Shown piece after piece: positions 1 to 64,000 of a stretch of DNA of 64,000 bases. A program made the position numbers and the translations under genes. The stretch covers positions 1-64,000 of the forward strand of contig CAJQRD010000003.1 of NCBI GenBank assembly GCA_905480605.1, written 5' to 3'. The DNA comes from an uncultured Saprospiraceae bacterium (lineage in GTDB: Bacteria; Bacteroidota; Bacteroidia; Chitinophagales; Saprospiraceae). Within the stretch, counting starts at the first letter, position 1; every line of letters begins with the position of its first letter. Under the pieces are notes generated by a model. It was not told the DNA's origin. It searched no databases and saw only the letters and a list, made by a program, of their open reading frames with translations.

Positions 1-141
1 GAGCGTGAACCGCTTTCAGATGATTTGATAGCTTTACGAAATGATGAAAAGCCAAAAATAAGAGAACGAAAGTCAGTAGCCAATAGGTTATTGAGTAAGG
101 TTGTGAATTTTGTGGAGACTTTTATTAGTGGGATGGATTAA
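1..141 (+). CDS. C-terminal end of an unrecognised protein (partial)
   Basis: An open frame enters from the left edge and ends at a TAA at 139-141, giving 46 residues. The visible tail is charged (a KPKIRERK segment) followed by an amphipathic stretch ending in ISGMD. No domain can be recognised from so short a piece. It is cut by the window, so neither its start nor its function can be judged. Confidence 0.5.
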   Translation, partial: EREPLSDDLIALRNDEKPKIRERKSVANRLLSKVVNFVETFISGMD

Positions 142-192
142 ATAGTAATTAATTCAATATTAGCAACCATTTCGACAACCCAGACGACAACC

Positions 193-234
193 AAAAAAGC
201 AAAACCCTTGTAAATCATTGATCTACAAGGGTTT
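193..234 (-). terminator. Terminator of the tRNA transcript
   Basis: An 11-bp perfect stem (202-212 with 224-234, arms AAACCCTTGTA and TACAAGGGTTT) is followed on the minus strand by a T run (complement of 193-198). It lies just downstream of the two minus-strand tRNA genes. Confidence 0.75.
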
Positions 235-247
235 AAACTATCGTTTC

Positions 248-323
<76 letters not shown>

Positions 324-359
324 AAACTTTCTTTTTTTATTCAATCATTTTCAAATAAG

Positions 360-448
360 CGGTGGAGGAGGGATTCGAACCCCCGGTACCTGTTTCCAAG
401 TACAACGATTTAGCAAACCGTCGGTTTAAGCCACTCACCCACTCCACC
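360..448 (-). tRNA. tRNA-Ser (anticodon GCT)
   Basis: A minus-strand class II tRNA of about 89 nt: acceptor stem GGTGGAG/CTCCACC, anticodon loop TTGCTAA (anticodon GCT, reading AGC/AGU), a long variable arm and the T-loop GGTTCGAATCC. The discriminator is G, as is usual for tRNA-Ser. CCA is not encoded. It is the first gene of a two-tRNA transcript. Confidence 0.95.
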
Positions 449-462
449 TTTGAAGCGGAGGG

Positions 463-492
463 CAAAGATAATACTAAATGAACTAATTGCAA
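463..492 (-). promoter_or_regulatory. Promoter of the tRNA-Ser/tRNA-Pro transcript
   Basis: On the minus strand, TTG (492-490) is separated by 19 bp from TATCTTTG (470-463). This is the canonical Bacteroidota primary-sigma promoter (-33 TTG, -7 TAnnTTTG). It sits 15 bp upstream of tRNA-Ser. Confidence 0.7.
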
Positions 493-663
493 GAAAAACA
501 ATTATTAAAAACATAAATTAATTGGGTAAATAACCTATTAGTTATTTTCCAATATATCCAAAACTTATTTAATACGTTGATACATAATACTTTCCCTTTA
601 AATCAGACTCTGAACTTTTATAAGCTTTCAACTTCATCACCAAGCATTTACCTTACATTTTAT

Positions 664-671
664 TATCTTTG
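664..671 (+). promoter_or_regulatory. Probable -7 element upstream of the DUF6089-type gene
   Basis: TATCTTTG matches the Bacteroidota -7 consensus TAnnTTTG and lies about 110 bp upstream of the TTG start of the barrel gene. I see no clear TTG at the -33 position. Confidence 0.4.
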
Positions 672-782
672 CGCCGTTTTTACTGATTACCAGAGACATT
701 TTTAACTTTTACCAAGCTTTTAAGCGTTAGATTAAAACAAGAGTCTCTTCCAATCCGTTTAATGACCCAATAAGAAATTATA

Positions 783-1598
783 TTGAAGAATAGAATATTA
801 TTAATCGCACTGTTTTTTGGATTGAGTTCACTTGCTCTCAATGGACAACGTGGAGGTGAAATAGGTGGATTTATTGGAACTGCTAATTATTTTGGAGATC
901 TCAACACAAATTTCAACCTTAAACCAGGATTGGCTATTGGTTTTTTATTGAGAAGAAATTTCAATGAGAGACTATCAGTAGCTGGTGGAGTAACTTACGG
1001 TAGAATTAGTGCCAATGATGCCGATTCTAATAATTTCTACGAAAAATCAAGAAATCTTAACTTTTCATCTAATGTGTTTGACTTCAATGCAACACTAGAA
1101 TTTAATTTCTTTCCATATATACATGGCAGTGATGATAATTACTATACACCATACATTTTTGGCGGATTTTCATTTTTAAAATTCAACCCAACCACTGAAT
1201 TGGATGGCACAACTTATAGTTTAAGAGATTTTGGAACCGAAGGCCAATTGGCAAGCCAAGAATACGGACTTTTTTCTGGTGCATTTGTATTTGGGTTTGG
1301 TTTCAAATGGGATATCAACAGAGATTGGAGTATCAATACTTCACTAGGTGGAAGAAATCTATTTACAGACTATATAGATGATGTAAGTGACAGATTCCCT
1401 GATTTTGCAACCTTAGAAGCCAGAAGAGGAATTACTGCCGCACAATTATCTAACAGATCGCTAAATCCTGACTTTGCAATACCTGGACAACAAAGAGGCA
1501 ATGGCAAGGACAATGATTTAGTTTATTTCTTTACCATTGGCATCATGAAATATTTTGGCGAATTGCCTTGTCCTGCAATCTCAAAAATCAGATACTAA
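783..1598 (+). CDS. DUF6089-type outer-membrane beta-barrel protein
   Basis: This 271-residue protein begins with a signal peptide (basic MKNR, hydrophobic core to about residue 20). The body alternates polar and aromatic or glycine residues, as in an outer-membrane beta-barrel. The start of the mature chain (GGEIGGFIGTANYFGDLN) is the signature of the Bacteroidota DUF6089 family; its role is unknown. Translation appears to start at TTG 783, since no ATG gives a complete signal peptide. The YjbQ-type gene follows at once, and the LysE-type gene after it, so the three probably form one operon. Confidence 0.75.
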   Translation: MKNRILLIALFFGLSSLALNGQRGGEIGGFIGTANYFGDLNTNFNLKPGLAIGFLLRRNFNERLSVAGGVTYGRISANDADSNNFYEKSRNLNFSSNVFDFNATLEFNFFPYIHGSDDNYYTPYIFGGFSFLKFNPTTELDGTTYSLRDFGTEGQLASQEYGLFSGAFVFGFGFKWDINRDWSINTSLGGRNLFTDYIDDVSDRFPDFATLEARRGITAAQLSNRSLNPDFAIPGQQRGNGKDNDLVYFFTIGIMKYFGELPCPAISKIRY

Positions 1599-1599
1599 G

Positions 1600-2007
1600 G
1601 TGGTCACACATTTTGAATTTGCATTAAGCCGTAAACCTCGGGGTTACCATATTATCACATCTGAAATATTGGCAAACATTGAGCTTCCGCAAAATGGCAT
1701 TCTCAACCTATTTCTAAAACATACATCAGCAGGGCTTACCATCAATGAAAATGCAGATTCAGACGTTAGAACTGACTTTGAATCTATATTTAACCAGCTT
1801 GTTCCAAAAAACCTTCCATTTTTACAACACACGATGGAAGGTCCAGATGACATGCCTGCACATATTAAGTCTTCACTTGTCGGCTGCTCACTATCTATCC
1901 CAATTATTGATGGAAAATTAGCATTAGGAACGTGGCAAGGTGTATATTTATGTGAATTTAGAAACCATGCCGGTTCTAGAAAGCTAATTGTAAGTATTTA
2001 TCAATAA
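1600..2007 (+). CDS. YjbQ/UPF0047 family protein (secondary thiamine-phosphate synthase type)
   Basis: A small single-domain protein of the YjbQ family, some members of which show weak thiamine-phosphate synthase activity in E. coli; the true role is uncertain. Family marks seen: PRGYHIITSEI near the start, the HTSAGLTINENAD block, and the late GTWQGVYLCEFR block. I chose GTG at 1600, two bases after the previous stop, because it gives the usual short lead before the PRGYH motif. A TTG at 1555 would add 15 residues and overlap the barrel gene. Length is about 135 residues, normal for the family. Confidence 0.85.
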   Translation: MVTHFEFALSRKPRGYHIITSEILANIELPQNGILNLFLKHTSAGLTINENADSDVRTDFESIFNQLVPKNLPFLQHTMEGPDDMPAHIKSSLVGCSLSIPIIDGKLALGTWQGVYLCEFRNHAGSRKLIVSIYQ

Positions 2008-2012
2008 ATAAC

Positions 2013-2630
2013 ATGAGTATATTCATCGAAGGGCTACTATCAGGACTACTGCTAGCTTGTTCGCTTGGACCTATATTCATTGCACTCACACAAACATCGT
2101 TAGAAAAAGGAATAAAACCTGGTATGACCGTCGGAAGTGGCATTTGGTTAAGTGACATCCTCATAGTATTTCTAATGTATAAATTTTTACATAAAATTCA
2201 ATCGACAATAGAAAGTCCTTCTTTCAATTTTTGGATGGGGCTTTCTGGAGGTATTATTCTAATTATTTTTGGAGCCGCTTTATTGATAAAAAAACCAAAA
2301 CTAGAATACGAAAATATCAAAATAAAAAAGTCTGATTACTTTGCTTTTTGGTTGAAAGGCTTTCTTGTTAATACTGTCAATCCATTCACATTTATTTTCT
2401 GGATGGGCATCATCTCAACTTACATGATAGGTCGTAAAGTAACCGATACTCAAATCATGATTCTACTGACAACAATCATCGTTGTAATAATTCTTTCAGA
2501 TATATTTAAAGTTCTTCTTGCTCATGGACTTAAAAAGTTCCTGACACCAAGTCATATCAATACAATTGCCAACCTTTCAGGTATTATCCTTATAATCTTT
2601 GGGTTATTTTTGGGTTATAAGACTTATTGA
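2013..2630 (+). CDS. LysE/RhtB family exporter
   Basis: A 205-residue integral inner-membrane protein with six hydrophobic segments. The N-terminus (GLLSGLLLACSLGPIFIALTQTSLEKG) carries the LysE/RhtB-type GP(I/V) motif, and a second conserved half lies around FLVNTVNPFTFIFWMG. The family exports amino acids and related solutes; the substrate here cannot be told. It begins five bases after the YjbQ-type gene and is likely co-transcribed with it. Confidence 0.8.
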   Translation: MSIFIEGLLSGLLLACSLGPIFIALTQTSLEKGIKPGMTVGSGIWLSDILIVFLMYKFLHKIQSTIESPSFNFWMGLSGGIILIIFGAALLIKKPKLEYENIKIKKSDYFAFWLKGFLVNTVNPFTFIFWMGIISTYMIGRKVTDTQIMILLTTIIVVIILSDIFKVLLAHGLKKFLTPSHINTIANLSGIILIIFGLFLGYKTY

Positions 2631-2822
2631 ATAAGATAAACTAAATATAGAGTCTTCTATTAACCCTTGATGAATAGGACCACTCAGTAGCATTAAATTT
2701 CATTTTTCATATTGATCCTATTAACATATCGCTGCTCTGTAGCTTTCATTTATGTTGCACTTTTGTTGCTATTGATATGCCGCCACTTTGTGGTTTTTAA
2801 AACAAAGTCAATATCCAAAATT

Positions 2823-2860
2823 AAAAAAGCGATCAGAATTATACATCTGACCGCTTTTTT
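2823..2860 (-). terminator. Terminator between the exporter and the protease gene
   Basis: A 15-bp stem with an A/T outer part (AAAAAAGCG..., CGCTTTTTT) and an eight-base loop. The single non-Watson-Crick position is a G-U pair on the minus strand but a mismatch on the plus strand. It therefore mainly serves the minus-strand protease gene ending at 2885, though it may act both ways. Confidence 0.8.
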
Positions 2861-2884
2861 AAATTGCGTTTGTCGTTGTTTTTT

Positions 2885-5116
2885 CTATTTCTCTTCCAGA
2901 GCTTTAACGTTGGTGTATGATTTTTCTTGAGATTTCATATCTTTTAAAATATGAAGTACTTCTTCAAGGTAAATGTCAGTTTTGACTCCTTTCACCCACT
3001 CTTCGTTTCTTACGATTGTAGATTCATCAAAATTTATTTTTTCATTGTCAGCTTCCAAGTTCTTTACCACTAAACTTTTAACATCCTCTTCAAACAAACC
3101 ATCAAACTTATCAGCTTCTTTTTCTCTTTTATCGCTTAAGTTAATAAACTTATTATAACTTAATGGATATGAAGAATCATCTCTGTTTTTCTTAAGTCTT
3201 CCAGCATTTTCATATATCAACTGAAAGTCTTTACTTGACTTAACACGTGCGTTACTCTTGGCAACTACTGAAGGCAAATCGGCTATTTTGTATACATCCT
3301 GAGAAAATTCTACTGGAGGAATCTCTGTCCAAGCCATAGCATGATCATAATCCTTTTCCCCAGTTTCAATAAAATGATAATTATCAGGCAAAACGATATC
3401 CGGCACTACACCTTTCAATTGTGTTGAGCCTCCGTCTACTCTATAAAATTTTTGCATTGTAATTTTCAAATTACCCAATGGTTTGATTTCATCATACTCT
3501 CTATATGCTCTATCCAAATCTACGAATCTTTGCACTGTTCCTTTACCAAAAGTTGAAGTACTTCCAACGATAACAGCTCTCTCATAGTCTTGTAAAGCTG
3601 CCGCAAGAATTTCAGAAGCTGAAGCGCTAAATTGATTCACCATAACTACTAGTGGTCCATTATAATGAACTGCGGAATCTTCATCATCATACACATATGC
3701 CTCACGTCCTCTTGGTTTAACTTGTACAATTGGACCATCTTCAATAAACAATCCTGACATATCTACAACATCCTTCAATGATCCACCGCCATTATTTCTA
3801 AGATCCAAAATTATAGCGTTTACATTCTCCGCATTCAATTTCTCAATTTCAGCTTTCACATCTTTTGCACAGCTGTTTCCGCCTTCATTTTCGAAAGAAC
3901 TGTAAAACTTTGGCAATCTGATATAACCTACGTTCTCAACAGCATCAGGTAAATCTAGAATTAGAGATCTTGCAAATGACTCATCAATTATAACCTCATC
4001 TCTTTCTATTTCAATTTCAACTGTAGAACCATCGGCTTTATTTACCGTCAATATTACAATTGATCCTTTATCACCTCTGATCTTTTGAACCACATCATCC
4101 AATCGCATTCCCACGATATTGACAGGCTCTTCACCTTTTTGCTGAACGGCTGTAATCAAATCATCCACTTGTAATTCTTTACCTTTCCAAGCAGGTCCTC
4201 CAGGAATAATAGAAACTACTTTAGTCATATCATCTGAAGGAGACAATCGTGCACCAATACCTTCTAATTTACCGCCCATTCTAATATCAAAATCCTTCTT
4301 TTCTTTTGGGTTTAAATAATCAGAGTGTGGATCAAACAAATGAGTAATTGAATTTACATAAGTTTCAAATTTATCAGACCTTCTGTCCTTATCCAAATTT
4401 CCAAACCAAGTTTCATAAGATTCCTTAATAGCTTTAATACAGTCAGCCTTTAATTCTTTCTCAGTTTTAATTACTAGTGGTTTAACTGGCTCATCATTTT
4501 CTTCTTCCTTTTCAATAATCTCAGTTGTTTCTGGACTCATTGTTTTATACGCAGACATCTTTTCTCCCTCTTCTCTATTTTTAATTTTCTTTTCTTGATC
4601 CTTGATTTTAGATCTAAGGCGTGAATTCAAATCGTACTTCAATAATTTCCTCCAAAGGTCTTTCAACTCATCTTCACTATTTACAAATTCTCTTTTATCA
4701 CGGTCCATTTCAATTTGGCCATTAACCTTAGAGAAATCCTCATCTATTACCTCATTAAAAATATCTTTTGCCCGTTGTCGAGAATTGTCAATAACATCAA
4801 TTGAAGATTCAAAAAACTCAAAAGTCCTTGTATTAATTTGATCATCAATTTGAGTTTTAAAAACGGCCATTTGATCTACCTCAGGCTTAATTAAAAACCT
4901 CTTGCTTGGATCAATCATTTTAATATAATTGTCAAAAGCTTGCTCTGAGAAACTATCGTCAATGGTAGCTGGGTCAAAATGCAATGCCTCAAGATAATTG
5001 ACTACAGCATTTATTATCATACTTTCCTTTTCTTTGAAATCAAATCCTGGATATACAGCACCTAAAAACAAACTACTTGAGAGTATGGAAACAATTAATA
5101 ATCCCTTCAATTTCAT
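2885..5116 (-). CDS. prc: Tail-specific (C-terminal processing) protease, Prc/Tsp type
   Basis: A 743-residue periplasmic S41 protease that trims C-termini of envelope proteins. A signal peptide or anchor is followed by a long helical N-terminal domain (FDPATIDDSFSEQAFDNYIKMIDPSKRF), a PDZ domain (around GIGARLSPSDD...IIPGGPAWKGKELQVDDLI), the S41 catalytic domain with FSASASE (nucleophile serine) and FGKGTVQ (catalytic lysine), and the long C-terminal extension of the Prc group. A low-complexity acidic insert (IIEKEEENDEPVKP) lies before the PDZ. A terminator follows the gene. Confidence 0.93.
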   Translation of the reverse strand: MKLKGLLIVSILSSSLFLGAVYPGFDFKEKESMIINAVVNYLEALHFDPATIDDSFSEQAFDNYIKMIDPSKRFLIKPEVDQMAVFKTQIDDQINTRTFEFFESSIDVIDNSRQRAKDIFNEVIDEDFSKVNGQIEMDRDKREFVNSEDELKDLWRKLLKYDLNSRLRSKIKDQEKKIKNREEGEKMSAYKTMSPETTEIIEKEEENDEPVKPLVIKTEKELKADCIKAIKESYETWFGNLDKDRRSDKFETYVNSITHLFDPHSDYLNPKEKKDFDIRMGGKLEGIGARLSPSDDMTKVVSIIPGGPAWKGKELQVDDLITAVQQKGEEPVNIVGMRLDDVVQKIRGDKGSIVILTVNKADGSTVEIEIERDEVIIDESFARSLILDLPDAVENVGYIRLPKFYSSFENEGGNSCAKDVKAEIEKLNAENVNAIILDLRNNGGGSLKDVVDMSGLFIEDGPIVQVKPRGREAYVYDDEDSAVHYNGPLVVMVNQFSASASEILAAALQDYERAVIVGSTSTFGKGTVQRFVDLDRAYREYDEIKPLGNLKITMQKFYRVDGGSTQLKGVVPDIVLPDNYHFIETGEKDYDHAMAWTEIPPVEFSQDVYKIADLPSVVAKSNARVKSSKDFQLIYENAGRLKKNRDDSSYPLSYNKFINLSDKREKEADKFDGLFEEDVKSLVVKNLEADNEKINFDESTIVRNEEWVKGVKTDIYLEEVLHILKDMKSQEKSYTNVKALEEK

Positions 5117-5214
5117 AAATTCTATTTTATCATTTAACGACCTGTTTTAGATCGTCACTAAGTTAATTCAAATAATACTCTTCAAAACAACATTCTTGTT
5201 AAAATGTCATTCAA

Positions 5215-6447
5215 CTAGCCGATACTGATGATTTTTATTTCAACCCTTTGATTCTTTCTCCTCCCTTTTTCAGTACCGTTGGATGCCACGGGCTTACGCT
5301 TTCCCCATCCTTTATATTTTATACGTTCACCATCAATTCCCTTGGCTACAAGGTACTTAGCTACCGCCTTGGCTCGTTGTGTCGATAAAGTATCGCAATA
5401 ATCGTGCGGAGGTATATTATTGGTATGCCCCTGAATTTCAACAATAATATCTTCATTTTCGCTCAAAAAATGATAAACCTCATTTAATACTTCATAAGAT
5501 TCAATATTTATGCCACTAGTATCAGCATCAAAATATAATTTGTCAATTCTTATATTTTGTCCTCTTTTCAGATTTTTCCGATCGAGAGCTAATATTGATT
5601 CAGATTTTGTTTTGCTATAAACAATTGTATCCACTTTTACCTCCCTTGAACCTCTCTCAAACACCACCTCTTTCTTCTTTTTAGCCTTATGCGCTGGCAT
5701 TTTTCGCTCTATAATTTGATTTTTCTTTACCTCATTTGGCACATATAACGCAACTTCCTCGTCACATGGGATAAGAGTAAAATCTGATGCTCCATCAACT
5801 AAAACATGGCCATTATATGGAAAAAGGACAGGAGACTTCCATTTAGCTGCAATTTTTATAAATTGATAATCTCTAGAAGGTTCAATTTTAAAATTATACA
5901 GTCTCCATTCTTTATGATCAATGGCTGGTGACTCTGCAAGAGCTTCTGTCTCAGCACAAAATCCATTTCCTCCATATAACATTAAGACTGTAGGTTGAGA
6001 AAAATTCTTCTTGACATTACCTCCATTGGCAATAGCACTAAAGTATGTCGGACTCATTGATAAATAAACAGAAAAACTATAACATTTACCTGCCCTCAAT
6101 GGCATTGCCAACCTCTGAGACAAAGATTCAAATGAATCACTTTCCCTAACAACCATTCCCAAATAAGTCTTTCCTTGGGCTGAGGCCTGTTCATTATCCC
6201 AAAAAGATTCCTCTCTATTTACACCTTGATGAATATCTGGAGGTGATTCTTCTCGAAAATCAATTGTCCCACAATCAAACCATCCCTTTATGGCATGATC
6301 ATGCTCAAGACTTCCTCGCCTTGGCCTATCTTCAAATCCACCATTTATTAATCTTACATTTTGCGAAAGTGCAGGAAATGCATAACATATAAGTCCTAAA
6401 AAAACTGTAGAAATATAAAATCCTCTTTTCATTTTACTCTTAATCAT
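5215..6447 (-). CDS. OmpA-domain envelope protein
   Basis: A 410-residue secreted protein. After a signal peptide (cleavage near PALSQN) comes a jelly-roll-like N-terminal half starting NGGFEDRP, of a kind seen in Bacteroidota surface proteins, then a lysine-rich linker (KMPAHKAKKKKE), and a C-terminal OmpA-type peptidoglycan-binding domain (IQGHTNNIPP, LSTQRAKAVAKYLVAKGI, YKGWGKRKPVASN). It probably ties an outer-membrane or surface structure to the cell wall. The start may be M1 or the ATG five codons later (MKRGF), which begins the signal peptide more typically. Confidence 0.8.
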   Translation of the reverse strand: MIKSKMKRGFYISTVFLGLICYAFPALSQNVRLINGGFEDRPRRGSLEHDHAIKGWFDCGTIDFREESPPDIHQGVNREESFWDNEQASAQGKTYLGMVVRESDSFESLSQRLAMPLRAGKCYSFSVYLSMSPTYFSAIANGGNVKKNFSQPTVLMLYGGNGFCAETEALAESPAIDHKEWRLYNFKIEPSRDYQFIKIAAKWKSPVLFPYNGHVLVDGASDFTLIPCDEEVALYVPNEVKKNQIIERKMPAHKAKKKKEVVFERGSREVKVDTIVYSKTKSESILALDRKNLKRGQNIRIDKLYFDADTSGINIESYEVLNEVYHFLSENEDIIVEIQGHTNNIPPHDYCDTLSTQRAKAVAKYLVAKGIDGERIKYKGWGKRKPVASNGTEKGRRKNQRVEIKIISIG

Positions 6448-6670
6448 GAAAATATTTGTGCTTACTACTAAATAATGGAAAACTTAGGAATTTTGTTTCT
6501 CTTTTGCTGAGTATTATAGAAATATTAACGCATTATTTATACTAATCACCTTATTTTAAATAAGAATAACAGAATAAACAAAAATATTGACCATTATCAT
6601 GTAATTTAAATCATTCCCTATATTCCAACGTATTTCAATATTTAAGCGTCTATATTAAAAAAGAACAGTT

Positions 6671-7078
6671 ATGAAAAATTTCAAGGCTTTGACAATACTT
6701 GGATTATTATTAATTTTTATTTCATGCAATAAAGAGAGTTCATCCTGTACAGATATAGAAGATGGTGTTGCGTTTGAGTTTAAAGAAGGTGATGTTTTTT
6801 GTATAAATGACTATGACATAACTATTACTCAAGTCATGGATGAAAGATGTCCTTGTGACGTAGTATGCATTTGGGAAGGTGAGTTTTTATTTATACTTGA
6901 TATCTTAAATGAAGATGATGAAACCATACAGTATACTCACCACGCGGAATCACTGATTACACAACCAAATCCAAGTCCAACAGGCTTGACATTTTCAAAG
7001 GTTATTTTAAAAAGCAATGATTCATGTGAGGATCCAATGGCTATTTCAGACATGGTTTTTGAGATGACTATTAATTGA
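6671..7078 (+). CDS. Small lipoprotein, function unknown
   Basis: A 135-residue protein with a lipoprotein signal peptide ending LLIFISC, so the acylated cysteine is residue 19. The mature part is cysteine-rich, with a central DERCPCDVVCIWEGE block seen in small Bacteroidota lipoproteins, in which four Cys/Trp positions cluster around an acidic patch. It ends eight bases from the convergent uvrB stop. A single TGA-N6-TCA element lies at 6588-6599 but has no partner copy. No function can be assigned. Confidence 0.7.
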   Translation: MKNFKALTILGLLLIFISCNKESSSCTDIEDGVAFEFKEGDVFCINDYDITITQVMDERCPCDVVCIWEGEFLFILDILNEDDETIQYTHHAESLITQPNPSPTGLTFSKVILKSNDSCEDPMAISDMVFEMTIN

Positions 7079-7085
7079 ATAATTA

Positions 7086-9110
7086 TTACACCGATGATTT
7101 GAGTTTTTTCTTTAATGCAAATAATTCATCTCGATATTGCGCTGCAGTCATAAAATCTAAATCTTTAGCTGCTTTTTTCATCTTGCGCTCTGTCTGAGTT
7201 ATCGTTTTTTCCAATTGATCTCTGTTCATATATTGGATCAAAGGATCAGCTGCCAAATTTGGTTCATCAGGTTCTATATATGCTTTACTGGTGGCGCCTC
7301 TGATATCCAAAATGGTTTTCTGTGACATAATTTCCTCCTTCGACTTTGATATAGTCGTAGGTGTGATTCCATGCTTTTCATTGTGGGCCATCTGAATAGC
7401 GCGACGTCTATTGGTCTCATCAATCGTCATTTGCATTGAACCCGTTATCTTATCTGCATAAAAAATAACAAGTCCATTTGAGTTACGTGCCGCACGGCCT
7501 GAAGTCTGTGTCAACGATCTCTGATTTCTTAAAAAACCTTCTTTATCTGCATCCAAAATAGCAACCAATGAAACCTCAGGTAAATCCAAGCCTTCTCTCA
7601 ATAAATTTACTCCAACCAAAACATCAAAAACACCAAGCCTTAAATCTCTAATGATCTCTACCCTATCCATTGTGTCAACCTCCGAGTGAATGTATCTTAC
7701 CTTTACATTAAGTTGCACCAAATACTTGGTCAATTCCTCGGCCATTCGCTTCGTCAATGTTGTAACCAAAACACGTTCTTCCAAATGAATTCGCTTGTTT
7801 ATTTCTTCTAGAAGATCATCAATCTGATTAAGACTTGGACGTACATCTATTGGCGGATCAAGCAAACCCGTTGGTCTTACAATTTGCTCAACGACTACCC
7901 CCTCTGTCTGTTCCAACTCATAATTCCCAGGTGTAGCACTCACATAAATTACTTGATTTGTTACACCCACAAATTCATCAAAATTAAGTGGTCTGTTGTC
8001 AATTGCAGATGGCAATCTGAAACCAAAATTTACAAGATTCAATTTACGTGCACGGTCTCCTCCCCACATGCCTCTTACTTGTGGAAGTGTAACATGACTT
8101 TCATCAACGATCATCAAATAATCATCTGGAAAATAATCCAAGAGACAGAATGGTCTTGTACCAGGTTTACGCCCATCAAAAAACCTAGAGTAGTTTTCTA
8201 TCCCATTACAGTATCCCAGTTCACGCATCATTTCAAGATCAAAAGTAGTACGTTCTTTAATCCTTTTGGCTTCTATGTATCTGCCTTCTTCTTCAAAGAA
8301 TTTTTCATGCGCGAACAATTCATCTTCAATTTCTCTTATGATACCATTAAATCTATCTTTTGGTGCTACATAAAGATTGGCAGGAAAAACCGCCGCATGC
8401 TCCAATGATGTAATACGCTTACCTGTTTCCAATTCCAGTTGATCTAACTCTTCAATTTCATCACCAAAAAAAGTCACACGCAAACCATAGTCAGCATATG
8501 GCAAATGTATATCAACAGTATCTCCTTTAACACGAAATGTTCCTCGCTTAAAATCAGTAACTGTACGCGAGTACAAGACTTCCACCAGTTTGTATAAAAA
8601 TTGATTCCTAGGAAATTTTTGGCCTTTTTCTAATCTGATAATACCAGATTTATAATCTTCTGGATTTCCCATACCAAAGATGCAAGACACTGATGCAACG
8701 ATAATAACATCACGGCGTCCAGATAATAAAGAAGATGTCGCACGCAATCTCAACTTATCAACTTGTTCGTTGATTTGAAGATCTTTTTCAATGTAAGTAT
8801 CACTATGTGATATATAAGCTTCTGGTTGATAATAATCATAGTAAGATACAAAGTACTCGACAGCATTATCCGGAAAAAACTCTGTCAGCTCACTGAATAA
8901 TTGAGCAGCCAATGTTTTATTATGTGTCAACACCAATACCGGCCTACCAACTTGCTGAATAACATTGGCAACAGTGAATGTCTTTCCAGATCCAGTTACA
9001 CCCAAAAGAACTTGCTCCTTCTCATTTTGATTAAGGCCATTGACCAATTGCTCTATAGCTTGAGGTTGATCTCCTGTTGGTTCATATTTAGATGTTAATT
9101 TGTATGCCAT
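7086..9110 (-). CDS. uvrB: UvrABC excision nuclease subunit B
   Basis: The damage-verifying helicase-like subunit of nucleotide excision repair, 674 residues, full length. Seen: Walker A GVTGSGKT at residues 38-45, the beta-hairpin wedge [11 protein letters not shown] around 90-100, Walker B DESHV, the helicase VI motif QTSGRAARN, and a C-terminal UVR domain ([18 protein letters not shown]) that contacts UvrA or UvrC. It has its own likely promoter just upstream and converges with the small lipoprotein gene. Confidence 0.98.
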
Positions 9111-9183
9111 TATATGTCTGTCATTTTCTAAGTGCTCAAAAAGCCAAAAGAAAGGCCACTAGCCTCTTTCATAATTAGATTTG

Positions 9184-9191
9184 CAAAAATA
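9184..9191 (-). promoter_or_regulatory. Probable -7 element of uvrB
   Basis: The minus strand reads TATTTTTG, a full match to TAnnTTTG, about 75 bp upstream of the uvrB start. No clear TTG -33 element is visible and no LexA-type site was recognised. Confidence 0.4.
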
Positions 9192-9399
9192 ATGGAGTTC
9201 TTAACATAAAACATCATTTTTTTAGGATTTGGGGGAAAGTCACAAATATTGAAAAAGGCTGACGATTTATGCCAGACTTATTACTTCACTCTTCTCAGCT
9301 AGCCTTGGGCATAACCAAAAGCTGTTTTGTAGAAGGTTCCATCTTTATACTTAGCAAAAAATTGCGTTTACTATTGGGCTATGACTTCCATTCTTGGTA

Positions 9400-9570
9400 T
9401 CATATTTTAACTATATGTTTTCTAAATGATTTATAATTTGAAATAAAAAAAGTAGGATAATATTCTTCGTATAAAAGTCTCAGGACAAACTCTTGTTTTA
9501 AGGACAATCGAGCATACTCTAAAACCAGCTTAGAATAGTTGTTTTTTGTCACAGATAAGTCTTCATCCAT
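9400..9570 (-). CDS. Possible small ORF or gene remnant (56 aa)
   Basis: In the 500-bp gap between uvrB and the FadL-like gene the minus strand holds an ATG-started frame of 56 residues rich in Tyr, Lys and Leu (MDEDLSVTKNNYSKLVLEYA...). Further downstream on the same strand a short protein-like stretch (AKYKDGTFYKTAFGYAQG) is broken by stops. Together they suggest a decayed gene rather than an intact one. No family is recognised. Confidence 0.25.
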   Translation of the reverse strand: MDEDLSVTKNNYSKLVLEYARLSLKQEFVLRLLYEEYYPTFFISNYKSFRKHIVKI

Positions 9571-9613
9571 GCTTTTTTAGAACTATCTGATTTGTTTTAC
9601 TATTTTTGAAAAC

Positions 9614-11017
9614 ATGAAAAACATATTTCTCATATTATTTGGCTTGCTCTTTGGTCAGATGTATGCACAAATAGATTCACATTATTGGACACATCAATAT
9701 GGAGCCAAAGGTTTGTTATTGAACGGTGCTGTAATAGCTTCATCTGAAGATGAAACCAACATTTTCTATAACCCTGGTGCTATTGGTCAGGATGATAACC
9801 TTGGTTTTGCATTCTCTTTTCTTTCACCAACTTACGCAAATCTCCAAGCCAATAATTTCTTGGGAGATAATACTTCATTAACCGATAGTGGTCATGATTT
9901 CTCACCTGGCTTTGCAGCTGTTCGTTGGCAACCATTTAACAATAAAAAATTGACATTAGGCATCGCTTCTTTTGAACGGTTTAAGTCAGACATTAATTTC
10001 GAAAATCGTATCACAGATCAAGTTAATGAAACTGGATTTTTTGTCTTACGTGCTGATCTTGACCTTAAAAGAAAAATATCTGAAGATTGGTTTGGAGTAG
10101 GCTTATCATATAACATAACAGACAATTTTGGATTCGGTGTGTCACAATTTTCAGCTTGGCACAGCCAAAGATTAGATGTTAAATTAATCAAAGAAATTTT
10201 CACAACTATTAACCCTCAATCTGTAGTCGCTTCTTGGCGTTCAGATTTTAGTTATAATATATCAACGTATAGCGGATGGGTGACCAAACTTGGGGTGTCT
10301 TTTAAAATAGACAGCATTAGATTGGGTGCTACATTAACTACACCAACTTATGGTATTTTAAAATCAAGTGCCAAATATCGGCTAGATGACCAACGTACAA
10401 TAAAAGAAGATAACCTAAATTATGTTATTTCTAATAGGAATGACACCAACCTTAACAATTATAGAACACCCTGGTCAATTGGATTTGGCACAGAATATCT
10501 TTTGGGTAAAGTCGTAGTATCCTTTAGTTGTGAATACTTTTCGAAAATTAATGAATACACAGTTTTTAGCGAAGTAGATGATAGTTTTAATGGCTCTACA
10601 ACTGGAGATGCTGAAGTAGTTGTAAATGTAAAAAGTAAGAACCTGGCTGTTTTCAATTTTGCAGGAGGAATTCAAATCAAAAAAAGTGATAAAGTAACTT
10701 TACTCGGCGGATTTAGAACAGATTTCAATCAAGATAACAGTTTACTGCTAAATGACAGTGCTGAGTATCTTGGATCAGCACCTGATATTTTCCACATTTC
10801 TGGAGGAGCTATGTTTATCTATGGAAAAAACGTATTTTCAATTGGAGTAGACTTGGGGTATGGCGCTAGAAGTGGTGCACCACAATTCATAGACTTTAGT
10901 GATGTCAATATTGATAACCTTTTTTCTTTCAGTGGGAAAAATAATGTGTCCAACAATTTTTATTCGGTTATGTTATTTATTACCTATGACTTTATTTTTG
11001 CGTCCAGAGGTGAGTGA
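9614..11017 (+). CDS. FadL/OmpP1-like outer-membrane protein
   Basis: A 467-residue outer-membrane protein with a signal peptide (MKNIFLILFGLLFGQMYAQ). The early NGAVIASSEDETNIFYNPGAIG block is the conserved N-terminal hatch segment of the FadL/TodX/OmpP1 group, whose members carry hydrophobic compounds across the outer membrane. The rest is amphipathic beta-strand pattern with an aromatic-ending tail (YSVMLFITYDFIFA). The last codons run into a GC-rich repeat patch, so the true C-terminus may be altered by it. Confidence 0.75.
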   Translation: MKNIFLILFGLLFGQMYAQIDSHYWTHQYGAKGLLLNGAVIASSEDETNIFYNPGAIGQDDNLGFAFSFLSPTYANLQANNFLGDNTSLTDSGHDFSPGFAAVRWQPFNNKKLTLGIASFERFKSDINFENRITDQVNETGFFVLRADLDLKRKISEDWFGVGLSYNITDNFGFGVSQFSAWHSQRLDVKLIKEIFTTINPQSVVASWRSDFSYNISTYSGWVTKLGVSFKIDSIRLGATLTTPTYGILKSSAKYRLDDQRTIKEDNLNYVISNRNDTNLNNYRTPWSIGFGTEYLLGKVVVSFSCEYFSKINEYTVFSEVDDSFNGSTTGDAEVVVNVKSKNLAVFNFAGGIQIKKSDKVTLLGGFRTDFNQDNSLLLNDSAEYLGSAPDIFHISGGAMFIYGKNVFSIGVDLGYGARSGAPQFIDFSDVNIDNLFSFSGKNNVSNNFYSVMLFITYDFIFASRGE

Positions 11018-11140
11018 TGTTCACTGCGTTCGCTTGACGGTCGCTTCACTTGACGGGCGTTCGCTTTACGGTCGCTTACTTCGTGTGCTTGGCGGTCGTT
11101 CACTGCGATCTCTTTGCGGGCTCTTCGCTTCTTTTGCTTT
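11010..11140. repeat. GC-rich degenerate tandem repeat
   Basis: About 130 bp built of imperfect 15-23-bp units resembling TTCGCTTGACGGTCGC, repeated roughly five to six times. Its base composition is strikingly GC-rich against the AT-rich surroundings. It overlaps the last codons of the FadL-like gene and ends before the hydrolase gene. It has no recognisable terminal inverted repeats. Confidence 0.7.
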
Positions 11141-11213
11141 GTGATAAACATTAATTATATATTTTCGTTATTTGAAATAGTCTTAGGAATTAGTTATTTA
11201 AAAACTGATATGA

Positions 11214-11975
11214 ATGCTTAATTATAAAGAATACGGATCGGGAGAACCTATTATTGTTTTGCATGGTCTGCTTGGTATGTTGGACAATTGGCATTCATTT
11301 GCTAAAAAACTCGGAGAAGACTATTGGGTCATTTCTGTGGACCAACGCAATCATGGCAAGTCCTTTCATTCAGAGGATTTTGATTATAACTTATTGAGCT
11401 CAGACTTGATGACATTGCTCGAAGAGATGCACATACCTAGTTGTCATGTTTTAGGTCACTCAATGGGAGGAAAAACAGTAATGCAGTTTTTAAATGATTA
11501 TCCTGATGTTGTAGACAAAGCCATTGTTGTTGATATCAGTCCGAAAATGTACGAAGGTGGTCATGAGATGATTTTTGAGGCTTTAAAAAGTGTTGACCTC
11601 AACAAAATTAAAAGCCGGAAAAATGTACAAGATATTTTGATGGAAAGTATACAAAGCATAGGAGTTGTGCACTTTTTAATGAAAAATCTGAGCCGAAAAC
11701 CTGAAGGTGGTTTTGAATGGAAAGCCAATGTTCAGGTTTTGGATAAACAATATGATTCTATAAAAGCGGGTATTTCTTTTGATGAAATTATTGAAACACC
11801 AACTTTATTTATAAAAGGAGAAAAATCGGGCTATATCAATGAAGAAGATGAAGTCCTAATCTCAGAGCAATTTGAAGAAGTAAAAGTGATCACCATCGAA
11901 AATGCAGGCCATTGGGTCCATGCTGATCAGCCAGAAGCCTTGCTAAATACCGTTAAAGATTTTTTAAAGACGTAA
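11214..11975 (+). CDS. Alpha/beta-hydrolase (YbfF-type esterase)
   Basis: A 253-residue cytosolic alpha/beta-hydrolase. Seen: oxyanion-hole HGLLG motif near residue 18, VDQRNHGKS, the nucleophile elbow GHSMGG, and the late GHWVHADQPE carrying the catalytic histidine. The overall pattern matches the YbfF/acyl-CoA esterase-like branch. The natural substrate is unknown. It stands alone, after the repeat patch and before the S41 protease gene. Confidence 0.85.
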   Translation: MLNYKEYGSGEPIIVLHGLLGMLDNWHSFAKKLGEDYWVISVDQRNHGKSFHSEDFDYNLLSSDLMTLLEEMHIPSCHVLGHSMGGKTVMQFLNDYPDVVDKAIVVDISPKMYEGGHEMIFEALKSVDLNKIKSRKNVQDILMESIQSIGVVHFLMKNLSRKPEGGFEWKANVQVLDKQYDSIKAGISFDEIIETPTLFIKGEKSGYINEEDEVLISEQFEEVKVITIENAGHWVHADQPEALLNTVKDFLKT

Positions 11976-12056
11976 TCGGAAACCACTTTTGTACTAATTG
12001 CATTGTTATAAGTATTATACTTGTGTTTCATTGATTTAATGTCTCAATAGTTCGAG

Positions 12057-13715
12057 ATGTTTTTTAATTATATAAATGGTTTTTCTATGAAAATTGCACG
12101 AATTGCACTTTTAGCTTGTGTTTTTATTGGTATTTCTGCTACAACATTTAAAAATGACAAACTGTATGAAATAACTAAAAACATTGAGATTTTTATAAAT
12201 GTTTATAAGGAATTGAATGCCAATTATGTCGATGATCTTGATCCAAGTGAATTGATGAAAGTCGGATTGGATGCCATTGTGGGTTCATTAGATCCGTACA
12301 CAAATTATATTTCTGAATCTCAAGTATCTTCTTATCGTTTAAATACCGAAGGAACTTATGATGGAATTGGGGCAATAGTAAAAATGGTAGATGATTATGT
12401 TACAATTATTGAACCGCATGAAGACAGTCCTGTTTTAAAGGCTGGGTTGCAAGCTGGGGATCAAATTATAGGTATTGAGGGAAATCCAACAGACGGAAAA
12501 TCATTAGAAGATGTTACTAATTTTTACAGAGGAGTTGCAGGTACCTCTGTACGTATGAAAATCAGAAGAAAAGGAACAGAAGATTTTAATGTAGATATAA
12601 AGAGATCTGCAGTCAACATTCCTAATGTACCCTATTCTGGTTTTGTCGAAGAAGGAATTGGCTATATTTCACTGACTACGTTTACTGCTGATGCTGGTAA
12701 AAACATTAGAATAGCTTATAAAGAATTAAAGGACGAAAACAGCAATTTGAAAGGACTCATACTTGATTTGAGAGATAATGGAGGTGGTCTTTTACGTGAA
12801 GCAATTGGAATTTCTAATATTTTTGTTCCTCAGAATAAGGAAGTTGTAAGTGTAAAAAGCAAGGTTCGAGACAGAGATGAGACTTATAGAACTTTAGCGG
12901 CGCCATTAGATTTAGAGATTCCATTGATTGTTTTAATCAACAAAAGCTCCGCTTCTGCATCAGAGATTGTTTCTGGTGTTATGCAAGATCTGGACCGTGG
13001 TGTACTTATGGGTCAAAGAAGTTATGGTAAAGGATTGGTGCAAAACACCAAAGAGGTTGGTTACAATTCACGTGTAAAAATCACAACGTCTAAATACTAT
13101 ATCCCAAGTGGCCGATGCATCCAAAGTGTGGAGTACAAAGATGGTGAACCAGTAGATATCGCTGATGACAAAAGGTCAAAATTCAAAACAGCAGGCGGCA
13201 GAACAGTACTTGATGGCGGTGGAGTTACACCTGATATCATTTTACCAGTTGAGAAAAAATCAGATGTCTTGAATGGTCTAAATAATCAATTTATGGTTTT
13301 CAAGTTTGCAAATGAGTATTTTGAAACTATGGATACTTCACAAATTGAAGATGAAATCACGTTTACTGATTTTGATGCCTTTAAGTTATTTGTAAATAAA
13401 GCCAATTTTGAATATGAAACACCAGCTCAGAAGGCTTTGAAACAGGCTAAAGAAAAATTAGAGTCCGAAGATAGGAATGCCTTGTCTGCTCAAATTGAAA
13501 GTATAAATGCAAGTATTGAGGCAAGCAAGCAAAAGGCTTTAGATGCTGCGAAACAAGAAATCATTAATGACATTGAAATTACTTTGGCTACACGTATTTT
13601 TTATTCAAAAGGTCGTGTGTTCCAAAAATTGAAGAATGACAAAGATATCGATGCAGCAATAGAGCTATTTGGAGATATGGATAAATATTACAGGACATTA
13701 GGCACATTCAGGTGA
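12057..13715 (+). CDS. S41 family C-terminal processing peptidase (CtpA type)
   Basis: A 552-residue membrane-anchored or periplasmic protease. After a hydrophobic N-terminus come a PDZ domain (GIGAIVKMVDDYVTIIEPHEDSPVLKAGLQAGD) and the S41 core with LDLRDNGGG, KSSASASEI (catalytic serine) and SYGKGLVQ (catalytic lysine). A Lys/Glu-rich helical tail follows. The annotated ATG at 12057 may be extended; MKIARIALL at 12087 is the more typical signal-peptide start. It is the shorter CtpA-like paralogue of the Prc-type protease at 2885-5116. Confidence 0.9.
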   Translation: MFFNYINGFSMKIARIALLACVFIGISATTFKNDKLYEITKNIEIFINVYKELNANYVDDLDPSELMKVGLDAIVGSLDPYTNYISESQVSSYRLNTEGTYDGIGAIVKMVDDYVTIIEPHEDSPVLKAGLQAGDQIIGIEGNPTDGKSLEDVTNFYRGVAGTSVRMKIRRKGTEDFNVDIKRSAVNIPNVPYSGFVEEGIGYISLTTFTADAGKNIRIAYKELKDENSNLKGLILDLRDNGGGLLREAIGISNIFVPQNKEVVSVKSKVRDRDETYRTLAAPLDLEIPLIVLINKSSASASEIVSGVMQDLDRGVLMGQRSYGKGLVQNTKEVGYNSRVKITTSKYYIPSGRCIQSVEYKDGEPVDIADDKRSKFKTAGGRTVLDGGGVTPDIILPVEKKSDVLNGLNNQFMVFKFANEYFETMDTSQIEDEITFTDFDAFKLFVNKANFEYETPAQKALKQAKEKLESEDRNALSAQIESINASIEASKQKALDAAKQEIINDIEITLATRIFYSKGRVFQKLKNDKDIDAAIELFGDMDKYYRTLGTFR

Positions 13716-13761
13716 TTAGGATTATATCAGATTTCATTCTAAAATTTAATCTAAATAGTTA

Positions 13762-14442
13762 ATGATTACGATTTTAAACCTTGAAACATCAGCTTTGGCT
13801 TGTTCTGTTTCAATTGGTCAAGACGGACAAACATTGATTTCAAAGGCTTCCGACGGTGAATGGAAGCACAGCCGAGAGATTACACTCTTGATAAGAGAAT
13901 GTTTAAGTAAATCAGGTTTATCATTTGACGATATACATGCTATAGCTATAAGTGGAGGCCCTGGTTCTTATACTGGCCTTAGAGTTGGCGCCTCAGCAGC
14001 AAAAGGTATTTGTTATGCCAAAAACATCAAATTGATAGCTGTGAATACCTTAGAGATCATCGCTTTTCCTTTTTCAGATCAAATCACAGAAAATGGATTT
14101 ATCATTCCACTGATAGATGCCAGAAGAGATGAGGTATATTATAATATATATAACAAACAAATGCAATCTCAACTGGAAACCACAAATCTAATATTAGATG
14201 CTTCTAGTTTTGAGGAATATACCTCTGAGGCGGTAATTGTTTGTGGTGATGGAGCTCAAAAATCCATTCCATTGATTCAAAAACCCCAATTTGAATACTT
14301 TCCTTCAAAATCATTGGCTAAAAACATGTCGATGCTGTCTTTTAAGAAATACGGTGCGGGAGAATTTGAAGATATCGCCTACTACAGCCCTTTTTACTTG
14401 AAATTGCCCAATATTACAAAGAGTAAGAAGCAGTTATTTTAA
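13762..14442 (+). CDS. tsaB: tRNA N6-threonylcarbamoyladenosine biosynthesis protein TsaB
   Basis: TsaB is the inactive ASKHA-fold partner of TsaD in the complex that makes t6A37 in ANN-decoding tRNAs. The 226-residue chain shows ILNLETSALACSVSI at the N-terminus, the WKHSREI block, the SGGPGSYTGLRVG loop and the IPLIDARRDEVYY segment, all typical. Length is normal. It is 46 bp after the S41 protease gene and is probably independent of it. Confidence 0.92.
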   Translation: MITILNLETSALACSVSIGQDGQTLISKASDGEWKHSREITLLIRECLSKSGLSFDDIHAIAISGGPGSYTGLRVGASAAKGICYAKNIKLIAVNTLEIIAFPFSDQITENGFIIPLIDARRDEVYYNIYNKQMQSQLETTNLILDASSFEEYTSEAVIVCGDGAQKSIPLIQKPQFEYFPSKSLAKNMSMLSFKKYGAGEFEDIAYYSPFYLKLPNITKSKKQLF

Positions 14443-14758
14443 TTTCATCGTGACATCTTGGTTGTAAAGAACCAAAACCAATATTTAAGCTTCAATACTA
14501 TACTTTGATGAAAATTATGCCTCTCATCTCTGGTTTGAAACCCATAATTCTTACTAAATGTTATAAAACAGACCGAAACAAATAACACTTCTTTCACATA
14601 TAATGGAAACTATCTTACACATTGAGATTGTTATAAAACTGTAAACTGTTGTAAATCAAGGGGTTTTTAATAGGTATTACCCCACATATAAGTTTTTGGT
14701 ACAGTTTTGGTATTAATGCTATTCGTATTAAATCAACTTTATTTTTAAAACTTACCTA
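14443..14758. other. Intergenic region upstream of the first ArsR-type gene
   Basis: No gene is visible. Two features may matter for control of the downstream regulator: an inverted repeat GGGGT (14660-14664) / ACCCC (14679-14683), and a direct repeat TTTTGGTA at 14694-14701 and 14705-14712, with an 11-bp period, about one helical turn. Confidence 0.35.
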
Positions 14759-15097
14759 ATGAGAAATAAGAAAAATGAAACTGTTACCCTTAAAAAAGGA
14801 GCGAGTGATATACAGTTGGATTACGCAGACCTAAGAAAAGCCGTGTTAGTCCTAAGAGCAGTAAATCACAAGTTAAGACAGCGTATCATTGATTTGCTAG
14901 AAAATAGCCAGACGATGACAGTAACTGACATCTATATTAAACTAAGATTAGAGCAGTCAGTGGCTTCTCAACATTTAGCGATTTTGAGAAGAGCCGGCGT
15001 TGTTATAACCGAAAGACAAGGTAAGTTCATTTATTATTCGCTAGATAAAGACAGATTAAATCAGATATCCAAGTTGGTCGAAGACCTTGCTGGATAA
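14759..15097 (+). CDS. ArsR-type winged-helix regulator
   Basis: A 112-residue DNA-binding protein. The winged helix-turn-helix spans roughly residues 30-105, with the recognition helix EQSVASQHLAILRRAGVV and the wing ERQGKFIYYSLD. There are no cysteines arranged for metal binding in the recognition helix, so it is unlikely to be a classical ArsR metal sensor; the signal is unknown. A second paralogue follows 320 bp later. A strong terminator lies just after the stop. Confidence 0.85.
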   Translation: MRNKKNETVTLKKGASDIQLDYADLRKAVLVLRAVNHKLRQRIIDLLENSQTMTVTDIYIKLRLEQSVASQHLAILRRAGVVITERQGKFIYYSLDKDRLNQISKLVEDLAG

Positions 15098-15129
15098 TTT
15101 ATTCTTAATAGGGTAATATTTTTCTCGGT

Positions 15130-15167
15130 AAAAAGTTGTTAGTCATGCTGATTAACAACTTTTTTTA
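15130..15167 (+). terminator. Terminator of the first ArsR-type gene
   Basis: Stem AAAAAGTTGTTA (15130-15141) / TAACAACTTTTT, an 11-base loop and a continuing T run, a near-perfect rho-independent terminator 32 bp after the stop codon. Confidence 0.85.
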
Positions 15168-15307
15168 GTGGCTGCCCTTAATTAAGAAAAACATTTAAAG
15201 AGTTGAATTCCTTATGCGCCCAGCTCCAGAACTGCCATAGAATGATATATATATTGTCTTTTCATACATAAATTACAGATTAAGTTCTTTTTACATATGT
15301 ATACTAC

Positions 15308-15345
15308 TAGATAACATTAGATAACAAATTACATTTTTTTGTAAT
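15308..15345 (+). promoter_or_regulatory. Possible operator region of the second ArsR-type gene
   Basis: Direct repeat TAGATAACA at 15308-15316 and 15318-15326 (10-bp period), then an inverted repeat ATTACA (15328-15333) / TGTAAT (15340-15345). A -7-like CATCTTTG follows at 15374-15381, about 40 bp before the start codon. The arrangement suits an autoregulated winged-helix repressor; this is inference. Confidence 0.35.
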
Positions 15346-15421
15346 ATTTCTTTTTTTCCTCGAAAGATTTCTACATCTTTGTTTTAAGGTCAACAATAAA
15401 AAAAGAAAACTACGTGAACTA

Positions 15422-15727
15422 ATGAATCAAACTAAGGTTAAATTCGATCACCAAAAGCTGCAATACTCTACGGTATTGATGAAAGCTTTAGCGCATCCAC
15501 TACGCTTAAAAATATTGGAATACATTGATAGTCAAGGTATTATTAACGTCAACAAAATCTACAACACTTTAGGTATTGAGCAGTCTGTAACTTCTCAGCA
15601 TTTAAGATTGTTAAGATTAGCTGGAGTTGTAAATGCTAGTAAAGAAGGCAAATACGTACACTACGACATCAATTACGAAGTACTGGCTAAAACTGAAAAG
15701 GCAGTCAATAACTTTTTGGGGAAATAA
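15422..15727 (+). CDS. ArsR-type winged-helix regulator (paralogue)
   Basis: A 101-residue winged-helix protein clearly related to the one at 14759: both share the EQSV(A/T)SQHL(A/R)(I/L)LR(R/L)AGVV recognition helix and a GK(F/Y)xxY wing. Residues 20-30 (ALAHPLRLKILEYI) form the usual ArsR N-terminal helices. It lacks metal-binding cysteines. It is monocistronic. The two genes probably arose by tandem duplication. Confidence 0.85.
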   Translation: MNQTKVKFDHQKLQYSTVLMKALAHPLRLKILEYIDSQGIINVNKIYNTLGIEQSVTSQHLRLLRLAGVVNASKEGKYVHYDINYEVLAKTEKAVNNFLGK

Positions 15728-16044
15728 ACACTCCCCTACTCAAAACTCATTTCACCTCCTCATAAAACTCATTATGGGGATTTCATATTTATTGATATAT
15801 CATATTTTGTATCAATCTTATATGAATACTTTTCCTTTAAAGTATCTATTGTTATTCTCCGCACTAAGAAGATTTAAATAATTTTGCCTTTTTTCGGGTC
15901 AGCCAAGATCTAGATAGCATATTTCCCTACAATTTAATAGTATTATTAAAATCTACTAACACCTTTTATAATATTTTCTGGAATTATCTTTTAAGCAATT
16001 CACATATTGCCTATCAGATTTGTAAGTAAGAGATTTTTTTAATA
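15728..16044. other. Intergenic gap, nothing recognised
   Basis: About 317 bp of AT-rich sequence between the convergent ArsR-type and lspA genes. I see no gene, no tRNA and no convincing terminator. Confidence 0.4.
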
Positions 16045-16719
16045 TCAATCCACAGACTGCTCAGGTATTGTCACCACTGCTTCTGCTTTTTCAATTTTCT
16101 TCTTACCACTTGATAAAAAGTATGATCTATAAAAAACAATTATCAAAAAGACACCCACAGAGATAGCTGCGTCAGCAACATTAAAGACAGGTTTGAAAAA
16201 GGCAAAATTATCACCACCCACAAATGGCATCCAAGAAGGCCAAGTTGAATTGATCAATGGAAAGTAAAACATATCAACTACTGAACCTTGAAGAAAACCT
16301 GCATAACCAGCGTCGGGTAAAAATTGAGCTATCTCACAATGATAACATGATCTCGAAAAAACCAAGCCATAAACTGCACTGTCAATTATATTGCCAATAG
16401 CACCGGCTATAATCAAACCAAAGCTAATTTGCAATCCTAGTGATTCTTTGGATTTGATTATTGCATTAAGAAAGTGGATTAGAAATCCTACCATAATAAT
16501 TCTGAAAATGCTCAATACATATTTTCCAGCAACTCCACCCAGTGTCAACCCAAATGCCATGCCTTCATTTTCGACAAAATGAATTCTTGCCCAATCAAGA
16601 CCTAGTATATTGTACCCACCACCTATGGAGTAATTTAATTTGATATGGATTTTGAGCCATTGATCCAATATAATTACCAATGCTATTATCGCTACTATAA
16701 GTCCTGTTTTCTTCGTCAA
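16045..16719 (-). CDS. lspA: Lipoprotein signal peptidase
   Basis: The inner-membrane aspartic peptidase that removes the signal peptide of acylated prolipoproteins. The 224-residue protein has four membrane segments and both catalytic Asp motifs: GNIIDSAVYG and FNVADAAI. The conserved FVENEGMAFG block is present. It carries an insert between the two Asp motifs (the CEIAQFLPDAGYAG region), typical of Bacteroidota LspA. The DksA/TraR-like gene lies 11 bp upstream on the same strand, so they form an operon. Confidence 0.95.
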   Translation of the reverse strand: MTKKTGLIVAIIALVIILDQWLKIHIKLNYSIGGGYNILGLDWARIHFVENEGMAFGLTLGGVAGKYVLSIFRIIMVGFLIHFLNAIIKSKESLGLQISFGLIIAGAIGNIIDSAVYGLVFSRSCYHCEIAQFLPDAGYAGFLQGSVVDMFYFPLINSTWPSWMPFVGGDNFAFFKPVFNVADAAISVGVFLIIVFYRSYFLSSGKKKIEKAEAVVTIPEQSVD

Positions 16720-16730
16720 AATTTCCGCGT

Positions 16731-17105
16731 TTAATTCTTTTTCTGTTTCGCTACTATACTTAAAGTGGCATGAGGCACTGCTTTCAATCGTTCTTTAGAT
16801 ATCAGCTTACCTGTTTCTCTGCAAACACCATAAACCTTATTGGCAATTCGCAATTTTGCATTATTTAAATGCTGGATATGCTTTTTTTGACGTGCTGCCA
16901 TTTGTTGCAATCTAGAACTTTCGAAAGTACCAGTTCCATCATCTAAGTTTTTAAGCTTTGTACTGCCATTGTCAGCAAGCTCTTTAATTTGTGCAAAATA
17001 GTAATTTAATTCTTCATGTGCTTTTTCAAGTTTTACGTCAATAAGTTGATCAAACTCGTGAAGCTCATCATCCGAATATCTTGTTTTTTCAGTCATAACA
17101 TTCAA
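16731..17105 (-). CDS. DksA/TraR-like coiled-coil protein
   Basis: A 124-residue protein with a helical N-terminal half (HEELNYYFAQIKEL...) and the C-terminal YGVCRETGKLISKERLKAVPHATLS block of DksA/TraR proteins. In this family the C-terminus is a four-cysteine zinc finger; here only one cysteine remains, as in many Bacteroidota homologues. DksA-type proteins bind the secondary channel of RNA polymerase, so a transcriptional role is plausible but not shown. It leads the operon with lspA. Confidence 0.8.
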   Translation of the reverse strand: MNVMTEKTRYSDDELHEFDQLIDVKLEKAHEELNYYFAQIKELADNGSTKLKNLDDGTGTFESSRLQQMAARQKKHIQHLNNAKLRIANKVYGVCRETGKLISKERLKAVPHATLSIVAKQKKN

Positions 17106-17218
17106 ATAGATTACTTAAAAGTATATTATTGGACTAGTTAAATACCCGCATCTTTTGCTCTGCCAGAGTATAAATTGCTATTTATCTTTAATAGATAATA
17201 TGTCTGCTTTAGCGCAAC

Positions 17219-17226
17219 CAAAGATA
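17219..17226 (-). promoter_or_regulatory. Probable -7 element of the dksA-like/lspA operon
   Basis: The minus strand reads TATCTTTG, a full TAnnTTTG match, 114 bp upstream of the DksA-like start. The -33 TTG is not evident. Confidence 0.35.
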
Positions 17227-17379
17227 ATCGCTTTTCATACTTTTATCTTTAAAAATAGATTAATTCCTATATAATATTGTCAAAAATGCCATTTTCTAGC
17301 CTTACCGAATAACTTAAGTAGTTGATTTTCAATTATTTATACTTTATAATTCTGAATTCATGTTTATAAAAAGCAAATT

Positions 17380-19131
17380 ATGAGATTATATATATTGTTT
17401 TTATTTGTTTTCTTAACTGGCCTAAAATCCGGATTTTCTAATCTGATAGAAGAAAAAACATTTATTGATCCAATACTTATGGATCTTTTAAACGATCAAG
17501 ATATAGTAGATTGCTTGATTTCTTTTGACAGAAAAGCAAATGTTTATCCGGCTAAGTTCTTAAAAACAAAACAAGAAAAAGGGAAATTTGTATTTGACAT
17601 TTTGCAAAAAGTAAGTGTTGAATCACAAAAACATATCCTCTTATATTTAGACAAAGAAAAAATTGATTACAATTCATACTATGTTGTGAATGCCATTGCT
17701 GCCAAATTAAATCTAGATCAAATATTAGCGATTTCTGAATTCAATGAAGTAAAAGCTATTGCACACAATCCAACTGTGAGATTAGAAAAGCATATCACAG
17801 AAAACTATACATTATCCAAAGAATTACCAGAACCAGAATGGGGAATCAAAATGATTCAAGCTGATAGTGTTTGGAAGCTAGGATACGAGGGTGACGGTGT
17901 GGTGATAGGTGGTCAAGATACTGGTTTTGAATGGGAGCATCCTGTATTGAAAAATAAGTACAGAGGTCAAAATCAAAACGGGGTTGATCACAATTACAAT
18001 TGGCATGATGCTATTAGAGAAATAAATGAAGGCAGTGAAGATAGTATAAATCCATGTGGACTTAATTCACCTTTTCCATGCGATGACAACAACCATGGTA
18101 CACATACTATGGGAACGATGATTGGTTCTGATTCTATGAATGCAATTGGTGTTGCTCCAAAAGCAAAATGGATTGCTTGTAGAAATATGGAAAGAGGCTT
18201 AGGTAAACCAAGTACTTACATAGAATGCTTTGAGTGGTTTTTGGCGCCGACCAATCTTGATGGTAATTTCCCTGACCCAAATCTAGCTCCTGATGTTATA
18301 AATAACAGTTGGAGTTGTCCTGAAGATGAAGGATGCAATGAAACAAATTGGGAGATGATGGAAGATGCTATTATCAATCTAAAGGCAGCAGGTATTGTAG
18401 TCGTTGTTTCTGCTGGGAATGAAGGGAGAGACGGTTGTGGAACCATAGCCAGGCCTCCTGCAATGTTTGAATCTTCGTTTGCAATTGGAGCAACACGTGC
18501 TAATGATACAATTGCAGCCTTTAGCAGTCGTGGACCAGTTCTTATAGACTCCTCATTTAGATTGAAACCTGATGTTTCTGCACCAGGTCATAACGTAAGA
18601 TCTTGTGTTAGAAATGGAGAGTTTAATAGTTTTTCTGGGACAAGTATGGCTGGGCCTCATGTTGTGGGAGCTGTGGCTTTAATTATAAATGCGAATCCAA
18701 GTCTAAGAGGCAGGGTAGAGATTATTGAAAATATTTTAATTGAAACAGCCGTCAACAAATTTGCAGATATGGATTGCTTTGATTTCTTAGGCCAAAATGC
18801 TCCAAATCATGTTTATGGTGCTGGAAGAATTAATTTATTGAAAGCCGTAGAATTGGCAAGTGTAGTTTCTTCAGTTAAGGATGAAATACCAGAACCATTT
18901 TCTTTTAAGATATATCCAAACCCTGCTTTTGATGTTATCAATATTGATGCTTCTCATTCTCAATTTTCCGATTATAAAATAAGCCTTTTCAATGTTGAAG
19001 GCAAACTTTTAAAAGTCAAATCTGATAGCCCCAAAGCACTTAGCCTGGATGGTCTTGCTAGTGGAATGTATGTTGTGAAGTTAGAAAGTAATATGGGTTC
19101 TGCTTTTGAACGGTTGGTAATTGGGCGGTAA
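17380..19131 (+). CDS. Secreted S8 subtilisin-like protease with T9SS sorting domain
   Basis: A 583-residue exported subtilase. The catalytic triad is visible: Asp180 in GGQDTGF, His239 in NNHGTHTMG, Ser422 in FSGTSMAGPHV. An N-terminal signal peptide and propeptide precede it. The C-terminal 80 residues (FSFKIYPNPAFDVINI ... GLASGMYVVKLES) form a type A sorting domain, so the protein leaves the cell by the type IX secretion system. It is monocistronic. Confidence 0.93.
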   Translation: MRLYILFLFVFLTGLKSGFSNLIEEKTFIDPILMDLLNDQDIVDCLISFDRKANVYPAKFLKTKQEKGKFVFDILQKVSVESQKHILLYLDKEKIDYNSYYVVNAIAAKLNLDQILAISEFNEVKAIAHNPTVRLEKHITENYTLSKELPEPEWGIKMIQADSVWKLGYEGDGVVIGGQDTGFEWEHPVLKNKYRGQNQNGVDHNYNWHDAIREINEGSEDSINPCGLNSPFPCDDNNHGTHTMGTMIGSDSMNAIGVAPKAKWIACRNMERGLGKPSTYIECFEWFLAPTNLDGNFPDPNLAPDVINNSWSCPEDEGCNETNWEMMEDAIINLKAAGIVVVVSAGNEGRDGCGTIARPPAMFESSFAIGATRANDTIAAFSSRGPVLIDSSFRLKPDVSAPGHNVRSCVRNGEFNSFSGTSMAGPHVVGAVALIINANPSLRGRVEIIENILIETAVNKFADMDCFDFLGQNAPNHVYGAGRINLLKAVELASVVSSVKDEIPEPFSFKIYPNPAFDVINIDASHSQFSDYKISLFNVEGKLLKVKSDSPKALSLDGLASGMYVVKLESNMGSAFERLVIGR

Positions 19132-19165
19132 TTTATTTAATGATTAATAAGGAATAATTAAAAGA

Positions 19166-19314
19166 TTATGGATTATGGATTATGGATTATGGAATAAAAA
19201 AATAATGATTAAATAGGTAGTAATCTATAATTAGGAAAACGTGTATGTTCCCTACTTTCTTTCAAAATTCCTGTGAATGATAATTATGAATTATGAATTA
19301 TGAATTATGAATTA
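19166..19314. repeat. AT-rich heptamer arrays
   Basis: Two short tandem arrays: (GGATTAT)-type at 19166-19190 and (GAATTAT)-type at 19281-19314. A related array lies at 27990-28017. Both sites are in 3' regions between convergent genes and are followed by copies of a GCATTGTTGACA motif (see findings). Confidence 0.7.
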
Positions 19315-19400
19315 AAATACGAAAAAATCGTCATTAAACCATTTAGTAATTGTTGGCATTTTTAACATTGAAAGCATTGTTGACACAAATTACATTGCCC

Positions 19401-20108
19401 TCAAATAGCCTCTGGAAATAGAAGCACAATCGACATCGGAATTGCATTGTTCAACGCATGAATGTAAATGCTTGCCCATATATTATTTCTTACACGAATA
19501 TATCCTAAATATAAAGCTAAAATAAACTGAGGCAAGACTAAAATAGGTGTATAATACCAATATTCAATCTCATTGAAATTGAAGATGTGTACATAAGCAA
19601 AAATTACAACACTGGCATAAAAAATTACACCAAAATATTTGATAAAGTTGGTCTTTATCTTGTCTTGAATTTTTTCACTTTTAAACAGCCATCCTATGAT
19701 ACCAACGGCGGCAAACAACATTCCTAGGGTAGTTGCAGGATCGATATAGTCATTTGATTTAAAAAAGAAAATGACCCCAAATAACAACAACCCAATTATT
19801 CCAATTATACTCAATGGATATTTTAAAAAACCACGAAATATAAACTCTTCTAAAAAAGGAGCCGCTATAACAGCCATTAAAAATATTAGAAACTTCGGCA
19901 TCTGCTCAAACAAATCTTTGAATTTGTGAGAATCATCTTCAAAACCAATCAAGGAAAACATCATACTTGCGACAGCCATTTCAAAAATAAAGAGTATGAA
20001 AAACATAACAGTCAGGTTCTTTATAGATATAGGACTGTTCTGTTTGTAATTGAAGGTAGGATTGCATAAAAAGTTGTAAAAGTCCTTAATTGATTGTTCT
20101 ATTCTCAA
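19401..20108 (-). CDS. CPBP family intramembrane glutamic protease
   Basis: A 235-residue integral membrane protein with about six hydrophobic segments. Motif 1 EEFIFRG (the catalytic EExxxR) follows FLEE at about residues 85-91, and the late motif HALNNAIP carries the conserved His/Asn. These are the signatures of the CPBP (CAAX-protease/bacteriocin-processing) family. Substrate unknown. Monocistronic. Confidence 0.85.
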   Translation of the reverse strand: MRIEQSIKDFYNFLCNPTFNYKQNSPISIKNLTVMFFILFIFEMAVASMMFSLIGFEDDSHKFKDLFEQMPKFLIFLMAVIAAPFLEEFIFRGFLKYPLSIIGIIGLLLFGVIFFFKSNDYIDPATTLGMLFAAVGIIGWLFKSEKIQDKIKTNFIKYFGVIFYASVVIFAYVHIFNFNEIEYWYYTPILVLPQFILALYLGYIRVRNNIWASIYIHALNNAIPMSIVLLFPEAI

Positions 20109-20270
20109 AATTTATTGTTTTCGTGAAGATCCAGTGCACGTAATATCCTAATTTATCCTAACATATCAAAAAAATGTAGGTTTTGATAAGGTTGTATGGC
20201 TTAACTCCTATTCTCAGATTATACAGAGAAAGTCATAGCTTGAATAAAAGAATATAATTATCTTCGCGGC

Positions 20271-22553
20271 ATGCAGAATACAGAAGTAGGTAAGAGCTAT
20301 TTAGACGGATTGAATGATATACAGCGAATGGCTGTTACAACTATAAATGGACCAGTAATGGTTATTGCAGGACCTGGCTCTGGGAAGACTCGGGTTTTGA
20401 CGTTTAGAATAGCTCATTTACTCAAGTCTGGCGTTCCTCCATATCAAATTTTGGCTCTTACTTTTACCAATAAAGCGGCCAGAGAGATGAAAGATAGGAT
20501 CGAAACGGTTGCTGGTGGAGATGCATATAAAGTATGGGCTGGCACATTTCACTCGATTTTTGCAAGAATATTACGTGTTGAAGCACATAAAATTGGCTAC
20601 CCAAATGATTTTAGCATTTACGATACAGATGACTCTAAAAGTGTTATCAAGGAAATTATCAAATCATTAAGCCTAGATCCTAAAGTTTATAACGTTGGGG
20701 CAATTCGTTCACGAATTTCAAGTGCCAAGAGTAATTTGATTACGCCCAAGATGTACCCAGGAAATGAAGAGTTGATGGAACAGGATAAAATGAACCGTCG
20801 ACCCATGACATTTAAAATCTATGAAAAATATGTCGCTAAGTGCAAGCGTGCTGGAGCCATGGACTTTGATGATTTACTCTTACAGATGTTTAGGTTATTG
20901 TATCAGAACCCTGAAAACGTAAGAGCAAAATACCAAGCTCAATTTAAGTATTTAATGGTTGATGAGTTTCAAGATACCAACTTTTTACAGTATGAAATTC
21001 TAAAGCTATTTGTGATTTATGATGGGAGCGAACAAAACGTTTGTATTGTAGGAGATGATGCGCAAAGTATCTATTCTTTTAGAGGTGCCACAATTGAGAA
21101 TATCTTGCAATTTGAATCTGACTTTCCAGAAGTTAAAACCTATAAACTAGAGCAAAATTACAGATCAACTTCTTATATCGTCAAAGCTGCCAACGAAGTT
21201 ATTACTTACAATGAAAAGCAGATAAAAAAAGAAATATGGACTGACAAAGAGGAAGGGCATAAGATAAAAATCATCAAAGGGATGACTGATGGTGAAGAAG
21301 GGAAAATGGTTGCTGATTCTATAATCGAACATAAGAACAGACATTCACTTGCCAATAAGGACATTGCTATTCTTTACCGTACAAATGCACAGTCAAGAGT
21401 TTTTGAAGAGCATTTAAGACGATCTAATATTGCTTATAAAATCTATGGCGGTTTGTCTTTTTACCAACGTAAAGAGATAAAAGATATGGTTGCTTATATG
21501 CGACTCGCTACAAATTACAAAGATGACGAAGCATTGAAACGCGTCATTAATTATCCCAAGAGAGGAATTGGGGCAACTACAATAACTAAATTGACAGATC
21601 TTGCCAATGATAATGAAGTCTCAATGTGGCAATGCCTTAATCAGATCGAACTAAAACCTAGAGCCAAACAATCGGTTGGGAAATTTATTAGCATCGTCAA
21701 AGCCAGTCAGGAGAAAGCACAAACAATGGATGCTTATCAGACTGCATTGTTTATCGCAAAACGATCTGGAATTGTTGATGGATTTAAAGCAGAAAATAAT
21801 ATTGAAGCTCAGAACAGACTTGAAAATATCAACGCACTCTTAGATGGTATTCAAGAATTTGTTGAAGACGATGTACTGGATGAAGGAGAAGACATCAACA
21901 AGCAAGAACGTACGTTGACCAATTTTTTACAGACGATTTCCTTGATGACCGATCAAGATAAAGACGTTGACAATGTTGATACAGTCACTTTACTTTCAGT
22001 ACATGCTGCAAAGGGCTTGGAATATAAAGCAGTTTTTGTTGTAGGAATGGAAGAAAACTTATTTCCATCATATATGTCATTAGCCGCTCCAGATCAATTG
22101 GATGAAGAGCGTAGATTGTTTTATGTTGCAATAACTAGGGCTGAAGAATTTTTGACATTGAGTTATGCAAACAGTCGCTACCAATATGGGCAAATGCGAT
22201 TCAATGATCCAAGCAGATTTTTAGAAGAAATCTCAGATGACAATATCGAAGCCAGTATTTCTATTACCAAAAAACCACAATTTGGAACACCTAAAATTTT
22301 AGGTAAGTTTAAACCTATAGGAAGTGCTTCAAAACAAAAAGCATTGACAATTGATCCAAAGGATTTTAAACCAAATGACAAATCAGAAATTAAAGTGGGT
22401 CAAACTGTTTTGCATATGAATTTTGGCCATGGTGAGGTCCTATCAATTGATGCAAGAAAAGTAGCTACCATAAGATTTCCAAACCTACACGAGAATGCAG
22501 AAAAGAGAATTATGTTAGATTATGCAAGGTTGCAGATTGTTGAGGAGAATTGA
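20271..22553 (+). CDS. PcrA/UvrD-type superfamily 1 DNA helicase
   Basis: A 760-residue 3'-5' SF1A helicase. Seen in order: Q motif LNDIQRMAV, Walker A GPGSGKT (about residues 33-39), TFTNKAAREMK, Walker B VDEFQDTN, GDDAQSIYSFRGA, QNYRST, LLSVHAAKGLEYKAVFVVG, and VAITRAEE. The C-terminal Tudor-like segment (VGQTVLHMNFGHGEVLSID) of PcrA/UvrD, which contacts RNA polymerase, is present. It acts in excision repair and replication-fork maintenance. A weak promoter-like TATCTTCG lies at 20259. Confidence 0.95.
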   Translation: MQNTEVGKSYLDGLNDIQRMAVTTINGPVMVIAGPGSGKTRVLTFRIAHLLKSGVPPYQILALTFTNKAAREMKDRIETVAGGDAYKVWAGTFHSIFARILRVEAHKIGYPNDFSIYDTDDSKSVIKEIIKSLSLDPKVYNVGAIRSRISSAKSNLITPKMYPGNEELMEQDKMNRRPMTFKIYEKYVAKCKRAGAMDFDDLLLQMFRLLYQNPENVRAKYQAQFKYLMVDEFQDTNFLQYEILKLFVIYDGSEQNVCIVGDDAQSIYSFRGATIENILQFESDFPEVKTYKLEQNYRSTSYIVKAANEVITYNEKQIKKEIWTDKEEGHKIKIIKGMTDGEEGKMVADSIIEHKNRHSLANKDIAILYRTNAQSRVFEEHLRRSNIAYKIYGGLSFYQRKEIKDMVAYMRLATNYKDDEALKRVINYPKRGIGATTITKLTDLANDNEVSMWQCLNQIELKPRAKQSVGKFISIVKASQEKAQTMDAYQTALFIAKRSGIVDGFKAENNIEAQNRLENINALLDGIQEFVEDDVLDEGEDINKQERTLTNFLQTISLMTDQDKDVDNVDTVTLLSVHAAKGLEYKAVFVVGMEENLFPSYMSLAAPDQLDEERRLFYVAITRAEEFLTLSYANSRYQYGQMRFNDPSRFLEEISDDNIEASISITKKPQFGTPKILGKFKPIGSASKQKALTIDPKDFKPNDKSEIKVGQTVLHMNFGHGEVLSIDARKVATIRFPNLHENAEKRIMLDYARLQIVEEN

Positions 22554-22728
22554 TTTATCTGAAAAGATACCACAGCCAATACAACTTTAGATAATAAAAT
22601 ATAAGAAAGAAAATGTAATGCATTCTTTACAAAATTATAATTTCGACTAATTGATCAATGGCTTAATCGAATAAAAGCTATAATTCATCATGAATTGTTT
22701 TTATTGACTCATCATAAAAAATTAATTC

Positions 22729-25700
22729 ATGAAAATAACTCTAAACTTTATTGTACTGCTAATGTTTGCTGGTATTATGCAAGCACAAGTCAGTGCCAAA
22801 TTGATACAGACTCCTGATGTATCCGAAACTCACATTTGTTTTACTTTTGGAGATGATCTTTGGATCGTTGCCAAAGCAGGTGGAAATGCTACAAGATTAA
22901 GTTCCCCTGTTGGTAGAGAAACCAATCCAAAATTCTCACCAGATGGTACAACCGTCGCATTTCAAGCCAATTATGATGGTAGCAATGATATTTATACCAT
23001 ACCCAAATTAGGTGGTATTCCAAATCGTGTAACAGGACATGGTTGGGCTGAAACCATTTTAGACTGGACATCTGATGGATCACAAATATTATTCAGTACA
23101 AGTTCAGAAAGTGGCAAACAAAGATGGTCACAATTTTATCTTGTCGAAAAAGATGGTGGACTACCCGAAAAGCTACCTGTTGAATTGGGTGCATATGCTA
23201 ATCTTTCAGATGACAAAAAGCAATTGGCTTTTACAGATAAGTCAAGAGCATTTAGAACGTGGAAAAGGTACAGAGGTGGAACTGCTCCGGATATTCACAT
23301 TATGAATATGGAGACGCTTGCATCAGAAAACATTACTAAAAATGATGCAAATGATGAAATGCCGATGTGGCACGGATCAATTATATACTACTTGTCAGAT
23401 AAAGGGGAAGCATTAAGAAATAACATTTGGAAGTATGATACACAAACTAAAGCGCATACACAAATAACTTTTTTCAAAGATTTTGATATTCATTTTCCAT
23501 CTAAAGGTCCTTCAGATATTGTATTTGAAGCAGGAGGTGAAATCCACTTATTGAACTTAAGTACTGAGCAACATGCAACAGTACAAATAAATGCAATAGG
23601 CGACTTTGCAAGATTAAAGCCTGTAACTAAAAGTGTTGGTAAAAATGTAGAACATTTCTACATATCTCCAGATGGTAAACGTGCTTTGGTCGAAGCAAGA
23701 GGAGATGTATTCACATTGCCAAAGAAAAAAGGATTTGTAAAGAATATTACCAGGACTTCTGGAGTAGCAGAAAGATTTCCAGCTTGGTCTCCAAACGGAA
23801 AATCAATAGCATACTTCAGTGATAAATCTGGGGAATACGAATTGACAGTTAGAGATTTAAAAAGTGGAGAAGAGAAAAAAATAACAAACCTAGGTCCAGG
23901 ATATAGATACAATATTTTCTGGTCACCTGACAGCAAGAAAGTTGCATTTGTTGATCAAACAATGACATTTAATATTGTGGATATCCAAACTGGCGAATTA
24001 GATAAATTTGACAAGGACAATACTTTGTATCAAGGAGGTCTTGAAGGATTTAATGTAAGTTGGTCATCTGACAGTCAGTGGGTCGCTTATGTTAAAAATA
24101 AAGAAGGCATCAATACTGCTATTTATGTTTACAACTGCAAAACAAAAAAAATCCAGCAAGTTACAAGTGGATTCTACTCTGACAATCAAGTTGAATTTGG
24201 ACCTGATGGAAAATATTTATACTTGACTACTAATCGTAAAATTTCTCCAAGTTACAGCGATTATGACAACACTTGGGTTTATCCAAATGCAACTCAAGTT
24301 GGCGTTATCACATTGAGAAAAGATGTGGAACATCCAATGGCTCTTGAAAATGATGAAGTTGAAATGAAGGAAGAAGAAAAAGCTAAGGACGATGATGATG
24401 ATGATGATGATGATGACAAGAAAAAGAAAAAGAAAAAATCAAAAAAGAAGAAAGGTAATGATGATGAAAAAGATGATGATGATAAGGAAGATAAAGATGA
24501 TGATAAGGAAGATAAAGATGTAAAAATTGATTTTGACGGAATTGAAAGGAGGTTAATCATCTTACCCATTGAGGGTGGTAATCTTGGTGGCATTGCTGCA
24601 GTTTCAGGAAAATTACTTTATATCAAATCTCCAAATACCGGAGCTGATGGTGGAGAAAGTCAATTAAAGTTTTATGACTTCAAAGAAAAAGAAGAAAAAA
24701 CTATTATGTCAGGTGTTTGGGCATATGAATTATCACACGATGGTAGTTCAGTAGCTGTAATGACAAGTAACGGTACAGGAATAATTGATGTAGCTGCAGA
24801 CCAAAAAATGGAGGACAAGTTAGCATTGAATGAAATGGTATCTACGATTGATCCGAAAGCAGAATGGAAGCAAATTTTTAATGATGTTTGGAGATTAGAG
24901 AGAGATTTTTTCTATGATGAAAACATGCATGGCGTTGATTGGGATGGTGTCAAAACTAAATATGCACCGCTCATTGATCAAGCCATGTCAAGATATGATG
25001 TGAATTTTATTCTAGGCGAAGTCATTGGCGAATTGAATGCATCACACACTTATCGTGGTGGTGGAGATTCTGAAACAGCCTCATTTAAGAATGTTGGTTA
25101 CTTGGGCGTTGATTGGGCAAAAGAAAATGGAGAGTTCAAGATCAAGCGTATTGTTAAAGGTGCTGATTGGGACAATGAAGTAAGGTCACCGCTCGACATT
25201 CCTGGTATTGATATTAGTGAAGGTGATTATGTGCTTGCAATCAACGGTATTCCAATGAATACATATAAGGATCCTTGGATTGCCTTTGCAGGTATGGCCA
25301 ATAAGACTGTTGAATTGACAGTTAACAAAACAGCAAATAAAAAAGATGCGAAAAAAGTGCTGATCAAACCATTGAGATCAGAATCACGTCTAAGAAACTT
25401 AGAGTGGATAGAAAACAATCGTAAAATGGTTGACAAACTTTCAGACGGAAAGATTGGATATGTCTATGTACCAAGTACAGGCATTGATGGTCAAAATGAA
25501 TTGATAAGAATGTTTTATGGCCAATGGCAGAAAGAAGGATTGATCGTAGACGAAAGGTTTAACAATGGTGGGCAGATTCCTGATCGCTTTGTTGAATTGC
25601 TTAATAGAAAACCATTGGCATATTTTAATGTGCGAGATGGGAAAGATTGGCAATGGCCCCCTGTGGCTCACTTCGGCCCTAAGGCTATGTTAATTAACGG

Positions 25701-26046
25701 TTGGTCGGGATCAGGAGGCGATGCATTTCCAGACTATTTTAGAAAAGCTGGTTTGGGTCCATTGATTGGATCTAGAACTTGGGGTGGTTTGATTGGGATT
25801 TCTGGTGCCCCATCATTGATAGATGGTGGCAGTGTAACTGTTCCATCTTTTAGAATGTATGATCCAAATGGTGAGTGGTTCAAGGAAGGACATGGTGTTG
25901 ATCCTGACATTGAAGTATTAGAGGATCATGAGGCTTTGGCAAAAGGGAATGACCCACAAATTGAAAGAGCTGTAAAAGAAATAATGGAAGCTTTGAATAA
26001 GCAGGGTGATCTTAAACCAAAACCACCTCAAAAAGAAATTAGATAA
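22729..26046 (+). CDS. Tricorn-like S41 protease with beta-propeller
   Basis: A 1105-residue secreted protein. After a signal peptide, residues about 25-540 are WD40-like/PD40 beta-propeller repeats (SPDGTTVAFQANYDG, SPNGKSIAYFSD, SPDSKKVAFVDQ). A strongly charged Asp/Lys linker spans about 540-605. Then come a tricorn core domain, a PDZ domain and the S41 catalytic domain with RFNNGG and GWSGSGGDAFPD, the latter holding the nucleophile serine. Such proteins degrade peptides; in Bacteroidota they are usually periplasmic or extracellular. A terminator follows the stop. Confidence 0.9.
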   Translation: MKITLNFIVLLMFAGIMQAQVSAKLIQTPDVSETHICFTFGDDLWIVAKAGGNATRLSSPVGRETNPKFSPDGTTVAFQANYDGSNDIYTIPKLGGIPNRVTGHGWAETILDWTSDGSQILFSTSSESGKQRWSQFYLVEKDGGLPEKLPVELGAYANLSDDKKQLAFTDKSRAFRTWKRYRGGTAPDIHIMNMETLASENITKNDANDEMPMWHGSIIYYLSDKGEALRNNIWKYDTQTKAHTQITFFKDFDIHFPSKGPSDIVFEAGGEIHLLNLSTEQHATVQINAIGDFARLKPVTKSVGKNVEHFYISPDGKRALVEARGDVFTLPKKKGFVKNITRTSGVAERFPAWSPNGKSIAYFSDKSGEYELTVRDLKSGEEKKITNLGPGYRYNIFWSPDSKKVAFVDQTMTFNIVDIQTGELDKFDKDNTLYQGGLEGFNVSWSSDSQWVAYVKNKEGINTAIYVYNCKTKKIQQVTSGFYSDNQVEFGPDGKYLYLTTNRKISPSYSDYDNTWVYPNATQVGVITLRKDVEHPMALENDEVEMKEEEKAKDDDDDDDDDDKKKKKKKSKKKKGNDDEKDDDDKEDKDDDKEDKDVKIDFDGIERRLIILPIEGGNLGGIAAVSGKLLYIKSPNTGADGGESQLKFYDFKEKEEKTIMSGVWAYELSHDGSSVAVMTSNGTGIIDVAADQKMEDKLALNEMVSTIDPKAEWKQIFNDVWRLERDFFYDENMHGVDWDGVKTKYAPLIDQAMSRYDVNFILGEVIGELNASHTYRGGGDSETASFKNVGYLGVDWAKENGEFKIKRIVKGADWDNEVRSPLDIPGIDISEGDYVLAINGIPMNTYKDPWIAFAGMANKTVELTVNKTANKKDAKKVLIKPLRSESRLRNLEWIENNRKMVDKLSDGKIGYVYVPSTGIDGQNELIRMFYGQWQKEGLIVDERFNNGGQIPDRFVELLNRKPLAYFNVRDGKDWQWPPVAHFGPKAMLINGWSGSGGDAFPDYFRKAGLGPLIGSRTWGGLIGISGAPSLIDGGSVTVPSFRMYDPNGEWFKEGHGVDPDIEVLEDHEALAKGNDPQIERAVKEIMEALNKQGDLKPKPPQKEIR

Positions 26047-26070
26047 GGACATACCAGAAAAAATAATCTA

Positions 26071-26101
26071 AGCATCTCGAATTTATCGAGATGCTTTTTT
26101 A
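26071..26101 (+). terminator. Terminator of the tricorn-like protease gene
   Basis: Perfect 10-bp stem AGCATCTCGA / TCGAGATGCT with the loop ATTTA and a following T run, 25 bp after the stop codon. Confidence 0.9.
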
Positions 26102-26197
26102 TTTTAAAGAGGTTTATACAAAAAATGTTATCTCCATTTTGTTGAGTTGAATTGTAGAGTTACACTTATCAAAACCGATATTCAAATTCACATCAGC

Positions 26198-26846
26198 ATG
26201 AGTATTAAACAAACAATTTTGCTTTCAAGTTTAATTACGCTATTGTTTGTGGCATGTCATAATGAAGTAACACTAAAGAAGGACATTACCAAAAATAAAT
26301 AATTCCTATAGTTCGTTCTCTGACAATCAATTGAAAATTATATAATAAACTACACCTATGATTTAGATACAATATTTAAAGACAGCTATATTTCAATTGA
26401 CTAAAATAGTATTTATCATATTTTTCAAGATCTAGATTTTGAATTCATTTCGAAAGATTAAATAAATCGTAAGGTCACTTTGAGTACTAATTCGATAGAT
26501 TATTATCGAGCCCAAATTTTCAAGCCAGTTTTTTTTTATCAGTTAGGTTTTATTCAGACCATTTACTGAGTCTAGATATAGGAAGTAAAGAACACGGCAA
26601 AATGAAAACTATATGTATGAAAAATCATCTGGTCTTAACTTGTTAAGCTTTTCTGACCCTAATTATGAAGGTTCATTTTTTCTAGGATCATCCACTAAAC
26701 ATGATACATTTAAGGAAGTCAGGGTGGTATTAAGAATTGACACACTTTTCTATGAACAAAGCTACTTGACAAAAGATACAGATGATCGGACAAAAAATGA
26801 AGAATTAGAAAAACAAGCTTTAACTTATCAATATTTACAAGGTTAG
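26198..26846 (+). pseudogene. Decayed lipoprotein gene
   Basis: An ATG at 26198 opens a clear lipoprotein signal peptide (MSIKQTILLSSLITLLFVAC) that stops after 34 residues. The same frame continues with protein-like sequence broken by several stops (NYTYDLDTIFKDSYIS, INRKVTLSTNSIDYYRAQIF). A shift then leads to an intact tail from 26613 (YEKSSGLNLLSFSDPNYEGSFF...TYQYLQG). I read this as one lipoprotein gene of about 215 codons ruined by nonsense and frameshift changes. No family is recognised. Confidence 0.6.
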
Positions 26847-27012
26847 AAGCGTTATAAAGTTTTTAGTAAGCATGAGAACATATTGTAAATATTTGCAATC
26901 TCATTTCTAACGAAAAATAGGTATGCTTTTTGTAGTATACTTTTCGGAGTATTATTTTAAGTAAAACTCCAAAATTGAATTACATTGATTAATTAATACT
27001 TAATAAAATAAA

Positions 27013-27918
27013 ATGAAATATAGTCTTTTAGTATGCTCGGTACTTTTATTTGCCTCATGTGCAAGTAACAAAAAATTGGAAGAAGCAGGTTTGATCCACA
27101 AACAAGAAATGGATGTTGCCAATAAACAGTTGGGCGAATGTGGAGAAAAATTGAATGATTTAATGTCAACAAATGATCAGTTGAAAAGTCAATTAAATAC
27201 AGCCAAGACAAGTCTTGAATTGAGACAAGAACAAATGTCTGACTTGAAAGAACAATTGAATGATGTTAAAACTCAAAGAGACAAGCAAGTTGAGCAAGTT
27301 GGTGATTTGACAGTTTTGTCTCAATCGGCAAGTGATAATATCAAAGAAACATTAACTCAGTTAGAAAATAGAGATAAGTACATCAAATTTATCCAAGCAG
27401 CAAAGACAAAAGCTGATTCTATAAATCTTGCATTGGCAATAAACCTAAAAGGAGTTTTAGTCAATGGTTTTACTGACGAAGATGTTGAAATTAAGGTTGA
27501 CAAAACTGTTGTATTTATAAATCTTTCTGATAAAATGTTGTACTACAGTGGCAGTTCAAATTTGACGCCAAGAGCTGATGAAATATTAGGAAAGATTGCT
27601 AAAATCGTCGAATCAAGACCTACGTTGGAAGTTATGGTTGAAGGCTACACTGACAATGTGCCAATTAAAAATTCTTGTATAACAGACAACTGGGATTTAA
27701 GTGTAAAAAGATCTACTGCTGTCGTAAGAAAACTGCAAAAAGAATTTAACATTGATCCTAACAGATTGATAGCTGCCGGACGTGGCGAGTACAATACTTT
27801 AAAAAGCAATGATACTGCCGAAGGTCGTGCCACAAACAGAAGAACTAGAATTATTCTATTGCCTAAAATCAACGAATTTTATGATCTGTTGAATCCTGAC
27901 ATGGCGCCTAAGAATTAA
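27013..27918 (+). CDS. OmpA-family lipoprotein with coiled coil
   Basis: A 301-residue lipoprotein (signal peptide ending LLFASC, acylated Cys16). A long coiled coil fills about residues 20-140, rich in Leu, Gln and Lys heptads. The C-terminal OmpA domain (VMVEGYTDNVPI, WDLSVKRSTAVVRKL, IAAGRGEYNTLKSN, GRATNRRTRI) binds peptidoglycan. It probably links the outer membrane to the cell wall. A bidirectional terminator separates it from the convergent symporter gene. Confidence 0.88.
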   Translation: MKYSLLVCSVLLFASCASNKKLEEAGLIHKQEMDVANKQLGECGEKLNDLMSTNDQLKSQLNTAKTSLELRQEQMSDLKEQLNDVKTQRDKQVEQVGDLTVLSQSASDNIKETLTQLENRDKYIKFIQAAKTKADSINLALAINLKGVLVNGFTDEDVEIKVDKTVVFINLSDKMLYYSGSSNLTPRADEILGKIAKIVESRPTLEVMVEGYTDNVPIKNSCITDNWDLSVKRSTAVVRKLQKEFNIDPNRLIAAGRGEYNTLKSNDTAEGRATNRRTRIILLPKINEFYDLLNPDMAPKN

Positions 27919-27989
27919 GGATTAGAAAAAAACTGATTAATTTGTAATAATGAATAATTGGGAGTAAGAGTGAAGGGTGAAGAGCGAAG

Positions 27990-28017
27990 AGTTATGAGTT
28001 ATGAATTATGAATTATC
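27990..28017. repeat. Heptamer array (GAGTTAT/GAATTAT)n
   Basis: A short run of GAGTTAT and GAATTAT units immediately before the terminator, like the arrays at 19166-19314. Confidence 0.6.
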
Positions 28018-28069
28018 AAAAACTAATGCGATCATTGAAGAGACTCCAACATTGATTGCATTAGTTTTT
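28018..28069. terminator. Bidirectional terminator
   Basis: Perfect 12-bp stem AAAAACTAATGC (28018-28029) / GCATTAGTTTTT (28058-28069) with a 28-base loop. It can end transcripts from both the OmpA-type lipoprotein gene and the convergent symporter gene. Confidence 0.75.
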
Positions 28070-28132
28070 ATTACAAACATTGTTTTATTAGCTTGTTGAA
28101 TTCATTATAGCATTGTTGACATTAAAGCATTG

Positions 28133-29605
28133 TTAAGGATATAACTTTGAAAAGATCCATCCGAAGAACATAGCGATTAGAAAAGAAGGTGCTAACACAT
28201 CTAGGGCTATAAAATACTCGCCGACGCTTTCCATATTTTGGAAGACAAATTTGAACATGATGACGGAAATGAAGCCAGAAATCATAGATGCAATAGCTCC
28301 TTTTTCTGAGTACTTGTCCCAAAAGAGCGACAGAATTATTACGGGACAAAATGTAGCCGCAATTCCAGACCAACCAAATATAATGACCCAGAAGACTTGG
28401 CGGTCAGGAGAAACCAAAGCGATAGTCATCGCTAAACCTAAGGCAATTACAGCCATTATTATTGTTACGAATCTTGAAATTTTGGTAAGGTCTTCATCTT
28501 TTAAATCAGGGTGAAATATCTTTTGATAAAAATCTCTGGTAATTGCGCTTGATGCTATAATCAACAAAGAATCGATTGTAGACATAATTGCTGACAGAAC
28601 GATGGCAACATAAATTGCAACTAAAATATAAGGTAAGAAACCCTCTGTCATCATACTAAGAACATCTGTGGCACCAATTCCAAAAACAGATTCTGGATCT
28701 TGTCCACTTTCTGTAAAAAGAACTCTTGCCAGTATACCTATTGTAACGGCTGCCGCATCCGTGAACAATGTAAAACCTATAGCTACCCATCTTCCCTTAT
28801 CAATCTCTTCCTCATTTCTAATAGACATAAATCTTACATATACCTGAGGTGAACCTAAGAAACCTAATCCTATCATTGAAAATCCAAGTATAGTGAATAC
28901 GTTCATCCATACATCTTGATTTCCTCCCCAAATACTTGTCAATGCTGGATCAATACTATTTAATCCATCGGTAATTGAAACGCCATGATCCATGGAGAAC
29001 CACACTACAATCGGCAAAAGAACCAAACCACAAAACATGAGAATTCCTTGAAACATATCTGACCAAACTGCGGCAACAAAACCCCCAATAAAAATATAGA
29101 TCAGCACTATGCAAAAACCGAGCAAAGCCCCCGTGTAATAATTCATGTCCAATAAAGACTCAAAGGCAATACCTGTAGCATCAATTTGTGAACTGACATA
29201 AATTATAACAAAAATGGACAAGACGGACGCAGAGAGAATCCTTAAAGTATGTGTTGTAGATTTAAAATGGCTTTCTAGATAATCTGGAATTGTAATAGAG
29301 CCATATTCATCAGATTTATGTTTAAATTTTTTGGCCATAAAAAACCAAGACACAAAGACTCCGAGCAATTCCCCCAATACAACCCAATAAGCTGAATATC
29401 CGGCCAATGCACCCATTCCAGTTAAGCCAATTAACAACCAGCCTGATTCCCCTGTCGCACGTGCTGAAAAAGCAACAGCCCAAAACCCCATATTCTTACC
29501 ACCTACATAAAAATCGCTCATGCTCTTTACACGGCGCGATGCGATAATTCCAATTAAAAATAATATTGAGACATATATTGCAAGAACAATAAATTTCGTA
29601 AGCAT
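28133..29605 (-). CDS. Sodium:solute symporter (SSF/PutP type)
   Basis: A 490-residue inner-membrane transporter with about 13 membrane segments. SSF family signs: FYVGGKNMGFWAVAFSARATGESGWLLIGLTGMG near the start, the GGFVAAVWSDMFQGILMF block, and SAIMSTIDSLLIIASSAITRD. The best resemblance is to sodium/proline symporters, but the substrate is not proven. Monocistronic, with a shared terminator downstream. Confidence 0.88.
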   Translation of the reverse strand: MLTKFIVLAIYVSILFLIGIIASRRVKSMSDFYVGGKNMGFWAVAFSARATGESGWLLIGLTGMGALAGYSAYWVVLGELLGVFVSWFFMAKKFKHKSDEYGSITIPDYLESHFKSTTHTLRILSASVLSIFVIIYVSSQIDATGIAFESLLDMNYYTGALLGFCIVLIYIFIGGFVAAVWSDMFQGILMFCGLVLLPIVVWFSMDHGVSITDGLNSIDPALTSIWGGNQDVWMNVFTILGFSMIGLGFLGSPQVYVRFMSIRNEEEIDKGRWVAIGFTLFTDAAAVTIGILARVLFTESGQDPESVFGIGATDVLSMMTEGFLPYILVAIYVAIVLSAIMSTIDSLLIIASSAITRDFYQKIFHPDLKDEDLTKISRFVTIIMAVIALGLAMTIALVSPDRQVFWVIIFGWSGIAATFCPVIILSLFWDKYSEKGAIASMISGFISVIMFKFVFQNMESVGEYFIALDVLAPSFLIAMFFGWIFSKLYP

Positions 29606-29723
29606 AATTTCCTTTATTAAATATTTATTATTTCCAATTTAGAGATTCTCTTAAAAGAGAAAAGATCAAATATTTCTTGAAAAGGTTTTGAAATAAAAAC
29701 CTATGAAATAAAACAATGACCAC

Positions 29724-29757
29724 AAAGCACCAGCAAGATAGACCGTGCTTTTTTTAT
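29724..29757 (+). terminator. Orphan plus-strand terminator
   Basis: Stem AAAGCAC (29724-29730) / GTGCTTT (29745-29751) followed by more T residues. The only gene nearby upstream runs the other way, so this may end a small unannotated transcript starting between about 29610 and 29700. Confidence 0.5.
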
Positions 29758-30231
29758 ATATAAATTAGATTGAGATAATAATACAAAATCTTATGCACTA
29801 TCAAAAATATAAGAGATAATTTTAGTTGCAATACAAACTTTTAAATAATGGGAAAGCATTGCTTTAGAACATCGATCATTATTGATACTGAAGTAGATGC
29901 TCCAAGCAGTACAGCTAAATTTATAGATTCCTGCCTCTTTCTCATCCTTATTAATTATTTAAACAGGTTGACAAGCGGTGATTAATTCCCAAAATTTACA
30001 TTAGGATAAAAAGACTGAAGAAATTCAAATTTTTCTTCTTGGGATTACATGACTTGAGTAACCCAGTATTTAGTTATTACAATATTTTGTATTCCTGCAG
30101 ATAGCATCGGCTAGACTTGTGCATTTTTATTGAAAGCGATAAGTCAAAAAATGAACCATTTTTTAAGAACTTGGTTGAAGAACCAGCGTAAGGGCTAGAT
30201 AATAAAGGGGGGAGAATACAATTCATCAAAC

Positions 30232-30267
30232 TAAAAAGACCCCAATAGAAAAATATCAACTGGGGTC
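30232..30267 (-). terminator. Terminator of the 30291-30935 gene
   Basis: Stem GACCCCA (30238-30244) / TGGGGTC (30261-30267), followed on the minus strand by a T run (complement of 30233-30237). It lies 24 bp after the stop. Confidence 0.8.
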
Positions 30268-30290
30268 CCGAATTAAAACCAACTTAAAAC

Positions 30291-30935
30291 TTAAAAAGTA
30301 AAACCAATTTGCAGTCCCAAATTGGGCTTTACTCCTTTATATTCTGGATCGAAGACACCATAGTAATAATAATCTGGCTGAGACTCTGTCTCATTTCTTG
30401 TATCTACTAATTCCGTTTGTCGAATACCACCGCCAACATACATATCAAGAACTATCCTATTGGTAATATCCAATTGCATACCAACCAAAGCTCCACCTTC
30501 AAATGCAGTTATATCTTTATGAAATTCTAAATTATCATATTCATTGGTTACAGGATTGTGAACACCATATCTATAATCCTCATTATAATTCAAATACAAA
30601 CTATAAACACCTCCATAAAGTGCAATGTTATAAAACCCAAGAATTGATTTCCCTTCATCACTTCGAAGATGCGAAAGAAATACTCGATACTGCCCCATTA
30701 CTTGAACTCCACTTTTTGACTCGTCGAAATTGTCTTTCAAAATGACAGATGGAATTATTGAGATACTACTCTTTCGTTCTCCAAAATAATGCTCATAGGA
30801 CATTTTGAACTCAGCACTTCCAAATTCGATGGGACTAATTTTAATTGCGTTGTTATATTTAAAAAAATCACTATCCTGAGAATATGAATTATTGAAACAT
30901 AAAAAGCTTACAAGTATTATAAAAAAATATTTCAT
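30291..30935 (-). CDS. Outer-membrane barrel-like protein, function unknown
   Basis: A 214-residue exported protein (signal peptide MKYFFIILVSFLCFNNSYSQ). The rest looks like an eight-strand-type beta-barrel with alternating polar and aromatic residues (FKMSYEHYFGERKSSISIIPSVI, IALYGGVYSLYLNY, VLDMYVGGGIRQTE), ending in a phenylalanine (LQIGFTF), the usual C-terminal signal for outer-membrane assembly. It resembles DUF3575-like small barrels but is not firmly assignable. It lies directly downstream of hsp20, but that gene's terminator intervenes. Confidence 0.65.
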   Translation of the reverse strand: MKYFFIILVSFLCFNNSYSQDSDFFKYNNAIKISPIEFGSAEFKMSYEHYFGERKSSISIIPSVILKDNFDESKSGVQVMGQYRVFLSHLRSDEGKSILGFYNIALYGGVYSLYLNYNEDYRYGVHNPVTNEYDNLEFHKDITAFEGGALVGMQLDITNRIVLDMYVGGGIRQTELVDTRNETESQPDYYYYGVFDPEYKGVKPNLGLQIGFTF

Positions 30936-30951
30936 TAGAGTTTTTTAGAGT

Positions 30952-30989
30952 AAAAAAAAGCAGGACATGCTAATAAAAGCACATCCCGC
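30952..30989 (-). terminator. Terminator of hsp20
   Basis: On the minus strand, GCGGGATGTG pairs with CATGTCCTGC (10 bp including three G-U pairs), then eight T residues. It is 10 bp after the hsp20 stop. Confidence 0.75.
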
Positions 30990-30998
30990 AAGAAAAAA

Positions 30999-31421
30999 TT
31001 ATGCGACTTCTATAAGTTTAGTTTTAGCGACCTCTAGTACAGACTTTGGCAAAGTAACAACCAACTCGCCATTCTCATAATTAGCGTTTATGTTTTCCCC
31101 TACAATATTATCTGGCAAACTAAAAGATCGTTTAAATGAACTGTAACTGTATTCCTTTCTTGTATAGTTTTTTTCCTCTTCCTCAGATGATGTTTCTTTA
31201 TTTGAAGAAACAACCAACATATTACCATCTAATTCAACATTAATATCTTTTTTCTCAACTCCAGGAATAGCCATTTTAATGATAAAGGATTCTTCAGAAT
31301 CTTCAACATTAGTTGCTGGAAAACTACCACCAGACAAATCCTTACCAAAGAATTCATCGTTACCAAAAAAATCAGACCATAGCGGCATGTGGCCTTGGTT
31401 TTTAAATCTAATCAGTGACAT
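30999..31421 (-). CDS. Small heat-shock protein Hsp20
   Basis: A 140-residue alpha-crystallin-type chaperone that holds unfolding proteins. The alpha-crystallin domain spans about residues 35-130, with AIPGVEKKDINVELDGNMLVV, a YSSFKRSFSLPDNI block and the conserved ANYENGELVVTLPK. The divergent flavodoxin gene shares its control region. On the minus strand a GATATTTG -7 element (31468-31461) sits exactly 29.5 bp from the centre of a regulon half-site at 31492-31503, so Hsp20 is likely part of the hypoxia regulon. Confidence 0.93.
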   Translation of the reverse strand: MSLIRFKNQGHMPLWSDFFGNDEFFGKDLSGGSFPATNVEDSEESFIIKMAIPGVEKKDINVELDGNMLVVSSNKETSSEEEEKNYTRKEYSYSSFKRSFSLPDNIVGENINANYENGELVVTLPKSVLEVAKTKLIEVA

Positions 31422-31491
31422 AAATAAAAATTTAAAGGTTTACAAATCATTTTAATACCGCAAATATCAAGTAAGAAAGTTCAACATAAAA

Positions 31492-31525
31492 GAATTTATA
31501 TCATTACATTGTATGATATTGGTCA
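31492..31525. promoter_or_regulatory. Tandem regulon site between hsp20 and flavodoxin gene
   Basis: Two elements with centres 22 bp apart: GAATTTATATCA (31492-31503, one good half) and TGATATTGGTCA (31514-31525, full). For flavodoxin, GAGATTTA (31549-31556) starts 29.5 bp past the centre of the full site. For hsp20, GATATTTG on the minus strand (31468-31461) starts 29.5 bp past the centre of the other. The layout suits class II activation by a CRP/FNR-type dimer in both directions. Confidence 0.65.
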
Positions 31526-31573
31526 TTCTATTGCTTCTAAAAAAAGAAGAGATTTATACAATAAAAATATCCC

Positions 31574-32083
31574 ATGAAGACTTTGATAATCTATACAACA
31601 TTAACAGGTCACACCAAAGTCTTAGCCAACGCAATTAAAGGTAAATTAGAAGAAGTTGATATCAATGAAGTAAAAATAAATACAAGAGTCTCAAAGTATA
31701 AGTTATTCCGAATATTTAAAATTGTCTTTCTTGACTTTATTCTAAATAAAATATCATATACACATCAGAAATTTGACGAAACCGAATATGACTTAATTAT
31801 TATAGGGTTTCCAATTTGGAGAGGTGAGATGCCAATCTTCTTTAAAAATATCTTGTTACAATATAACCTTTCAGAGAAAGCAGTTGCTTTTTTTTGCACA
31901 CATGGAAGTAAAGAAAAAAGTATTCATTCACAATATTTATCATATCTTAAAACAAACAATCTCATAGCAACATATTGCTGTCAGTCACCTATAAAGGTTA
32001 ATCCACCAGAAGAGAAAGAGAGGTTGCGCAAATTCATTCTTCAAATTGAATCCAAAATGGATAATCTCTTTAAGTATTCATAA
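31574..32083 (+). CDS. Flavodoxin-like protein
   Basis: A 169-residue flavodoxin-fold protein. The FMN phosphate loop is visible at the start (TTLTGHTK) and the aromatic isoalloxazine loop at GFPIWRGEMP. It resembles the flavodoxin_5/HemG-like branch more than electron-transfer flavodoxins, so it may be an FMN-dependent oxidoreductase. It is alone downstream of a regulon site and so is probably low-oxygen induced (inference). Confidence 0.8.
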   Translation: MKTLIIYTTLTGHTKVLANAIKGKLEEVDINEVKINTRVSKYKLFRIFKIVFLDFILNKISYTHQKFDETEYDLIIIGFPIWRGEMPIFFKNILLQYNLSEKAVAFFCTHGSKEKSIHSQYLSYLKTNNLIATYCCQSPIKVNPPEEKERLRKFILQIESKMDNLFKYS

Positions 32084-32090
32084 GTTATGA

Positions 32091-32125
32091 AAAACACATC
32101 AAGCATAACATTTCTATTGCTTGAT
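32091..32125 (-). terminator. Probable terminator of the 123-aa gene
   Basis: Stem ATCAAGCA (32098-32105) / TGCTTGAT (32118-32125). On the minus strand it is followed by GTG and a T run, downstream of the gene ending at 32176. Confidence 0.5.
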
Positions 32126-32175
32126 TACTTGCCGAAAGTATAGGTACGGTTGTAGGACTGGGGTAGCTGTCAATA

Positions 32176-32547
32176 TTAAGAGTGGTGCTCTTTAAATAAA
32201 TTATTGAAAATCGCAAACCTCTTAAATGTCTTTTTCATGCTCTCGTAATTTTTATCAAATTCACCAATTTCTTTTTGATATTCTTCAAAACCTTTAACAT
32301 CAAAAGTATTTTCATCGGTAGTGCCTTTATCAAAAACAAGATGATCAGAAATTAACTTATTTACGATTACTTTTTTCTTATCAATGATTTTCTCATATTC
32401 ATCTATATTTTCCATAGTGCGGAATTTTTGAATATTGGCCTCAAAAACTTTACTTAATATTTTATCAAATATTTCAAGTTCATCCTTGCAGAAAAACAAT
32501 TTTGTTTTTATTTCGTTCAAAATCTTATGGTTCTCATTACTTATCAT
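32176..32547 (-). CDS. Helical protein of unknown function (123 aa)
   Basis: A cytosolic, mostly alpha-helical protein, rich in Lys, Glu and Ile with a likely coiled coil. No family is recognised. Its size and composition are like the 124-residue product at 33684-34058 (four-helix-type pattern, no cysteine motif), so they may be distant relatives. It lies within the stress island but I see no convincing TGA-N6-TCA pair ahead of it. A weak terminator follows. Confidence 0.6.
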   Translation of the reverse strand: MISNENHKILNEIKTKLFFCKDELEIFDKILSKVFEANIQKFRTMENIDEYEKIIDKKKVIVNKLISDHLVFDKGTTDENTFDVKGFEEYQKEIGEFDKNYESMKKTFKRFAIFNNLFKEHHS

Positions 32548-32571
32548 AACTTATTTTGTTTTAAAAGAATC

Positions 32572-32602
32572 AAAAAGAAGGAGCTTATTATTGAACTCCT
32601 TC
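32572..32602 (-). terminator. Terminator of the DinD-like gene
   Basis: Stem GAAGGAG (32577-32583) / CTCCTTC (32596-32602), then a T run on the minus strand (complement of 32572-32576). It is about 120 bp after the DinD-like stop. Confidence 0.75.
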
Positions 32603-32721
32603 ACAACTAACATTAAACATATATAGTTTGTGTATCTGGTATAGTCGCATCCCAATTATGGTCCAAAACCCAGATAATCTGATTAACTAATAATTATATA
32701 GGGAAAAGATCGACTATGTGA

Positions 32722-33555
32722 TTACATTTCTGTATCCTGACCCTCAGATATTGGCAATTCTTTCACAGGTTTATTCATTATTTGTTTGGTCTCTTTCAAT
32801 CGCTTCTCAATAACAGCCAGGTCTTGCGCATTGGGTAATGATTCGGGGTTTCTTCCCAGATTACTATTAATAATATTGCGAATTTGCGAAGCTATTCTTT
32901 GATGCTCAAGGGCCGCTCGCTCCTGAGATGGGTTTCTTAAAGATTTTAATTTTTCATCAGTTAGGCTTATCCGGAACATATTGGCAGCCAATTCTGTCAT
33001 CGACATATAATCATACAAGTTTTTCTCAAGAGTGACATTTCTTAGGATTTTCAATTCAGGCATTGTATTGTTATATAGCCCCAAATAACCTGCATTGGCA
33101 AAAAATCTAAAATCTTTCACATGGGCTCTTCTGGCTGTTTTATTTAATTTAACATTCAACCTTTTCACCTCATCTCTTGCAATCAAACGATGTAAAAAAC
33201 CCTCATCTTTCAAAAGAGCATTCATACCCTCAAGCTTTTCTAAAAAATATGCCCGTGCCCTCTTAACCATTGGCTTGCGTCCGTCAGCATGAAGGGCTAA
33301 AAGAAAACAAGCAAACTTAGATAGTTTATAATCATTCCGTCTTCCATTTTTAAATGGAATAAAATTCTTATTGACATCAATATTCAACAATGAACACGTA
33401 CGCTTTGCTTCTTCAATATTGGCTTTAAATGTAAACAATCGTTTATAACCCAATACACTAGAGTACCAAGATGCCATCCAATAATAATGATCATCCTCGA
33501 CAACAGCAAAATCAATAAACGCTGGTTTATTCTTAGTCATTTTTTGGTTTGCCAT
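32722..33555 (-). CDS. DinD-like protein (DNA-damage-inducible D family)
   Basis: A 277-residue protein matching the known layout of E. coli DinD from end to end. An N-terminal BRO/KilA-like ANT segment (WYSSVLGYKRLFTF, SKFACFLLALHADGRKPMVKRARAYF) is followed by the middle block HRLIARDEVKRLNVKLNKTARRAHV, then FRFFANAGYLGLY, the very conserved MSMTELAANMFR, and LGRNPESLPNAQD near the end. DinD inhibits RecA strand exchange in E. coli. It is LexA-controlled there; here it faces a TGA-N6-TCA pair, so control may differ. The start ATG at 33555 may be MANQK. Confidence 0.8.
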   Translation of the reverse strand: MANQKMTKNKPAFIDFAVVEDDHYYWMASWYSSVLGYKRLFTFKANIEEAKRTCSLLNIDVNKNFIPFKNGRRNDYKLSKFACFLLALHADGRKPMVKRARAYFLEKLEGMNALLKDEGFLHRLIARDEVKRLNVKLNKTARRAHVKDFRFFANAGYLGLYNNTMPELKILRNVTLEKNLYDYMSMTELAANMFRISLTDEKLKSLRNPSQERAALEHQRIASQIRNIINSNLGRNPESLPNAQDLAVIEKRLKETKQIMNKPVKELPISEGQDTEM

Positions 33556-33604
33556 AGTTATTAATATTTAATACTAAGGTCCATATTATCTACTTTTGGA
33601 ATAC

Positions 33605-33638
33605 TGATCATTGTCATTATAAAGAATGATTTTAAGCA
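33605..33638. promoter_or_regulatory. Tandem regulon site between DinD-like and 124-aa genes
   Basis: TGATCATTGTCA (33605-33616) and TGATTTTAAGCA (33627-33638, one mismatch) have centres exactly 22 bp apart. GATATTTA (33662-33669) begins 29.5 bp past the second centre, as at the other regulon promoters, and drives the gene at 33684. On the minus strand GACCTTAG (33581-33574) lies at the mirrored distance for the DinD-like gene, a weaker match. Confidence 0.6.
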
Positions 33639-33683
33639 TTTACTATAAATTGAAAGATTAAGATATTTAAATAAAATAAAAAT

Positions 33684-34058
33684 ATGAGCACATTAGAAAA
33701 TATAGAGATTCAAGGTCAGCATTTACAGTGGAAATCAGCATTAGACAATTTACTTGCTGAGATTAAATTAATGGAACATAGTTTGGAATCAATGGTGACA
33801 ATTACCAAAGACAAATCGAGATCTAAAATGATAGAACACTTTCAAAACCAATTTATCATACAAACTTCTGAAATTAATAAATTGAAAAATGAAATTTTAA
33901 AACACGACATTTCAATTTCCAGAAAAACATCAGATAAAGATGAAAGTATGCAAGAGACAGAATTATATCATCATAATATAATTGGAAAAAAAGTTGATCA
34001 GCAAGAGTTTATTCTAAATAAACTGATAGAAGCTTTCAAGCTTTTTGAAAAGTCCTAA
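33684..34058 (+). CDS. Coiled-coil protein of unknown function (124 aa)
   Basis: An alpha-helical cytosolic protein without a recognised domain. It has a hydrophobic/charged heptad pattern (LDNLLAEIKLMEHSLESM, INKLKNEILKHDISI, VDQQEFILNKLIEAFKLFEK). It follows a tandem regulon site, so its expression is probably tied to the oxygen/stress response. A plus-strand terminator follows at 34095-34123. Confidence 0.65.
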   Translation: MSTLENIEIQGQHLQWKSALDNLLAEIKLMEHSLESMVTITKDKSRSKMIEHFQNQFIIQTSEINKLKNEILKHDISISRKTSDKDESMQETELYHHNIIGKKVDQQEFILNKLIEAFKLFEKS

Positions 34059-34094
34059 CTATTAATATTCTATTCATTGAGTTATTAATTAAAG

Positions 34095-34123
34095 GCGATT
34101 GTACAATTGTGCATCGCTTTTTT
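34095..34123 (+). terminator. Terminator of the 124-aa gene
   Basis: Stem GCGAT (34095-34099) / ATCGC (34113-34117), extendable by weaker inner pairs, followed by six T residues, between convergent genes. Confidence 0.65.
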
Positions 34124-34124
34124 A

Positions 34125-34424
34125 TTATATATTTGACTTTACGATCTTAAGAAGTTCATTTTCAGTCATCATGCCCGATTGTCTCCACAGTTGTCGACCA
34201 TTCTTATAAAGCATAAACGTAGGTACGCCTTTTATCTTTAAATTATGCGACAAAGATTTATTGCGATCAATGTCTATTTTAATAACCTTTACTTCCCCCT
34301 TCATTTTTTTGACTATGCTTTTAATTCTAGGGCTCATCGCTTTACAAGGACCACACCAAGTTGCATGAAAATCTATCAAAACCAACTTATTTGAAGCGAT
34401 TAATTTGTTAAAAGCAGCCTTCAT
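34125..34424 (-). CDS. Thioredoxin
   Basis: A 99-residue thioredoxin with the active site WCGPC (Cys24 and Cys27), the conserved Pro in KGVPTFMLYKNG and the glycine-rich end. It keeps disulfides reduced in the cytoplasm. It is short at the N-terminus compared with TrxA but complete as a fold. It diverges from the USP gene at 34566 and shares the regulon region 34470-34503, although I found no good minus-strand -7 element at the standard distance. Confidence 0.92.
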   Translation of the reverse strand: MKAAFNKLIASNKLVLIDFHATWCGPCKAMSPRIKSIVKKMKGEVKVIKIDIDRNKSLSHNLKIKGVPTFMLYKNGRQLWRQSGMMTENELLKIVKSNI

Positions 34425-34469
34425 AATTACAAATTTTCAATAAAAATAATACTTTCAAAATCTAATTAT

Positions 34470-34503
34470 TGATATAAATCACTTTAACAAGTAATTAAAA
34501 TCA
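34470..34503. promoter_or_regulatory. Tandem regulon site upstream of the USP operon at 34566
   Basis: TGATATAAATCA (34470-34481) and TAATTAAAATCA (34492-34503, one mismatch), centres 22 bp apart. GAACTTCG (34527-34534), a degenerate -7 element, begins 29.5 bp past the second centre. Confidence 0.6.
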
Positions 34504-34565
34504 TATCTTGGTAAATAGTAAATGTAGAACTTCGCAATCAATATGTTAATTTTAAAATTACACTC

Positions 34566-35411
34566 ATGAAAAAGATATTAATACCAACAGACTTTTCTGA
34601 AAATGCAGGAGATGCTCTATCCTACGCTCTAGATTTTATTGCAAACCAAAAAGCAACAATACATATAGTTAACATTATTAATCCCAATTTCTTGCCTGTT
34701 GAGGCACCTGAGATGTCAGTAAACTTATTGGGTCAGGTCATTGATGATGCTAAAGAAAGAATGAAAGCACTAGAGGCATTTAGTGTGAAAAGATTTGGCA
34801 ATGATGAAAAAGCACAAATTAAAGTCACAACCGATGTAATTACTGGAACTGTTGCACAGTCAATAAAGAATGAAGCTATCGAAAAGAGCGTAGACTTAAT
34901 TATTATGGGTACTAAAGGTAAGAACCATAATCTTCCAAATAAAATTTTTGGTACAGTCTCTACAAGCACAATAACTGATGCACCATGTCCAATAATATTA
35001 ATACCTCAAGGTTATAAATTCAAGCCTATTAATACTTTGGTTTACGCCTCAAATCTAGAACCTGGAGATCCATACGAATTATGGAGAGCAACAGAATTGC
35101 TAAAGCCGCATGTAGGGATAGCAAAGGTTTTATACGTCAACACTAAGGGTAATAAAGAAGAGAACATTCAAAGATTTGCCTCATATATAGAATCTCACAC
35201 ACCAACAATTCAAACACAATTTCATACTGAAAAATCTGAAGAGATTGAAAAAACCATTATGGAATACTCAGAAAATCACGATGCAGAATTAATTGTAATG
35301 CATAGACTTCACAATTCATTTTGGTCAAAAATATTCAACAAAAGCCATACTAAATTGATGGTTTTCGAAACCAATATCCCATTAATGATTATCAATCACA
35401 ACGAAAAATAA
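34566..35411 (+). CDS. Universal stress protein, tandem two-domain
   Basis: A 281-residue protein with two UspA domains. The first is complete (start ILIPTDFSENAGDAL; ATP-type loop GTKGKNHNLPNKIFGTVSTS) and the second is degenerate, without a clear GxxG-9x-G(S/T) loop, so probably non-binding. USPs aid survival under starvation or low oxygen. It leads an operon with a DUF4136 lipoprotein and a small membrane protein. Confidence 0.92.
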   Translation: MKKILIPTDFSENAGDALSYALDFIANQKATIHIVNIINPNFLPVEAPEMSVNLLGQVIDDAKERMKALEAFSVKRFGNDEKAQIKVTTDVITGTVAQSIKNEAIEKSVDLIIMGTKGKNHNLPNKIFGTVSTSTITDAPCPIILIPQGYKFKPINTLVYASNLEPGDPYELWRATELLKPHVGIAKVLYVNTKGNKEENIQRFASYIESHTPTIQTQFHTEKSEEIEKTIMEYSENHDAELIVMHRLHNSFWSKIFNKSHTKLMVFETNIPLMIINHNEK

Positions 35412-35413
35412 AT

Positions 35414-35962
35414 ATGAATAACATTAAAATATCAACAACTTTATTTCTGGCAATACTTATAATGGGTTGCTCATCATCATATCGTATAGCGAGTGACATG
35501 GAATCTGGTATAGATTTTTCAAGATACAATTCGTTTCAAATCACTAACCATGAGCATGGTTTCGCACTTGGTGCCAATCCAATTAATAAGCAACGCATAG
35601 AACGTGCAATAATAAAGGAATTGACTAATATGGGTTACAAGGAAAAAGACAATGCAGATCTTGAATTGGCTTGGTTTGTCAAAGTCAACTCTAAAGAGCA
35701 AGTCTCAGTATATAGAGACTATTATGGCCGGTGGAATTCATCAGAAAGAGTAGATATTTATCAATACAAGCAAGGTGCTTTAGTTATTGACCTCATTGAC
35801 AAGAAAACCAATGAAGTTGTTTGGCATGCTAGTGCAACTGATAAAGTAGATGACGAAATGCCAGATGTTGAGAAAAAAATAAATGAAGCAGTAAGAGACA
35901 TTTTTATAAAATATAGGAAAGACATACAGTTTAAAAAAATGGATGGTATTGCACTTAAGTAA
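35414..35962 (+). CDS. DUF4136 lipoprotein
   Basis: A 182-residue lipoprotein (signal peptide ending LIMGCSS; acylated Cys19). The DUF4136 fold is seen in DFSRYNSFQI at the start of the mature chain, in the RIERAIIKELTNMGYKEKDNADL block, and in DLIDKKTNEVVWHASATDKV near the end. Function unknown; the family is common in Bacteroidota and is often stress-associated. It begins two bases after the USP stop, so translation is probably coupled. Confidence 0.85.
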   Translation: MNNIKISTTLFLAILIMGCSSSYRIASDMESGIDFSRYNSFQITNHEHGFALGANPINKQRIERAIIKELTNMGYKEKDNADLELAWFVKVNSKEQVSVYRDYYGRWNSSERVDIYQYKQGALVIDLIDKKTNEVVWHASATDKVDDEMPDVEKKINEAVRDIFIKYRKDIQFKKMDGIALK

Positions 35963-35984
35963 TTAGAGTTAAAAAATCATATCT

Positions 35985-36191
35985 ATGGAAATGAAAAAAG
36001 GTAAAACAATAACATTGATAATCCTATCAGTTCTTTTACTCTCAGCAATCTATTCTATAGTGGCTTTGGCACAAATGAACCCTAGTTTTTTTTATGAATA
36101 TGGTCTGGGAAGAATTATAGTTCAATTGTTATTTTTCACTGCCTTTGTGGCATATACTATTCATTGGTCAAAAAAATCAAAATTAAAATAA
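35985..36191 (+). CDS. Small membrane protein (68 aa)
   Basis: A 68-residue protein with two membrane segments (TLIILSVLLLSAIYSIVALA and LLFFTAFVAYTIHW) joined by a short loop and ending in Lys-rich residues. It is the third gene of the USP operon, 22 bp after the lipoprotein gene. No known family. Confidence 0.7.
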   Translation: MEMKKGKTITLIILSVLLLSAIYSIVALAQMNPSFFYEYGLGRIIVQLLFFTAFVAYTIHWSKKSKLK

Positions 36192-36202
36192 GTAAGCATC
36201 TA

Positions 36203-36236
36203 TAACCAAAATCATACAAATAGATGATTCATATCA
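36203..36236. promoter_or_regulatory. Tandem regulon site upstream of the UbiB-type operon
   Basis: TAACCAAAATCA (36203-36214, one mismatch) and TGATTCATATCA (36225-36236, full), centres 22 bp apart. CAACTTTG (36260-36267), a 7/8 -7 element, begins 29.5 bp past the second centre. Confidence 0.7.
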
Positions 36237-36310
36237 CAGCAGTATAAATTTAAGAGTTGCAACTTTGACATAGTAAAGGATTTAGATTAATAATTATAAA
36301 AACTATTAAG

Positions 36311-36916
36311 ATGGAAAATGCAATATTAGAACGTTTTAAAAATCAAACGAAAAACTTAAAAACACTCAGTGAAGAATTGCGTTTGCAAATGGCATTGGGA
36401 AAAGCTGAAGCTAGAGATCTCATTGAGAGAGAAAGAAAAAATCTCAACAGTTATATTAACACACACAAAAAGGAATTTGAAAAATCAGAAACTGTCAATC
36501 AAACCAATAGGGTTTCATTTCTTACTTCAGTTGAAAACTTAGAGTCAGTTTTATCAGACAACGTACCAGAAGAAACTGTAGCGTATGACAAATACAAAAA
36601 TAATATATTGAAAAATGTGTATAAACTGGAAGAGGAAATTAAAACTAATTATCCTGAACTAAGTTTAAGTATGCAATCCAAACTTGACAATTTCAAAAAT
36701 AAGATGGATGCTTTTAGAGTAAATTTAGCTTTACATGACAAAGATGATCCAGAAAGAGTAGAAAAAATAAGACATGAATTTACAGGTAAGCTGGAAGAGA
36801 TTCGTGAAATTTTAAGTGATCGAGAAAATGCACAATCCAAAATTGATAGTTTCGTTGAGGATATTACGGAGTCATTTAACTACTTAAAAAGAGCTATCTC
36901 AGACTTATCTGATTAA
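36311..36916 (+). CDS. Coiled-coil protein of unknown function (201 aa)
   Basis: A 201-residue, highly helical, charged cytosolic protein with long heptad runs over most of its length (LEEEIKTNYPELSLSMQSKLDNFKNKM, VEKIRHEFTGKLEEIREIL). No domain is recognised. It ends two bases before the UbiB-type gene and is preceded by a strong regulon promoter; the two are one operon, so it may act with that kinase. Confidence 0.75.
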   Translation: MENAILERFKNQTKNLKTLSEELRLQMALGKAEARDLIERERKNLNSYINTHKKEFEKSETVNQTNRVSFLTSVENLESVLSDNVPEETVAYDKYKNNILKNVYKLEEEIKTNYPELSLSMQSKLDNFKNKMDAFRVNLALHDKDDPERVEKIRHEFTGKLEEIREILSDRENAQSKIDSFVEDITESFNYLKRAISDLSD

Positions 36917-36918
36917 GA

Positions 36919-38607
36919 ATGAGCCCAGGCAAATTAAATATTAAATCATCATCAAGATTACTACGATTTGAAAAAGTAATATCCACCTTGATCAAGTATG
37001 GATTCGAAGATTTGTTGGCTAAGCCTCCTTTCAATAAGTTAGTACCTCAGAGTAACATCTTGGTACCACAAAGAGACGGAAAAAAGGTCAGCAAATTTAC
37101 GACTCATGAAAGGGTGCGAATGGTGTGTGAAGAACTTGGAACTACTTTTATAAAATTTGCACAAATAGCTAGCAACAGGCCTGATCTTCTTCCAGATGAT
37201 CTGATTTCAGAATTAGAAAAGTTGCAAGATCAAGCGCCAGTTGTTTCATTAACAGATATTTACAGTATATTAGAAAAGGAACTGCCTAGAACTCTAGGAC
37301 AAATGGTTTCATCATTCAACAAAGTTCCAATCGCTTGTGCATCTATGGCACAAGTACACAGAGCTACTTTAAAAGGAGGAAAAGAGGTTGTTCTTAAGAT
37401 TCAAAGACCTAAGTTAAGAGAAGTTATAGCAGCCGATCTGGCAATACTTAAAAACTTAGTTTCGATTATTGAGAACTACTTTCCAAAATATAAAATATAC
37501 CAACCAAAGGAACTGGTGCGTATGTTTGAACAAAGTATTTCAGAAGAATTAAGCTTTAAGGTCGAAGCAAAAAATTTAGTGCAGTTTCAAAAAATGTTTG
37601 CTAAAAACCCAAACGTTTACATACCAGATATCTATCAAGAATTGAGCACTGATAAGGTAATTTGTATGGAGTATATTGATGGATATAAAATTACTGATCT
37701 TGAAAACCTTAAGGCGTTCAAAATTACAGGCAAGGAATTGGCACTGAAAGGAATTGGCTTATATTTCGAGCAGGTCTTCGAACATGGCTTTTTTCATGCA
37801 GACCCTCATCCAGGTAATATATTTGTGCTTGAAAACAGTAAAATTGCTTTTATAGATTATGGTATGGTAGGGATTATCATAGAAAGTGATAAAATTCTAT
37901 TCGCCAAAATTTTACTTGCGATTTATGATAAAGATGTACAAGGATTAAAAAAAGCTATCATGAGCTTTTCTACTGGTTTAGACAAAGACCAGCAACGTAA
38001 TCTTGAGTATGATATAAATTATTTTCTTCGTCACTACTCTACTGTTTCAATAGAAGACATTGATGGCAATGAAGTTATGAAAGGGCTTAACGCCTTGTTT
38101 TTTGATTATAAAATCAAGATCCCATCAAATCTTTTACTGTTACTAAAAGCACTAATAATTATTGAAGGTGTTGGATTAAAATTAGATCCGCAATATGATA
38201 TAATTCAAAACATTGGACCCTATGTAAAGAAATTACTTGAAAAAAAATATAACCCACAACGACTGAGTCAAGAAGTTTTGCGGTCAGCTGAAAATTCAAT
38301 AGAGCTTCTCAAAGAGCTGCCAGAAGATATTCGAGAAATAATTCATAAAATTAAAGAAGGCAAACTTCATATAGAATTTGAGCATATAGGTTTAGAAACA
38401 GTGTCCAATGACTTCAGTTCTAGTATCAATCGCCTGTCATTTACATTAATTGTAGTGGCTATAATCATAGGCTCATCGCTCTTGGTTGTAGCAAAAACAC
38501 CTCCTTTATACAAAAACCTACCAATTATTGGAATTATTGGTTATGTCATCGCAGCTTTGATGATGCTTAGAGCTTTTTATGCTTTTAAAAAGCATGGAAA
38601 TCTATAA
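36919..38607 (+). CDS. UbiB/ABC1 (ADCK-like) atypical kinase
   Basis: A 562-residue protein of the UbiB/ABC1 family, whose members support quinone biosynthesis or lipid homeostasis. Signs: GTTFIKFAQIASNRPDLLP (KxGQ-like segment), the Ala-rich loop CASMAQVHRATL, VVLKIQRP, FEHGFFHADPHPGN, and IAFIDYGMVG. Two C-terminal membrane segments (LIVVAIIIGSSLLVVAKT, IIGIIGYVIAALMMLRAFY) match the family. No canonical ubiquinone genes are nearby, so a menaquinone or membrane-stress role is as likely. Confidence 0.9.
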   Translation: MSPGKLNIKSSSRLLRFEKVISTLIKYGFEDLLAKPPFNKLVPQSNILVPQRDGKKVSKFTTHERVRMVCEELGTTFIKFAQIASNRPDLLPDDLISELEKLQDQAPVVSLTDIYSILEKELPRTLGQMVSSFNKVPIACASMAQVHRATLKGGKEVVLKIQRPKLREVIAADLAILKNLVSIIENYFPKYKIYQPKELVRMFEQSISEELSFKVEAKNLVQFQKMFAKNPNVYIPDIYQELSTDKVICMEYIDGYKITDLENLKAFKITGKELALKGIGLYFEQVFEHGFFHADPHPGNIFVLENSKIAFIDYGMVGIIIESDKILFAKILLAIYDKDVQGLKKAIMSFSTGLDKDQQRNLEYDINYFLRHYSTVSIEDIDGNEVMKGLNALFFDYKIKIPSNLLLLLKALIIIEGVGLKLDPQYDIIQNIGPYVKKLLEKKYNPQRLSQEVLRSAENSIELLKELPEDIREIIHKIKEGKLHIEFEHIGLETVSNDFSSSINRLSFTLIVVAIIIGSSLLVVAKTPPLYKNLPIIGIIGYVIAALMMLRAFYAFKKHGNL

Positions 38608-38690
38608 AAAAATATAATAGGAAGGTTCAGGAGTAAGTGAGATACCTCTTAGCTTTGCTTATTTCAACAATAAAAAAGCTAACAATCAAA

Positions 38691-38780
38691 ATGCAAGATT
38701 TTCATAAAGAATGCTTAATCAAAGAATATTATCAAAGTAAAAAGAACGTGTTAATAAAGAGGTATATAAAACAAAAATAA
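38691..38780 (+). CDS. Possible small basic peptide (29 aa)
   Basis: In the gap between the UbiB-type gene and the histidine kinase an ATG opens a 29-codon frame (MQDFHKECLIKEYYQSKK...), preceded by a full -7 match TAGCTTTG at 38650-38657. It could be a chance frame. No family. Confidence 0.25.
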   Translation: MQDFHKECLIKEYYQSKKNVLIKRYIKQK

Positions 38781-38830
38781 CTTATATTATAATGTTTATT
38801 CTTAAGGTATAGGTCTTGTTTTATTTACTT

Positions 38831-40096
38831 CTATTTTTTATAAGGAAGTATTATAAAAAAGGTAGTCCCTTTTTCGGCTTCACTTTCGAAGTGTATTGAT
38901 CCACCCAATAGTTCAACATAGTGCTTTACAATATTCAAACCCAAACCTGTACCTTGAATATTTGTAACATTACTTGCTCTAAAGAATCTAGAAAACAAGT
39001 GTTTTTGATCATCATACGGTATTCCTATGCCAGTATCTTTAATACGAAATTCCATATTTGTATCATTAAAGTACACATTGCAATAAACTTTGTCACTGCT
39101 ATATTTAGTTGCATTAGAAATTAAATTAAAAAGTATATTTTTTAATATGCGTTGATCAATCAACATAGGTTGCGGATCACCATGTATTTCATGTATAATG
39201 ACTTGACCTTCTTTTTTTATTAATCCCTTTGTAGCATCTATGATCTCCAAGCACAAATCGTCTATATTCAAAGAAGTCAAATTAATTTCGACCTTTCCTT
39301 CTTCCAACTTACTTAAGGACAAGAAATCATTCAATATCCCCGTAAGTGTTGACACAGATGATTTTATTCTAGCAAGATGCTTGTCGATATTTTTATTCTC
39401 AATGCCTTGAACATATCGACCCAGTAATGAAGCGGAAGACAAAATTGAAGTCAAGGGAGTTCTAAACTCATGGGAAGCCATTGAAACAAATCTTGACTTT
39501 AGGTTACTCAATTCTATCTCTTGACTCAAAGCTTGTTTTAGCTCTACTTCACTTGCCTTAAGCTTAGACTCTATTGTTATTCTATCTTTAATTTCTTTTT
39601 CCAAACTAATATTGGTGTGCAACAGCTTATTCACAGCTTTTTCAAGATCTACTGTTCTTTGATTGACTTTGGCCTCAAGTTCTTTATTTAGACTAATAAT
39701 TTCTTCCTCCGCACGTTTGACCTCAGAAAGATCATGAATAATACCGGTAAAAATGACACGATTATTTAATATGACTTCACTAACAGCCAATCGGAAAGGG
39801 AATACTGTCATATCTTTTCTTTGCCCCTTAACTTCTCGCCCAGTTCCAATTATTTTTGGTTGTTTCGTCTTGTTATACCTGTGGACATACCCATCATGTT
39901 CTGAATGATAAGGCTCTGGCATTAACATTTTAATATTATTGCCTATAACCTCTTTCGGACTGTAACCAAAAATACCCGCAGCTGCCGGATTGATACTTTC
40001 AACAATGGCCTTGTCATTAATTGTTATAATCCCATCTATAGCTGTTTCAATTATAGACTGCAATGTCAATGCAAAATCACTAGATCCCTTACTCAT
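38831..40096 (-). CDS. FixL-like heme-PAS oxygen-sensing histidine kinase
   Basis: A 421-residue soluble sensor kinase. The N-terminal PAS (about residues 10-125) follows FixL closely: MPEPYHSEHDGYVHRY, KIIGTGREVKGQRKD, FPFRLAV, FTGIIHDLSE. His67 in EHDGY corresponds to the heme ligand (His200 in B. japonicum FixL) and Arg87 to the distal Arg220, with the same 20-residue spacing. After a coiled coil come HisKA (phospho-His209 in MASHEFRTPL) and HATPase_c (NLISNATKYS, DTGIGIP, GTGLGLNIVKH). The likely partner is the receiver-CRP fusion at 61677-62717. Confidence 0.93.
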   Translation of the reverse strand: MSKGSSDFALTLQSIIETAIDGIITINDKAIVESINPAAAGIFGYSPKEVIGNNIKMLMPEPYHSEHDGYVHRYNKTKQPKIIGTGREVKGQRKDMTVFPFRLAVSEVILNNRVIFTGIIHDLSEVKRAEEEIISLNKELEAKVNQRTVDLEKAVNKLLHTNISLEKEIKDRITIESKLKASEVELKQALSQEIELSNLKSRFVSMASHEFRTPLTSILSSASLLGRYVQGIENKNIDKHLARIKSSVSTLTGILNDFLSLSKLEEGKVEINLTSLNIDDLCLEIIDATKGLIKKEGQVIIHEIHGDPQPMLIDQRILKNILFNLISNATKYSSDKVYCNVYFNDTNMEFRIKDTGIGIPYDDQKHLFSRFFRASNVTNIQGTGLGLNIVKHYVELLGGSIHFESEAEKGTTFFIILPYKK

Positions 40097-40159
40097 TGTA
40101 AATATTTGAAAGACTAAAGTATTATTTTTTATATTTAAAACGCAATCATAAACAAATTA

Positions 40160-40193
40160 TGATATTTATCATATTTTTAAGTGACTACAGTCA
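40160..40193. promoter_or_regulatory. Tandem regulon site between the FixL-like kinase and the USP operon
   Basis: TGATATTTATCA (40160-40171) and TGACTACAGTCA (40182-40193), both full matches, centres 22 bp apart. TACTTTTA (40217-40224) begins 29.5 bp past the second centre, so transcription starts near 40229. This makes the later ATG at 40239 the likely start of the first USP. The kinase gene lies on the other side, but no clear mirrored -7 element was found. Confidence 0.8.
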
Positions 40194-40238
40194 TTTAGAA
40201 AGCACCGTTAGCTCTTTACTTTTATGAAAATAGAAAAA

Positions 40239-41327
40239 ATGAATGCGATTAAACTTTATGGTCAACAAACATCAGCATTTGAGTATATAAAAATGATGCT
40301 GAATAGATTTGCAAAACGCGCAAATTTAGACTTACACATAGAAGAGGTAATGTCAACAGAGATTCTGATTAAGGAAAACATTACCAGTGTGCCTGCTATT
40401 GGGTTAGATAATAATGAAATACTGTATTATCATTCAAATGAGAACATTAATGAATTTGTAAAGAACGCGTACAAAAAAATATTTGTTCCCGAAAACTTTG
40501 GTGAAATAAAACATTTTTTAGTCCCAATAGACTTTTCAGAAGCATCCCTAAATGCTGCTGACTATGCTTTAAGCCTTGCAAAGGACCTTAGTGGTATTGT
40601 AACTTTGATGCACTGCTATGTACCTCATGTTTCCGATGCCCCAATTCCAGATACTACAGATATGATGGACAAACAAAGGGATTTGTTTGATAGTATAGTC
40701 GAAGTTTTTGAAGCAGAATATAAAGTAAAAGACTTAAATGCTCCTATCATAAATGCAAAGTTTGAGATAGGATTTCCAGGTGAGACAATAATCAAAGAAG
40801 CAAATAAGATGAATGCTATTGTGGTTATGGGAAATACTGGATCAGGAAATATGGCTAAAAAATTATTTGGCTCAGTATCTACAAAAGTAATCGCTGATTC
40901 GCAGCAACCTACCTTAATAATTCCACCAGATGTTATTTACGAAGGTTTCAATGAGATTGCATATGCTATGGATGATTTAAGAGTAGACAGTAAAGTAGTT
41001 GAAGATGTGATAAAATTGGTGCAAACAAGCTATGCAAGAATCAATTTGGTCCATATTGATGATAAAGAAAGCTATAATAACGACTTTGAGCTGAGTAAAC
41101 TATACAAAGTAAATTATCCAAAATCATTAATCTCTATACAACACGTAAAAAACAGCGATGTAACAGATGGTTTAAATGATTTTGTATCTAAAAATGAAAT
41201 AGACTTGCTTATTATGACACATGTCAAGAGAGGTATTCTTGACTCTATCTTTAAGTCCAGTCAAAGTAGGAAAGTTGCTATTACATCAACAACACCAGTT
41301 TTAATTTTACATTCAACAATAAAGTAA
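40239..41327 (+). CDS. Universal stress protein with N-terminal thioredoxin-like domain
   Basis: About 362 residues from M6 of the longest frame (40224). I chose ATG 40239 because the -7 element of the regulon promoter overlaps the first ATG. Residues 1-85 resemble a thioredoxin/glutaredoxin-type fold (MNAIKLYGQQTSAFEYIK..., SVPAIGLDNNEIL with a cis-Pro-like position) but lack any CxxC. Two UspA domains follow: the first with PIDFSEASLNAADYA and GNTGSGNMAKKLFGSVSTK, the second degenerate. First gene of a five-gene USP/CBS operon. Confidence 0.88.
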   Translation: MNAIKLYGQQTSAFEYIKMMLNRFAKRANLDLHIEEVMSTEILIKENITSVPAIGLDNNEILYYHSNENINEFVKNAYKKIFVPENFGEIKHFLVPIDFSEASLNAADYALSLAKDLSGIVTLMHCYVPHVSDAPIPDTTDMMDKQRDLFDSIVEVFEAEYKVKDLNAPIINAKFEIGFPGETIIKEANKMNAIVVMGNTGSGNMAKKLFGSVSTKVIADSQQPTLIIPPDVIYEGFNEIAYAMDDLRVDSKVVEDVIKLVQTSYARINLVHIDDKESYNNDFELSKLYKVNYPKSLISIQHVKNSDVTDGLNDFVSKNEIDLLIMTHVKRGILDSIFKSSQSRKVAITSTTPVLILHSTIK

Positions 41328-41333
41328 TAACCA

Positions 41334-42128
41334 ATGGAAAACAAAATAGCTATTGCATTTGATTTTAGTCAGGTATCAAAAAATGCTTTAAAATACGCGA
41401 TAGATTCAACTAAAAAAGAAGACATTCTAGAAGTCATACATGTAGACAATACATTGATACGGGCTGGGTCAGATGACCATATAAAGACTAAAATGGTTTC
41501 TGAAATAAAAGAGTACTTGAAAATTAAAGACTTACCTGAAAACCTGAAAATAACTGTACTTACAGGTCAAATTAAACAAGAACTGGAATCTTATATCAAT
41601 GAAAATATCTTTGATTATATTATTGTTGGTACACGTGACAAATACAATCTGGTGGAACGATGGATCGGAACAACATCATTGAGTTTGGTTAAGTCATTAA
41701 CTATTCCGGTATTGCTTATTCCTAGGTTTTCATTTTATAAAAAATATAAAAAAGTAATTGTAGCTAGCGATTATCACTTGACCAATAAAGCACTGCTTCA
41801 TCAAATAAAGATCTGGAATAAACCATATGGTGCCTTTGTTAAGTTTTTACACATCAAAGAAAATCAGGACAGTGACTACAGTGAGGAATCTCAAAACATT
41901 GTCAATGTATTGTTTGAAAAAGAACCAGCAGAGTTTGGATTCGAAATAGCTGTTTTAAATAGTAAAAACATAAGCGACTCATTGTTAAGCGCCGCTTATA
42001 ATTACAATGCCGATGTTTTGATTACAATCTCTGAGAATCAATCATTTATGAATAAACTTTTATTCAAGAGCTTATCAAAGGAAATGATCGAGAAATCATC
42101 AATTCCAGTACTATTTCTTCACAATTAA
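41334..42128 (+). CDS. Universal stress protein, two-domain
   Basis: A 264-residue tandem UspA protein. Domain 1 starts KIAIAFDFSQVSKNALKYA and carries GTRDKYNLVERWIGTTSLSLV, a recognisable but altered nucleotide loop. Domain 2 begins at KKVIVASDYHLTNKAL and lacks the loop. It starts six bases after the previous gene, in a USP/CBS operon. Confidence 0.9.
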   Translation: MENKIAIAFDFSQVSKNALKYAIDSTKKEDILEVIHVDNTLIRAGSDDHIKTKMVSEIKEYLKIKDLPENLKITVLTGQIKQELESYINENIFDYIIVGTRDKYNLVERWIGTTSLSLVKSLTIPVLLIPRFSFYKKYKKVIVASDYHLTNKALLHQIKIWNKPYGAFVKFLHIKENQDSDYSEESQNIVNVLFEKEPAEFGFEIAVLNSKNISDSLLSAAYNYNADVLITISENQSFMNKLLFKSLSKEMIEKSSIPVLFLHN

Positions 42129-42139
42129 AATTTAATCAC

Positions 42140-42943
42140 ATGAAAGTTTTATGCGCACTAGATTTTTCAAATACATCAGTAAATGCTGCCAAATGGATAA
42201 ATGAATTCCTATATGATTTGGGTGGAGGAGAAATTACATTTATCCATTGCATGGCAGTCCAACATAGAGCCATTGCTTTTAATCCCATGGAGGATATATT
42301 AAAAGATAATGCAGAACAAGACATTAAAAAGCTCATAGATTTTCTAAAAAAGGAAGGAATTACATATAAAGTTCACATTGCGAAAGCAGAACCCAAAACT
42401 TATATCAACCAATACTCCAATCATATAAAGGCAGATTGGGTTGTAACAGGAACTAAAGGTTTAACTGCGTTAAAAGAAATGACGGTAGGAAGCTTAACAG
42501 AAAGCTTGATAAAAGAATCAACTGTACCTGTAATTGCTGTACCACTCAATATAAAATATAAAAAACCTGAAACTATTGTTTTGGGAATTGATCATAAAAT
42601 CATTGACAATGAACAAATACTCAAACCACTGAAGAGTATTACAAATGTTATTGATGCTAAATTGATTCTACTTCATATTAATTCGCCAAAAGATGATATA
42701 TTAAAATTTGATCCGACATATGAAATATATTTTAGCGATATTAATTATGAATTAAAAATGGTTCCACAAACTGGGACAATTACTGATACACTCAATGATT
42801 ACTGTGAGAAAAATGGAGTTGATTTATTAACAATGATACATCACAAAAGAAATTGGCTTCAAGAATTGTTTCAATTTAGCAGTTCGAAAAAAGAATTGTT
42901 TGATTTAAGGATTCCTTTATTTATTTTACCTGAAAATAATTAA
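42140..42943 (+). CDS. Universal stress protein, two-domain
   Basis: A 267-residue tandem UspA protein, the third in the operon. Domain 1 shows VLCALDFSNTSVNAAKWI and the loop GTKGLTALKEMTVGSLTESLI, close to the UspA ATP-binding consensus. Domain 2 (TIVLGIDHKIIDNEQ) is degenerate. Eleven bases separate it from the previous gene. Confidence 0.9.
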   Translation: MKVLCALDFSNTSVNAAKWINEFLYDLGGGEITFIHCMAVQHRAIAFNPMEDILKDNAEQDIKKLIDFLKKEGITYKVHIAKAEPKTYINQYSNHIKADWVVTGTKGLTALKEMTVGSLTESLIKESTVPVIAVPLNIKYKKPETIVLGIDHKIIDNEQILKPLKSITNVIDAKLILLHINSPKDDILKFDPTYEIYFSDINYELKMVPQTGTITDTLNDYCEKNGVDLLTMIHHKRNWLQELFQFSSSKKELFDLRIPLFILPENN

Positions 42944-42947
42944 TATC

Positions 42948-43391
42948 ATGAATGTTATACTTAACAAACAATTAAAAACAATCAACAAAGGTGCTCTCAA
43001 AACCATAACTCCTCAGACCTCAGGAACAGAGGTAGCAGAATTATTTGAAACAACAGATGCAAACCACCTTCCTGTAGTTGATGAAAACAATGAGGCTATT
43101 GGTATAATCAGCTTAGGCGACTATCGACAACTTCAGCATCATTTTACAAGATTTAACTTGGGAGTCTCTGTAAAGGAAAATGAAAAGTTCTTAAAGTCCT
43201 TGTGTGCGCATGAAATCATGACACCTAATCCAGTTTGTCTTGATATCCAAGGCACTTTAGGAGATGCCATTGACATTTTTAAAAGTAATAAAATACATTC
43301 CGTTATAATATGTAATAACAAAAAAGTCGTAGGAATTATTACACCAGTTGATATATTAAAATATGTAGTAGAACCAGCATTATTACAATAA
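42948..43391 (+). CDS. CBS-pair domain protein
   Basis: A 147-residue protein made only of a tandem CBS pair (Bateman module). Typical pieces: HLPVVDENNEAIGIISLGDY in the first and IHSVIICNNKKVVGIITPVDILKYV in the second. Such proteins bind adenine nucleotides and report energy state. Fourth gene of the operon, four bases after the USP stop. Confidence 0.9.
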   Translation: MNVILNKQLKTINKGALKTITPQTSGTEVAELFETTDANHLPVVDENNEAIGIISLGDYRQLQHHFTRFNLGVSVKENEKFLKSLCAHEIMTPNPVCLDIQGTLGDAIDIFKSNKIHSVIICNNKKVVGIITPVDILKYVVEPALLQ

Positions 43392-43404
43392 TAAAAATAC
43401 TGAC

Positions 43405-43824
43405 ATGAATTTCGATGTAACTGCAATAATGACGAAAAACCCATCATGGATAAGTTGCAATGCAAGTATTAAGGAATCTATTGATTTACTCAACGCCACA
43501 AATTTATCTCACCTTCTGGTTTTAGATGATAAAGAATTAATTGGTATAATATCAAAGAATGATCTATTAGAAAAATTTTTTGATATTACCAATACTTCAT
43601 CTGGAAAAATGTACAGCACTATGGTTTTGAATCACACAAAGGTGAAGTCATTGATAAAGAATATCCCAATTACTATTAATGATACTTCATCTTGTCACAA
43701 TGCCATGGAACTTATGATAAAAAACAAAGTACATAGTATTCCTGTACTAAATGATGAAAAAGAAGCTATTGGTATAATTACCCCAACCGATATAATGTAT
43801 GCATTATATCGAGATAATATTTAA
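43405..43824 (+). CDS. CBS-pair domain protein
   Basis: A 139-residue CBS pair (AIMTKNPSWISCN, SHLLVLDDKELIGIISKNDL, VHSIPVLNDEKEAIGIITPTDIM). It differs from the upstream copy by an intervening HTKVKSLI segment. Last gene of the five-gene operon; a 14-bp stem-loop follows directly. Confidence 0.9.
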   Translation: MNFDVTAIMTKNPSWISCNASIKESIDLLNATNLSHLLVLDDKELIGIISKNDLLEKFFDITNTSSGKMYSTMVLNHTKVKSLIKNIPITINDTSSCHNAMELMIKNKVHSIPVLNDEKEAIGIITPTDIMYALYRDNI

Positions 43825-43826
43825 AG

Positions 43827-43865
43827 TATGGAATCATATAACCCTAAAAGATATATGATTCCATA
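43827..43865 (+). terminator. Stem-loop at the end of the USP/CBS operon
   Basis: A perfect 14-bp stem (43827-43840 with 43852-43865) around an 11-base loop, two bases after the last stop codon. There is no clean T run, so it may stabilise the 3' end of the mRNA instead of, or in addition to, ending transcription. Confidence 0.55.
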
Positions 43866-44125
43866 TCGTATTATTAGTACCACTATTTATATTTACAATA
43901 CAACCTAAAATATTTAGATACCAAATGGTAGATTTCCTTCCTTCCCCCCTATTAAATTAATCGACCTATACCATTTATAACCTCAGTAGAATGATAGCAA
44001 CTGTAGCTTTAAGTTTTAGACTTTAATGCCGTGTTTTGCTGTAACTATTTCCCAAGCTTCAACAATTATACTTAAACACAATAATAAATTAAATTAATTA
44101 TACCCCAACGTACATTTCATATTTT

Positions 44126-44360
44126 GCATAGGTAAGCTATGCCTTATAACTCCTTATACATGCCAGTATCTTTGAATGAGTCAGAATGGTTCATGTGGAG
44201 GAGTTATTAGAATAATTTCTGGGCGTCTATCGATAGTTATCGGTAGACTGGCGTGTTGCATACTTTATAGCAAGGAAAAAGTATGAGAATAAGATAATAA
44301 CTGGATTGCGGAACACCTCTAAGTAAGAGAATGTGGTTCAAGGCTTTTTATCCACAAGGG
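44126..44360 (+). ncRNA. Candidate structured RNA in a gene-free gap
   Basis: Several helices can be drawn in order: GCATAG (44126-44131)/CTATGC (44137-44142); ATAACTCC (44146-44153)/GGAGTTAT (44200-44207), enclosing ACATG/CATGT and CCA/TGG; GTCTATCGA (44225-44233)/TCGGTAGAC (44240-44248) with one G-U; and GAAC...GTTC (44311-44339) enclosing CTCT/AGAG. The last competes with TGTGG (44332-44336)/CCACA (44352-44356). It is based on folding by eye only; no known RNA class is recognised. Confidence 0.35.
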
Positions 44361-44400
44361 GGGGATATGTAAATGTAAAAAGTTATAGAGATTTATTCGC

Positions 44401-44629
44401 CTAAGGCATCTCATTAGGGATGTCTATAATCATTCCTTTATCCATCGCATTATCAATCTCTTTTTTTAACTTATCCCACATCTCCTTGTTTTTTTTTGTT
44501 TTTTGGTGTGACTCTACTCTGTTCCCAAGTCTTTCCTCTTGTGATTTCAGCGATTGCGGTTCTCATTTGTTCTCCATCCATAGTTGCTTTTTGATATCTA
44601 GATTTCTTAGTTCTCGACGATTCACCTCT
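44401..44629 (-). pseudogene. Frameshifted remnant of an unrecognised small gene
   Basis: The minus strand reads RTKKSRYQKATMDGEQMRTA and IAEITRGKTWEQSRVTPKN, then a stop after an A-rich run. Shifting frame at the A run gives NKEMWDKLKKEIDNAMDKG and MIIDIPNEMP to a stop at 44401. I read this as one gene of about 75 codons broken by a slippage-type frameshift. The family is unknown; a programmed frameshift cannot be excluded. Confidence 0.4.
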
Positions 44630-44749
44630 TTAGTTTTGATTATCAAGATTTAAATGGCGATTCAAAAATTTAGAATCTAATTCACTACTTTAAGTATCAA
44701 ATTTAAAATTAATCCTATTAACGTATTTCTTTAGATAAAATTAATGCGC

Positions 44750-45520
44750 CTACATTAAAACAGATGGTTTAGAGTAAGCATATAATTGGATCAACTCCTC
44801 AAATGCGTCACCCAACTGATCACAAGGCAGCTTAAACTTATCTTGCATTGCTGTTTCAATTGCAATTAGCAAGGAAAAAGTACAACTGTTAATATCCTCT
44901 TTTGCTGTAGAATGCCTATTCTTATTCATCCCAGGATAGAATTTTTGAATTTCAGAAATATGCAAATAATCGTAGTTTTCCCAATTGCATATCATATCAT
45001 TGATCATGTCCTCAAACTCATGCCATTCTTTCAGGTCCATCATAGGATCATCAATCGTAAAATCTATACTCTGATAAACATCAATTACATCCCATAATTG
45101 ATCCAGTGAATAAGATGAATAAAAGTAACATTGTCTTAAAGATCTAAACTCATACATAATATGATAAGACATTTTTTCAATATTCAAATAATCCCTACTA
45201 CCTACGCTTGTTGCCAATAGTTTATAATAATAATCCAGGTCACTTACAAATTCTTCTACATTTACATGAGGAAGGTCAGTGGCCAGCAGCTTCTTTTTTA
45301 CAAACAACCATTCTTTTTGACAAGACTTAAATTTTTCATCTAATTGACTACCATTTGCTTGTCTTCCCAACAACCAAACTTTCATTAAATTCTGATCTAA
45401 ATCTTGAAAAACAATATCATCCAAGCTTACTTGTGAATCAACATCGTTACCTTGACAGTAAGCAAAAGAACTGACTAGCATTAATAAAATAACAGTAATA
45501 TATTTCATAGAAGTAAGCAT
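44750..45520 (-). CDS. Exported protein of unknown function (256 aa)
   Basis: An N-terminal signal peptide (from MKYITVILLMLVSSFAYCQ; true start may be the ATG at 45508) is followed by a helical body rich in Tyr, Asp and Trp with several cysteines (CQKEW, RQCYFY, NDMICNW, INSCTF, LPCDQ). No known domain is recognised. It overlaps the stop of the upstream lipoprotein gene by one base and ends the seven-gene minus-strand operon. Confidence 0.65.
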   Translation of the reverse strand: MLTSMKYITVILLMLVSSFAYCQGNDVDSQVSLDDIVFQDLDQNLMKVWLLGRQANGSQLDEKFKSCQKEWLFVKKKLLATDLPHVNVEEFVSDLDYYYKLLATSVGSRDYLNIEKMSYHIMYEFRSLRQCYFYSSYSLDQLWDVIDVYQSIDFTIDDPMMDLKEWHEFEDMINDMICNWENYDYLHISEIQKFYPGMNKNRHSTAKEDINSCTFSLLIAIETAMQDKFKLPCDQLGDAFEELIQLYAYSKPSVLM

Positions 45521-46194
45521 TAATTTATTAAATTTCCTAAAACAACTGGGATTAAAATATCACATTCGAACAAGTAGTGCTTATTCAGTATTTCATCAAA
45601 TTCCTTTTTGCTAGGATTTAAAGTATAGTGAACCTTTTCATTTGCATCAATACGTTTGCTATAATCCCTTGTAACATCCTTAATCACTTTTTCATTATCT
45701 GGAACGGCAATAAATTCGAATAGTATTGTTCCATCAGATTGGGGTGTAAACATCCAAGTTTCCCACTCATTCTTTTCATTGTTAAAACTTACAAAGAGAT
45801 GCCCCTTATAATACTTGACAACTTCATTCTCTCTGAAACTAAAAATGGTATCCAATTCATATATGGTTGCAGAAATGCTATCCTCAGAAATATATTTAAA
45901 CGGGATACACTCTTTTCTTCCAGGTAAATACAAGCCACCAGCAACTAAACTACAGTTCTCTGTTTCTTCAACCTTTTGAATAGAAGTTTCAAAGAGAAAA
46001 TGCGATTCTTTAATTGCAGAATATTCATTAATATACAATCGACTGCTGTCACTTTCACAAATAAATGTCCCTAAGAAAATTTCAGGAATTTTACCTGTGG
46101 CTTCAACTGTCGGAGGCATAGCTTCTGAAAATTTCACTCTATGATCGCATGAAAATAACAAAAGTCCTATTATAAATCCCAAAATATATTTCAT
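45520..46194 (-). CDS. Lipoprotein of unknown function (224 aa)
   Basis: A lipoprotein signal peptide (MKYILGFIIGLLLFSC; acylated Cys16). The mature chain is beta-rich (GTFICESDSSRLYINEYSAIKESHF, YKGHLFVSFNNEKNEWETWMF, GTILFEFIAVPDNE). I cannot assign a domain. It follows the USP gene by ten bases and overlaps the next gene by one base, so all three are co-transcribed. Confidence 0.7.
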   Translation of the reverse strand: MKYILGFIIGLLLFSCDHRVKFSEAMPPTVEATGKIPEIFLGTFICESDSSRLYINEYSAIKESHFLFETSIQKVEETENCSLVAGGLYLPGRKECIPFKYISEDSISATIYELDTIFSFRENEVVKYYKGHLFVSFNNEKNEWETWMFTPQSDGTILFEFIAVPDNEKVIKDVTRDYSKRIDANEKVHYTLNPSKKEFDEILNKHYLFECDILIPVVLGNLIN

Positions 46195-46204
46195 ATCATA
46201 TAAT

Positions 46205-47020
46205 TTATGAAAAAACTATTACAGGTATTCTAGATTTATATAAAATCTTTCTTGTCAAACTTGAGTGATATAATCTCTCCCAAAAAGATCTTTCTGGTTT
46301 GTAAAAGGCCAACATCTGTGCGTCTGATCTGTTGAAATAACTAAACAATCCATCCTCAACGGATCGTGCATGAGTATGTATAAAATCTATGTTCTTAAAG
46401 ACTAACTTTTTATGAATGACATCTAAATTTTCATTATCTGGAGACACATGTATTAAATTAATCACTGGACTATTACTCATACTCCAGAAATCATGTAAGC
46501 TCAACATTGCATCTTCTTCATTTGGACTTAAATCTTCACCAGGAATTATATTGGTTGGAAACAGAATGTTTTCAATAGGTTGGAATTTCGCACCATTTGG
46601 AATTGCCAATACAGGAACCGATGTTTGATTAATTGTTTGTGCTGTTACTGTTCCAATTATTCTATCAAACAAGCTATATTTTTGTCTTAATGCCATAACA
46701 ACAAGAGCATAATTCTTTTTGCCAGAAACCTGAGAGATCTCAGTCGATGGCTGAGTACCATACCTTGCATAAATTTCTCCACGTGCGTTTTCAGGTAATT
46801 CCTGCATTTGTTCATGTAAAAGATCTACAACTACAGATTTTCTTTCTTCTATCATTCCTTTAACAGCATTGTGTGAAATAGCCAATAAGGTTGTAACAGG
46901 AATGTCATAAACATTAATGATATCAACTTTAACTTCATCATCAACAATTATTTCTTTCAAGTATTGAAAAGCATTGTAGCAACTATCAGAAAAATCAGTG
47001 GCAAATAATATAGTTTTCAT
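46205..47020 (-). CDS. Universal stress protein, two-domain
   Basis: A 271-residue tandem UspA protein. Domain 1 begins ILFATDFSDSCYNAF; its loop region (MALRQKYSLFDRIIGTVTAQTI) keeps the late GT but not a classical GxxG. Domain 2 begins at NILFPTNIIPGEDL. It is the fifth gene of an operon running from 49012 down to 44750. Confidence 0.9.
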   Translation of the reverse strand: MKTILFATDFSDSCYNAFQYLKEIIVDDEVKVDIINVYDIPVTTLLAISHNAVKGMIEERKSVVVDLLHEQMQELPENARGEIYARYGTQPSTEISQVSGKKNYALVVMALRQKYSLFDRIIGTVTAQTINQTSVPVLAIPNGAKFQPIENILFPTNIIPGEDLSPNEEDAMLSLHDFWSMSNSPVINLIHVSPDNENLDVIHKKLVFKNIDFIHTHARSVEDGLFSYFNRSDAQMLAFYKPERSFWERLYHSSLTRKILYKSRIPVIVFS

Positions 47021-47042
47021 AAAATATTTATTTTATAATTGG

Positions 47043-47873
47043 TTAATTATCAATACAAAGTACCGGAACTTGAGAATGGTTAATTAAGATCTCGACGTTA
47101 CTACCTTGGAAAAACCGTTTGATTGGGCTTCTCGTAGTATGAGAAATACCTATGAGGCTAATGTCATTACTTCTGGTAAAATTCCAAATACCTGAATCTA
47201 TAGAGTAGTCAGAAATAAAATGTGTATGACATTCAAAATCCTTGACCAATAATTTAAAATCCTTTAGTGCTTCTAGCATCAGAATTGTTGGTTGGCTAAA
47301 AAACCCAAAAGTATCAACTGCCAAAATATGAACTTCTTTAACACCAAAGGGCTTGATAAATTCCAAGAATCTGTGTAATGACACTTTGTCATTAGAAGAT
47401 AAATTCGAAGCAAAAACAACTTTTGAAAAATTTACATTTTCAATTGGATTCTTAACAATTAGAGTATTAAGATGGATGTTTCGAATTACTTTTTGAGCAT
47501 TGGAACCAATAAACCATTCTTGTTTTCCTTTTGCTCCTTTAGATCCCATTACTATGAGGTCAAATTTATTCTCTTGAATAACTTCCTCTATATTCTTTAA
47601 GAATTTTCCTCCAGTATAGTGCAATTGACTTTGTAAGTTATACTTATCAATTTTCTCAACTTCGGCTAATAACTTCGCTTTTGTTTGAAGAGCTAAGGCG
47701 CGGTTAACGCTATCCTTAACCTTTTCTTCAACAGGAAGATCTTCCCATTCTTCAGGCAAGTCGGCTGAATTGTATAGATGAATTTCTGCTCCAAGTTTTT
47801 GACCTAATTTACATGCAGCATCTAAGGCATTACTGGCACAAGGACTAAAATCTGTAGGCACTAAAATTTTCAT
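47043..47873 (-). CDS. Universal stress protein, two-domain
   Basis: A 276-residue tandem UspA protein. Domain 1 (ILVPTDFSPCASNALDAA; loop MGSKGAKGKQEWFIGSNAQKVI) has a good nucleotide-binding loop. Domain 2 (KVVFASNLSSNDKVSLHRFL) is degenerate. It lies between the ribosome-hibernation gene and another USP gene. Confidence 0.92.
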   Translation of the reverse strand: MKILVPTDFSPCASNALDAACKLGQKLGAEIHLYNSADLPEEWEDLPVEEKVKDSVNRALALQTKAKLLAEVEKIDKYNLQSQLHYTGGKFLKNIEEVIQENKFDLIVMGSKGAKGKQEWFIGSNAQKVIRNIHLNTLIVKNPIENVNFSKVVFASNLSSNDKVSLHRFLEFIKPFGVKEVHILAVDTFGFFSQPTILMLEALKDFKLLVKDFECHTHFISDYSIDSGIWNFTRSNDISLIGISHTTRSPIKRFFQGSNVEILINHSQVPVLCIDN

Positions 47874-47901
47874 TACATAATTAATTTAAACGTGAATAAT
47901 A

Positions 47902-48201
47902 CTAGTTGTGCTTCCAATAATGTGTTTCCTTGTATTTTTCTACTTGAGTATCAATTTTTTTGATAGCCATTTTAAATGCTTTAGCTTCATCAGATGATTC
48001 TGCTTTTGAAAAAAGATTTCCGCCTTTTTCCATTTCAAAAATCAAAGCCATTTCAATTTCACCTTTTTCAAAACTTCTGATGTTCAGTTTCACCGTTTTG
48101 ACAAAAGGATATTTACTATATCGTTTTTCAATATCATCAGAATAAAAATCTTTAAGACCTTCCTGATGCACATGACCCTTTGCATTAATAATTATGTCCA
48201 T
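47902..48201 (-). CDS. Ribosome hibernation factor (HPF/RaiA type)
   Basis: A 99-residue short-form HPF/RaiA protein that occupies the ribosomal decoding centre in resting cells. It starts MDIIINAKGHV and has the beta-alpha-beta-beta-beta-alpha pattern, with YSKYPFVKTVKLNIRSFEKGEIEMALIF in the centre and a C-terminal helix (AFKMAIKKIDTQVEKYKETH). It lacks the C-terminal dimerising domain of the long form. It fits a dormancy programme with the neighbouring USP and CBS genes. Confidence 0.85.
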   Translation of the reverse strand: MDIIINAKGHVHQEGLKDFYSDDIEKRYSKYPFVKTVKLNIRSFEKGEIEMALIFEMEKGGNLFSKAESSDEAKAFKMAIKKIDTQVEKYKETHYWKHN

Positions 48202-48224
48202 ATTTTTATTCTTTGGTTTTGTGT

Positions 48225-48575
48225 TTAAGATTCAATTCCATGTTCATTTTGTCTGTTCAAGCTCCAATGATCAGTAACTGTAGTTTGCAACCACAAGTCT
48301 TTTGATTTTCTAAATACCTGAACCGATAAATTATATTTTTCTTGAAAACTTGATTCCAATTGCTCAACGCTCATTTCAGGATCAATTTCAATATAATCAT
48401 TCACAGAAAATGATGTTATGTCTTTTAAAGCTAAATCTTCATTTATTTTCTCCTTATCTAAAGAACCTGCACCAGCATCATGGGCAGTAGAATAAAAAGC
48501 CACAGTTAATCCGGGGAAAAAATCATTAAAATCACTTTTCACCTGGGCGATTGTTTTATTAAGATACATTTTCAT
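48225..48575 (-). CDS. Conserved Bacteroidota protein of unknown function (116 aa)
   Basis: A 116-residue cytosolic protein: KMYLNKTIAQVKSDFNDFFPGLTVAFY at the start, IEIDPEMSVEQLESSFQEKYNLSVQVFRKSKDLWLQTT later, ending SLNRQNEHG. I know this as a recurrent hypothetical protein of Bacteroidota, but no function is established. It sits between a CBS-pair gene and the hibernation factor gene in one operon. Confidence 0.75.
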   Translation of the reverse strand: MKMYLNKTIAQVKSDFNDFFPGLTVAFYSTAHDAGAGSLDKEKINEDLALKDITSFSVNDYIEIDPEMSVEQLESSFQEKYNLSVQVFRKSKDLWLQTTVTDHWSLNRQNEHGIES

Positions 48576-48589
48576 AATGTCATTATTTG

Positions 48590-49012
48590 TTAAGTAGTTA
48601 ATAGTTTTTGCAAGTACACCATCATATCATAAGTTGTCACGATGCCAACCAACTCATTATTATCGGTAACGGGCAAAGCATTTACATGTTTTCCAATCAT
48701 AATTTCCAAGGCATCACCGATATTCATATCAGCATCAATACAGTATGGCCTTTTAGTCATTATTTCATCAACATCTAAAGTATCAAATTTTTTATCCTTT
48801 ATAAATTGATCAAAACTATTGGTAACCACACCTTCTAGATATAAGATGTCACCCAAACTTATAATTCCTCGGACATCCCCCATTACCTGAATGATAATAT
48901 GATGTATATTATTCTCATGGAAATAATCTTTGGCTTTTCTAAGTTTATCCTTAGGATGAAGTGTTATGAGTTTATCACTCATCACATTTCGAACTATATT
49001 ATTATTTTCCAT
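48590..49012 (-). CDS. CBS-pair domain protein
   Basis: A 140-residue tandem CBS protein (VRNVMSDKLITLHPKDKL, IIQVMGDVRGIISLGDIL, VNALPVTDNNELVGIVTTYDMMVYL). First gene of a seven-gene minus-strand operon. Its predicted transcript starts about 19 bp upstream of the start codon, at a GATATTTG -7 element placed 29.5 bp from a regulon site. Confidence 0.9.
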   Translation of the reverse strand: MENNNIVRNVMSDKLITLHPKDKLRKAKDYFHENNIHHIIIQVMGDVRGIISLGDILYLEGVVTNSFDQFIKDKKFDTLDVDEIMTKRPYCIDADMNIGDALEIMIGKHVNALPVTDNNELVGIVTTYDMMVYLQKLLTT

Positions 49013-49066
49013 AATTAATTTCTTTTCTTAAATCAAATATCATGGATAAATATTTTATTTACACTA

Positions 49067-49098
49067 ATTACGATCACTAATAAAAATGATATTTATCA
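49067..49098. promoter_or_regulatory. Regulon sites between the CBS/USP operon and cardiolipin synthase
   Basis: TAATTACGATCA (49067-49078, one mismatch) and TGATATTTATCA (49087-49098, full), centres 20 bp apart here. For the minus-strand operon a GATATTTG -7 element (49043-49036) begins exactly 29.5 bp from the centre of the first. For cls on the plus strand the -7 is less clear: TACATTTA at 49127, about 5 bp further away than usual. Confidence 0.6.
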
Positions 49099-49142
49099 TC
49101 TTTTGAAGAAAAATAAAGTGACATATTACATTTATTTTTTCT

Positions 49143-50543
49143 ATGGAATTAAGCTATATAACAATATTGTTTTTGTATCTTCTAATAGTTGTGTTAACTA
49201 TTAGAAAGACTTTGTTGCAAGTTTCAAACCCTGCCAAAACCTTATCATGGATTATGGTCATTGTATTCATGCCAGTTTTTGGGTTATTGTTATTTAAGAT
49301 TATTGGAAGAAATATCAGAAAAGATAAAAAGTCGCTTCAAATTCAACCTTTTTACAATTCAACAAACCACCCTATTAAGATGGACTTATTGCCAAGCAAT
49401 AAACGCAGGCTTGTCAGTTTATTGGATCAAAACCTTTCGTCTGGAATTTCTTACAATAATGAGGTTTTGGTTATTAAAAATGGTGAAGCAACTTTTAACT
49501 CCATCTTATTAGATTTTGAAAAAGCAAAAAGAACAATTCATCTTGATTTCTATATTATAGAAGGAGGCAAAATATTCTCAAATTTTAAAGAAGTATTTAA
49601 ACTTAAAATTAAAGAGGGCGTAAAGATCAGATTGGTTTATGATGCTTTTGGTACTGGTAGAAAGAACAATTCACTTATAAATGAGCTTGAAGCTATAGGA
49701 GTAGAAACGAAAGTATATATGCCCTTCAACTTCCTAACATCATTGTCATATTTAAATTATCGCAATCATAGAAAAATTGTCATTATAGACAGCCAAATCG
49801 CATATACGGGAGGTATGAACATCAGTGATAAGCACATTAGCAGTCAAAATACCCTTGGGCTTTGGCGAGATACTTTTGTGAAAATCGTAGGTCTAGCAGC
49901 ACTTGATTTTGAAAAAGTATTCAATAGTGATTGGGCGCATGCTGGAGGAAGTTTAATAGAAATAGAGACAAAGCAAGAAACTAGCGATGAAGGAGGGGTC
50001 CCCGTACAGGTTATTGCCAGTGGGCCAGACTCCCCTTTTCATGGAATACTCCACGAGTACTTTACTATAATTACAGACGCTGAAGACTATGTATATATTT
50101 CTACGCCCTACTTTGTACCAGGTGAGTCTATATTAATGGCATTAAAAACAGCAGCACTAAGTGGCATTGATGTCAGATTAATGATGCCATATAATTCAGA
50201 TTCAAAATGGATGAGATGGTGTATGTTTACTTATCTAGAAGACCTATTAGCGGCAGGAGTGAAGATTTATCTGTATCATAAAGGATTCTTACATAACAAG
50301 GTATTTATCAGCGACGATATTATATCAAGTATTGGAACTGCAAATGTTGATGAAAGGAGTTTTGAGACAAATTTTGAGATCAACGCCATTATTTATGATA
50401 GAAAGACGACACTTGATTTAAAAAGCCACTTTTTTGAAGATATTGCATCATGCGAGTTACTCTCTCTTGAACATTTTCAATCACGTCCAGATCGTAATAA
50501 AATAATGGAAGCCGTTGCCAGATTGACCAGCCCAATTCTATAA
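49143..50543 (+). CDS. cls: Cardiolipin synthase (PLD family)
   Basis: A 466-residue membrane enzyme that joins phosphatidylglycerols to cardiolipin. Two N-terminal membrane segments are followed by two PLD motifs: HRKIVIIDSQIAYTGG and HNKVFISDDIISSIGTAN, each with HxK(x)4D. The GLWRDTFVKIVG block and the SPYFVPGE-like STPYFVPGES block are typical. It diverges from the USP/CBS operon, sharing regulon sites, so membrane remodelling may be part of the response. Confidence 0.95.
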   Translation: MELSYITILFLYLLIVVLTIRKTLLQVSNPAKTLSWIMVIVFMPVFGLLLFKIIGRNIRKDKKSLQIQPFYNSTNHPIKMDLLPSNKRRLVSLLDQNLSSGISYNNEVLVIKNGEATFNSILLDFEKAKRTIHLDFYIIEGGKIFSNFKEVFKLKIKEGVKIRLVYDAFGTGRKNNSLINELEAIGVETKVYMPFNFLTSLSYLNYRNHRKIVIIDSQIAYTGGMNISDKHISSQNTLGLWRDTFVKIVGLAALDFEKVFNSDWAHAGGSLIEIETKQETSDEGGVPVQVIASGPDSPFHGILHEYFTIITDAEDYVYISTPYFVPGESILMALKTAALSGIDVRLMMPYNSDSKWMRWCMFTYLEDLLAAGVKIYLYHKGFLHNKVFISDDIISSIGTANVDERSFETNFEINAIIYDRKTTLDLKSHFFEDIASCELLSLEHFQSRPDRNKIMEAVARLTSPIL

Positions 50544-50575
50544 AAAGCACTGTTTTTAGAGGTAAAAGTAGATGA

Positions 50576-50609
50576 TGATTTAAATCATGAAAAGGGGTGA
50601 CAACCATCA
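50576..50609 (+). promoter_or_regulatory. Tandem regulon site upstream of the cbb3 oxidase operon
   Basis: TGATTTAAATCA (50576-50587) and TGACAACCATCA (50598-50609), both full matches, centres exactly 22 bp apart. A degenerate -7 element TAACTTGC starts at 50633, 29.5 bp past the second centre. This is the position and logic of FixK/FNR boxes ahead of fixNOQP operons elsewhere. Confidence 0.8.
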
Positions 50610-50656
50610 TTAAATAGTGTTAACACAAACTATAACTTGCGCTAAAATAAGATATC

Positions 50657-50872
50657 ATGCAGATAATAATATTTCTGATTGCCTTGAGTCTAATGATAGC
50701 AATTGGGTTTTTATTTGCCTTTTTTTGGGCAGTTGGAGACGGACAATATGACGACGACTTCACCCCGTCCTTAAGAATACTGGTGGATGACGATATGATT
50801 CCCCCAACCCAAGACAATTCTCAAAACAATAATTTCAACGAATCAAAACCTGTTCAAAATGTCGAAGATTGA
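50657..50872 (+). CDS. ccoS: cbb3 oxidase assembly protein CcoS
   Basis: A 71-residue protein with one N-terminal membrane segment and the invariant FFWAVGDGQYDD motif of CcoS/FixS, needed for heme and copper insertion into CcoN. It leads the oxidase operon and its 3' end overlaps ccoN by 14 bases. Confidence 0.9.
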   Translation: MQIIIFLIALSLMIAIGFLFAFFWAVGDGQYDDDFTPSLRILVDDDMIPPTQDNSQNNNFNESKPVQNVED

Positions 50873-53000
50873 AACCTTCAGTTACGATAACAAAATCGTA
50901 AGAAACTTTGCTGTTGCCACTGCCATCTGGGGTCTAATTGGTATGCTCGTAGGTTTAATTGCTGCCTTACAATTGATATGGCCAGAATTAAATTTTAGTA
51001 ACCAATATATTTCATTTGGGCGAATAAGACCGTTACATACGAATGCTGTAATTTTTGCATTTGTTGGTAACGGTATTTTTATGGGTGTTTATTACTCACT
51101 CCAAAGGCTGCTTAAAGCCAGAATGTTTAATGATGTATTGTCCAAAGTTCACTTTTGGGGTTGGCAAGCCATTATTCTTGCTGCTGCAATTACTCTTCCT
51201 CTAGGGTTTACAAGCTCTGCTGAATATGCCGAATTAGAATGGCCAATAGATATTGCCATTGCTTTGGTATGGATAGTATTTGGAATCAACATGTTTGGTA
51301 CCATACTTAAGAGAAGAGAACATCATATGTATGTAGCCATTTGGTTTTACATAGCTACATGGATAACTGTAACCGTTTTACATGTTATTAAGAACTTGGA
51401 AATTCCAGTGCATATGTGGAATAGTATTCCTGTATTTGCAGGTGTTCAAGATGCTCTAATACAATGGTGGTACGGACACAATGCTGTTGCCTTTTTCCTG
51501 ACAACACCTTATCTGGGATTGATGTATTACTTTTTACCAAAAGCGGCCAATCGTCCGGTTTACTCATATAAGCTTTCGATTATACACTTCTGGGCATTGA
51601 TATTTATATACATATGGGCAGGTCCGCACCATTTATTATATACTTCATTGCCTGATTGGGCTCAATCATTAGGAACTGCATTTAGTTTGATGCTAATTGC
51701 GCCTTCATGGGGTGGAATGTTAAATGGACTATTGACGTTAAGAGGTGCTTGGGATAAAGTGAGAAGAGATCCCATACTTAAGTTTATGGTAGTTGCTGTA
51801 ACCGCATATGGTATGGCAACTTTGGAAGGTCCGTTATTAAGTATCAAATCAATAAATGCAATTAGTCACTATACAGATTGGACTGTAGGTCATGTGCATG
51901 TCGGTACTTTGGGATGGAATGGTATGTTGACCTTTGGTATTCTTTACTGGCTATGGCCACGATTATATGGTACAAAATTATTTTCAACGAAATTGGCCAA
52001 TCAGCATTTTTGGCTAGGAACGCTAGGCACTTTATTTTACACCATCCCATTATATTGGGCAGGATGGACACAAAGTATGATGTGGAAGAAATTTACAGAA
52101 GATGGCTTTTTAGCATATGGTAATTTCTTAGAAACAGTTACGCAGATAATTCCTATGTATATGATAAGAGCAGTAGGTGGAACAATCTACGTCATAGGAG
52201 TATTTCTCATGATTTATAATCTTTGGAAAACGGCTCAGGCTGGAAAACTAATTGAGAATGTAGAAGCAAGTGCTCCTCCTAGAGAAAAATATGTTGCACA
52301 TAAAGGAGAACACTGGCACAGATGGATAGAACGAAGACCAGTTCAGTTATTGGTAATAAGTGCTGTAGTTGTACTGATTGGAGGACTTGTTGAGATTTTC
52401 CCAATGCTGGTCATAGATAATAATGTTCCAAAAATTGAAAGTGTCAAACCATACACTGCACTTGAGCTAGAAGGTAGAGACATCTACATCAGAGAAGGTT
52501 GTGTCGGGTGTCACTCACAAATGATTAGACCATTTCGGTCTGAGACTGAACGGTATGGAGAATTTTCAAAATCAGGTGAGTTTATTTACGATAGACCATT
52601 TTTATGGGGAAGTAAACGAACGGGACCAGACCTACATCGTATTGGACAAAAGTATCCAGACAGTTGGCACTTTAACCACATGTATGATCCGGAAAGTATG
52701 TCTCCTGGATCAATCATGCCGCCTTATCCTTGGCTACTAGATCAAGATATAAATACTGATTATACCGCTGCTAAGATTAGAGTTCTGAAAATGCTTAACA
52801 CACCTTATCCTCACAATTATGAAAATGAGGCCGTGGACAAACTTAAAGCGCAAGCTAAAATAATAGCCAAATCTATTGTTGAAGAACTTGCCGAAGAAGA
52901 AATAGACTTGGAAGTATTAGAAACCAAAGAAATTGTAGCTCTAATCGCTTACTTGCAAAGATTAGGTACAGATATAAAACCTAAAACATTAGATAAATAA
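50859..53000 (+). CDS. ccoNO: cbb3 cytochrome c oxidase, fused CcoN-CcoO
   Basis: A 713-residue fusion of subunits I and II of the high-affinity oxidase. Residues about 1-480 are CcoN with 12 or more membrane segments; His60 in RPLHTNAV is the low-spin heme b ligand, and QWWYGHNAV, WAGPHHLLY and VGHVHVGTLGWNG bear the copper and heme ligands. Residues about 500-713 are CcoO with a membrane anchor and one heme c site CVGCH at about 548-552 plus a late SIMPPYPWL Met ligand. Such fusions are known in Bacteroidota. Confidence 0.96.
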   Translation: MSKIETFSYDNKIVRNFAVATAIWGLIGMLVGLIAALQLIWPELNFSNQYISFGRIRPLHTNAVIFAFVGNGIFMGVYYSLQRLLKARMFNDVLSKVHFWGWQAIILAAAITLPLGFTSSAEYAELEWPIDIAIALVWIVFGINMFGTILKRREHHMYVAIWFYIATWITVTVLHVIKNLEIPVHMWNSIPVFAGVQDALIQWWYGHNAVAFFLTTPYLGLMYYFLPKAANRPVYSYKLSIIHFWALIFIYIWAGPHHLLYTSLPDWAQSLGTAFSLMLIAPSWGGMLNGLLTLRGAWDKVRRDPILKFMVVAVTAYGMATLEGPLLSIKSINAISHYTDWTVGHVHVGTLGWNGMLTFGILYWLWPRLYGTKLFSTKLANQHFWLGTLGTLFYTIPLYWAGWTQSMMWKKFTEDGFLAYGNFLETVTQIIPMYMIRAVGGTIYVIGVFLMIYNLWKTAQAGKLIENVEASAPPREKYVAHKGEHWHRWIERRPVQLLVISAVVVLIGGLVEIFPMLVIDNNVPKIESVKPYTALELEGRDIYIREGCVGCHSQMIRPFRSETERYGEFSKSGEFIYDRPFLWGSKRTGPDLHRIGQKYPDSWHFNHMYDPESMSPGSIMPPYPWLLDQDINTDYTAAKIRVLKMLNTPYPHNYENEAVDKLKAQAKIIAKSIVEELAEEEIDLEVLETKEIVALIAYLQRLGTDIKPKTLDK

Positions 53001-53012
53001 AACAATTAAATC

Positions 53013-53198
53013 ATGTATAAATATATATTAGAAACTGCAGGTAATATTAATTGGATGGCCTTGTTTGCTTTGTTAACTTTTGTAACAATATTTACACTAT
53101 CTGCATATCTTGTTTTCAGAAAAGATAAAGAGGAATTAAATAGATTATCAAGTTTACCACTAGCTGATGATGACCCTATTATTGTCAAATCTAATTAA
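53013..53198 (+). CDS. ccoQ: CcoQ-like small oxidase subunit
   Basis: A 61-residue single-pass membrane protein (WMALFALLTFVTIFTLSAYLVF) with a charged C-terminus. It sits between ccoNO and ccoP, the standard place of CcoQ/FixQ; similarity beyond size, topology and position is low. Confidence 0.75.
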   Translation: MYKYILETAGNINWMALFALLTFVTIFTLSAYLVFRKDKEELNRLSSLPLADDDPIIVKSN

Positions 53199-53209
53199 TA
53201 AAGAGGAAC

Positions 53210-54106
53210 ATGAAAACTAAAGCAATTAACTTAATCGGTGTAATATTACTTTTGCCAACTATTACTTTTTCAACACCTACAGCAGGAAGTGCAAAGTTTC
53301 AATGGATTTTTGAAAATATAGTTTTGGTATTAGGTTTGTTGGTTATTATAGCCGTCTTCTTCTCGCTGTGGAATTTGGCCAGTGCAATAATGAATCAAAA
53401 AATTGATGAATTACGCGGTGGAGAATCTATAGAGACGATAAAAAAAGGACCATCTATATTTAAAAAATTATATGACAAATCCTGGAACCTAATTCCTATG
53501 GATAAGGAAGCAGATTTTGATTTAGGTCATGACTATGATGGTATTAGAGAATTAGACAACTCGCTTCCTCCATGGTGGACATATACATTTTACCTTACCA
53601 TAGTATGGGCAATTGGATATATCTTTGTTTTTCATATGTCTGATATCGGTCAAAGCCAAAGTACAGAATATGCAGTAGAAATGGAAGATGCTAGAATTGC
53701 CAAGAGAAACTTCCTTGCAAGTAAACCAGATGATGTCAATGAAAGCAATGTAATTTTTGTTGGAGATCCTGAAGCTCTCGAAATTGGTAAAACAAGGTTT
53801 ATTCTTTCTTGTGCTGCATGTCACAATGTTGATGGTCGTGGAGGAGTAGGGCCAAATCTAACGGATGAGTATTGGATTAATGGTGGTAGTATACAAGATA
53901 TATTTAAAACTATAAAATATGGTGTTCCTCAAAAGGGAATGATAGCTTGGGCTTCACAAATTCAACCTTCAACAATGCAGAAGGTTGCCAGTTATATTTT
54001 GACTTTACAGGGGACAAATCCACCAGAACCAAAAGCACCTCAAGGAGAAATTTATGTAAGAGAAGAACCAATTCAAGTGACCGAAGCAATAGAGGAAGAA
54101 CAATAA
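53210..54106 (+). CDS. ccoP: cbb3 oxidase subunit CcoP with a single heme
   Basis: A 298-residue membrane-anchored cytochrome c. Two membrane segments (about 30-55 and 118-145) precede the periplasmic part, with the cbb3 N-terminal-type block LDNSLPPWWTYTFYLTIVWAIGY. Only one CxxCH, CAACH at residues 201-205, is present, with a late Met ligand near QKGMIAW. Classical CcoP has two hemes; this shorter form is found in Bacteroidota. It transfers electrons to the oxidase. Confidence 0.92.
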   Translation: MKTKAINLIGVILLLPTITFSTPTAGSAKFQWIFENIVLVLGLLVIIAVFFSLWNLASAIMNQKIDELRGGESIETIKKGPSIFKKLYDKSWNLIPMDKEADFDLGHDYDGIRELDNSLPPWWTYTFYLTIVWAIGYIFVFHMSDIGQSQSTEYAVEMEDARIAKRNFLASKPDDVNESNVIFVGDPEALEIGKTRFILSCAACHNVDGRGGVGPNLTDEYWINGGSIQDIFKTIKYGVPQKGMIAWASQIQPSTMQKVASYILTLQGTNPPEPKAPQGEIYVREEPIQVTEAIEEEQ

Positions 54107-54110
54107 AACT

Positions 54111-55610
54111 ATGAGCAGCACCAATCAGGAAGATTATCGTGACTCAATTGCTACGGTGGATAACTCAGGCAAACGAATTTGGATTTATCCTAAAAAGCCC
54201 AAAGGTGGTTTTTATAATAAAAGAAAGCTAGTCACATATATACTATTACTGATCTTATTTGGATTACCATTTATAAAATACAATGGTAATCCACTGGTGC
54301 TTTTTAATATACCTAAAGGTGAGTTTATTATCTTTGGAATTTATTTTGCACCCCAAGATTTTCATCTCTTTGTAATTGCAATGCTCATCGGAATCGTTTT
54401 CATTGTCTTGTTTACTGTAATATTCGGTCGTATATTCTGCGGCTGGGTTTGTCCTCAAACAATATTTATGGAAATGGTATTCCGTCGTATTGAATACTGG
54501 ATAGAAGGTGACTACAAAGCACAAATAAGACTAAATAAGAGCAATTGGAATCAAAACAAGAAACTCGCGAAAAAAACATTAAAACATTTTCTATTTATTC
54601 TTGTATCAGCTGTAATTGCACATACTTTCTTGTCCTATATTATTGGTATTGATGCACTATGGGAATTGATGACATCACCAGTAGATGCTCATTGGACTGG
54701 ATTATTTGCAATGATAGGTTTTACAACAGTGTTCTATGGTGTATTTGCTTTTATGCGAGAGCAAGTGTGTACAACAATTTGTCCTTATGGTAGATTACAA
54801 GGTGTGTTGCTCGACGAAAACTCACTAGCTGTAGCTTATGATTTTGAAAGAGGTGAACCTAGAGGCAAATTGGTAAAGGCTAAAAAAGGGAAAAAATCTG
54901 AATGCAAAGATGGATGTTCGACATGTAAAACCAATGATTCCTCATGCCCATCAAAAACATTAAATGCCACATTGGAAAACTTCCTACCAGAACCCAAAGG
55001 AGATTGCATCGACTGTAACCTTTGTGTTCATGTCTGTCCAACTGGAATAGATATAAGAAACGGTACACAATTAGAATGTGTCAACTGTACTGCTTGTATG
55101 GATGCCTGTGATGAAGTCATGATTAAGATAAAGAAGCCCACAAGGTTGATTAGAATAGACAGTTATAATGGAATAGCAACAGGAGCCAGGTCACTTTGGA
55201 ATACAAGAGTAGCGGCATACTCCCTCGTATTAATATCCCTAATTGTCTTGGAGTCATTTCTATTTATATCTAGATCAAGTATTGAAACTCTATTCTTACG
55301 TACTCCTGGAATGCTTTACCAAAAACAAGACGATGGTTACATAAGTAATCTATACAATTACCAATTGATAAATAAAACAGATTTAGAATCTGAAATAACA
55401 TTTATTGTAAAAGATATAGAAGGCGCGATAATTGAAGTAGTAGGTGAAGCACCAAGAACACAAATTAGAAAAATATCAGAAGGTGCAGTTTTTATAAAAC
55501 TACCAGCTTCATCACTTTCTTCTAGAAAAACAAATCTTGTTATAGAAGTCATCGCTGATGATAAAGTTATAGATAAAGTTAAAACAAGTTTTTTAGGACC
55601 AAGAAAATAA
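54111..55610 (+). CDS. ccoG: Cbb3 assembly ferredoxin CcoG
   Basis: A 499-residue membrane protein of the CcoG/FixG/RdxA family, which reduces copper for CcoN assembly. Membrane segments surround FCGWVCPQTIFMEMVFRRIE and CTTICPYGRLQGV. Two 4Fe-4S ferredoxin motifs follow: CIDCNLCVHVCP and CVNCTACMDACD. A C-terminal Ig-like domain (DLESEITFIVKDIEGA) completes it. It starts four bases after ccoP. Confidence 0.95.
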   Translation: MSSTNQEDYRDSIATVDNSGKRIWIYPKKPKGGFYNKRKLVTYILLLILFGLPFIKYNGNPLVLFNIPKGEFIIFGIYFAPQDFHLFVIAMLIGIVFIVLFTVIFGRIFCGWVCPQTIFMEMVFRRIEYWIEGDYKAQIRLNKSNWNQNKKLAKKTLKHFLFILVSAVIAHTFLSYIIGIDALWELMTSPVDAHWTGLFAMIGFTTVFYGVFAFMREQVCTTICPYGRLQGVLLDENSLAVAYDFERGEPRGKLVKAKKGKKSECKDGCSTCKTNDSSCPSKTLNATLENFLPEPKGDCIDCNLCVHVCPTGIDIRNGTQLECVNCTACMDACDEVMIKIKKPTRLIRIDSYNGIATGARSLWNTRVAAYSLVLISLIVLESFLFISRSSIETLFLRTPGMLYQKQDDGYISNLYNYQLINKTDLESEITFIVKDIEGAIIEVVGEAPRTQIRKISEGAVFIKLPASSLSSRKTNLVIEVIADDKVIDKVKTSFLGPRK

Positions 55611-55617
55611 AAACAAA

Positions 55618-56043
55618 ATGAAAATGAACTGGGGTTATGGCATAATGATTTTTTACATCTGCTTTGCAAGTACGTTGCTATTTGTTTTGATACAATCCTT
55701 TGGTGTCAAACACAACTTGGTTGTTGACAATTATTACGATAATGACCTGGCATATCAAACTACAATTGACAAAAAAAATAATTACTTAAAGTCAAATAAT
55801 GTTATTATTAAGACGAAGAAGAAAGAAGATAAAATTGAATTTAATTTTATACGCACCAAATCATTAAGTGGTAATATACACTTCTATCGTCCTTCAAATA
55901 AAGATGAGGATTTCATTATTCCTATTCTTGAAAGTACATTTACATTTGACACAAAAAATATTTCAAATGGCAAATGGAAGGTAAAGATAGACTGGCAAGA
56001 TGAAAATGTATTTTATTATCATGAAAAGGATATCTATTTGTAA
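55618..56043 (+). CDS. ccoH: FixH-family protein CcoH
   Basis: A 141-residue protein with one N-terminal membrane segment (IMIFYICFASTLLFVLIQSF) and a periplasmic beta-rich domain ending KWKVKIDWQDENVFYYHEKDIYL, the typical FixH end. It stabilises cbb3 during assembly. Its stop overlaps the start of the SafE-like gene by one base. Confidence 0.88.
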   Translation: MKMNWGYGIMIFYICFASTLLFVLIQSFGVKHNLVVDNYYDNDLAYQTTIDKKNNYLKSNNVIIKTKKKEDKIEFNFIRTKSLSGNIHFYRPSNKDEDFIIPILESTFTFDTKNISNGKWKVKIDWQDENVFYYHEKDIYL

Positions 56044-56741
56044 TGTACTACCTAGGACTGACATTGGGGCTTTTTGGAAGTTTGCATTGCATCGGAATGT
56101 GTGGTCCACTGGCAATAGCTTTCTGTATCAGACCCAATGCTACAAAGTCACAAATATTATTTAATGCCTTGACATACAATATAGGTCGAACATTAACCTA
56201 TACCCTATTGGGAATAATATTTGGATCAATAGGTTCGTTCCTCTTTCTAGTGGATCTTCAAAAATATCTCTCTATAATAATTGGAGTTATCCTCATAACC
56301 TCAGTGCTGTTTTCTTTAGATCTTGAATCGCGTTTTAATAAGATTTCCTTTTTAAGCAGGATCAATTTTTATATAAAAAACAAGATATCAAAACTTGTAA
56401 GTTTATCCCAGACCAAATCACCATTGAGCTTAGGAATGATTAATGGTTTGCTTCCATGTGGGTTGGTTTACTTAGCCATAGCTGGAGCATTATCTTCACA
56501 GACTATGATGAGTGGTGCATTGTTTATGATGATGTTTGGATTAGGCACAATCCCGGCCTTATTTTTATTAGTTATCGGTTCTCAATCTATTAGTCCAAAA
56601 ATAAGGTCCAGATTTAGGCAGTCCCTTCCTTTTGTAAATATTCTATTTGGTATATTCTTAATCTACAGAGGTGTAGCGGTGGATATGCCAGAGAGTTTAA
56701 ATTTTTGGGAGGCGATTAAGAATCCTATTTTATGTCATTAG
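56043..56741 (+). CDS. SafE/TauE-like membrane protein of the cbb3 operon
   Basis: A 232-residue protein with six to seven membrane segments. The start, GLFGSLHCIGMCGPLAIAF, carries the HCxxMCGP motif of the DsbD-like sulfite-exporter/SafE family found next to cbb3 and copper genes. It is likely to handle copper or thiol redox for oxidase assembly (inference from context). Last gene of the operon. Confidence 0.87.
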   Translation: MYYLGLTLGLFGSLHCIGMCGPLAIAFCIRPNATKSQILFNALTYNIGRTLTYTLLGIIFGSIGSFLFLVDLQKYLSIIIGVILITSVLFSLDLESRFNKISFLSRINFYIKNKISKLVSLSQTKSPLSLGMINGLLPCGLVYLAIAGALSSQTMMSGALFMMMFGLGTIPALFLLVIGSQSISPKIRSRFRQSLPFVNILFGIFLIYRGVAVDMPESLNFWEAIKNPILCH

Positions 56742-56865
56742 TTTTATTTAGTCGACAAATAGATCCGCAATCAATTAAATAGACAACCACACATAATTAT
56801 AAAAAAGACCGAACTGAATAGCCCGACCTCTTCTAGAATACCCAATCTAAAAATGATCATTATTC

Positions 56866-57234
56866 TTATTTTACAATTACTGTTGATGACATTTCCACAA
56901 CACCTCTGTTTAAAAACAAAAATGTATATTGACCTTTCTCAAAAAGAGATTTGCTTATTGTTATTTTTTTAGAGTTTATTAGAAGATGATATATAACATC
57001 ACCAATACTATTTACTACATATATTACATCTACGATTTCAGAAGTCTTAAAAATGATAGAAGAATTAGAATTGCTGTAATTTAGTTCCAAAAAATAATTA
57101 TTACCATTTTCAGTATCAACACTTACAAAAATTTCATTATTTTCAAAAATCAAATCTTTATCTAAAAAATTGTTTGCAGATAAATTACCTGAAACCATAA
57201 TAACCAATAATAAAAGAAAATTTGAATACTTCAT
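56866..57234 (-). CDS. Small exported protein of unknown function
   Basis: About 122 residues from MKYSNFLL (57234), which begins a proper signal peptide (LLLLVIMVSGNLSAN). The longer frame from 57279 adds 15 charged residues. The rest is Asn- and Ser-rich beta structure (FVSVDTENGNNYFLELNY, SIIFKTSEIVDVIYVVN) ending in a sorting-domain-like tail (LFEKGQYTFLFLNRGVVEMSSTVIVK). It may be a stand-alone small T9SS-like or DUF3244-like domain protein. Convergent with the SafE-like gene. Confidence 0.6.
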   Translation of the reverse strand: MKYSNFLLLLVIMVSGNLSANNFLDKDLIFENNEIFVSVDTENGNNYFLELNYSNSNSSIIFKTSEIVDVIYVVNSIGDVIYHLLINSKKITISKSLFEKGQYTFLFLNRGVVEMSSTVIVK

Positions 57235-57386
57235 TTTGTAGTGTTTACTATTTTGACGTTCTAAAAACTTAAGCGTCACTACTTCAAGGAGATAATAGAA
57301 GGTAATGTAAGGTAGTTGTCATACTTCATGTTAAATGCAAAACAGTTTACATTTAATACCAGTATTATTGAATCAGTTCTATTTAA

Positions 57387-59768
57387 TTAAATGCTTTTCA
57401 CTTTTAATCGAAAAACGATCAATGAAACAGAAAGACCGTATATTATTACGGTTATTGAACTCAAAGGCATTAAAATAGCAGCAACAACAGGACTTAGGTT
57501 TCCTGTTATTGCAAATGCTAAACCTATAACATTGTATAGAAAAGCTAGGAAAAAAGCACCATAAACTATTTTACGCGCAGCTTTAATGAAGCCTATAAAC
57601 TGATCAAACTTTGAAAACACATCAGCCTGAATAATAGCGTCACATGCTGGTGAAAAATTATTAACATCATCAGATATTACAATACCAATATCACTTTGTT
57701 TTAAGGCTCCTGCATCATTAAGGCCATCGCCAATCATCATCACTTTTACATCATCCCTTTGCAATGATCTTATATAATTTAATTTATCATCTGGCGAGGC
57801 ATTAAATGTCAAACTAATATCACTACCAAATAACTTCTGCATTCTTGAGGCTTCATTATTGCTGTCACCAGATAAAAGTGACAAACCAAATTGCTGGTGT
57901 AATGAACCAATAACTTCTTTAATATTGTTTCGAAGATTGTGTTTAATTTCAAAACACCCTTTATAGATTCCATCAATTTCGACAAACACACCGGACTTAA
58001 CACTCTTATCCAAATTGAATATAAAAGCATCCGAGCCAAGTTTTAAAGTGCTGCCTTGATAGTGAGTAACAAGCCCAGATCCAACCGTCTCATTGAAACT
58101 CTCTACCTCAGCAGTCAATACTTTTTTGTACTTATCTACAATTGCTTTACTCAAAGGATGATTAGAATGTATACAAGAGGATTTGATCAGTATTAGTTCT
58201 TGATTTGATAAATTCTCCCCGTCAAAAAGAACAGTCATTCTTTGACTGTCTGTTATTGTTCCTGTCTTATCAAATACTGTATGTTCGACATCTTGAATGC
58301 GCTCAATGGCTTGGATGTTGCGAATATGAAATCCAGCCTTAGATAAAAAACGCAAAATATTTCCATATGTAAAAGGGATAGCCAATGCCAAAGCACATGG
58401 ACAAGCCACTATCAATACAGAAGTAAATACTGTAAATGCCCTTGATGTATCAATCATTAACCAAATAGCAAAAGTTAAAAGGGCCAATAATAAAATAGAT
58501 ATCGTAAAATATTTTGAAATCCTATCAATCAACAAACTTGAACTGCTAGACTGTTGATCTTTAAATACTTTTTCATTCCAAAGTTGCGTCAATTGAGACT
58601 GATCAACCTTCTTTTGAACAAGGACCTCTAAGCTCTCTCCTACTTGTCTGCCACCGGCCAGTAATGAATCCCCTTTTACTTTGCTTAACAAATCGGATTC
58701 ACCAGTTACAAAACTGTAATCAATACGCGCATGACCCTTCACCAGTTCGCAATCTACAGGTATAAGTTCTAGGTTGCGAATTAACAGCGTGTCTCCAATA
58801 TTAATTTTATCTATAGAAATAGACAGCCATTGACCCGCCGTTTTTAAAGTAGAAGAAATTGGGAAATAGGACTTATATGTTCTATCAAAATCTAATTGCT
58901 TGTACGTAAAGGATTGGAACCATTTTCCAATTAACAAAAAGAAAATAAATCCAGACAAACTGTCAAGATACCCTTCACCTACTTGAAATAAAATCTCATA
59001 AACACTGCGTAAAAACAAAGTTGACATTCCTAATATAATTGGAAAATCAAGGTTTAGCTGACCATGTTTTAATGATATAAATGCAGATTTGAAATAATCG
59101 GATGCGCTATACAACAATACCGGAATAATAAGTGCGGTATTAATATATCCCAAATAAAATGCAGAACGTGCTTCGTGAAAACCGAGATACTCCGGAAAAC
59201 TTAAGAGCATGATATTTCCAAAAGCAAAACCAGCCAAGCCAATTTTATAGATCAATGATCTATCAATATTTACAGATGATTTTTCCTCCAACTGATCAAA
59301 TTGCAAGATAGGCTCATAACCAATATTAACAAGCAGTTGAACAAGTCCCTTCAAAGAAAGAGTCTCAGTGTGAAACTGAAACGTTGCTTCTTTTTTTAAG
59401 AAATCAACCTTAGCAAAAAAGATTGATTCATTTAATTTTGATATATTTTCCAATAAATACAAGCATGCGCTACAATGAATTTGAGGTAACTTCAATTTTA
59501 CTCTAGCTATACCATTTTCATTAAACGCTAATAATTTTTCTATTACTGAATCATCATCAAGAAAATCTAAATGAGAAGCGTTTTTCTGTTTTAATGAAAT
59601 ACCAGGATGGTTTTCAAATTTATAATAATCAGTTAGGTTATTATCGTCTAAAATTTGATACACCATCAAGCATCCATTACAGCAAAAAGAATGCTGCTCA
59701 ATTGTGTGAGACTCGGTAGTACAGGGATCACCGCAATGTTTACATTTGACCATAACATCGATTGACAT
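57387..59768 (-). CDS. ccoI: Copper-transporting P1B ATPase CcoI
   Basis: A 793-residue ATPase that exports copper for cbb3 assembly (FixI/CcoI type). Domain order: N-terminal ATPase-associated metal-binding domain with CKHCGDPC and FCCNGCLMVYQIL; a degenerate HMA with HCSACLYLL; eight membrane segments; the A-domain VTGES; the CPC motif VACPCALALAIP; DKTGTIT with phospho-Asp500; and the hinge GDGLNDAGAL. It is downstream of a 33-residue ORF and of a regulon promoter at 59927-59960. Confidence 0.95.
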   Translation of the reverse strand: MSIDVMVKCKHCGDPCTTESHTIEQHSFCCNGCLMVYQILDDNNLTDYYKFENHPGISLKQKNASHLDFLDDDSVIEKLLAFNENGIARVKLKLPQIHCSACLYLLENISKLNESIFFAKVDFLKKEATFQFHTETLSLKGLVQLLVNIGYEPILQFDQLEEKSSVNIDRSLIYKIGLAGFAFGNIMLLSFPEYLGFHEARSAFYLGYINTALIIPVLLYSASDYFKSAFISLKHGQLNLDFPIILGMSTLFLRSVYEILFQVGEGYLDSLSGFIFFLLIGKWFQSFTYKQLDFDRTYKSYFPISSTLKTAGQWLSISIDKINIGDTLLIRNLELIPVDCELVKGHARIDYSFVTGESDLLSKVKGDSLLAGGRQVGESLEVLVQKKVDQSQLTQLWNEKVFKDQQSSSSSLLIDRISKYFTISILLLALLTFAIWLMIDTSRAFTVFTSVLIVACPCALALAIPFTYGNILRFLSKAGFHIRNIQAIERIQDVEHTVFDKTGTITDSQRMTVLFDGENLSNQELILIKSSCIHSNHPLSKAIVDKYKKVLTAEVESFNETVGSGLVTHYQGSTLKLGSDAFIFNLDKSVKSGVFVEIDGIYKGCFEIKHNLRNNIKEVIGSLHQQFGLSLLSGDSNNEASRMQKLFGSDISLTFNASPDDKLNYIRSLQRDDVKVMMIGDGLNDAGALKQSDIGIVISDDVNNFSPACDAIIQADVFSKFDQFIGFIKAARKIVYGAFFLAFLYNVIGLAFAITGNLSPVVAAILMPLSSITVIIYGLSVSLIVFRLKVKSI

Positions 59769-59778
59769 ATTTGGTCTA

Positions 59779-59880
59779 TTAAGGTGTCACATATAAAATG
59801 GTTGATATAAGAGCTATATTAATCAAGATAATAAAGGATACACCTAGGGTGAACTCTTTGATTGAAGCGTGATTTTGCAT
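59779..59880 (-). CDS. 33-residue membrane protein upstream of ccoI
   Basis: The minus strand encodes MQNHASIKEFTLGVSFIILI followed by NIALISTILYVTP: a short cytosolic head and one membrane segment. It ends ten bases before ccoI. A regulon promoter (TATTTTTG at 59903-59896, exactly 29.5 bp from the centre of the nearest TGA-N6-TCA) lies upstream, so the transcript would begin about 11 bases before this ATG. This makes it a likely real small protein, perhaps an accessory of CcoI or of the oxidase; it is too short for homology. Confidence 0.55.
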   Translation of the reverse strand: MQNHASIKEFTLGVSFIILINIALISTILYVTP

Positions 59881-59895
59881 AATATTTCTTTTTTT

Positions 59896-59991
59896 CAAAA
59901 ATAAGGAAGGCTTCAAAATACAAAGGTGATTCTAATCATTATTAACAATGACATGCATCATCATAGACACTATGAACTGTACATACATTTG
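59896..59991. promoter_or_regulatory. Divergent regulon promoter of hemN and ccoI
   Basis: Two full sites, TGATTCTAATCA (59927-59938) and TGACATGCATCA (59949-59960), centres 22 bp apart. On the plus strand TACATTTG (59984-59991) begins 29.5 bp past the second centre; on the minus strand TATTTTTG (59903-59896) begins 29.5 bp past the first. Both are full TAnnTTTG matches. This is the cleanest example of the regulon promoter and works symmetrically in both directions. Confidence 0.85.
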
Positions 59992-60008
59992 GGGCTTAAA
60001 GTGCCAAT

Positions 60009-61376
60009 ATGGAACACATTAAGTCATCTAATTCGTTACTTGAAAAGTACAACACAAGGGTTCCTCGTTATACAAGCTACCCTACTGTACCGCATTGGAA
60101 CACTATCCCGCCCACCCAAGAACAATGGTTTTCATTATTGAGGGAAAATTATAAATCAAAAGACGGATTTAGTCTTTATATTCATCTTCCTTTTTGTGAG
60201 GCGTTGTGCACATATTGTGGCTGTAATAAGAGAATTACAAAAAATCACGCAGTTGAATCACCTTACATCAATGCCGTTATAAAAGAGTGGAAGATTTACT
60301 TAAACGAACTCGAAGAAAGACCAATAATCAGGGAGATTCATCTAGGTGGAGGGACACCAACTTTTTTCAGCCCAAGTCAACTTAACAGATTGATTTCTAC
60401 AATTATAGATACTTCAACACTTACAAAAGATGCGGACTTAAGCTTTGAAGCGCATCCCAGCTCAACTACATATGAGCATTTATCAACTTTAAAAAAATTA
60501 GGTTTTAGTAGAATTAGCATTGGCGTACAAGACGTATCTCCAGAGATATTAAAAGCCATTAACCGTCATCAAACAATTGATCAAATCAATGATGTTACAA
60601 ATTGGGCCAGATCTCTTAGATATACATCTGTAAATTATGACATTATTTATGGTCTACCCTTCCAACAAGATCATAACATAACACAGACAATAAAATTGAT
60701 TGCAGATAATAAACCAGACAGAATAGCTCTTTACAGTTATGCTCATGTACCTTGGAAGAGTACAAGTCAAAGAGCATTTACGATCAATGATATTCCAAAA
60801 GGTCAGGAAAAAGCACGCTTGTTTCAATTGAGTAAAACTCTTTTAAAGACATTAGGGTATAAATCAGTTGGCATGGACCACTTTTGCCTTGAAGATGATG
60901 CACTTTATCAATCATTCATAACAGGTAACATGCACAGAAACTTTATGGGCTATACGCCTAATTTCACAAAGTGCAGTATTGCATTAGGAACTTCGTCAAT
61001 AAGTGATGCTTGGAATGTCTATGTGCAAAATGAGAAAAAAGTTGAAACGTATCAAGAAATTATCAATACGGGTAAGTTACCAATAATCAAAGGTCACTTG
61101 TTAAGTAATGAAGAAACACTGATGCGGAAAACATTTTTAGACCTGATGTGTAAAAACGAAATTGAATTAAATCAAAATGACAAAAAATTTAACTTAATAA
61201 AACCATACTTGGAGAATCTTACTGAATTATCAGATGATGGTTTGGTTAAATTATATGATCAAAAAATCAAAGTCACAGAAAAAGGGCAACTGTTTATTCG
61301 GAATATATGTTCGAGTATAGATCCATTGTTTCAAAATACAGAAAGCACAAAAGAGCTGTTTAGTTCAGCCATATAA
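60009..61376 (+). CDS. hemN: Oxygen-independent coproporphyrinogen III oxidase
   Basis: A 455-residue radical SAM enzyme that makes protoporphyrinogen IX without oxygen. The 4Fe-4S cluster motif CEALCTYC (Cys63, Cys67, Cys70) with the following Gly-Cys is present, then HLGGGTPTF, and NYDIIYGLPFQ near the middle. The full HemN C-terminal domain follows. It is a classic FixK/FNR target and here sits behind a perfect regulon promoter. Haem made this way serves the cbb3 oxidase at low oxygen. Confidence 0.96.
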   Translation: MEHIKSSNSLLEKYNTRVPRYTSYPTVPHWNTIPPTQEQWFSLLRENYKSKDGFSLYIHLPFCEALCTYCGCNKRITKNHAVESPYINAVIKEWKIYLNELEERPIIREIHLGGGTPTFFSPSQLNRLISTIIDTSTLTKDADLSFEAHPSSTTYEHLSTLKKLGFSRISIGVQDVSPEILKAINRHQTIDQINDVTNWARSLRYTSVNYDIIYGLPFQQDHNITQTIKLIADNKPDRIALYSYAHVPWKSTSQRAFTINDIPKGQEKARLFQLSKTLLKTLGYKSVGMDHFCLEDDALYQSFITGNMHRNFMGYTPNFTKCSIALGTSSISDAWNVYVQNEKKVETYQEIINTGKLPIIKGHLLSNEETLMRKTFLDLMCKNEIELNQNDKKFNLIKPYLENLTELSDDGLVKLYDQKIKVTEKGQLFIRNICSSIDPLFQNTESTKELFSSAI

Positions 61377-61399
61377 ATTATAAAGTAGATGAGTTATAC

Positions 61400-61669
61400 T
61401 TACTTCATTTTATTAACCTTGCCAATCATACAACTTACATAAGACTTTGCAGTTTCAATTACTGTGGGGTCGTTTTCCGTATAACCAGCTTTGGCAAGAT
61501 CAGATACTATATTATAAGCTATTTTTTCATCGGGAGCATCAAATGAAACCGAGCCAGATTCAACATCAACATTTACCACAGCCTGCTTATTGATAGCTTT
61601 TATTTTTTGCTCAACCGTATGAGCACAACCCCCACATTTGATATTATTTAAAATATATGTAAAATCCAT
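61400..61669 (-). CDS. Heavy-metal-associated (HMA) domain protein
   Basis: About 89 residues from MDFTYIL at 61669, seven bases after the stop of the receiver-CRP gene; a longer frame to 61696 would overlap it. The HMA motif is KCGGCAHTV (CxxC), the usual copper site, in a beta-alpha-beta-beta-alpha-beta domain, with a short C-terminal extension ending VSCMIGKVNKMK. Likely a copper chaperone for CcoI or cbb3 assembly. Confidence 0.8.
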   Translation of the reverse strand: MDFTYILNNIKCGGCAHTVEQKIKAINKQAVVNVDVESGSVSFDAPDEKIAYNIVSDLAKAGYTENDPTVIETAKSYVSCMIGKVNKMK

Positions 61670-61676
61670 CTTTTTT

Positions 61677-62717
61677 TTATTGGGGTATACATTCAAGACC
61701 TTTCATATTTAAAATTTCAATTTTTCCACTTTTCACCTGGATAAGACCTTCAGATTTAAAGTCAGATATTGTACGAATAGTTGTTTCCTTTGCAGTACCT
61801 GCTAGGGATGCCAAATCTTCTCGCTTTACATCCAAGACATCCATGCTTGTATTTTTTTGTAATTCCAACAAAGCATGAGCAACTTTTTTCCTTACCGAAC
61901 TGTAAGCCAAGTTTATCAATTGTCGTTCAGTATGATCCGCATGTTTAGCCAACATGGATATAAACTTAGCAGCAAAGTCTCTATTGTTAAAAAGTAACAT
62001 TTTAAAGTCTTCTTTTGGGATAAGTCGGATTTCAGCATCTTCGATTACCATTGCGGTATCATCATATTTATTACCAGTGATAAGTGGAACGAATCCGAAA
62101 AAATCGCCAGGTCCATACAATTGGGTTATAAGTTCTTTCCCAATTTCATTTGTTTCAAAACATTTTACTTGCCCCTTGATAATAAAATATAACCAACTGG
62201 GATAATTTCCTGAATTATAAATAGTATTTTTTTTCTGAAAGCTTCTCACCTCCCTATCTTCAGATAGTTTGCTTAATGCTTCTTCGCCTTTAGCCTCATT
62301 GATAAGAAGACGAATACCTTCATCTGAATTGTCAACAACTTTTAAGCGATCAGCTTTTGCAAGGCGTATTTCAATGGATTCCAAAAGTTCAACATCATCA
62401 AAAGGTTTGGTAATGTAATCATCTGCACCCAAGCCCATACCTTTCCTAAAATCTTGTTTTTCCACTTTTGCAGTTAAAAACATAAATGGTATGTCCATAA
62501 GTTCAGGTGAATTATTTAATATTTTCAAAACACCAAAACCATCAAGTTCTGGCATCATAACATCACAAATTATCAAATCAGGTCTATTTTCTTCAGCTGA
62601 TCTCACCCCAATTTTACCATTCTCGGCAGTGAGTACATTATAACCAGAAAGCTCTAATATTTCAGCTAAATTCTCCCTAACCTCCTGAGTATCTTCAATT
62701 ACTAGAATTTTTTTCAT
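61677..62717 (-). CDS. Receiver-CRP/FNR fusion response regulator
   Basis: A 346-residue regulator. Residues 1-120 are a receiver domain (phospho-Asp52 in ICDVMMPELDG, LTAKV, Lys104 in TKPFD). Residues about 150-265 are a cNMP-binding-type beta-roll (YNSGNYPSWLYFIIKGQV, GPGDFFGF). Residues about 275-346 are a CRP-type winged helix with the recognition helix AGTAKETTIRTISDF (Glu and Arg at the CRP DNA-contact positions). There are no FNR-type cysteines at the N-terminus, so it does not sense oxygen itself; the FixL-like kinase is the likely input. Confidence 0.93.
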   Translation of the reverse strand: MKKILVIEDTQEVRENLAEILELSGYNVLTAENGKIGVRSAEENRPDLIICDVMMPELDGFGVLKILNNSPELMDIPFMFLTAKVEKQDFRKGMGLGADDYITKPFDDVELLESIEIRLAKADRLKVVDNSDEGIRLLINEAKGEEALSKLSEDREVRSFQKKNTIYNSGNYPSWLYFIIKGQVKCFETNEIGKELITQLYGPGDFFGFVPLITGNKYDDTAMVIEDAEIRLIPKEDFKMLLFNNRDFAAKFISMLAKHADHTERQLINLAYSSVRKKVAHALLELQKNTSMDVLDVKREDLASLAGTAKETTIRTISDFKSEGLIQVKSGKIEILNMKGLECIPQ

Positions 62718-62738
62718 TTTGTTGACGTTCTATTTACA

Positions 62739-62795
62739 CAAATATAATAAAAGTCCCCATATGACTAAAATCACCCTAAGCTATGACATGTATCA
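62739..62795. promoter_or_regulatory. Divergent regulon site between receiver-CRP and CBS/USP genes
   Basis: TGACTAAAATCA (62762-62773) and TGACATGTATCA (62784-62795), both full, centres 22 bp apart. For the plus-strand CBS gene GATCTTTG (62819-62826) starts 29.5 bp past the second centre (activation). On the minus strand a full TATATTTG lies at 62746-62739, only 21.5 bp from the nearer centre, so binding there would cover the -33 region of the regulator gene and suggests repression (inference). Confidence 0.7.
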
Positions 62796-62843
62796 TATAT
62801 TTGAGAGCCACTTTAATGGATCTTTGTACCAAACAGATATAAA

Positions 62844-63293
62844 ATGAATTTACTAGATCCTATTTCAAGTATAATGACTTCCAATGTCATCAGTCTACAG
62901 CCCAATTCAAGTATTGCAGATGCTGCAGAGATATTTAAGGCAAAAAGAATAAACCATATTCCAATTGTAGACAATGACCAATTGCTTGGTATCGTAAGTA
63001 AATCAGATTATTTATTTTTTAGAAGAGGGTTCCTAAATGATAAAAACGATGAACGTGTTGAAGAAATTCGTATCAGCAATTACGAAGTGCAAGATATTAT
63101 GACACAAGGTATTGCCACAATTGAACCCAATGAAAAAATAAATGTTGCACTTGAAATTTTTAAAGAAAACCTATTTCATGCGATTCCTATTGTCGAAGAT
63201 GGCAAATTAAAAGGAATAGTGACAACATTTGATATAATTTTTAACCTAGCAGAAAGCAATGGTGCCGTTGCTGAATATAGTATCAAAAAGTGA
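62844..63293 (+). CDS. CBS-pair domain protein
   Basis: A 149-residue tandem CBS protein (ISSIMTSNVISLQPNSSI, INHIPIVDNDQLLGIVSKSDYLFF, QDIMTQGIATIEPNEKIN, FHAIPIVEDGKLKGIVTTFDIIFNL). Unlike the other copies it has a longer loop between the two CBS units. Its stop codon overlaps the GTG start of the next gene. Confidence 0.92.
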   Translation: MNLLDPISSIMTSNVISLQPNSSIADAAEIFKAKRINHIPIVDNDQLLGIVSKSDYLFFRRGFLNDKNDERVEEIRISNYEVQDIMTQGIATIEPNEKINVALEIFKENLFHAIPIVEDGKLKGIVTTFDIIFNLAESNGAVAEYSIKK

Positions 63294-64000
63294 TCGAAAC
63301 TAAGACATTAAAAATATATGGAACAGAATCTCAGGGGCAACTTTTTATAGAATCACTTATTCATAAGTACTTCGAAAAGGCTGAGCTTAATTATAAGATT
63401 GAAAAAATCAATGATTTATCGTTATTCATTGATTTAAAATTGGAATCTATTCCCTCAATTCAACTGGATGATGGTACAATTTATCCAATTAAAGATGGTA
63501 ATTATTTCAAACAAAATCTTAGAAAGGCTTTAAGTGAAATATTACAAAAAGATAATTTTGGACAATTGAAAAAAATTGTTGTCCCATTTGACTTTTCAGA
63601 GTCATCTATTAACGCTTTTATGTATGCGCATCGATTGGCCACAAGCATTGATGCCGTTACTCAAGTTTCACACATAGATACAGCTGCTGGTAAAAATAAA
63701 GACAAATTCAATAACTTCATTTCTCAGGTTGATATAGATTGGAACAGTGATATTCTCGAAGCATCATTGATTAAAAAACAATACCTACTGGGACCAATCA
63801 AGGAAACACTTATTAAATCTGTACTGTCATCAAATCCACACCTATTGGTAATTGGCAATAGGGGAAATTCAAAAACCCTAAACCATATTGGATCTACTGC
63901 CACTTTAATTCTTAAAGAGCTTAATACAAGAGTTTTAATTATACCTGAAAATGCAAAGTTCACCAGGCTTAAAAACATCGTATTTCCATATCAAAACGAA
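63290..64000 (+). CDS. Universal stress protein with N-terminal thioredoxin-like domain (partial)
   Basis: A GTG at 63290, overlapping the stop of the CBS gene, opens a frame that runs past the window end (237 residues visible). Residues 1-85 (KIYGTESQGQLFIESLIHKYF, SIPSIQLDDGTIYPI) have the same thioredoxin-like module without CxxC as the product at 40239. From about residue 97 a UspA domain follows (IVVPFDFSESSINAFMYA, GNRGNSKTLNHIGSTATLIL). The second UspA domain starts just at the edge (LKNIVFPYQNE). Confidence 0.85.
   Translation, partial: MIETKTLKIYGTESQGQLFIESLIHKYFEKAELNYKIEKINDLSLFIDLKLESIPSIQLDDGTIYPIKDGNYFKQNLRKALSEILQKDNFGQLKKIVVPFDFSESSINAFMYAHRLATSIDAVTQVSHIDTAAGKNKDKFNNFISQVDIDWNSDILEASLIKKQYLLGPIKETLIKSVLSSNPHLLVIGNRGNSKTLNHIGSTATLILKELNTRVLIIPENAKFTRLKNIVFPYQNE

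Follow-up and report, generated by a model that had tools for sequence, protein, structure and literature searches.

At class II and class III promoters of E. coli, one CRP dimer occupies -41.5 and a further dimer lies upstream. The DosR dormancy regulon combines heme sensor kinases with two-component control, and Usp and Hsp20 genes are among its targets at low oxygen. For regulators of the FixK/FnrN type, the motif reported in PMC4999443 is TTGANCNNGATCAANG. In F. psychrophilum, the element TAnnTTTG is positioned at -12 to -5, according to PMC9723704. Control of the FixLJ-FixK/FNR type is known, and the paired-site form described here would be a variant of it. We analysed a stretch of 64,000 nucleotides (the window) from a Saprospiraceae-like bacterium and considered it likely that tandem TGA-N6-TCA sites together with TAnnTTTG form a promoter code through which a low-oxygen regulon is controlled; two adjacent dimers would sit on this code, and its reader would most likely be REC-CRP acting with a FixL-like kinase. 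A search of titles and abstract openings of open-access journal papers found no published description of the paired code or of REC-CRP in Bacteroidota.

Tandem sites in the window

A first-pass annotation listed eight pairs of TGA-N6-TCA with centres 22 bp apart, and all eight were present when their coordinates were re-read by script. Four are exact as listed (40160/40182, 50576/50598, 59927/59949 and 62762/62784), in the pairs at 33605, 34470 and 36203 one of the two copies deviates at a single position, and in the pair at 31492 one copy retains only one good half. The ninth region, for which no pair had been listed, turned out to contain a further 22-bp pair with one mismatch (49065/49087 on the plus strand; 49098 on the minus strand), so that pairs are found in 9/9 regions. 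Elements resembling TAnnTTTG (-7-like elements) were found where they had been placed, with a 6/6 match at 59984 and 5/6 at 62819, 36260 and 40217, and weaker ones (4/6) at 33662, 31549, 34527 and 50633. As for the three promoters proposed on the minus strand, the elements at 31468 and 59903 are in place, and the third starts at 49041, not 49043.

Each promoter was given a composite score out of 18, which is the sum of the matches to the two TGA-N6-TCA copies (6+6) and to TAnnTTTG (6). The 59927/59949 pair scores 18/18 in both directions: with TACATTTG at 59984 (59927-59991, plus strand) it is upstream of a hemN-like gene, and read in reverse with TATTTTTG (59896-59960, minus strand) it is upstream of a CcoI-like ATPase gene. 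Scores of 17/18 were obtained for 62762/62784 with GATCTTTG (62762-62826, plus strand), between REC-CRP and a CBS-domain gene, and for 40160/40182 with TACTTTTA (40160-40224, plus strand), between the FixL-like kinase gene and Usp genes. A relative locus, L051, has a pair at the place corresponding to 62762/62784. Two promoters in co-directional context score 16/18, namely 50576/50598 with TAACTTGC (50576-50640, plus strand), upstream of a ccoNO-like gene, and 36203/36225 (one mismatch) with CAACTTTG (36203-36267, plus strand), upstream of the gene at 36311; the pair 49098/49076 (one mismatch) with GATATTTG (49034-49098, minus strand), upstream of a CBS-domain gene and the genes following it, has the same score. 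At 15/18 are 33605/33627 (one mismatch) with GATATTTA (33605-33669, plus strand), the same pair read in reverse (33574-33638, minus strand) upstream of the gene at 32722-33555, 34470/34492 (one mismatch) with GAACTTCG (34470-34534, plus strand) upstream of the Usp-like gene at 34566, and 31492/31514 read in reverse with GATATTTG (31461-31525, minus strand) upstream of the Hsp20 gene. The forward reading of 31492/31514, whose distal copy is a half only, with GAGATTTA (31492-31556, plus strand) is upstream of a flavodoxin-like gene and scores 14/18.

The target genes look like those for cbb3 oxidase, HemN, Usp, CBS, Hsp20 and fermentation proteins. A likely target operon (50859-56741, plus strand) consists of ORFs named by eye as ccoNO-, ccoP-, ccoG- and ccoH-like genes and a downstream membrane-protein gene, and homologues of these genes are found in the same order beside composite sites in relatives. 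A downstream ORF, defined as the longest within 350 nt, was present at 150 of 188 composite sites scoring at least 15/18. A window protein is matched by 83 of these ORFs; the other 67 were named by eye only, and some are short and spurious.

Conservation and promoter geometry

Conservation in relatives had been proposed as a check, and it was borne out: pairs recur around REC-CRP homologues, although the spacers have diverged. The loci examined are the surroundings of REC-CRP homologues in the best 80 of 575 relatives, and all counts in this paragraph refer to these 80. Pair spacing was 22 bp in 66 cases, 23 bp in 7 and any other spacing from 12 to 60 in 0-4, and 44 of the 80 loci are without an exact 22-bp pair. 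TAnnTTTG (at least 5/6) was found 23 nt downstream in 59 of 131 oriented flanks and in at most 5 at any other offset from 0 to 69. At unpaired exact sites, its offset peaks at 23 (49) and 45 (65), with 4-20 elsewhere, as if these sites were pairs with one degenerate member. Composites of at least 16/18 numbered 150 in 58 loci; at spacings of 20, 21, 23 and 24 there were 1, 1, 15 and 0, and with the -7 element at offsets 20-22 or 24-26 there were 7-27. The site consensus in the 150 composites is TGAY-N4-RTCA. The base preceding the proximal TGA is A in 0.32, C in 0.35 and T in 0.23, and conservation is stronger at the distal site than at the proximal one.

A scan of 296 genomes for the distal site and TAnnTTTG gave matches in 181, with control matches as well, and served as a source of examples only. 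The observation holds far beyond the window, in many relatives. When TAnnTTTG is placed at -12 to -5, as in F. psychrophilum (PMC9723704), and the proximal centre 29.5 bp before its start, site centres are predicted at -41.5 and -63.5.

REC-CRP and its proposed partner kinase

The proposed reader, REC-CRP (61677-62717, minus strand; 346 aa), has a receiver, a cNMP-binding-like domain and a Crp HTH, all over the Pfam cut-off (PF00072, 100.7 bits; PF00027, 64.9 bits; PF13545, 60.9 bits), and its profile matches CRP and FNR chains. Its predicted beta-roll (cNMP-binding-like) and Crp-type HTH are those of the CRP/FNR superfamily. It also has the phospho-acceptor Asp, acidic pocket and Thr/Lys switch of a response regulator, and its phosphorylation is predicted; the receiver residues D9, D52, T82 and K104 are invariant in 30 aligned homologues. 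REC-CRP is not FixK proper, which is without a receiver and owes its own transcription to FixJ, whereas an N-terminal receiver is present in 30/30 homologues, and the two are likened in function only. Nor is it FixJ, because its DNA-binding half is Crp-type and not a NarL/LuxR-type HTH. The Arg that contacts cAMP in E. coli CRP is, by eye, not conserved in A1, which bears on REC-CRP as a cAMP sensor. The AlphaFold model has a pLDDT of 78.1 and a pTM of 0.40, and with this pTM its domain arrangement is not informative. Upstream of the REC-CRP gene itself, the -7 element is poor (14/18). The genome to which the window belongs (G000) has two REC-CRPs.

The proposed partner, a FixL-like histidine kinase of 421 aa (38831-40096, minus strand), is encoded about 22 kb away from REC-CRP. 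Its PAS matches FixL 1d06 (E 1.9e-28), and the alignment includes the region of the heme His. With a PAS carrying the proximal heme His, HisKA and HATPase (HATPase_c), it is by sequence a kinase of the FixL heme-PAS type, for which heme binding is predicted. In the best 80 of 575 loci, a histidine kinase with a homologous transmitter is directly upstream of REC-CRP in 70, and 64 of 69 aligned kinases (the window's own and 68 of the 70 upstream kinases) carry His at the heme-His position. A close FixL-type PAS was found in only 15 of these 80 loci, and heme binding of the others that share the His is putative. FixL-PAS kinases (E<=1e-18) are present in 16 of 73 genomes of the same class, all 16 of them REC-CRP-positive, and also in 40 of 223 genomes outside the class. 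Since REC-CRP pairs with a histidine kinase, which is FixL-like in the window, low oxygen is its likely input. The sites, spacing, -7 distance, conservation, likely targets, kinase adjacency and the residues of the receiver and the heme-His position were computed directly.

Which protein reads the code

At least two pairs were found in 29 of 43 own-class genomes with full-length REC-CRP versus 4 of 30 without it (Mann-Whitney p 5e-6, relatedness ignored), where absences are soft because at most 7 candidates were scored per genome, among matches listed to about E 1e-30. The remaining 14 of the 43 REC-CRP genomes, which belong mostly to family f5, have one exact pair or none, and thus exact tandem sites do not accompany REC-CRP in every case. 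The four genomes with pairs and without REC-CRP show that the pair is not specific to REC-CRP. All four have an FNR-like match. FNR-like proteins of relatives have an N-terminal CxxC in 29/29 (L154, with stops, excluded) and, by eye, two further Cys at matching spacing, and these Cys-rich proteins may read the same code in other genomes. On the basis of these four genomes, the code is not tied to a single regulator.

It is unlikely that another CRP/FNR-family protein, FNR-like or another Crp of the genome, reads the sites and REC-CRP merely adjoins them. In its favour, besides the four genomes above, the CRP-type HTH gives six matches over the Pfam cut-off in G000, the two REC-CRPs and four others, and the distance from a pair to the 3' end of an FNR-like gene is at most 71 bp in G150 and G273. 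However, G000 has no FNR-like match at E<=1e-40, and its four other CRP proteins are, by eye, without an N-terminal CxxC. In genus g18, pairs track REC-CRP (4/4 genomes with it, 0/13 without), though all 17 genomes have an FNR-like match. Furthermore, own-class genomes that have an FNR-like match and lack REC-CRP number 26, and only 4 of them have at least two pairs. It also becomes less likely that receiver-driven contact between dimers alone accounts for the 22-bp spacing, because pairs occur in genomes whose only candidate found is a receiver-less FNR-like protein.

Why the sites are paired

Very improbably, the pairs exist only because divergent neighbours each need one class II site, so that 22 bp would be a back-to-back packing distance with one dimer per promoter. 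Seven of the nine window regions do lie between divergent genes. Among the 66 exact pairs from the best 80 of 575 loci, divergent genes flank 31 (5 of the 66, inside script-called ORFs, were set aside), and a -7 element (at least 4/6) is present on both sides in 6 of the 31. However, 29 co-directional pairs retain both sites, with the -7 element (at least 4/6) forward in 27 and reverse in 2, against a background of 7%. Because co-directional promoters retain both sites, pairing is no by-product of divergent genes, and packing is disfavoured as its cause.

The window contains 4 exact 22-bp pairs versus a mean of 0.015 in 200 dinucleotide shuffles, and 7 composites of at least 16/18 versus 0.035 in as many shuffles. 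No such composite was found at pair spacings of 20, 21, 23 or 24, and when the spacing of 22 was kept and the -7 element moved to offset 21, 22, 24 or 25, there were 1, 3, 0 and 0. Genome-wide, the comparison by which the first-pass annotation was to stand or fall gave 0, 5, 13, 1 and 5 exact pairs at 20, 21, 22, 23 and 24 bp. None of the 13 pairs at 22 bp is inside an ORF of at least 80 codons, in contrast to 9 of the 10 pairs with a spacing of 21 or 24 bp. The reversed pattern gave 0 exact pairs at 22 bp genome-wide, and composites with at most 3 mismatches numbered 49 in this genome versus 1 in the reversed control. Although TGA-N6-TCA is over-represented overall in the window (56 single sites versus 32.5 expected) and 21- and 24-bp pairs are likewise above the average gap, an origin by chance or compositional repetition in AT-rich DNA has a negligible probability, and we regard it as refuted by the shuffles, reversed controls, spacing histograms, location outside ORFs and conservation in relatives despite diverged spacers.

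Proposed mechanism

That two CRP/FNR-family dimers bind in tandem at class II-type promoters of one regulon, as first proposed, is supported by the spacing, -7 distance, intergenic location, targets and conservation. We infer binding, the identity of the binding protein, oxygen sensing, cooperativity and activation from the sequence. In the proposed code, a tandem TGA-N6-TCA pair would be followed by TAnnTTTG 23 nt downstream. Two homodimers of the activator would be side by side on one DNA face, two helical turns apart, centred at -41.5 (the class II position) and -63.5. They would make up for the absence of a -33 element by recruiting the RNA polymerase of Bacteroidota, which reads TAnnTTTG. 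The better conserved distal site would probably load first and aid filling of the weaker proximal site. In this genome the activator would most likely be REC-CRP, with its phosphorylatable receiver and CRP-type DNA-binding half, and the FixL-like heme-PAS kinase would phosphorylate it at low oxygen. A kinase and a receiver-CRP fusion would thus condense the functions of FixL, FixJ and FixK into two proteins.

It is possible, as a tentative extension, that Bacteroidia use adjacent dimers at -41.5/-63.5 without a -33 element as a standard low-oxygen switch, and that this cis code predates its readers, REC-CRP and Fe-S FNR-like proteins, which exchanged places on it. If so, inputs were swapped between a phospho-activated REC-CRP and Fe-S FNR-like proteins while the DNA grammar stayed unchanged. 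For oxygen limitation, the code would provide a promoter grammar at base resolution that applies to a large group of environmental Bacteroidota, spanning records named Saprospiraceae, Chitinophaga, Cyclobacteriaceae, Spirosoma, Hymenobacter and others, and regulons could be predicted straight from sequence. It would also represent the FixLJ-FixK cascade shortened to two proteins, and an example from nature of one cis code shared by different sensors. A further question is how activation works when the dimers are adjacent, fixed in position and upstream of a polymerase that has a different consensus.

Comparison with the closest known systems

FixL-FixJ-FixK of Alphaproteobacteria is described in part in PMC4999443. 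Both systems have a FixL-type PAS kinase, a CRP-family protein without Fe-S cysteines, a palindrome with a TGA...TCA core, and cco-type oxidase and heme genes among the targets. Here, in contrast, the receiver and CRP-type DNA-binding half are in one protein without a separate FixJ, and two sites at 22 bp are combined with the Bacteroidota -7 element. Unlike in the FixK/FnrN site (TTGA...TCAA), the outer T/A is not conserved, which places our sites outside that type. FNR/FnrN regulons share the CRP/FNR family, low-oxygen genes and the TGA-N6-TCA core; they differ in that here a second site, predicted at -63.5, belongs to the code, in a genome without an FNR-like match at E<=1e-40. As at E. coli CRP class II/III promoters, one dimer is predicted at -41.5 and one upstream, but here the predicted upstream position is single and fixed (-63.5), the dimers would be adjacent, no -33 element is conserved and the polymerase consensus is different. 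With the DosR regulon, the system shares a heme-type sensor kinase (predicted here), two-component control, Usp/Hsp20 targets and low oxygen, whereas DosR has a NarL-type DNA-binding domain and an unrelated binding sequence.

Tandem sites in the window and across its genome

The first-pass annotation had described pairs of TGA-N6-TCA sites, 22 bp between centres, followed by a TAnnTTTG-like element (the -7 element) 29.5 bp past the proximal centre. When the window was re-read by script, every listed pair was present and the ninth region (49065-49098) proved to be a pair as well; the -7 elements were also all present, except that one minus-strand position is 49041 and not 49043. Four exact pairs were observed against a mean of 0.015 in 200 dinucleotide shuffles, and seven composites (pair plus -7 element 23 nt downstream, at least 16 of 18 fixed letters matching) against a mean of 0.035; no such composite occurs in the window at spacing 20, 21, 23 or 24. 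At 59896-59991, a single tandem pair, flanked on both sides by perfect -7 elements, precedes hemN-like and ccoI-like genes. This region is likely a bidirectional promoter.

The preference for 22 bp also held throughout G000, the 4.51-Mb draft genome that contains the window: exact pairs at 20, 21, 22, 23 and 24 bp numbered 0, 5, 13, 1 and 5, and the reversed pattern had no match at 22 bp. None of the 13 pairs at 22 bp lies inside an ORF of at least 80 codons. Nine of the ten pairs at 21 or 24 bp do, which suggests that codon phase accounts for their numbers. Over all gaps from 0 to 30, there were 43 exact pairs versus 9 for the reversed pattern. Pairs with a -7 element and at most three mismatches in the 18 letters numbered 49 versus 1 in the control, and they cluster on the window contig and contigs C20 and C78.

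Spacing and predicted promoter architecture in related loci

A contig scan with an alignment of REC-CRP (receiver-CRP protein; 61677-62717, minus strand) gave the best 80 of 575 relatives, which we took with flanks of up to 10 kb (1.41 Mb in total). The records are named Saprospiraceae, Chitinophaga, Dyadobacter, Spirosoma, Hymenobacter, Pontibacter, Reichenbachiella and others, and the closest of the 80, at 73% identity, comes from a Saprospiraceae MAG. A spacing of 22 bp accounted for 66 exact pairs, spread over 36 of the 80 loci; 23 bp gave 7 and every other spacing from 12 to 60 gave 0-4, and four control motifs gave 0 or 1 at each spacing. Of 131 oriented flanks, 59 have TAnnTTTG (5/6) starting 23 nt past the proximal site, and no other offset has more than 5. 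Around unpaired exact sites the element peaks at 23 (49) and 45 (65) over 4-20 at the remaining offsets, the pattern that decay of one site in a 22-bp pair would produce. Composites with at least 16 matches numbered 150 at 22 bp versus 1, 1, 15 and 0 at 20, 21, 23 and 24; shifting the -7 element to offsets 20-22 or 24-26 at spacing 22 left 7-27. The 15 composites suggest that 23-bp spacing is a minor variant; these, like the seven exact 23-bp pairs, keep the -7 element at 23 nt. Three sites in series at 22-bp steps were also seen (G150:C5:324937-324992; G007:C2:2518584-2518639; L078:7625; L086:11063), suggesting possible longer arrays of adjacent dimers.

The 150 composites come from 58 of the 80 loci; 124 have an intact distal copy and 93 an intact proximal one, with the caveat that selection biases the 18 scored columns. 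In a recurring variant, the proximal left half is TAT instead of TGA beside a perfect distal site (G174:C4:238420, G049:C3:386584 and others). Between the proximal site and the -7 element, the adjoining column holds 0.61 bits and the others at most 0.19, so that no -33 element is visible there in the 150 composites. Mapped starts in Flavobacterium psychrophilum put TAnnTTTG at -12 to -5 (PMC9723704); by analogy with this position, the proximal centre would lie at -41.5 (class II) and the distal at -63.5.

Pairs might instead be a by-product of divergent promoters, and 31 of the 66 exact pairs do lie between divergent genes (29 lie between co-directional genes, 5 inside script-called ORFs and 1 at a contig end), but 27 of the 29 co-directional pairs have a forward -7 element (at least 4/6) and 2 a reverse one, with a background of 7%, which places two sites on single promoters and disfavours this explanation. 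Whatever the context, 61 of the 66 have the -7 element at 23 nt on one side or both.

In eight relatives examined, composites precede homologous genes, bearing out conservation of the sites; inner letters and spacers diverge from those of the window, and two (L054, L198) have a single site instead of a pair. The tandem-site observation stands, and its best-supported reading is predicted binding of tandem dimers at class II promoters.

Likely target genes

The 80 loci contain 188 composites with at least 15 matches; an ORF lies downstream of 150, and 83 of these ORFs best match a window protein: CcoNO-like 16, Usp-type 15, kinase 10, Hsp20 8, CcoI-like 7, HemN-like 7, YgiW-like 6, CBS 5, REC-CRP 4 and others 5 (cco, hemN and several other window gene names were assigned by eye). 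G000 sites also precede genes named by eye as PEP-synthase- and phosphotransacetylase/acetate-kinase-like, beside which, with ATP-cone- and thioredoxin-like genes (again by eye), a further composite cluster lies (L210, G000:C78:1-20000). Others precede phenylalanine-hydroxylase- and di-heme-peroxidase-like genes, likewise named by eye; these and a pyruvoyl-tetrahydropterin-synthase-like gene, also so named, neighbour a second set of FixL-like kinase and REC-CRP genes, adjacent to each other, with three exact tandem pairs near (L211, G000:C20:10000-22000).

The proposed reader and its kinase

The phylum sample comprised 296 genomes, 73 of them of the window's class; at most seven homologue candidates per genome were scored, and matches were listed to near E 1e-30. 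Among the matches listed, 43 of the 73 class genomes have a full-length REC-CRP homologue and no genome outside the class does. Of the 223 genomes outside the class, one (G271, 7 pairs) has, by eye, more than three exact pairs. At least two pairs are found in 29 of 43 class genomes with REC-CRP versus 4 of 30 without, relatedness ignored, and within one genus (g18) in 4 of 4 versus 0 of 13. However, 14 of the 43, mostly of family f5, have fewer than two exact pairs. REC-CRP is likely the reader of the tandem sites. Its receiver is intact (D9, D52, T82 and K104 invariant in 30 homologues), and E311 and R315 are invariant in its Crp-type HTH.

FNR-like proteins may be another reader. The four genomes with at least two pairs and no full-length REC-CRP among the matches listed (G150, G017, G111, G273) all have an FNR-like match, and two of them, G150 and G273, have a pair 54-71 bp beyond the 3' end of the FNR-like gene, in front of the gene that follows. 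The 29 FNR-like proteins read keep CxxC and two more Cys, suggesting that they may hold an Fe-S cluster. This link to pairs is weaker, because among the 26 class genomes that have an FNR-like match but lack REC-CRP among the matches listed, only these 4 carry at least two pairs.

For the PAS domain of the kinase at 38831-40096, the closest matches are FixL structures (1d06, E 1.9e-28), and the alignment takes in the heme-His segment. A kinase whose transmitter is homologous ends within 200 nt of REC-CRP, on the same strand, in 70 of the 80 loci. The His that we take to be the heme ligand is present in 64 of 69 aligned kinases, namely the window's own and 68 of those 70. Fifteen of the 80 loci have a close FixL-type PAS. 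At a cut-off of E 1e-18, FixL-type PAS kinases were found in 16 of the 73 class genomes, each of which also has REC-CRP, and in 40 of the 223 genomes outside the class. Within the class, 14 of 18 such genes adjoin REC-CRP by coordinates, among the matches listed. G000 has two kinase/REC-CRP sets: on C20 the two genes are adjacent, and in the window about 22 kb separates them.

REC-CRP belongs to both the CRP/FNR superfamily and the response regulators, and is neither FixK proper nor FixJ proper. Compared with FixLJ-FixK, the window system would work like that cascade condensed into two proteins.
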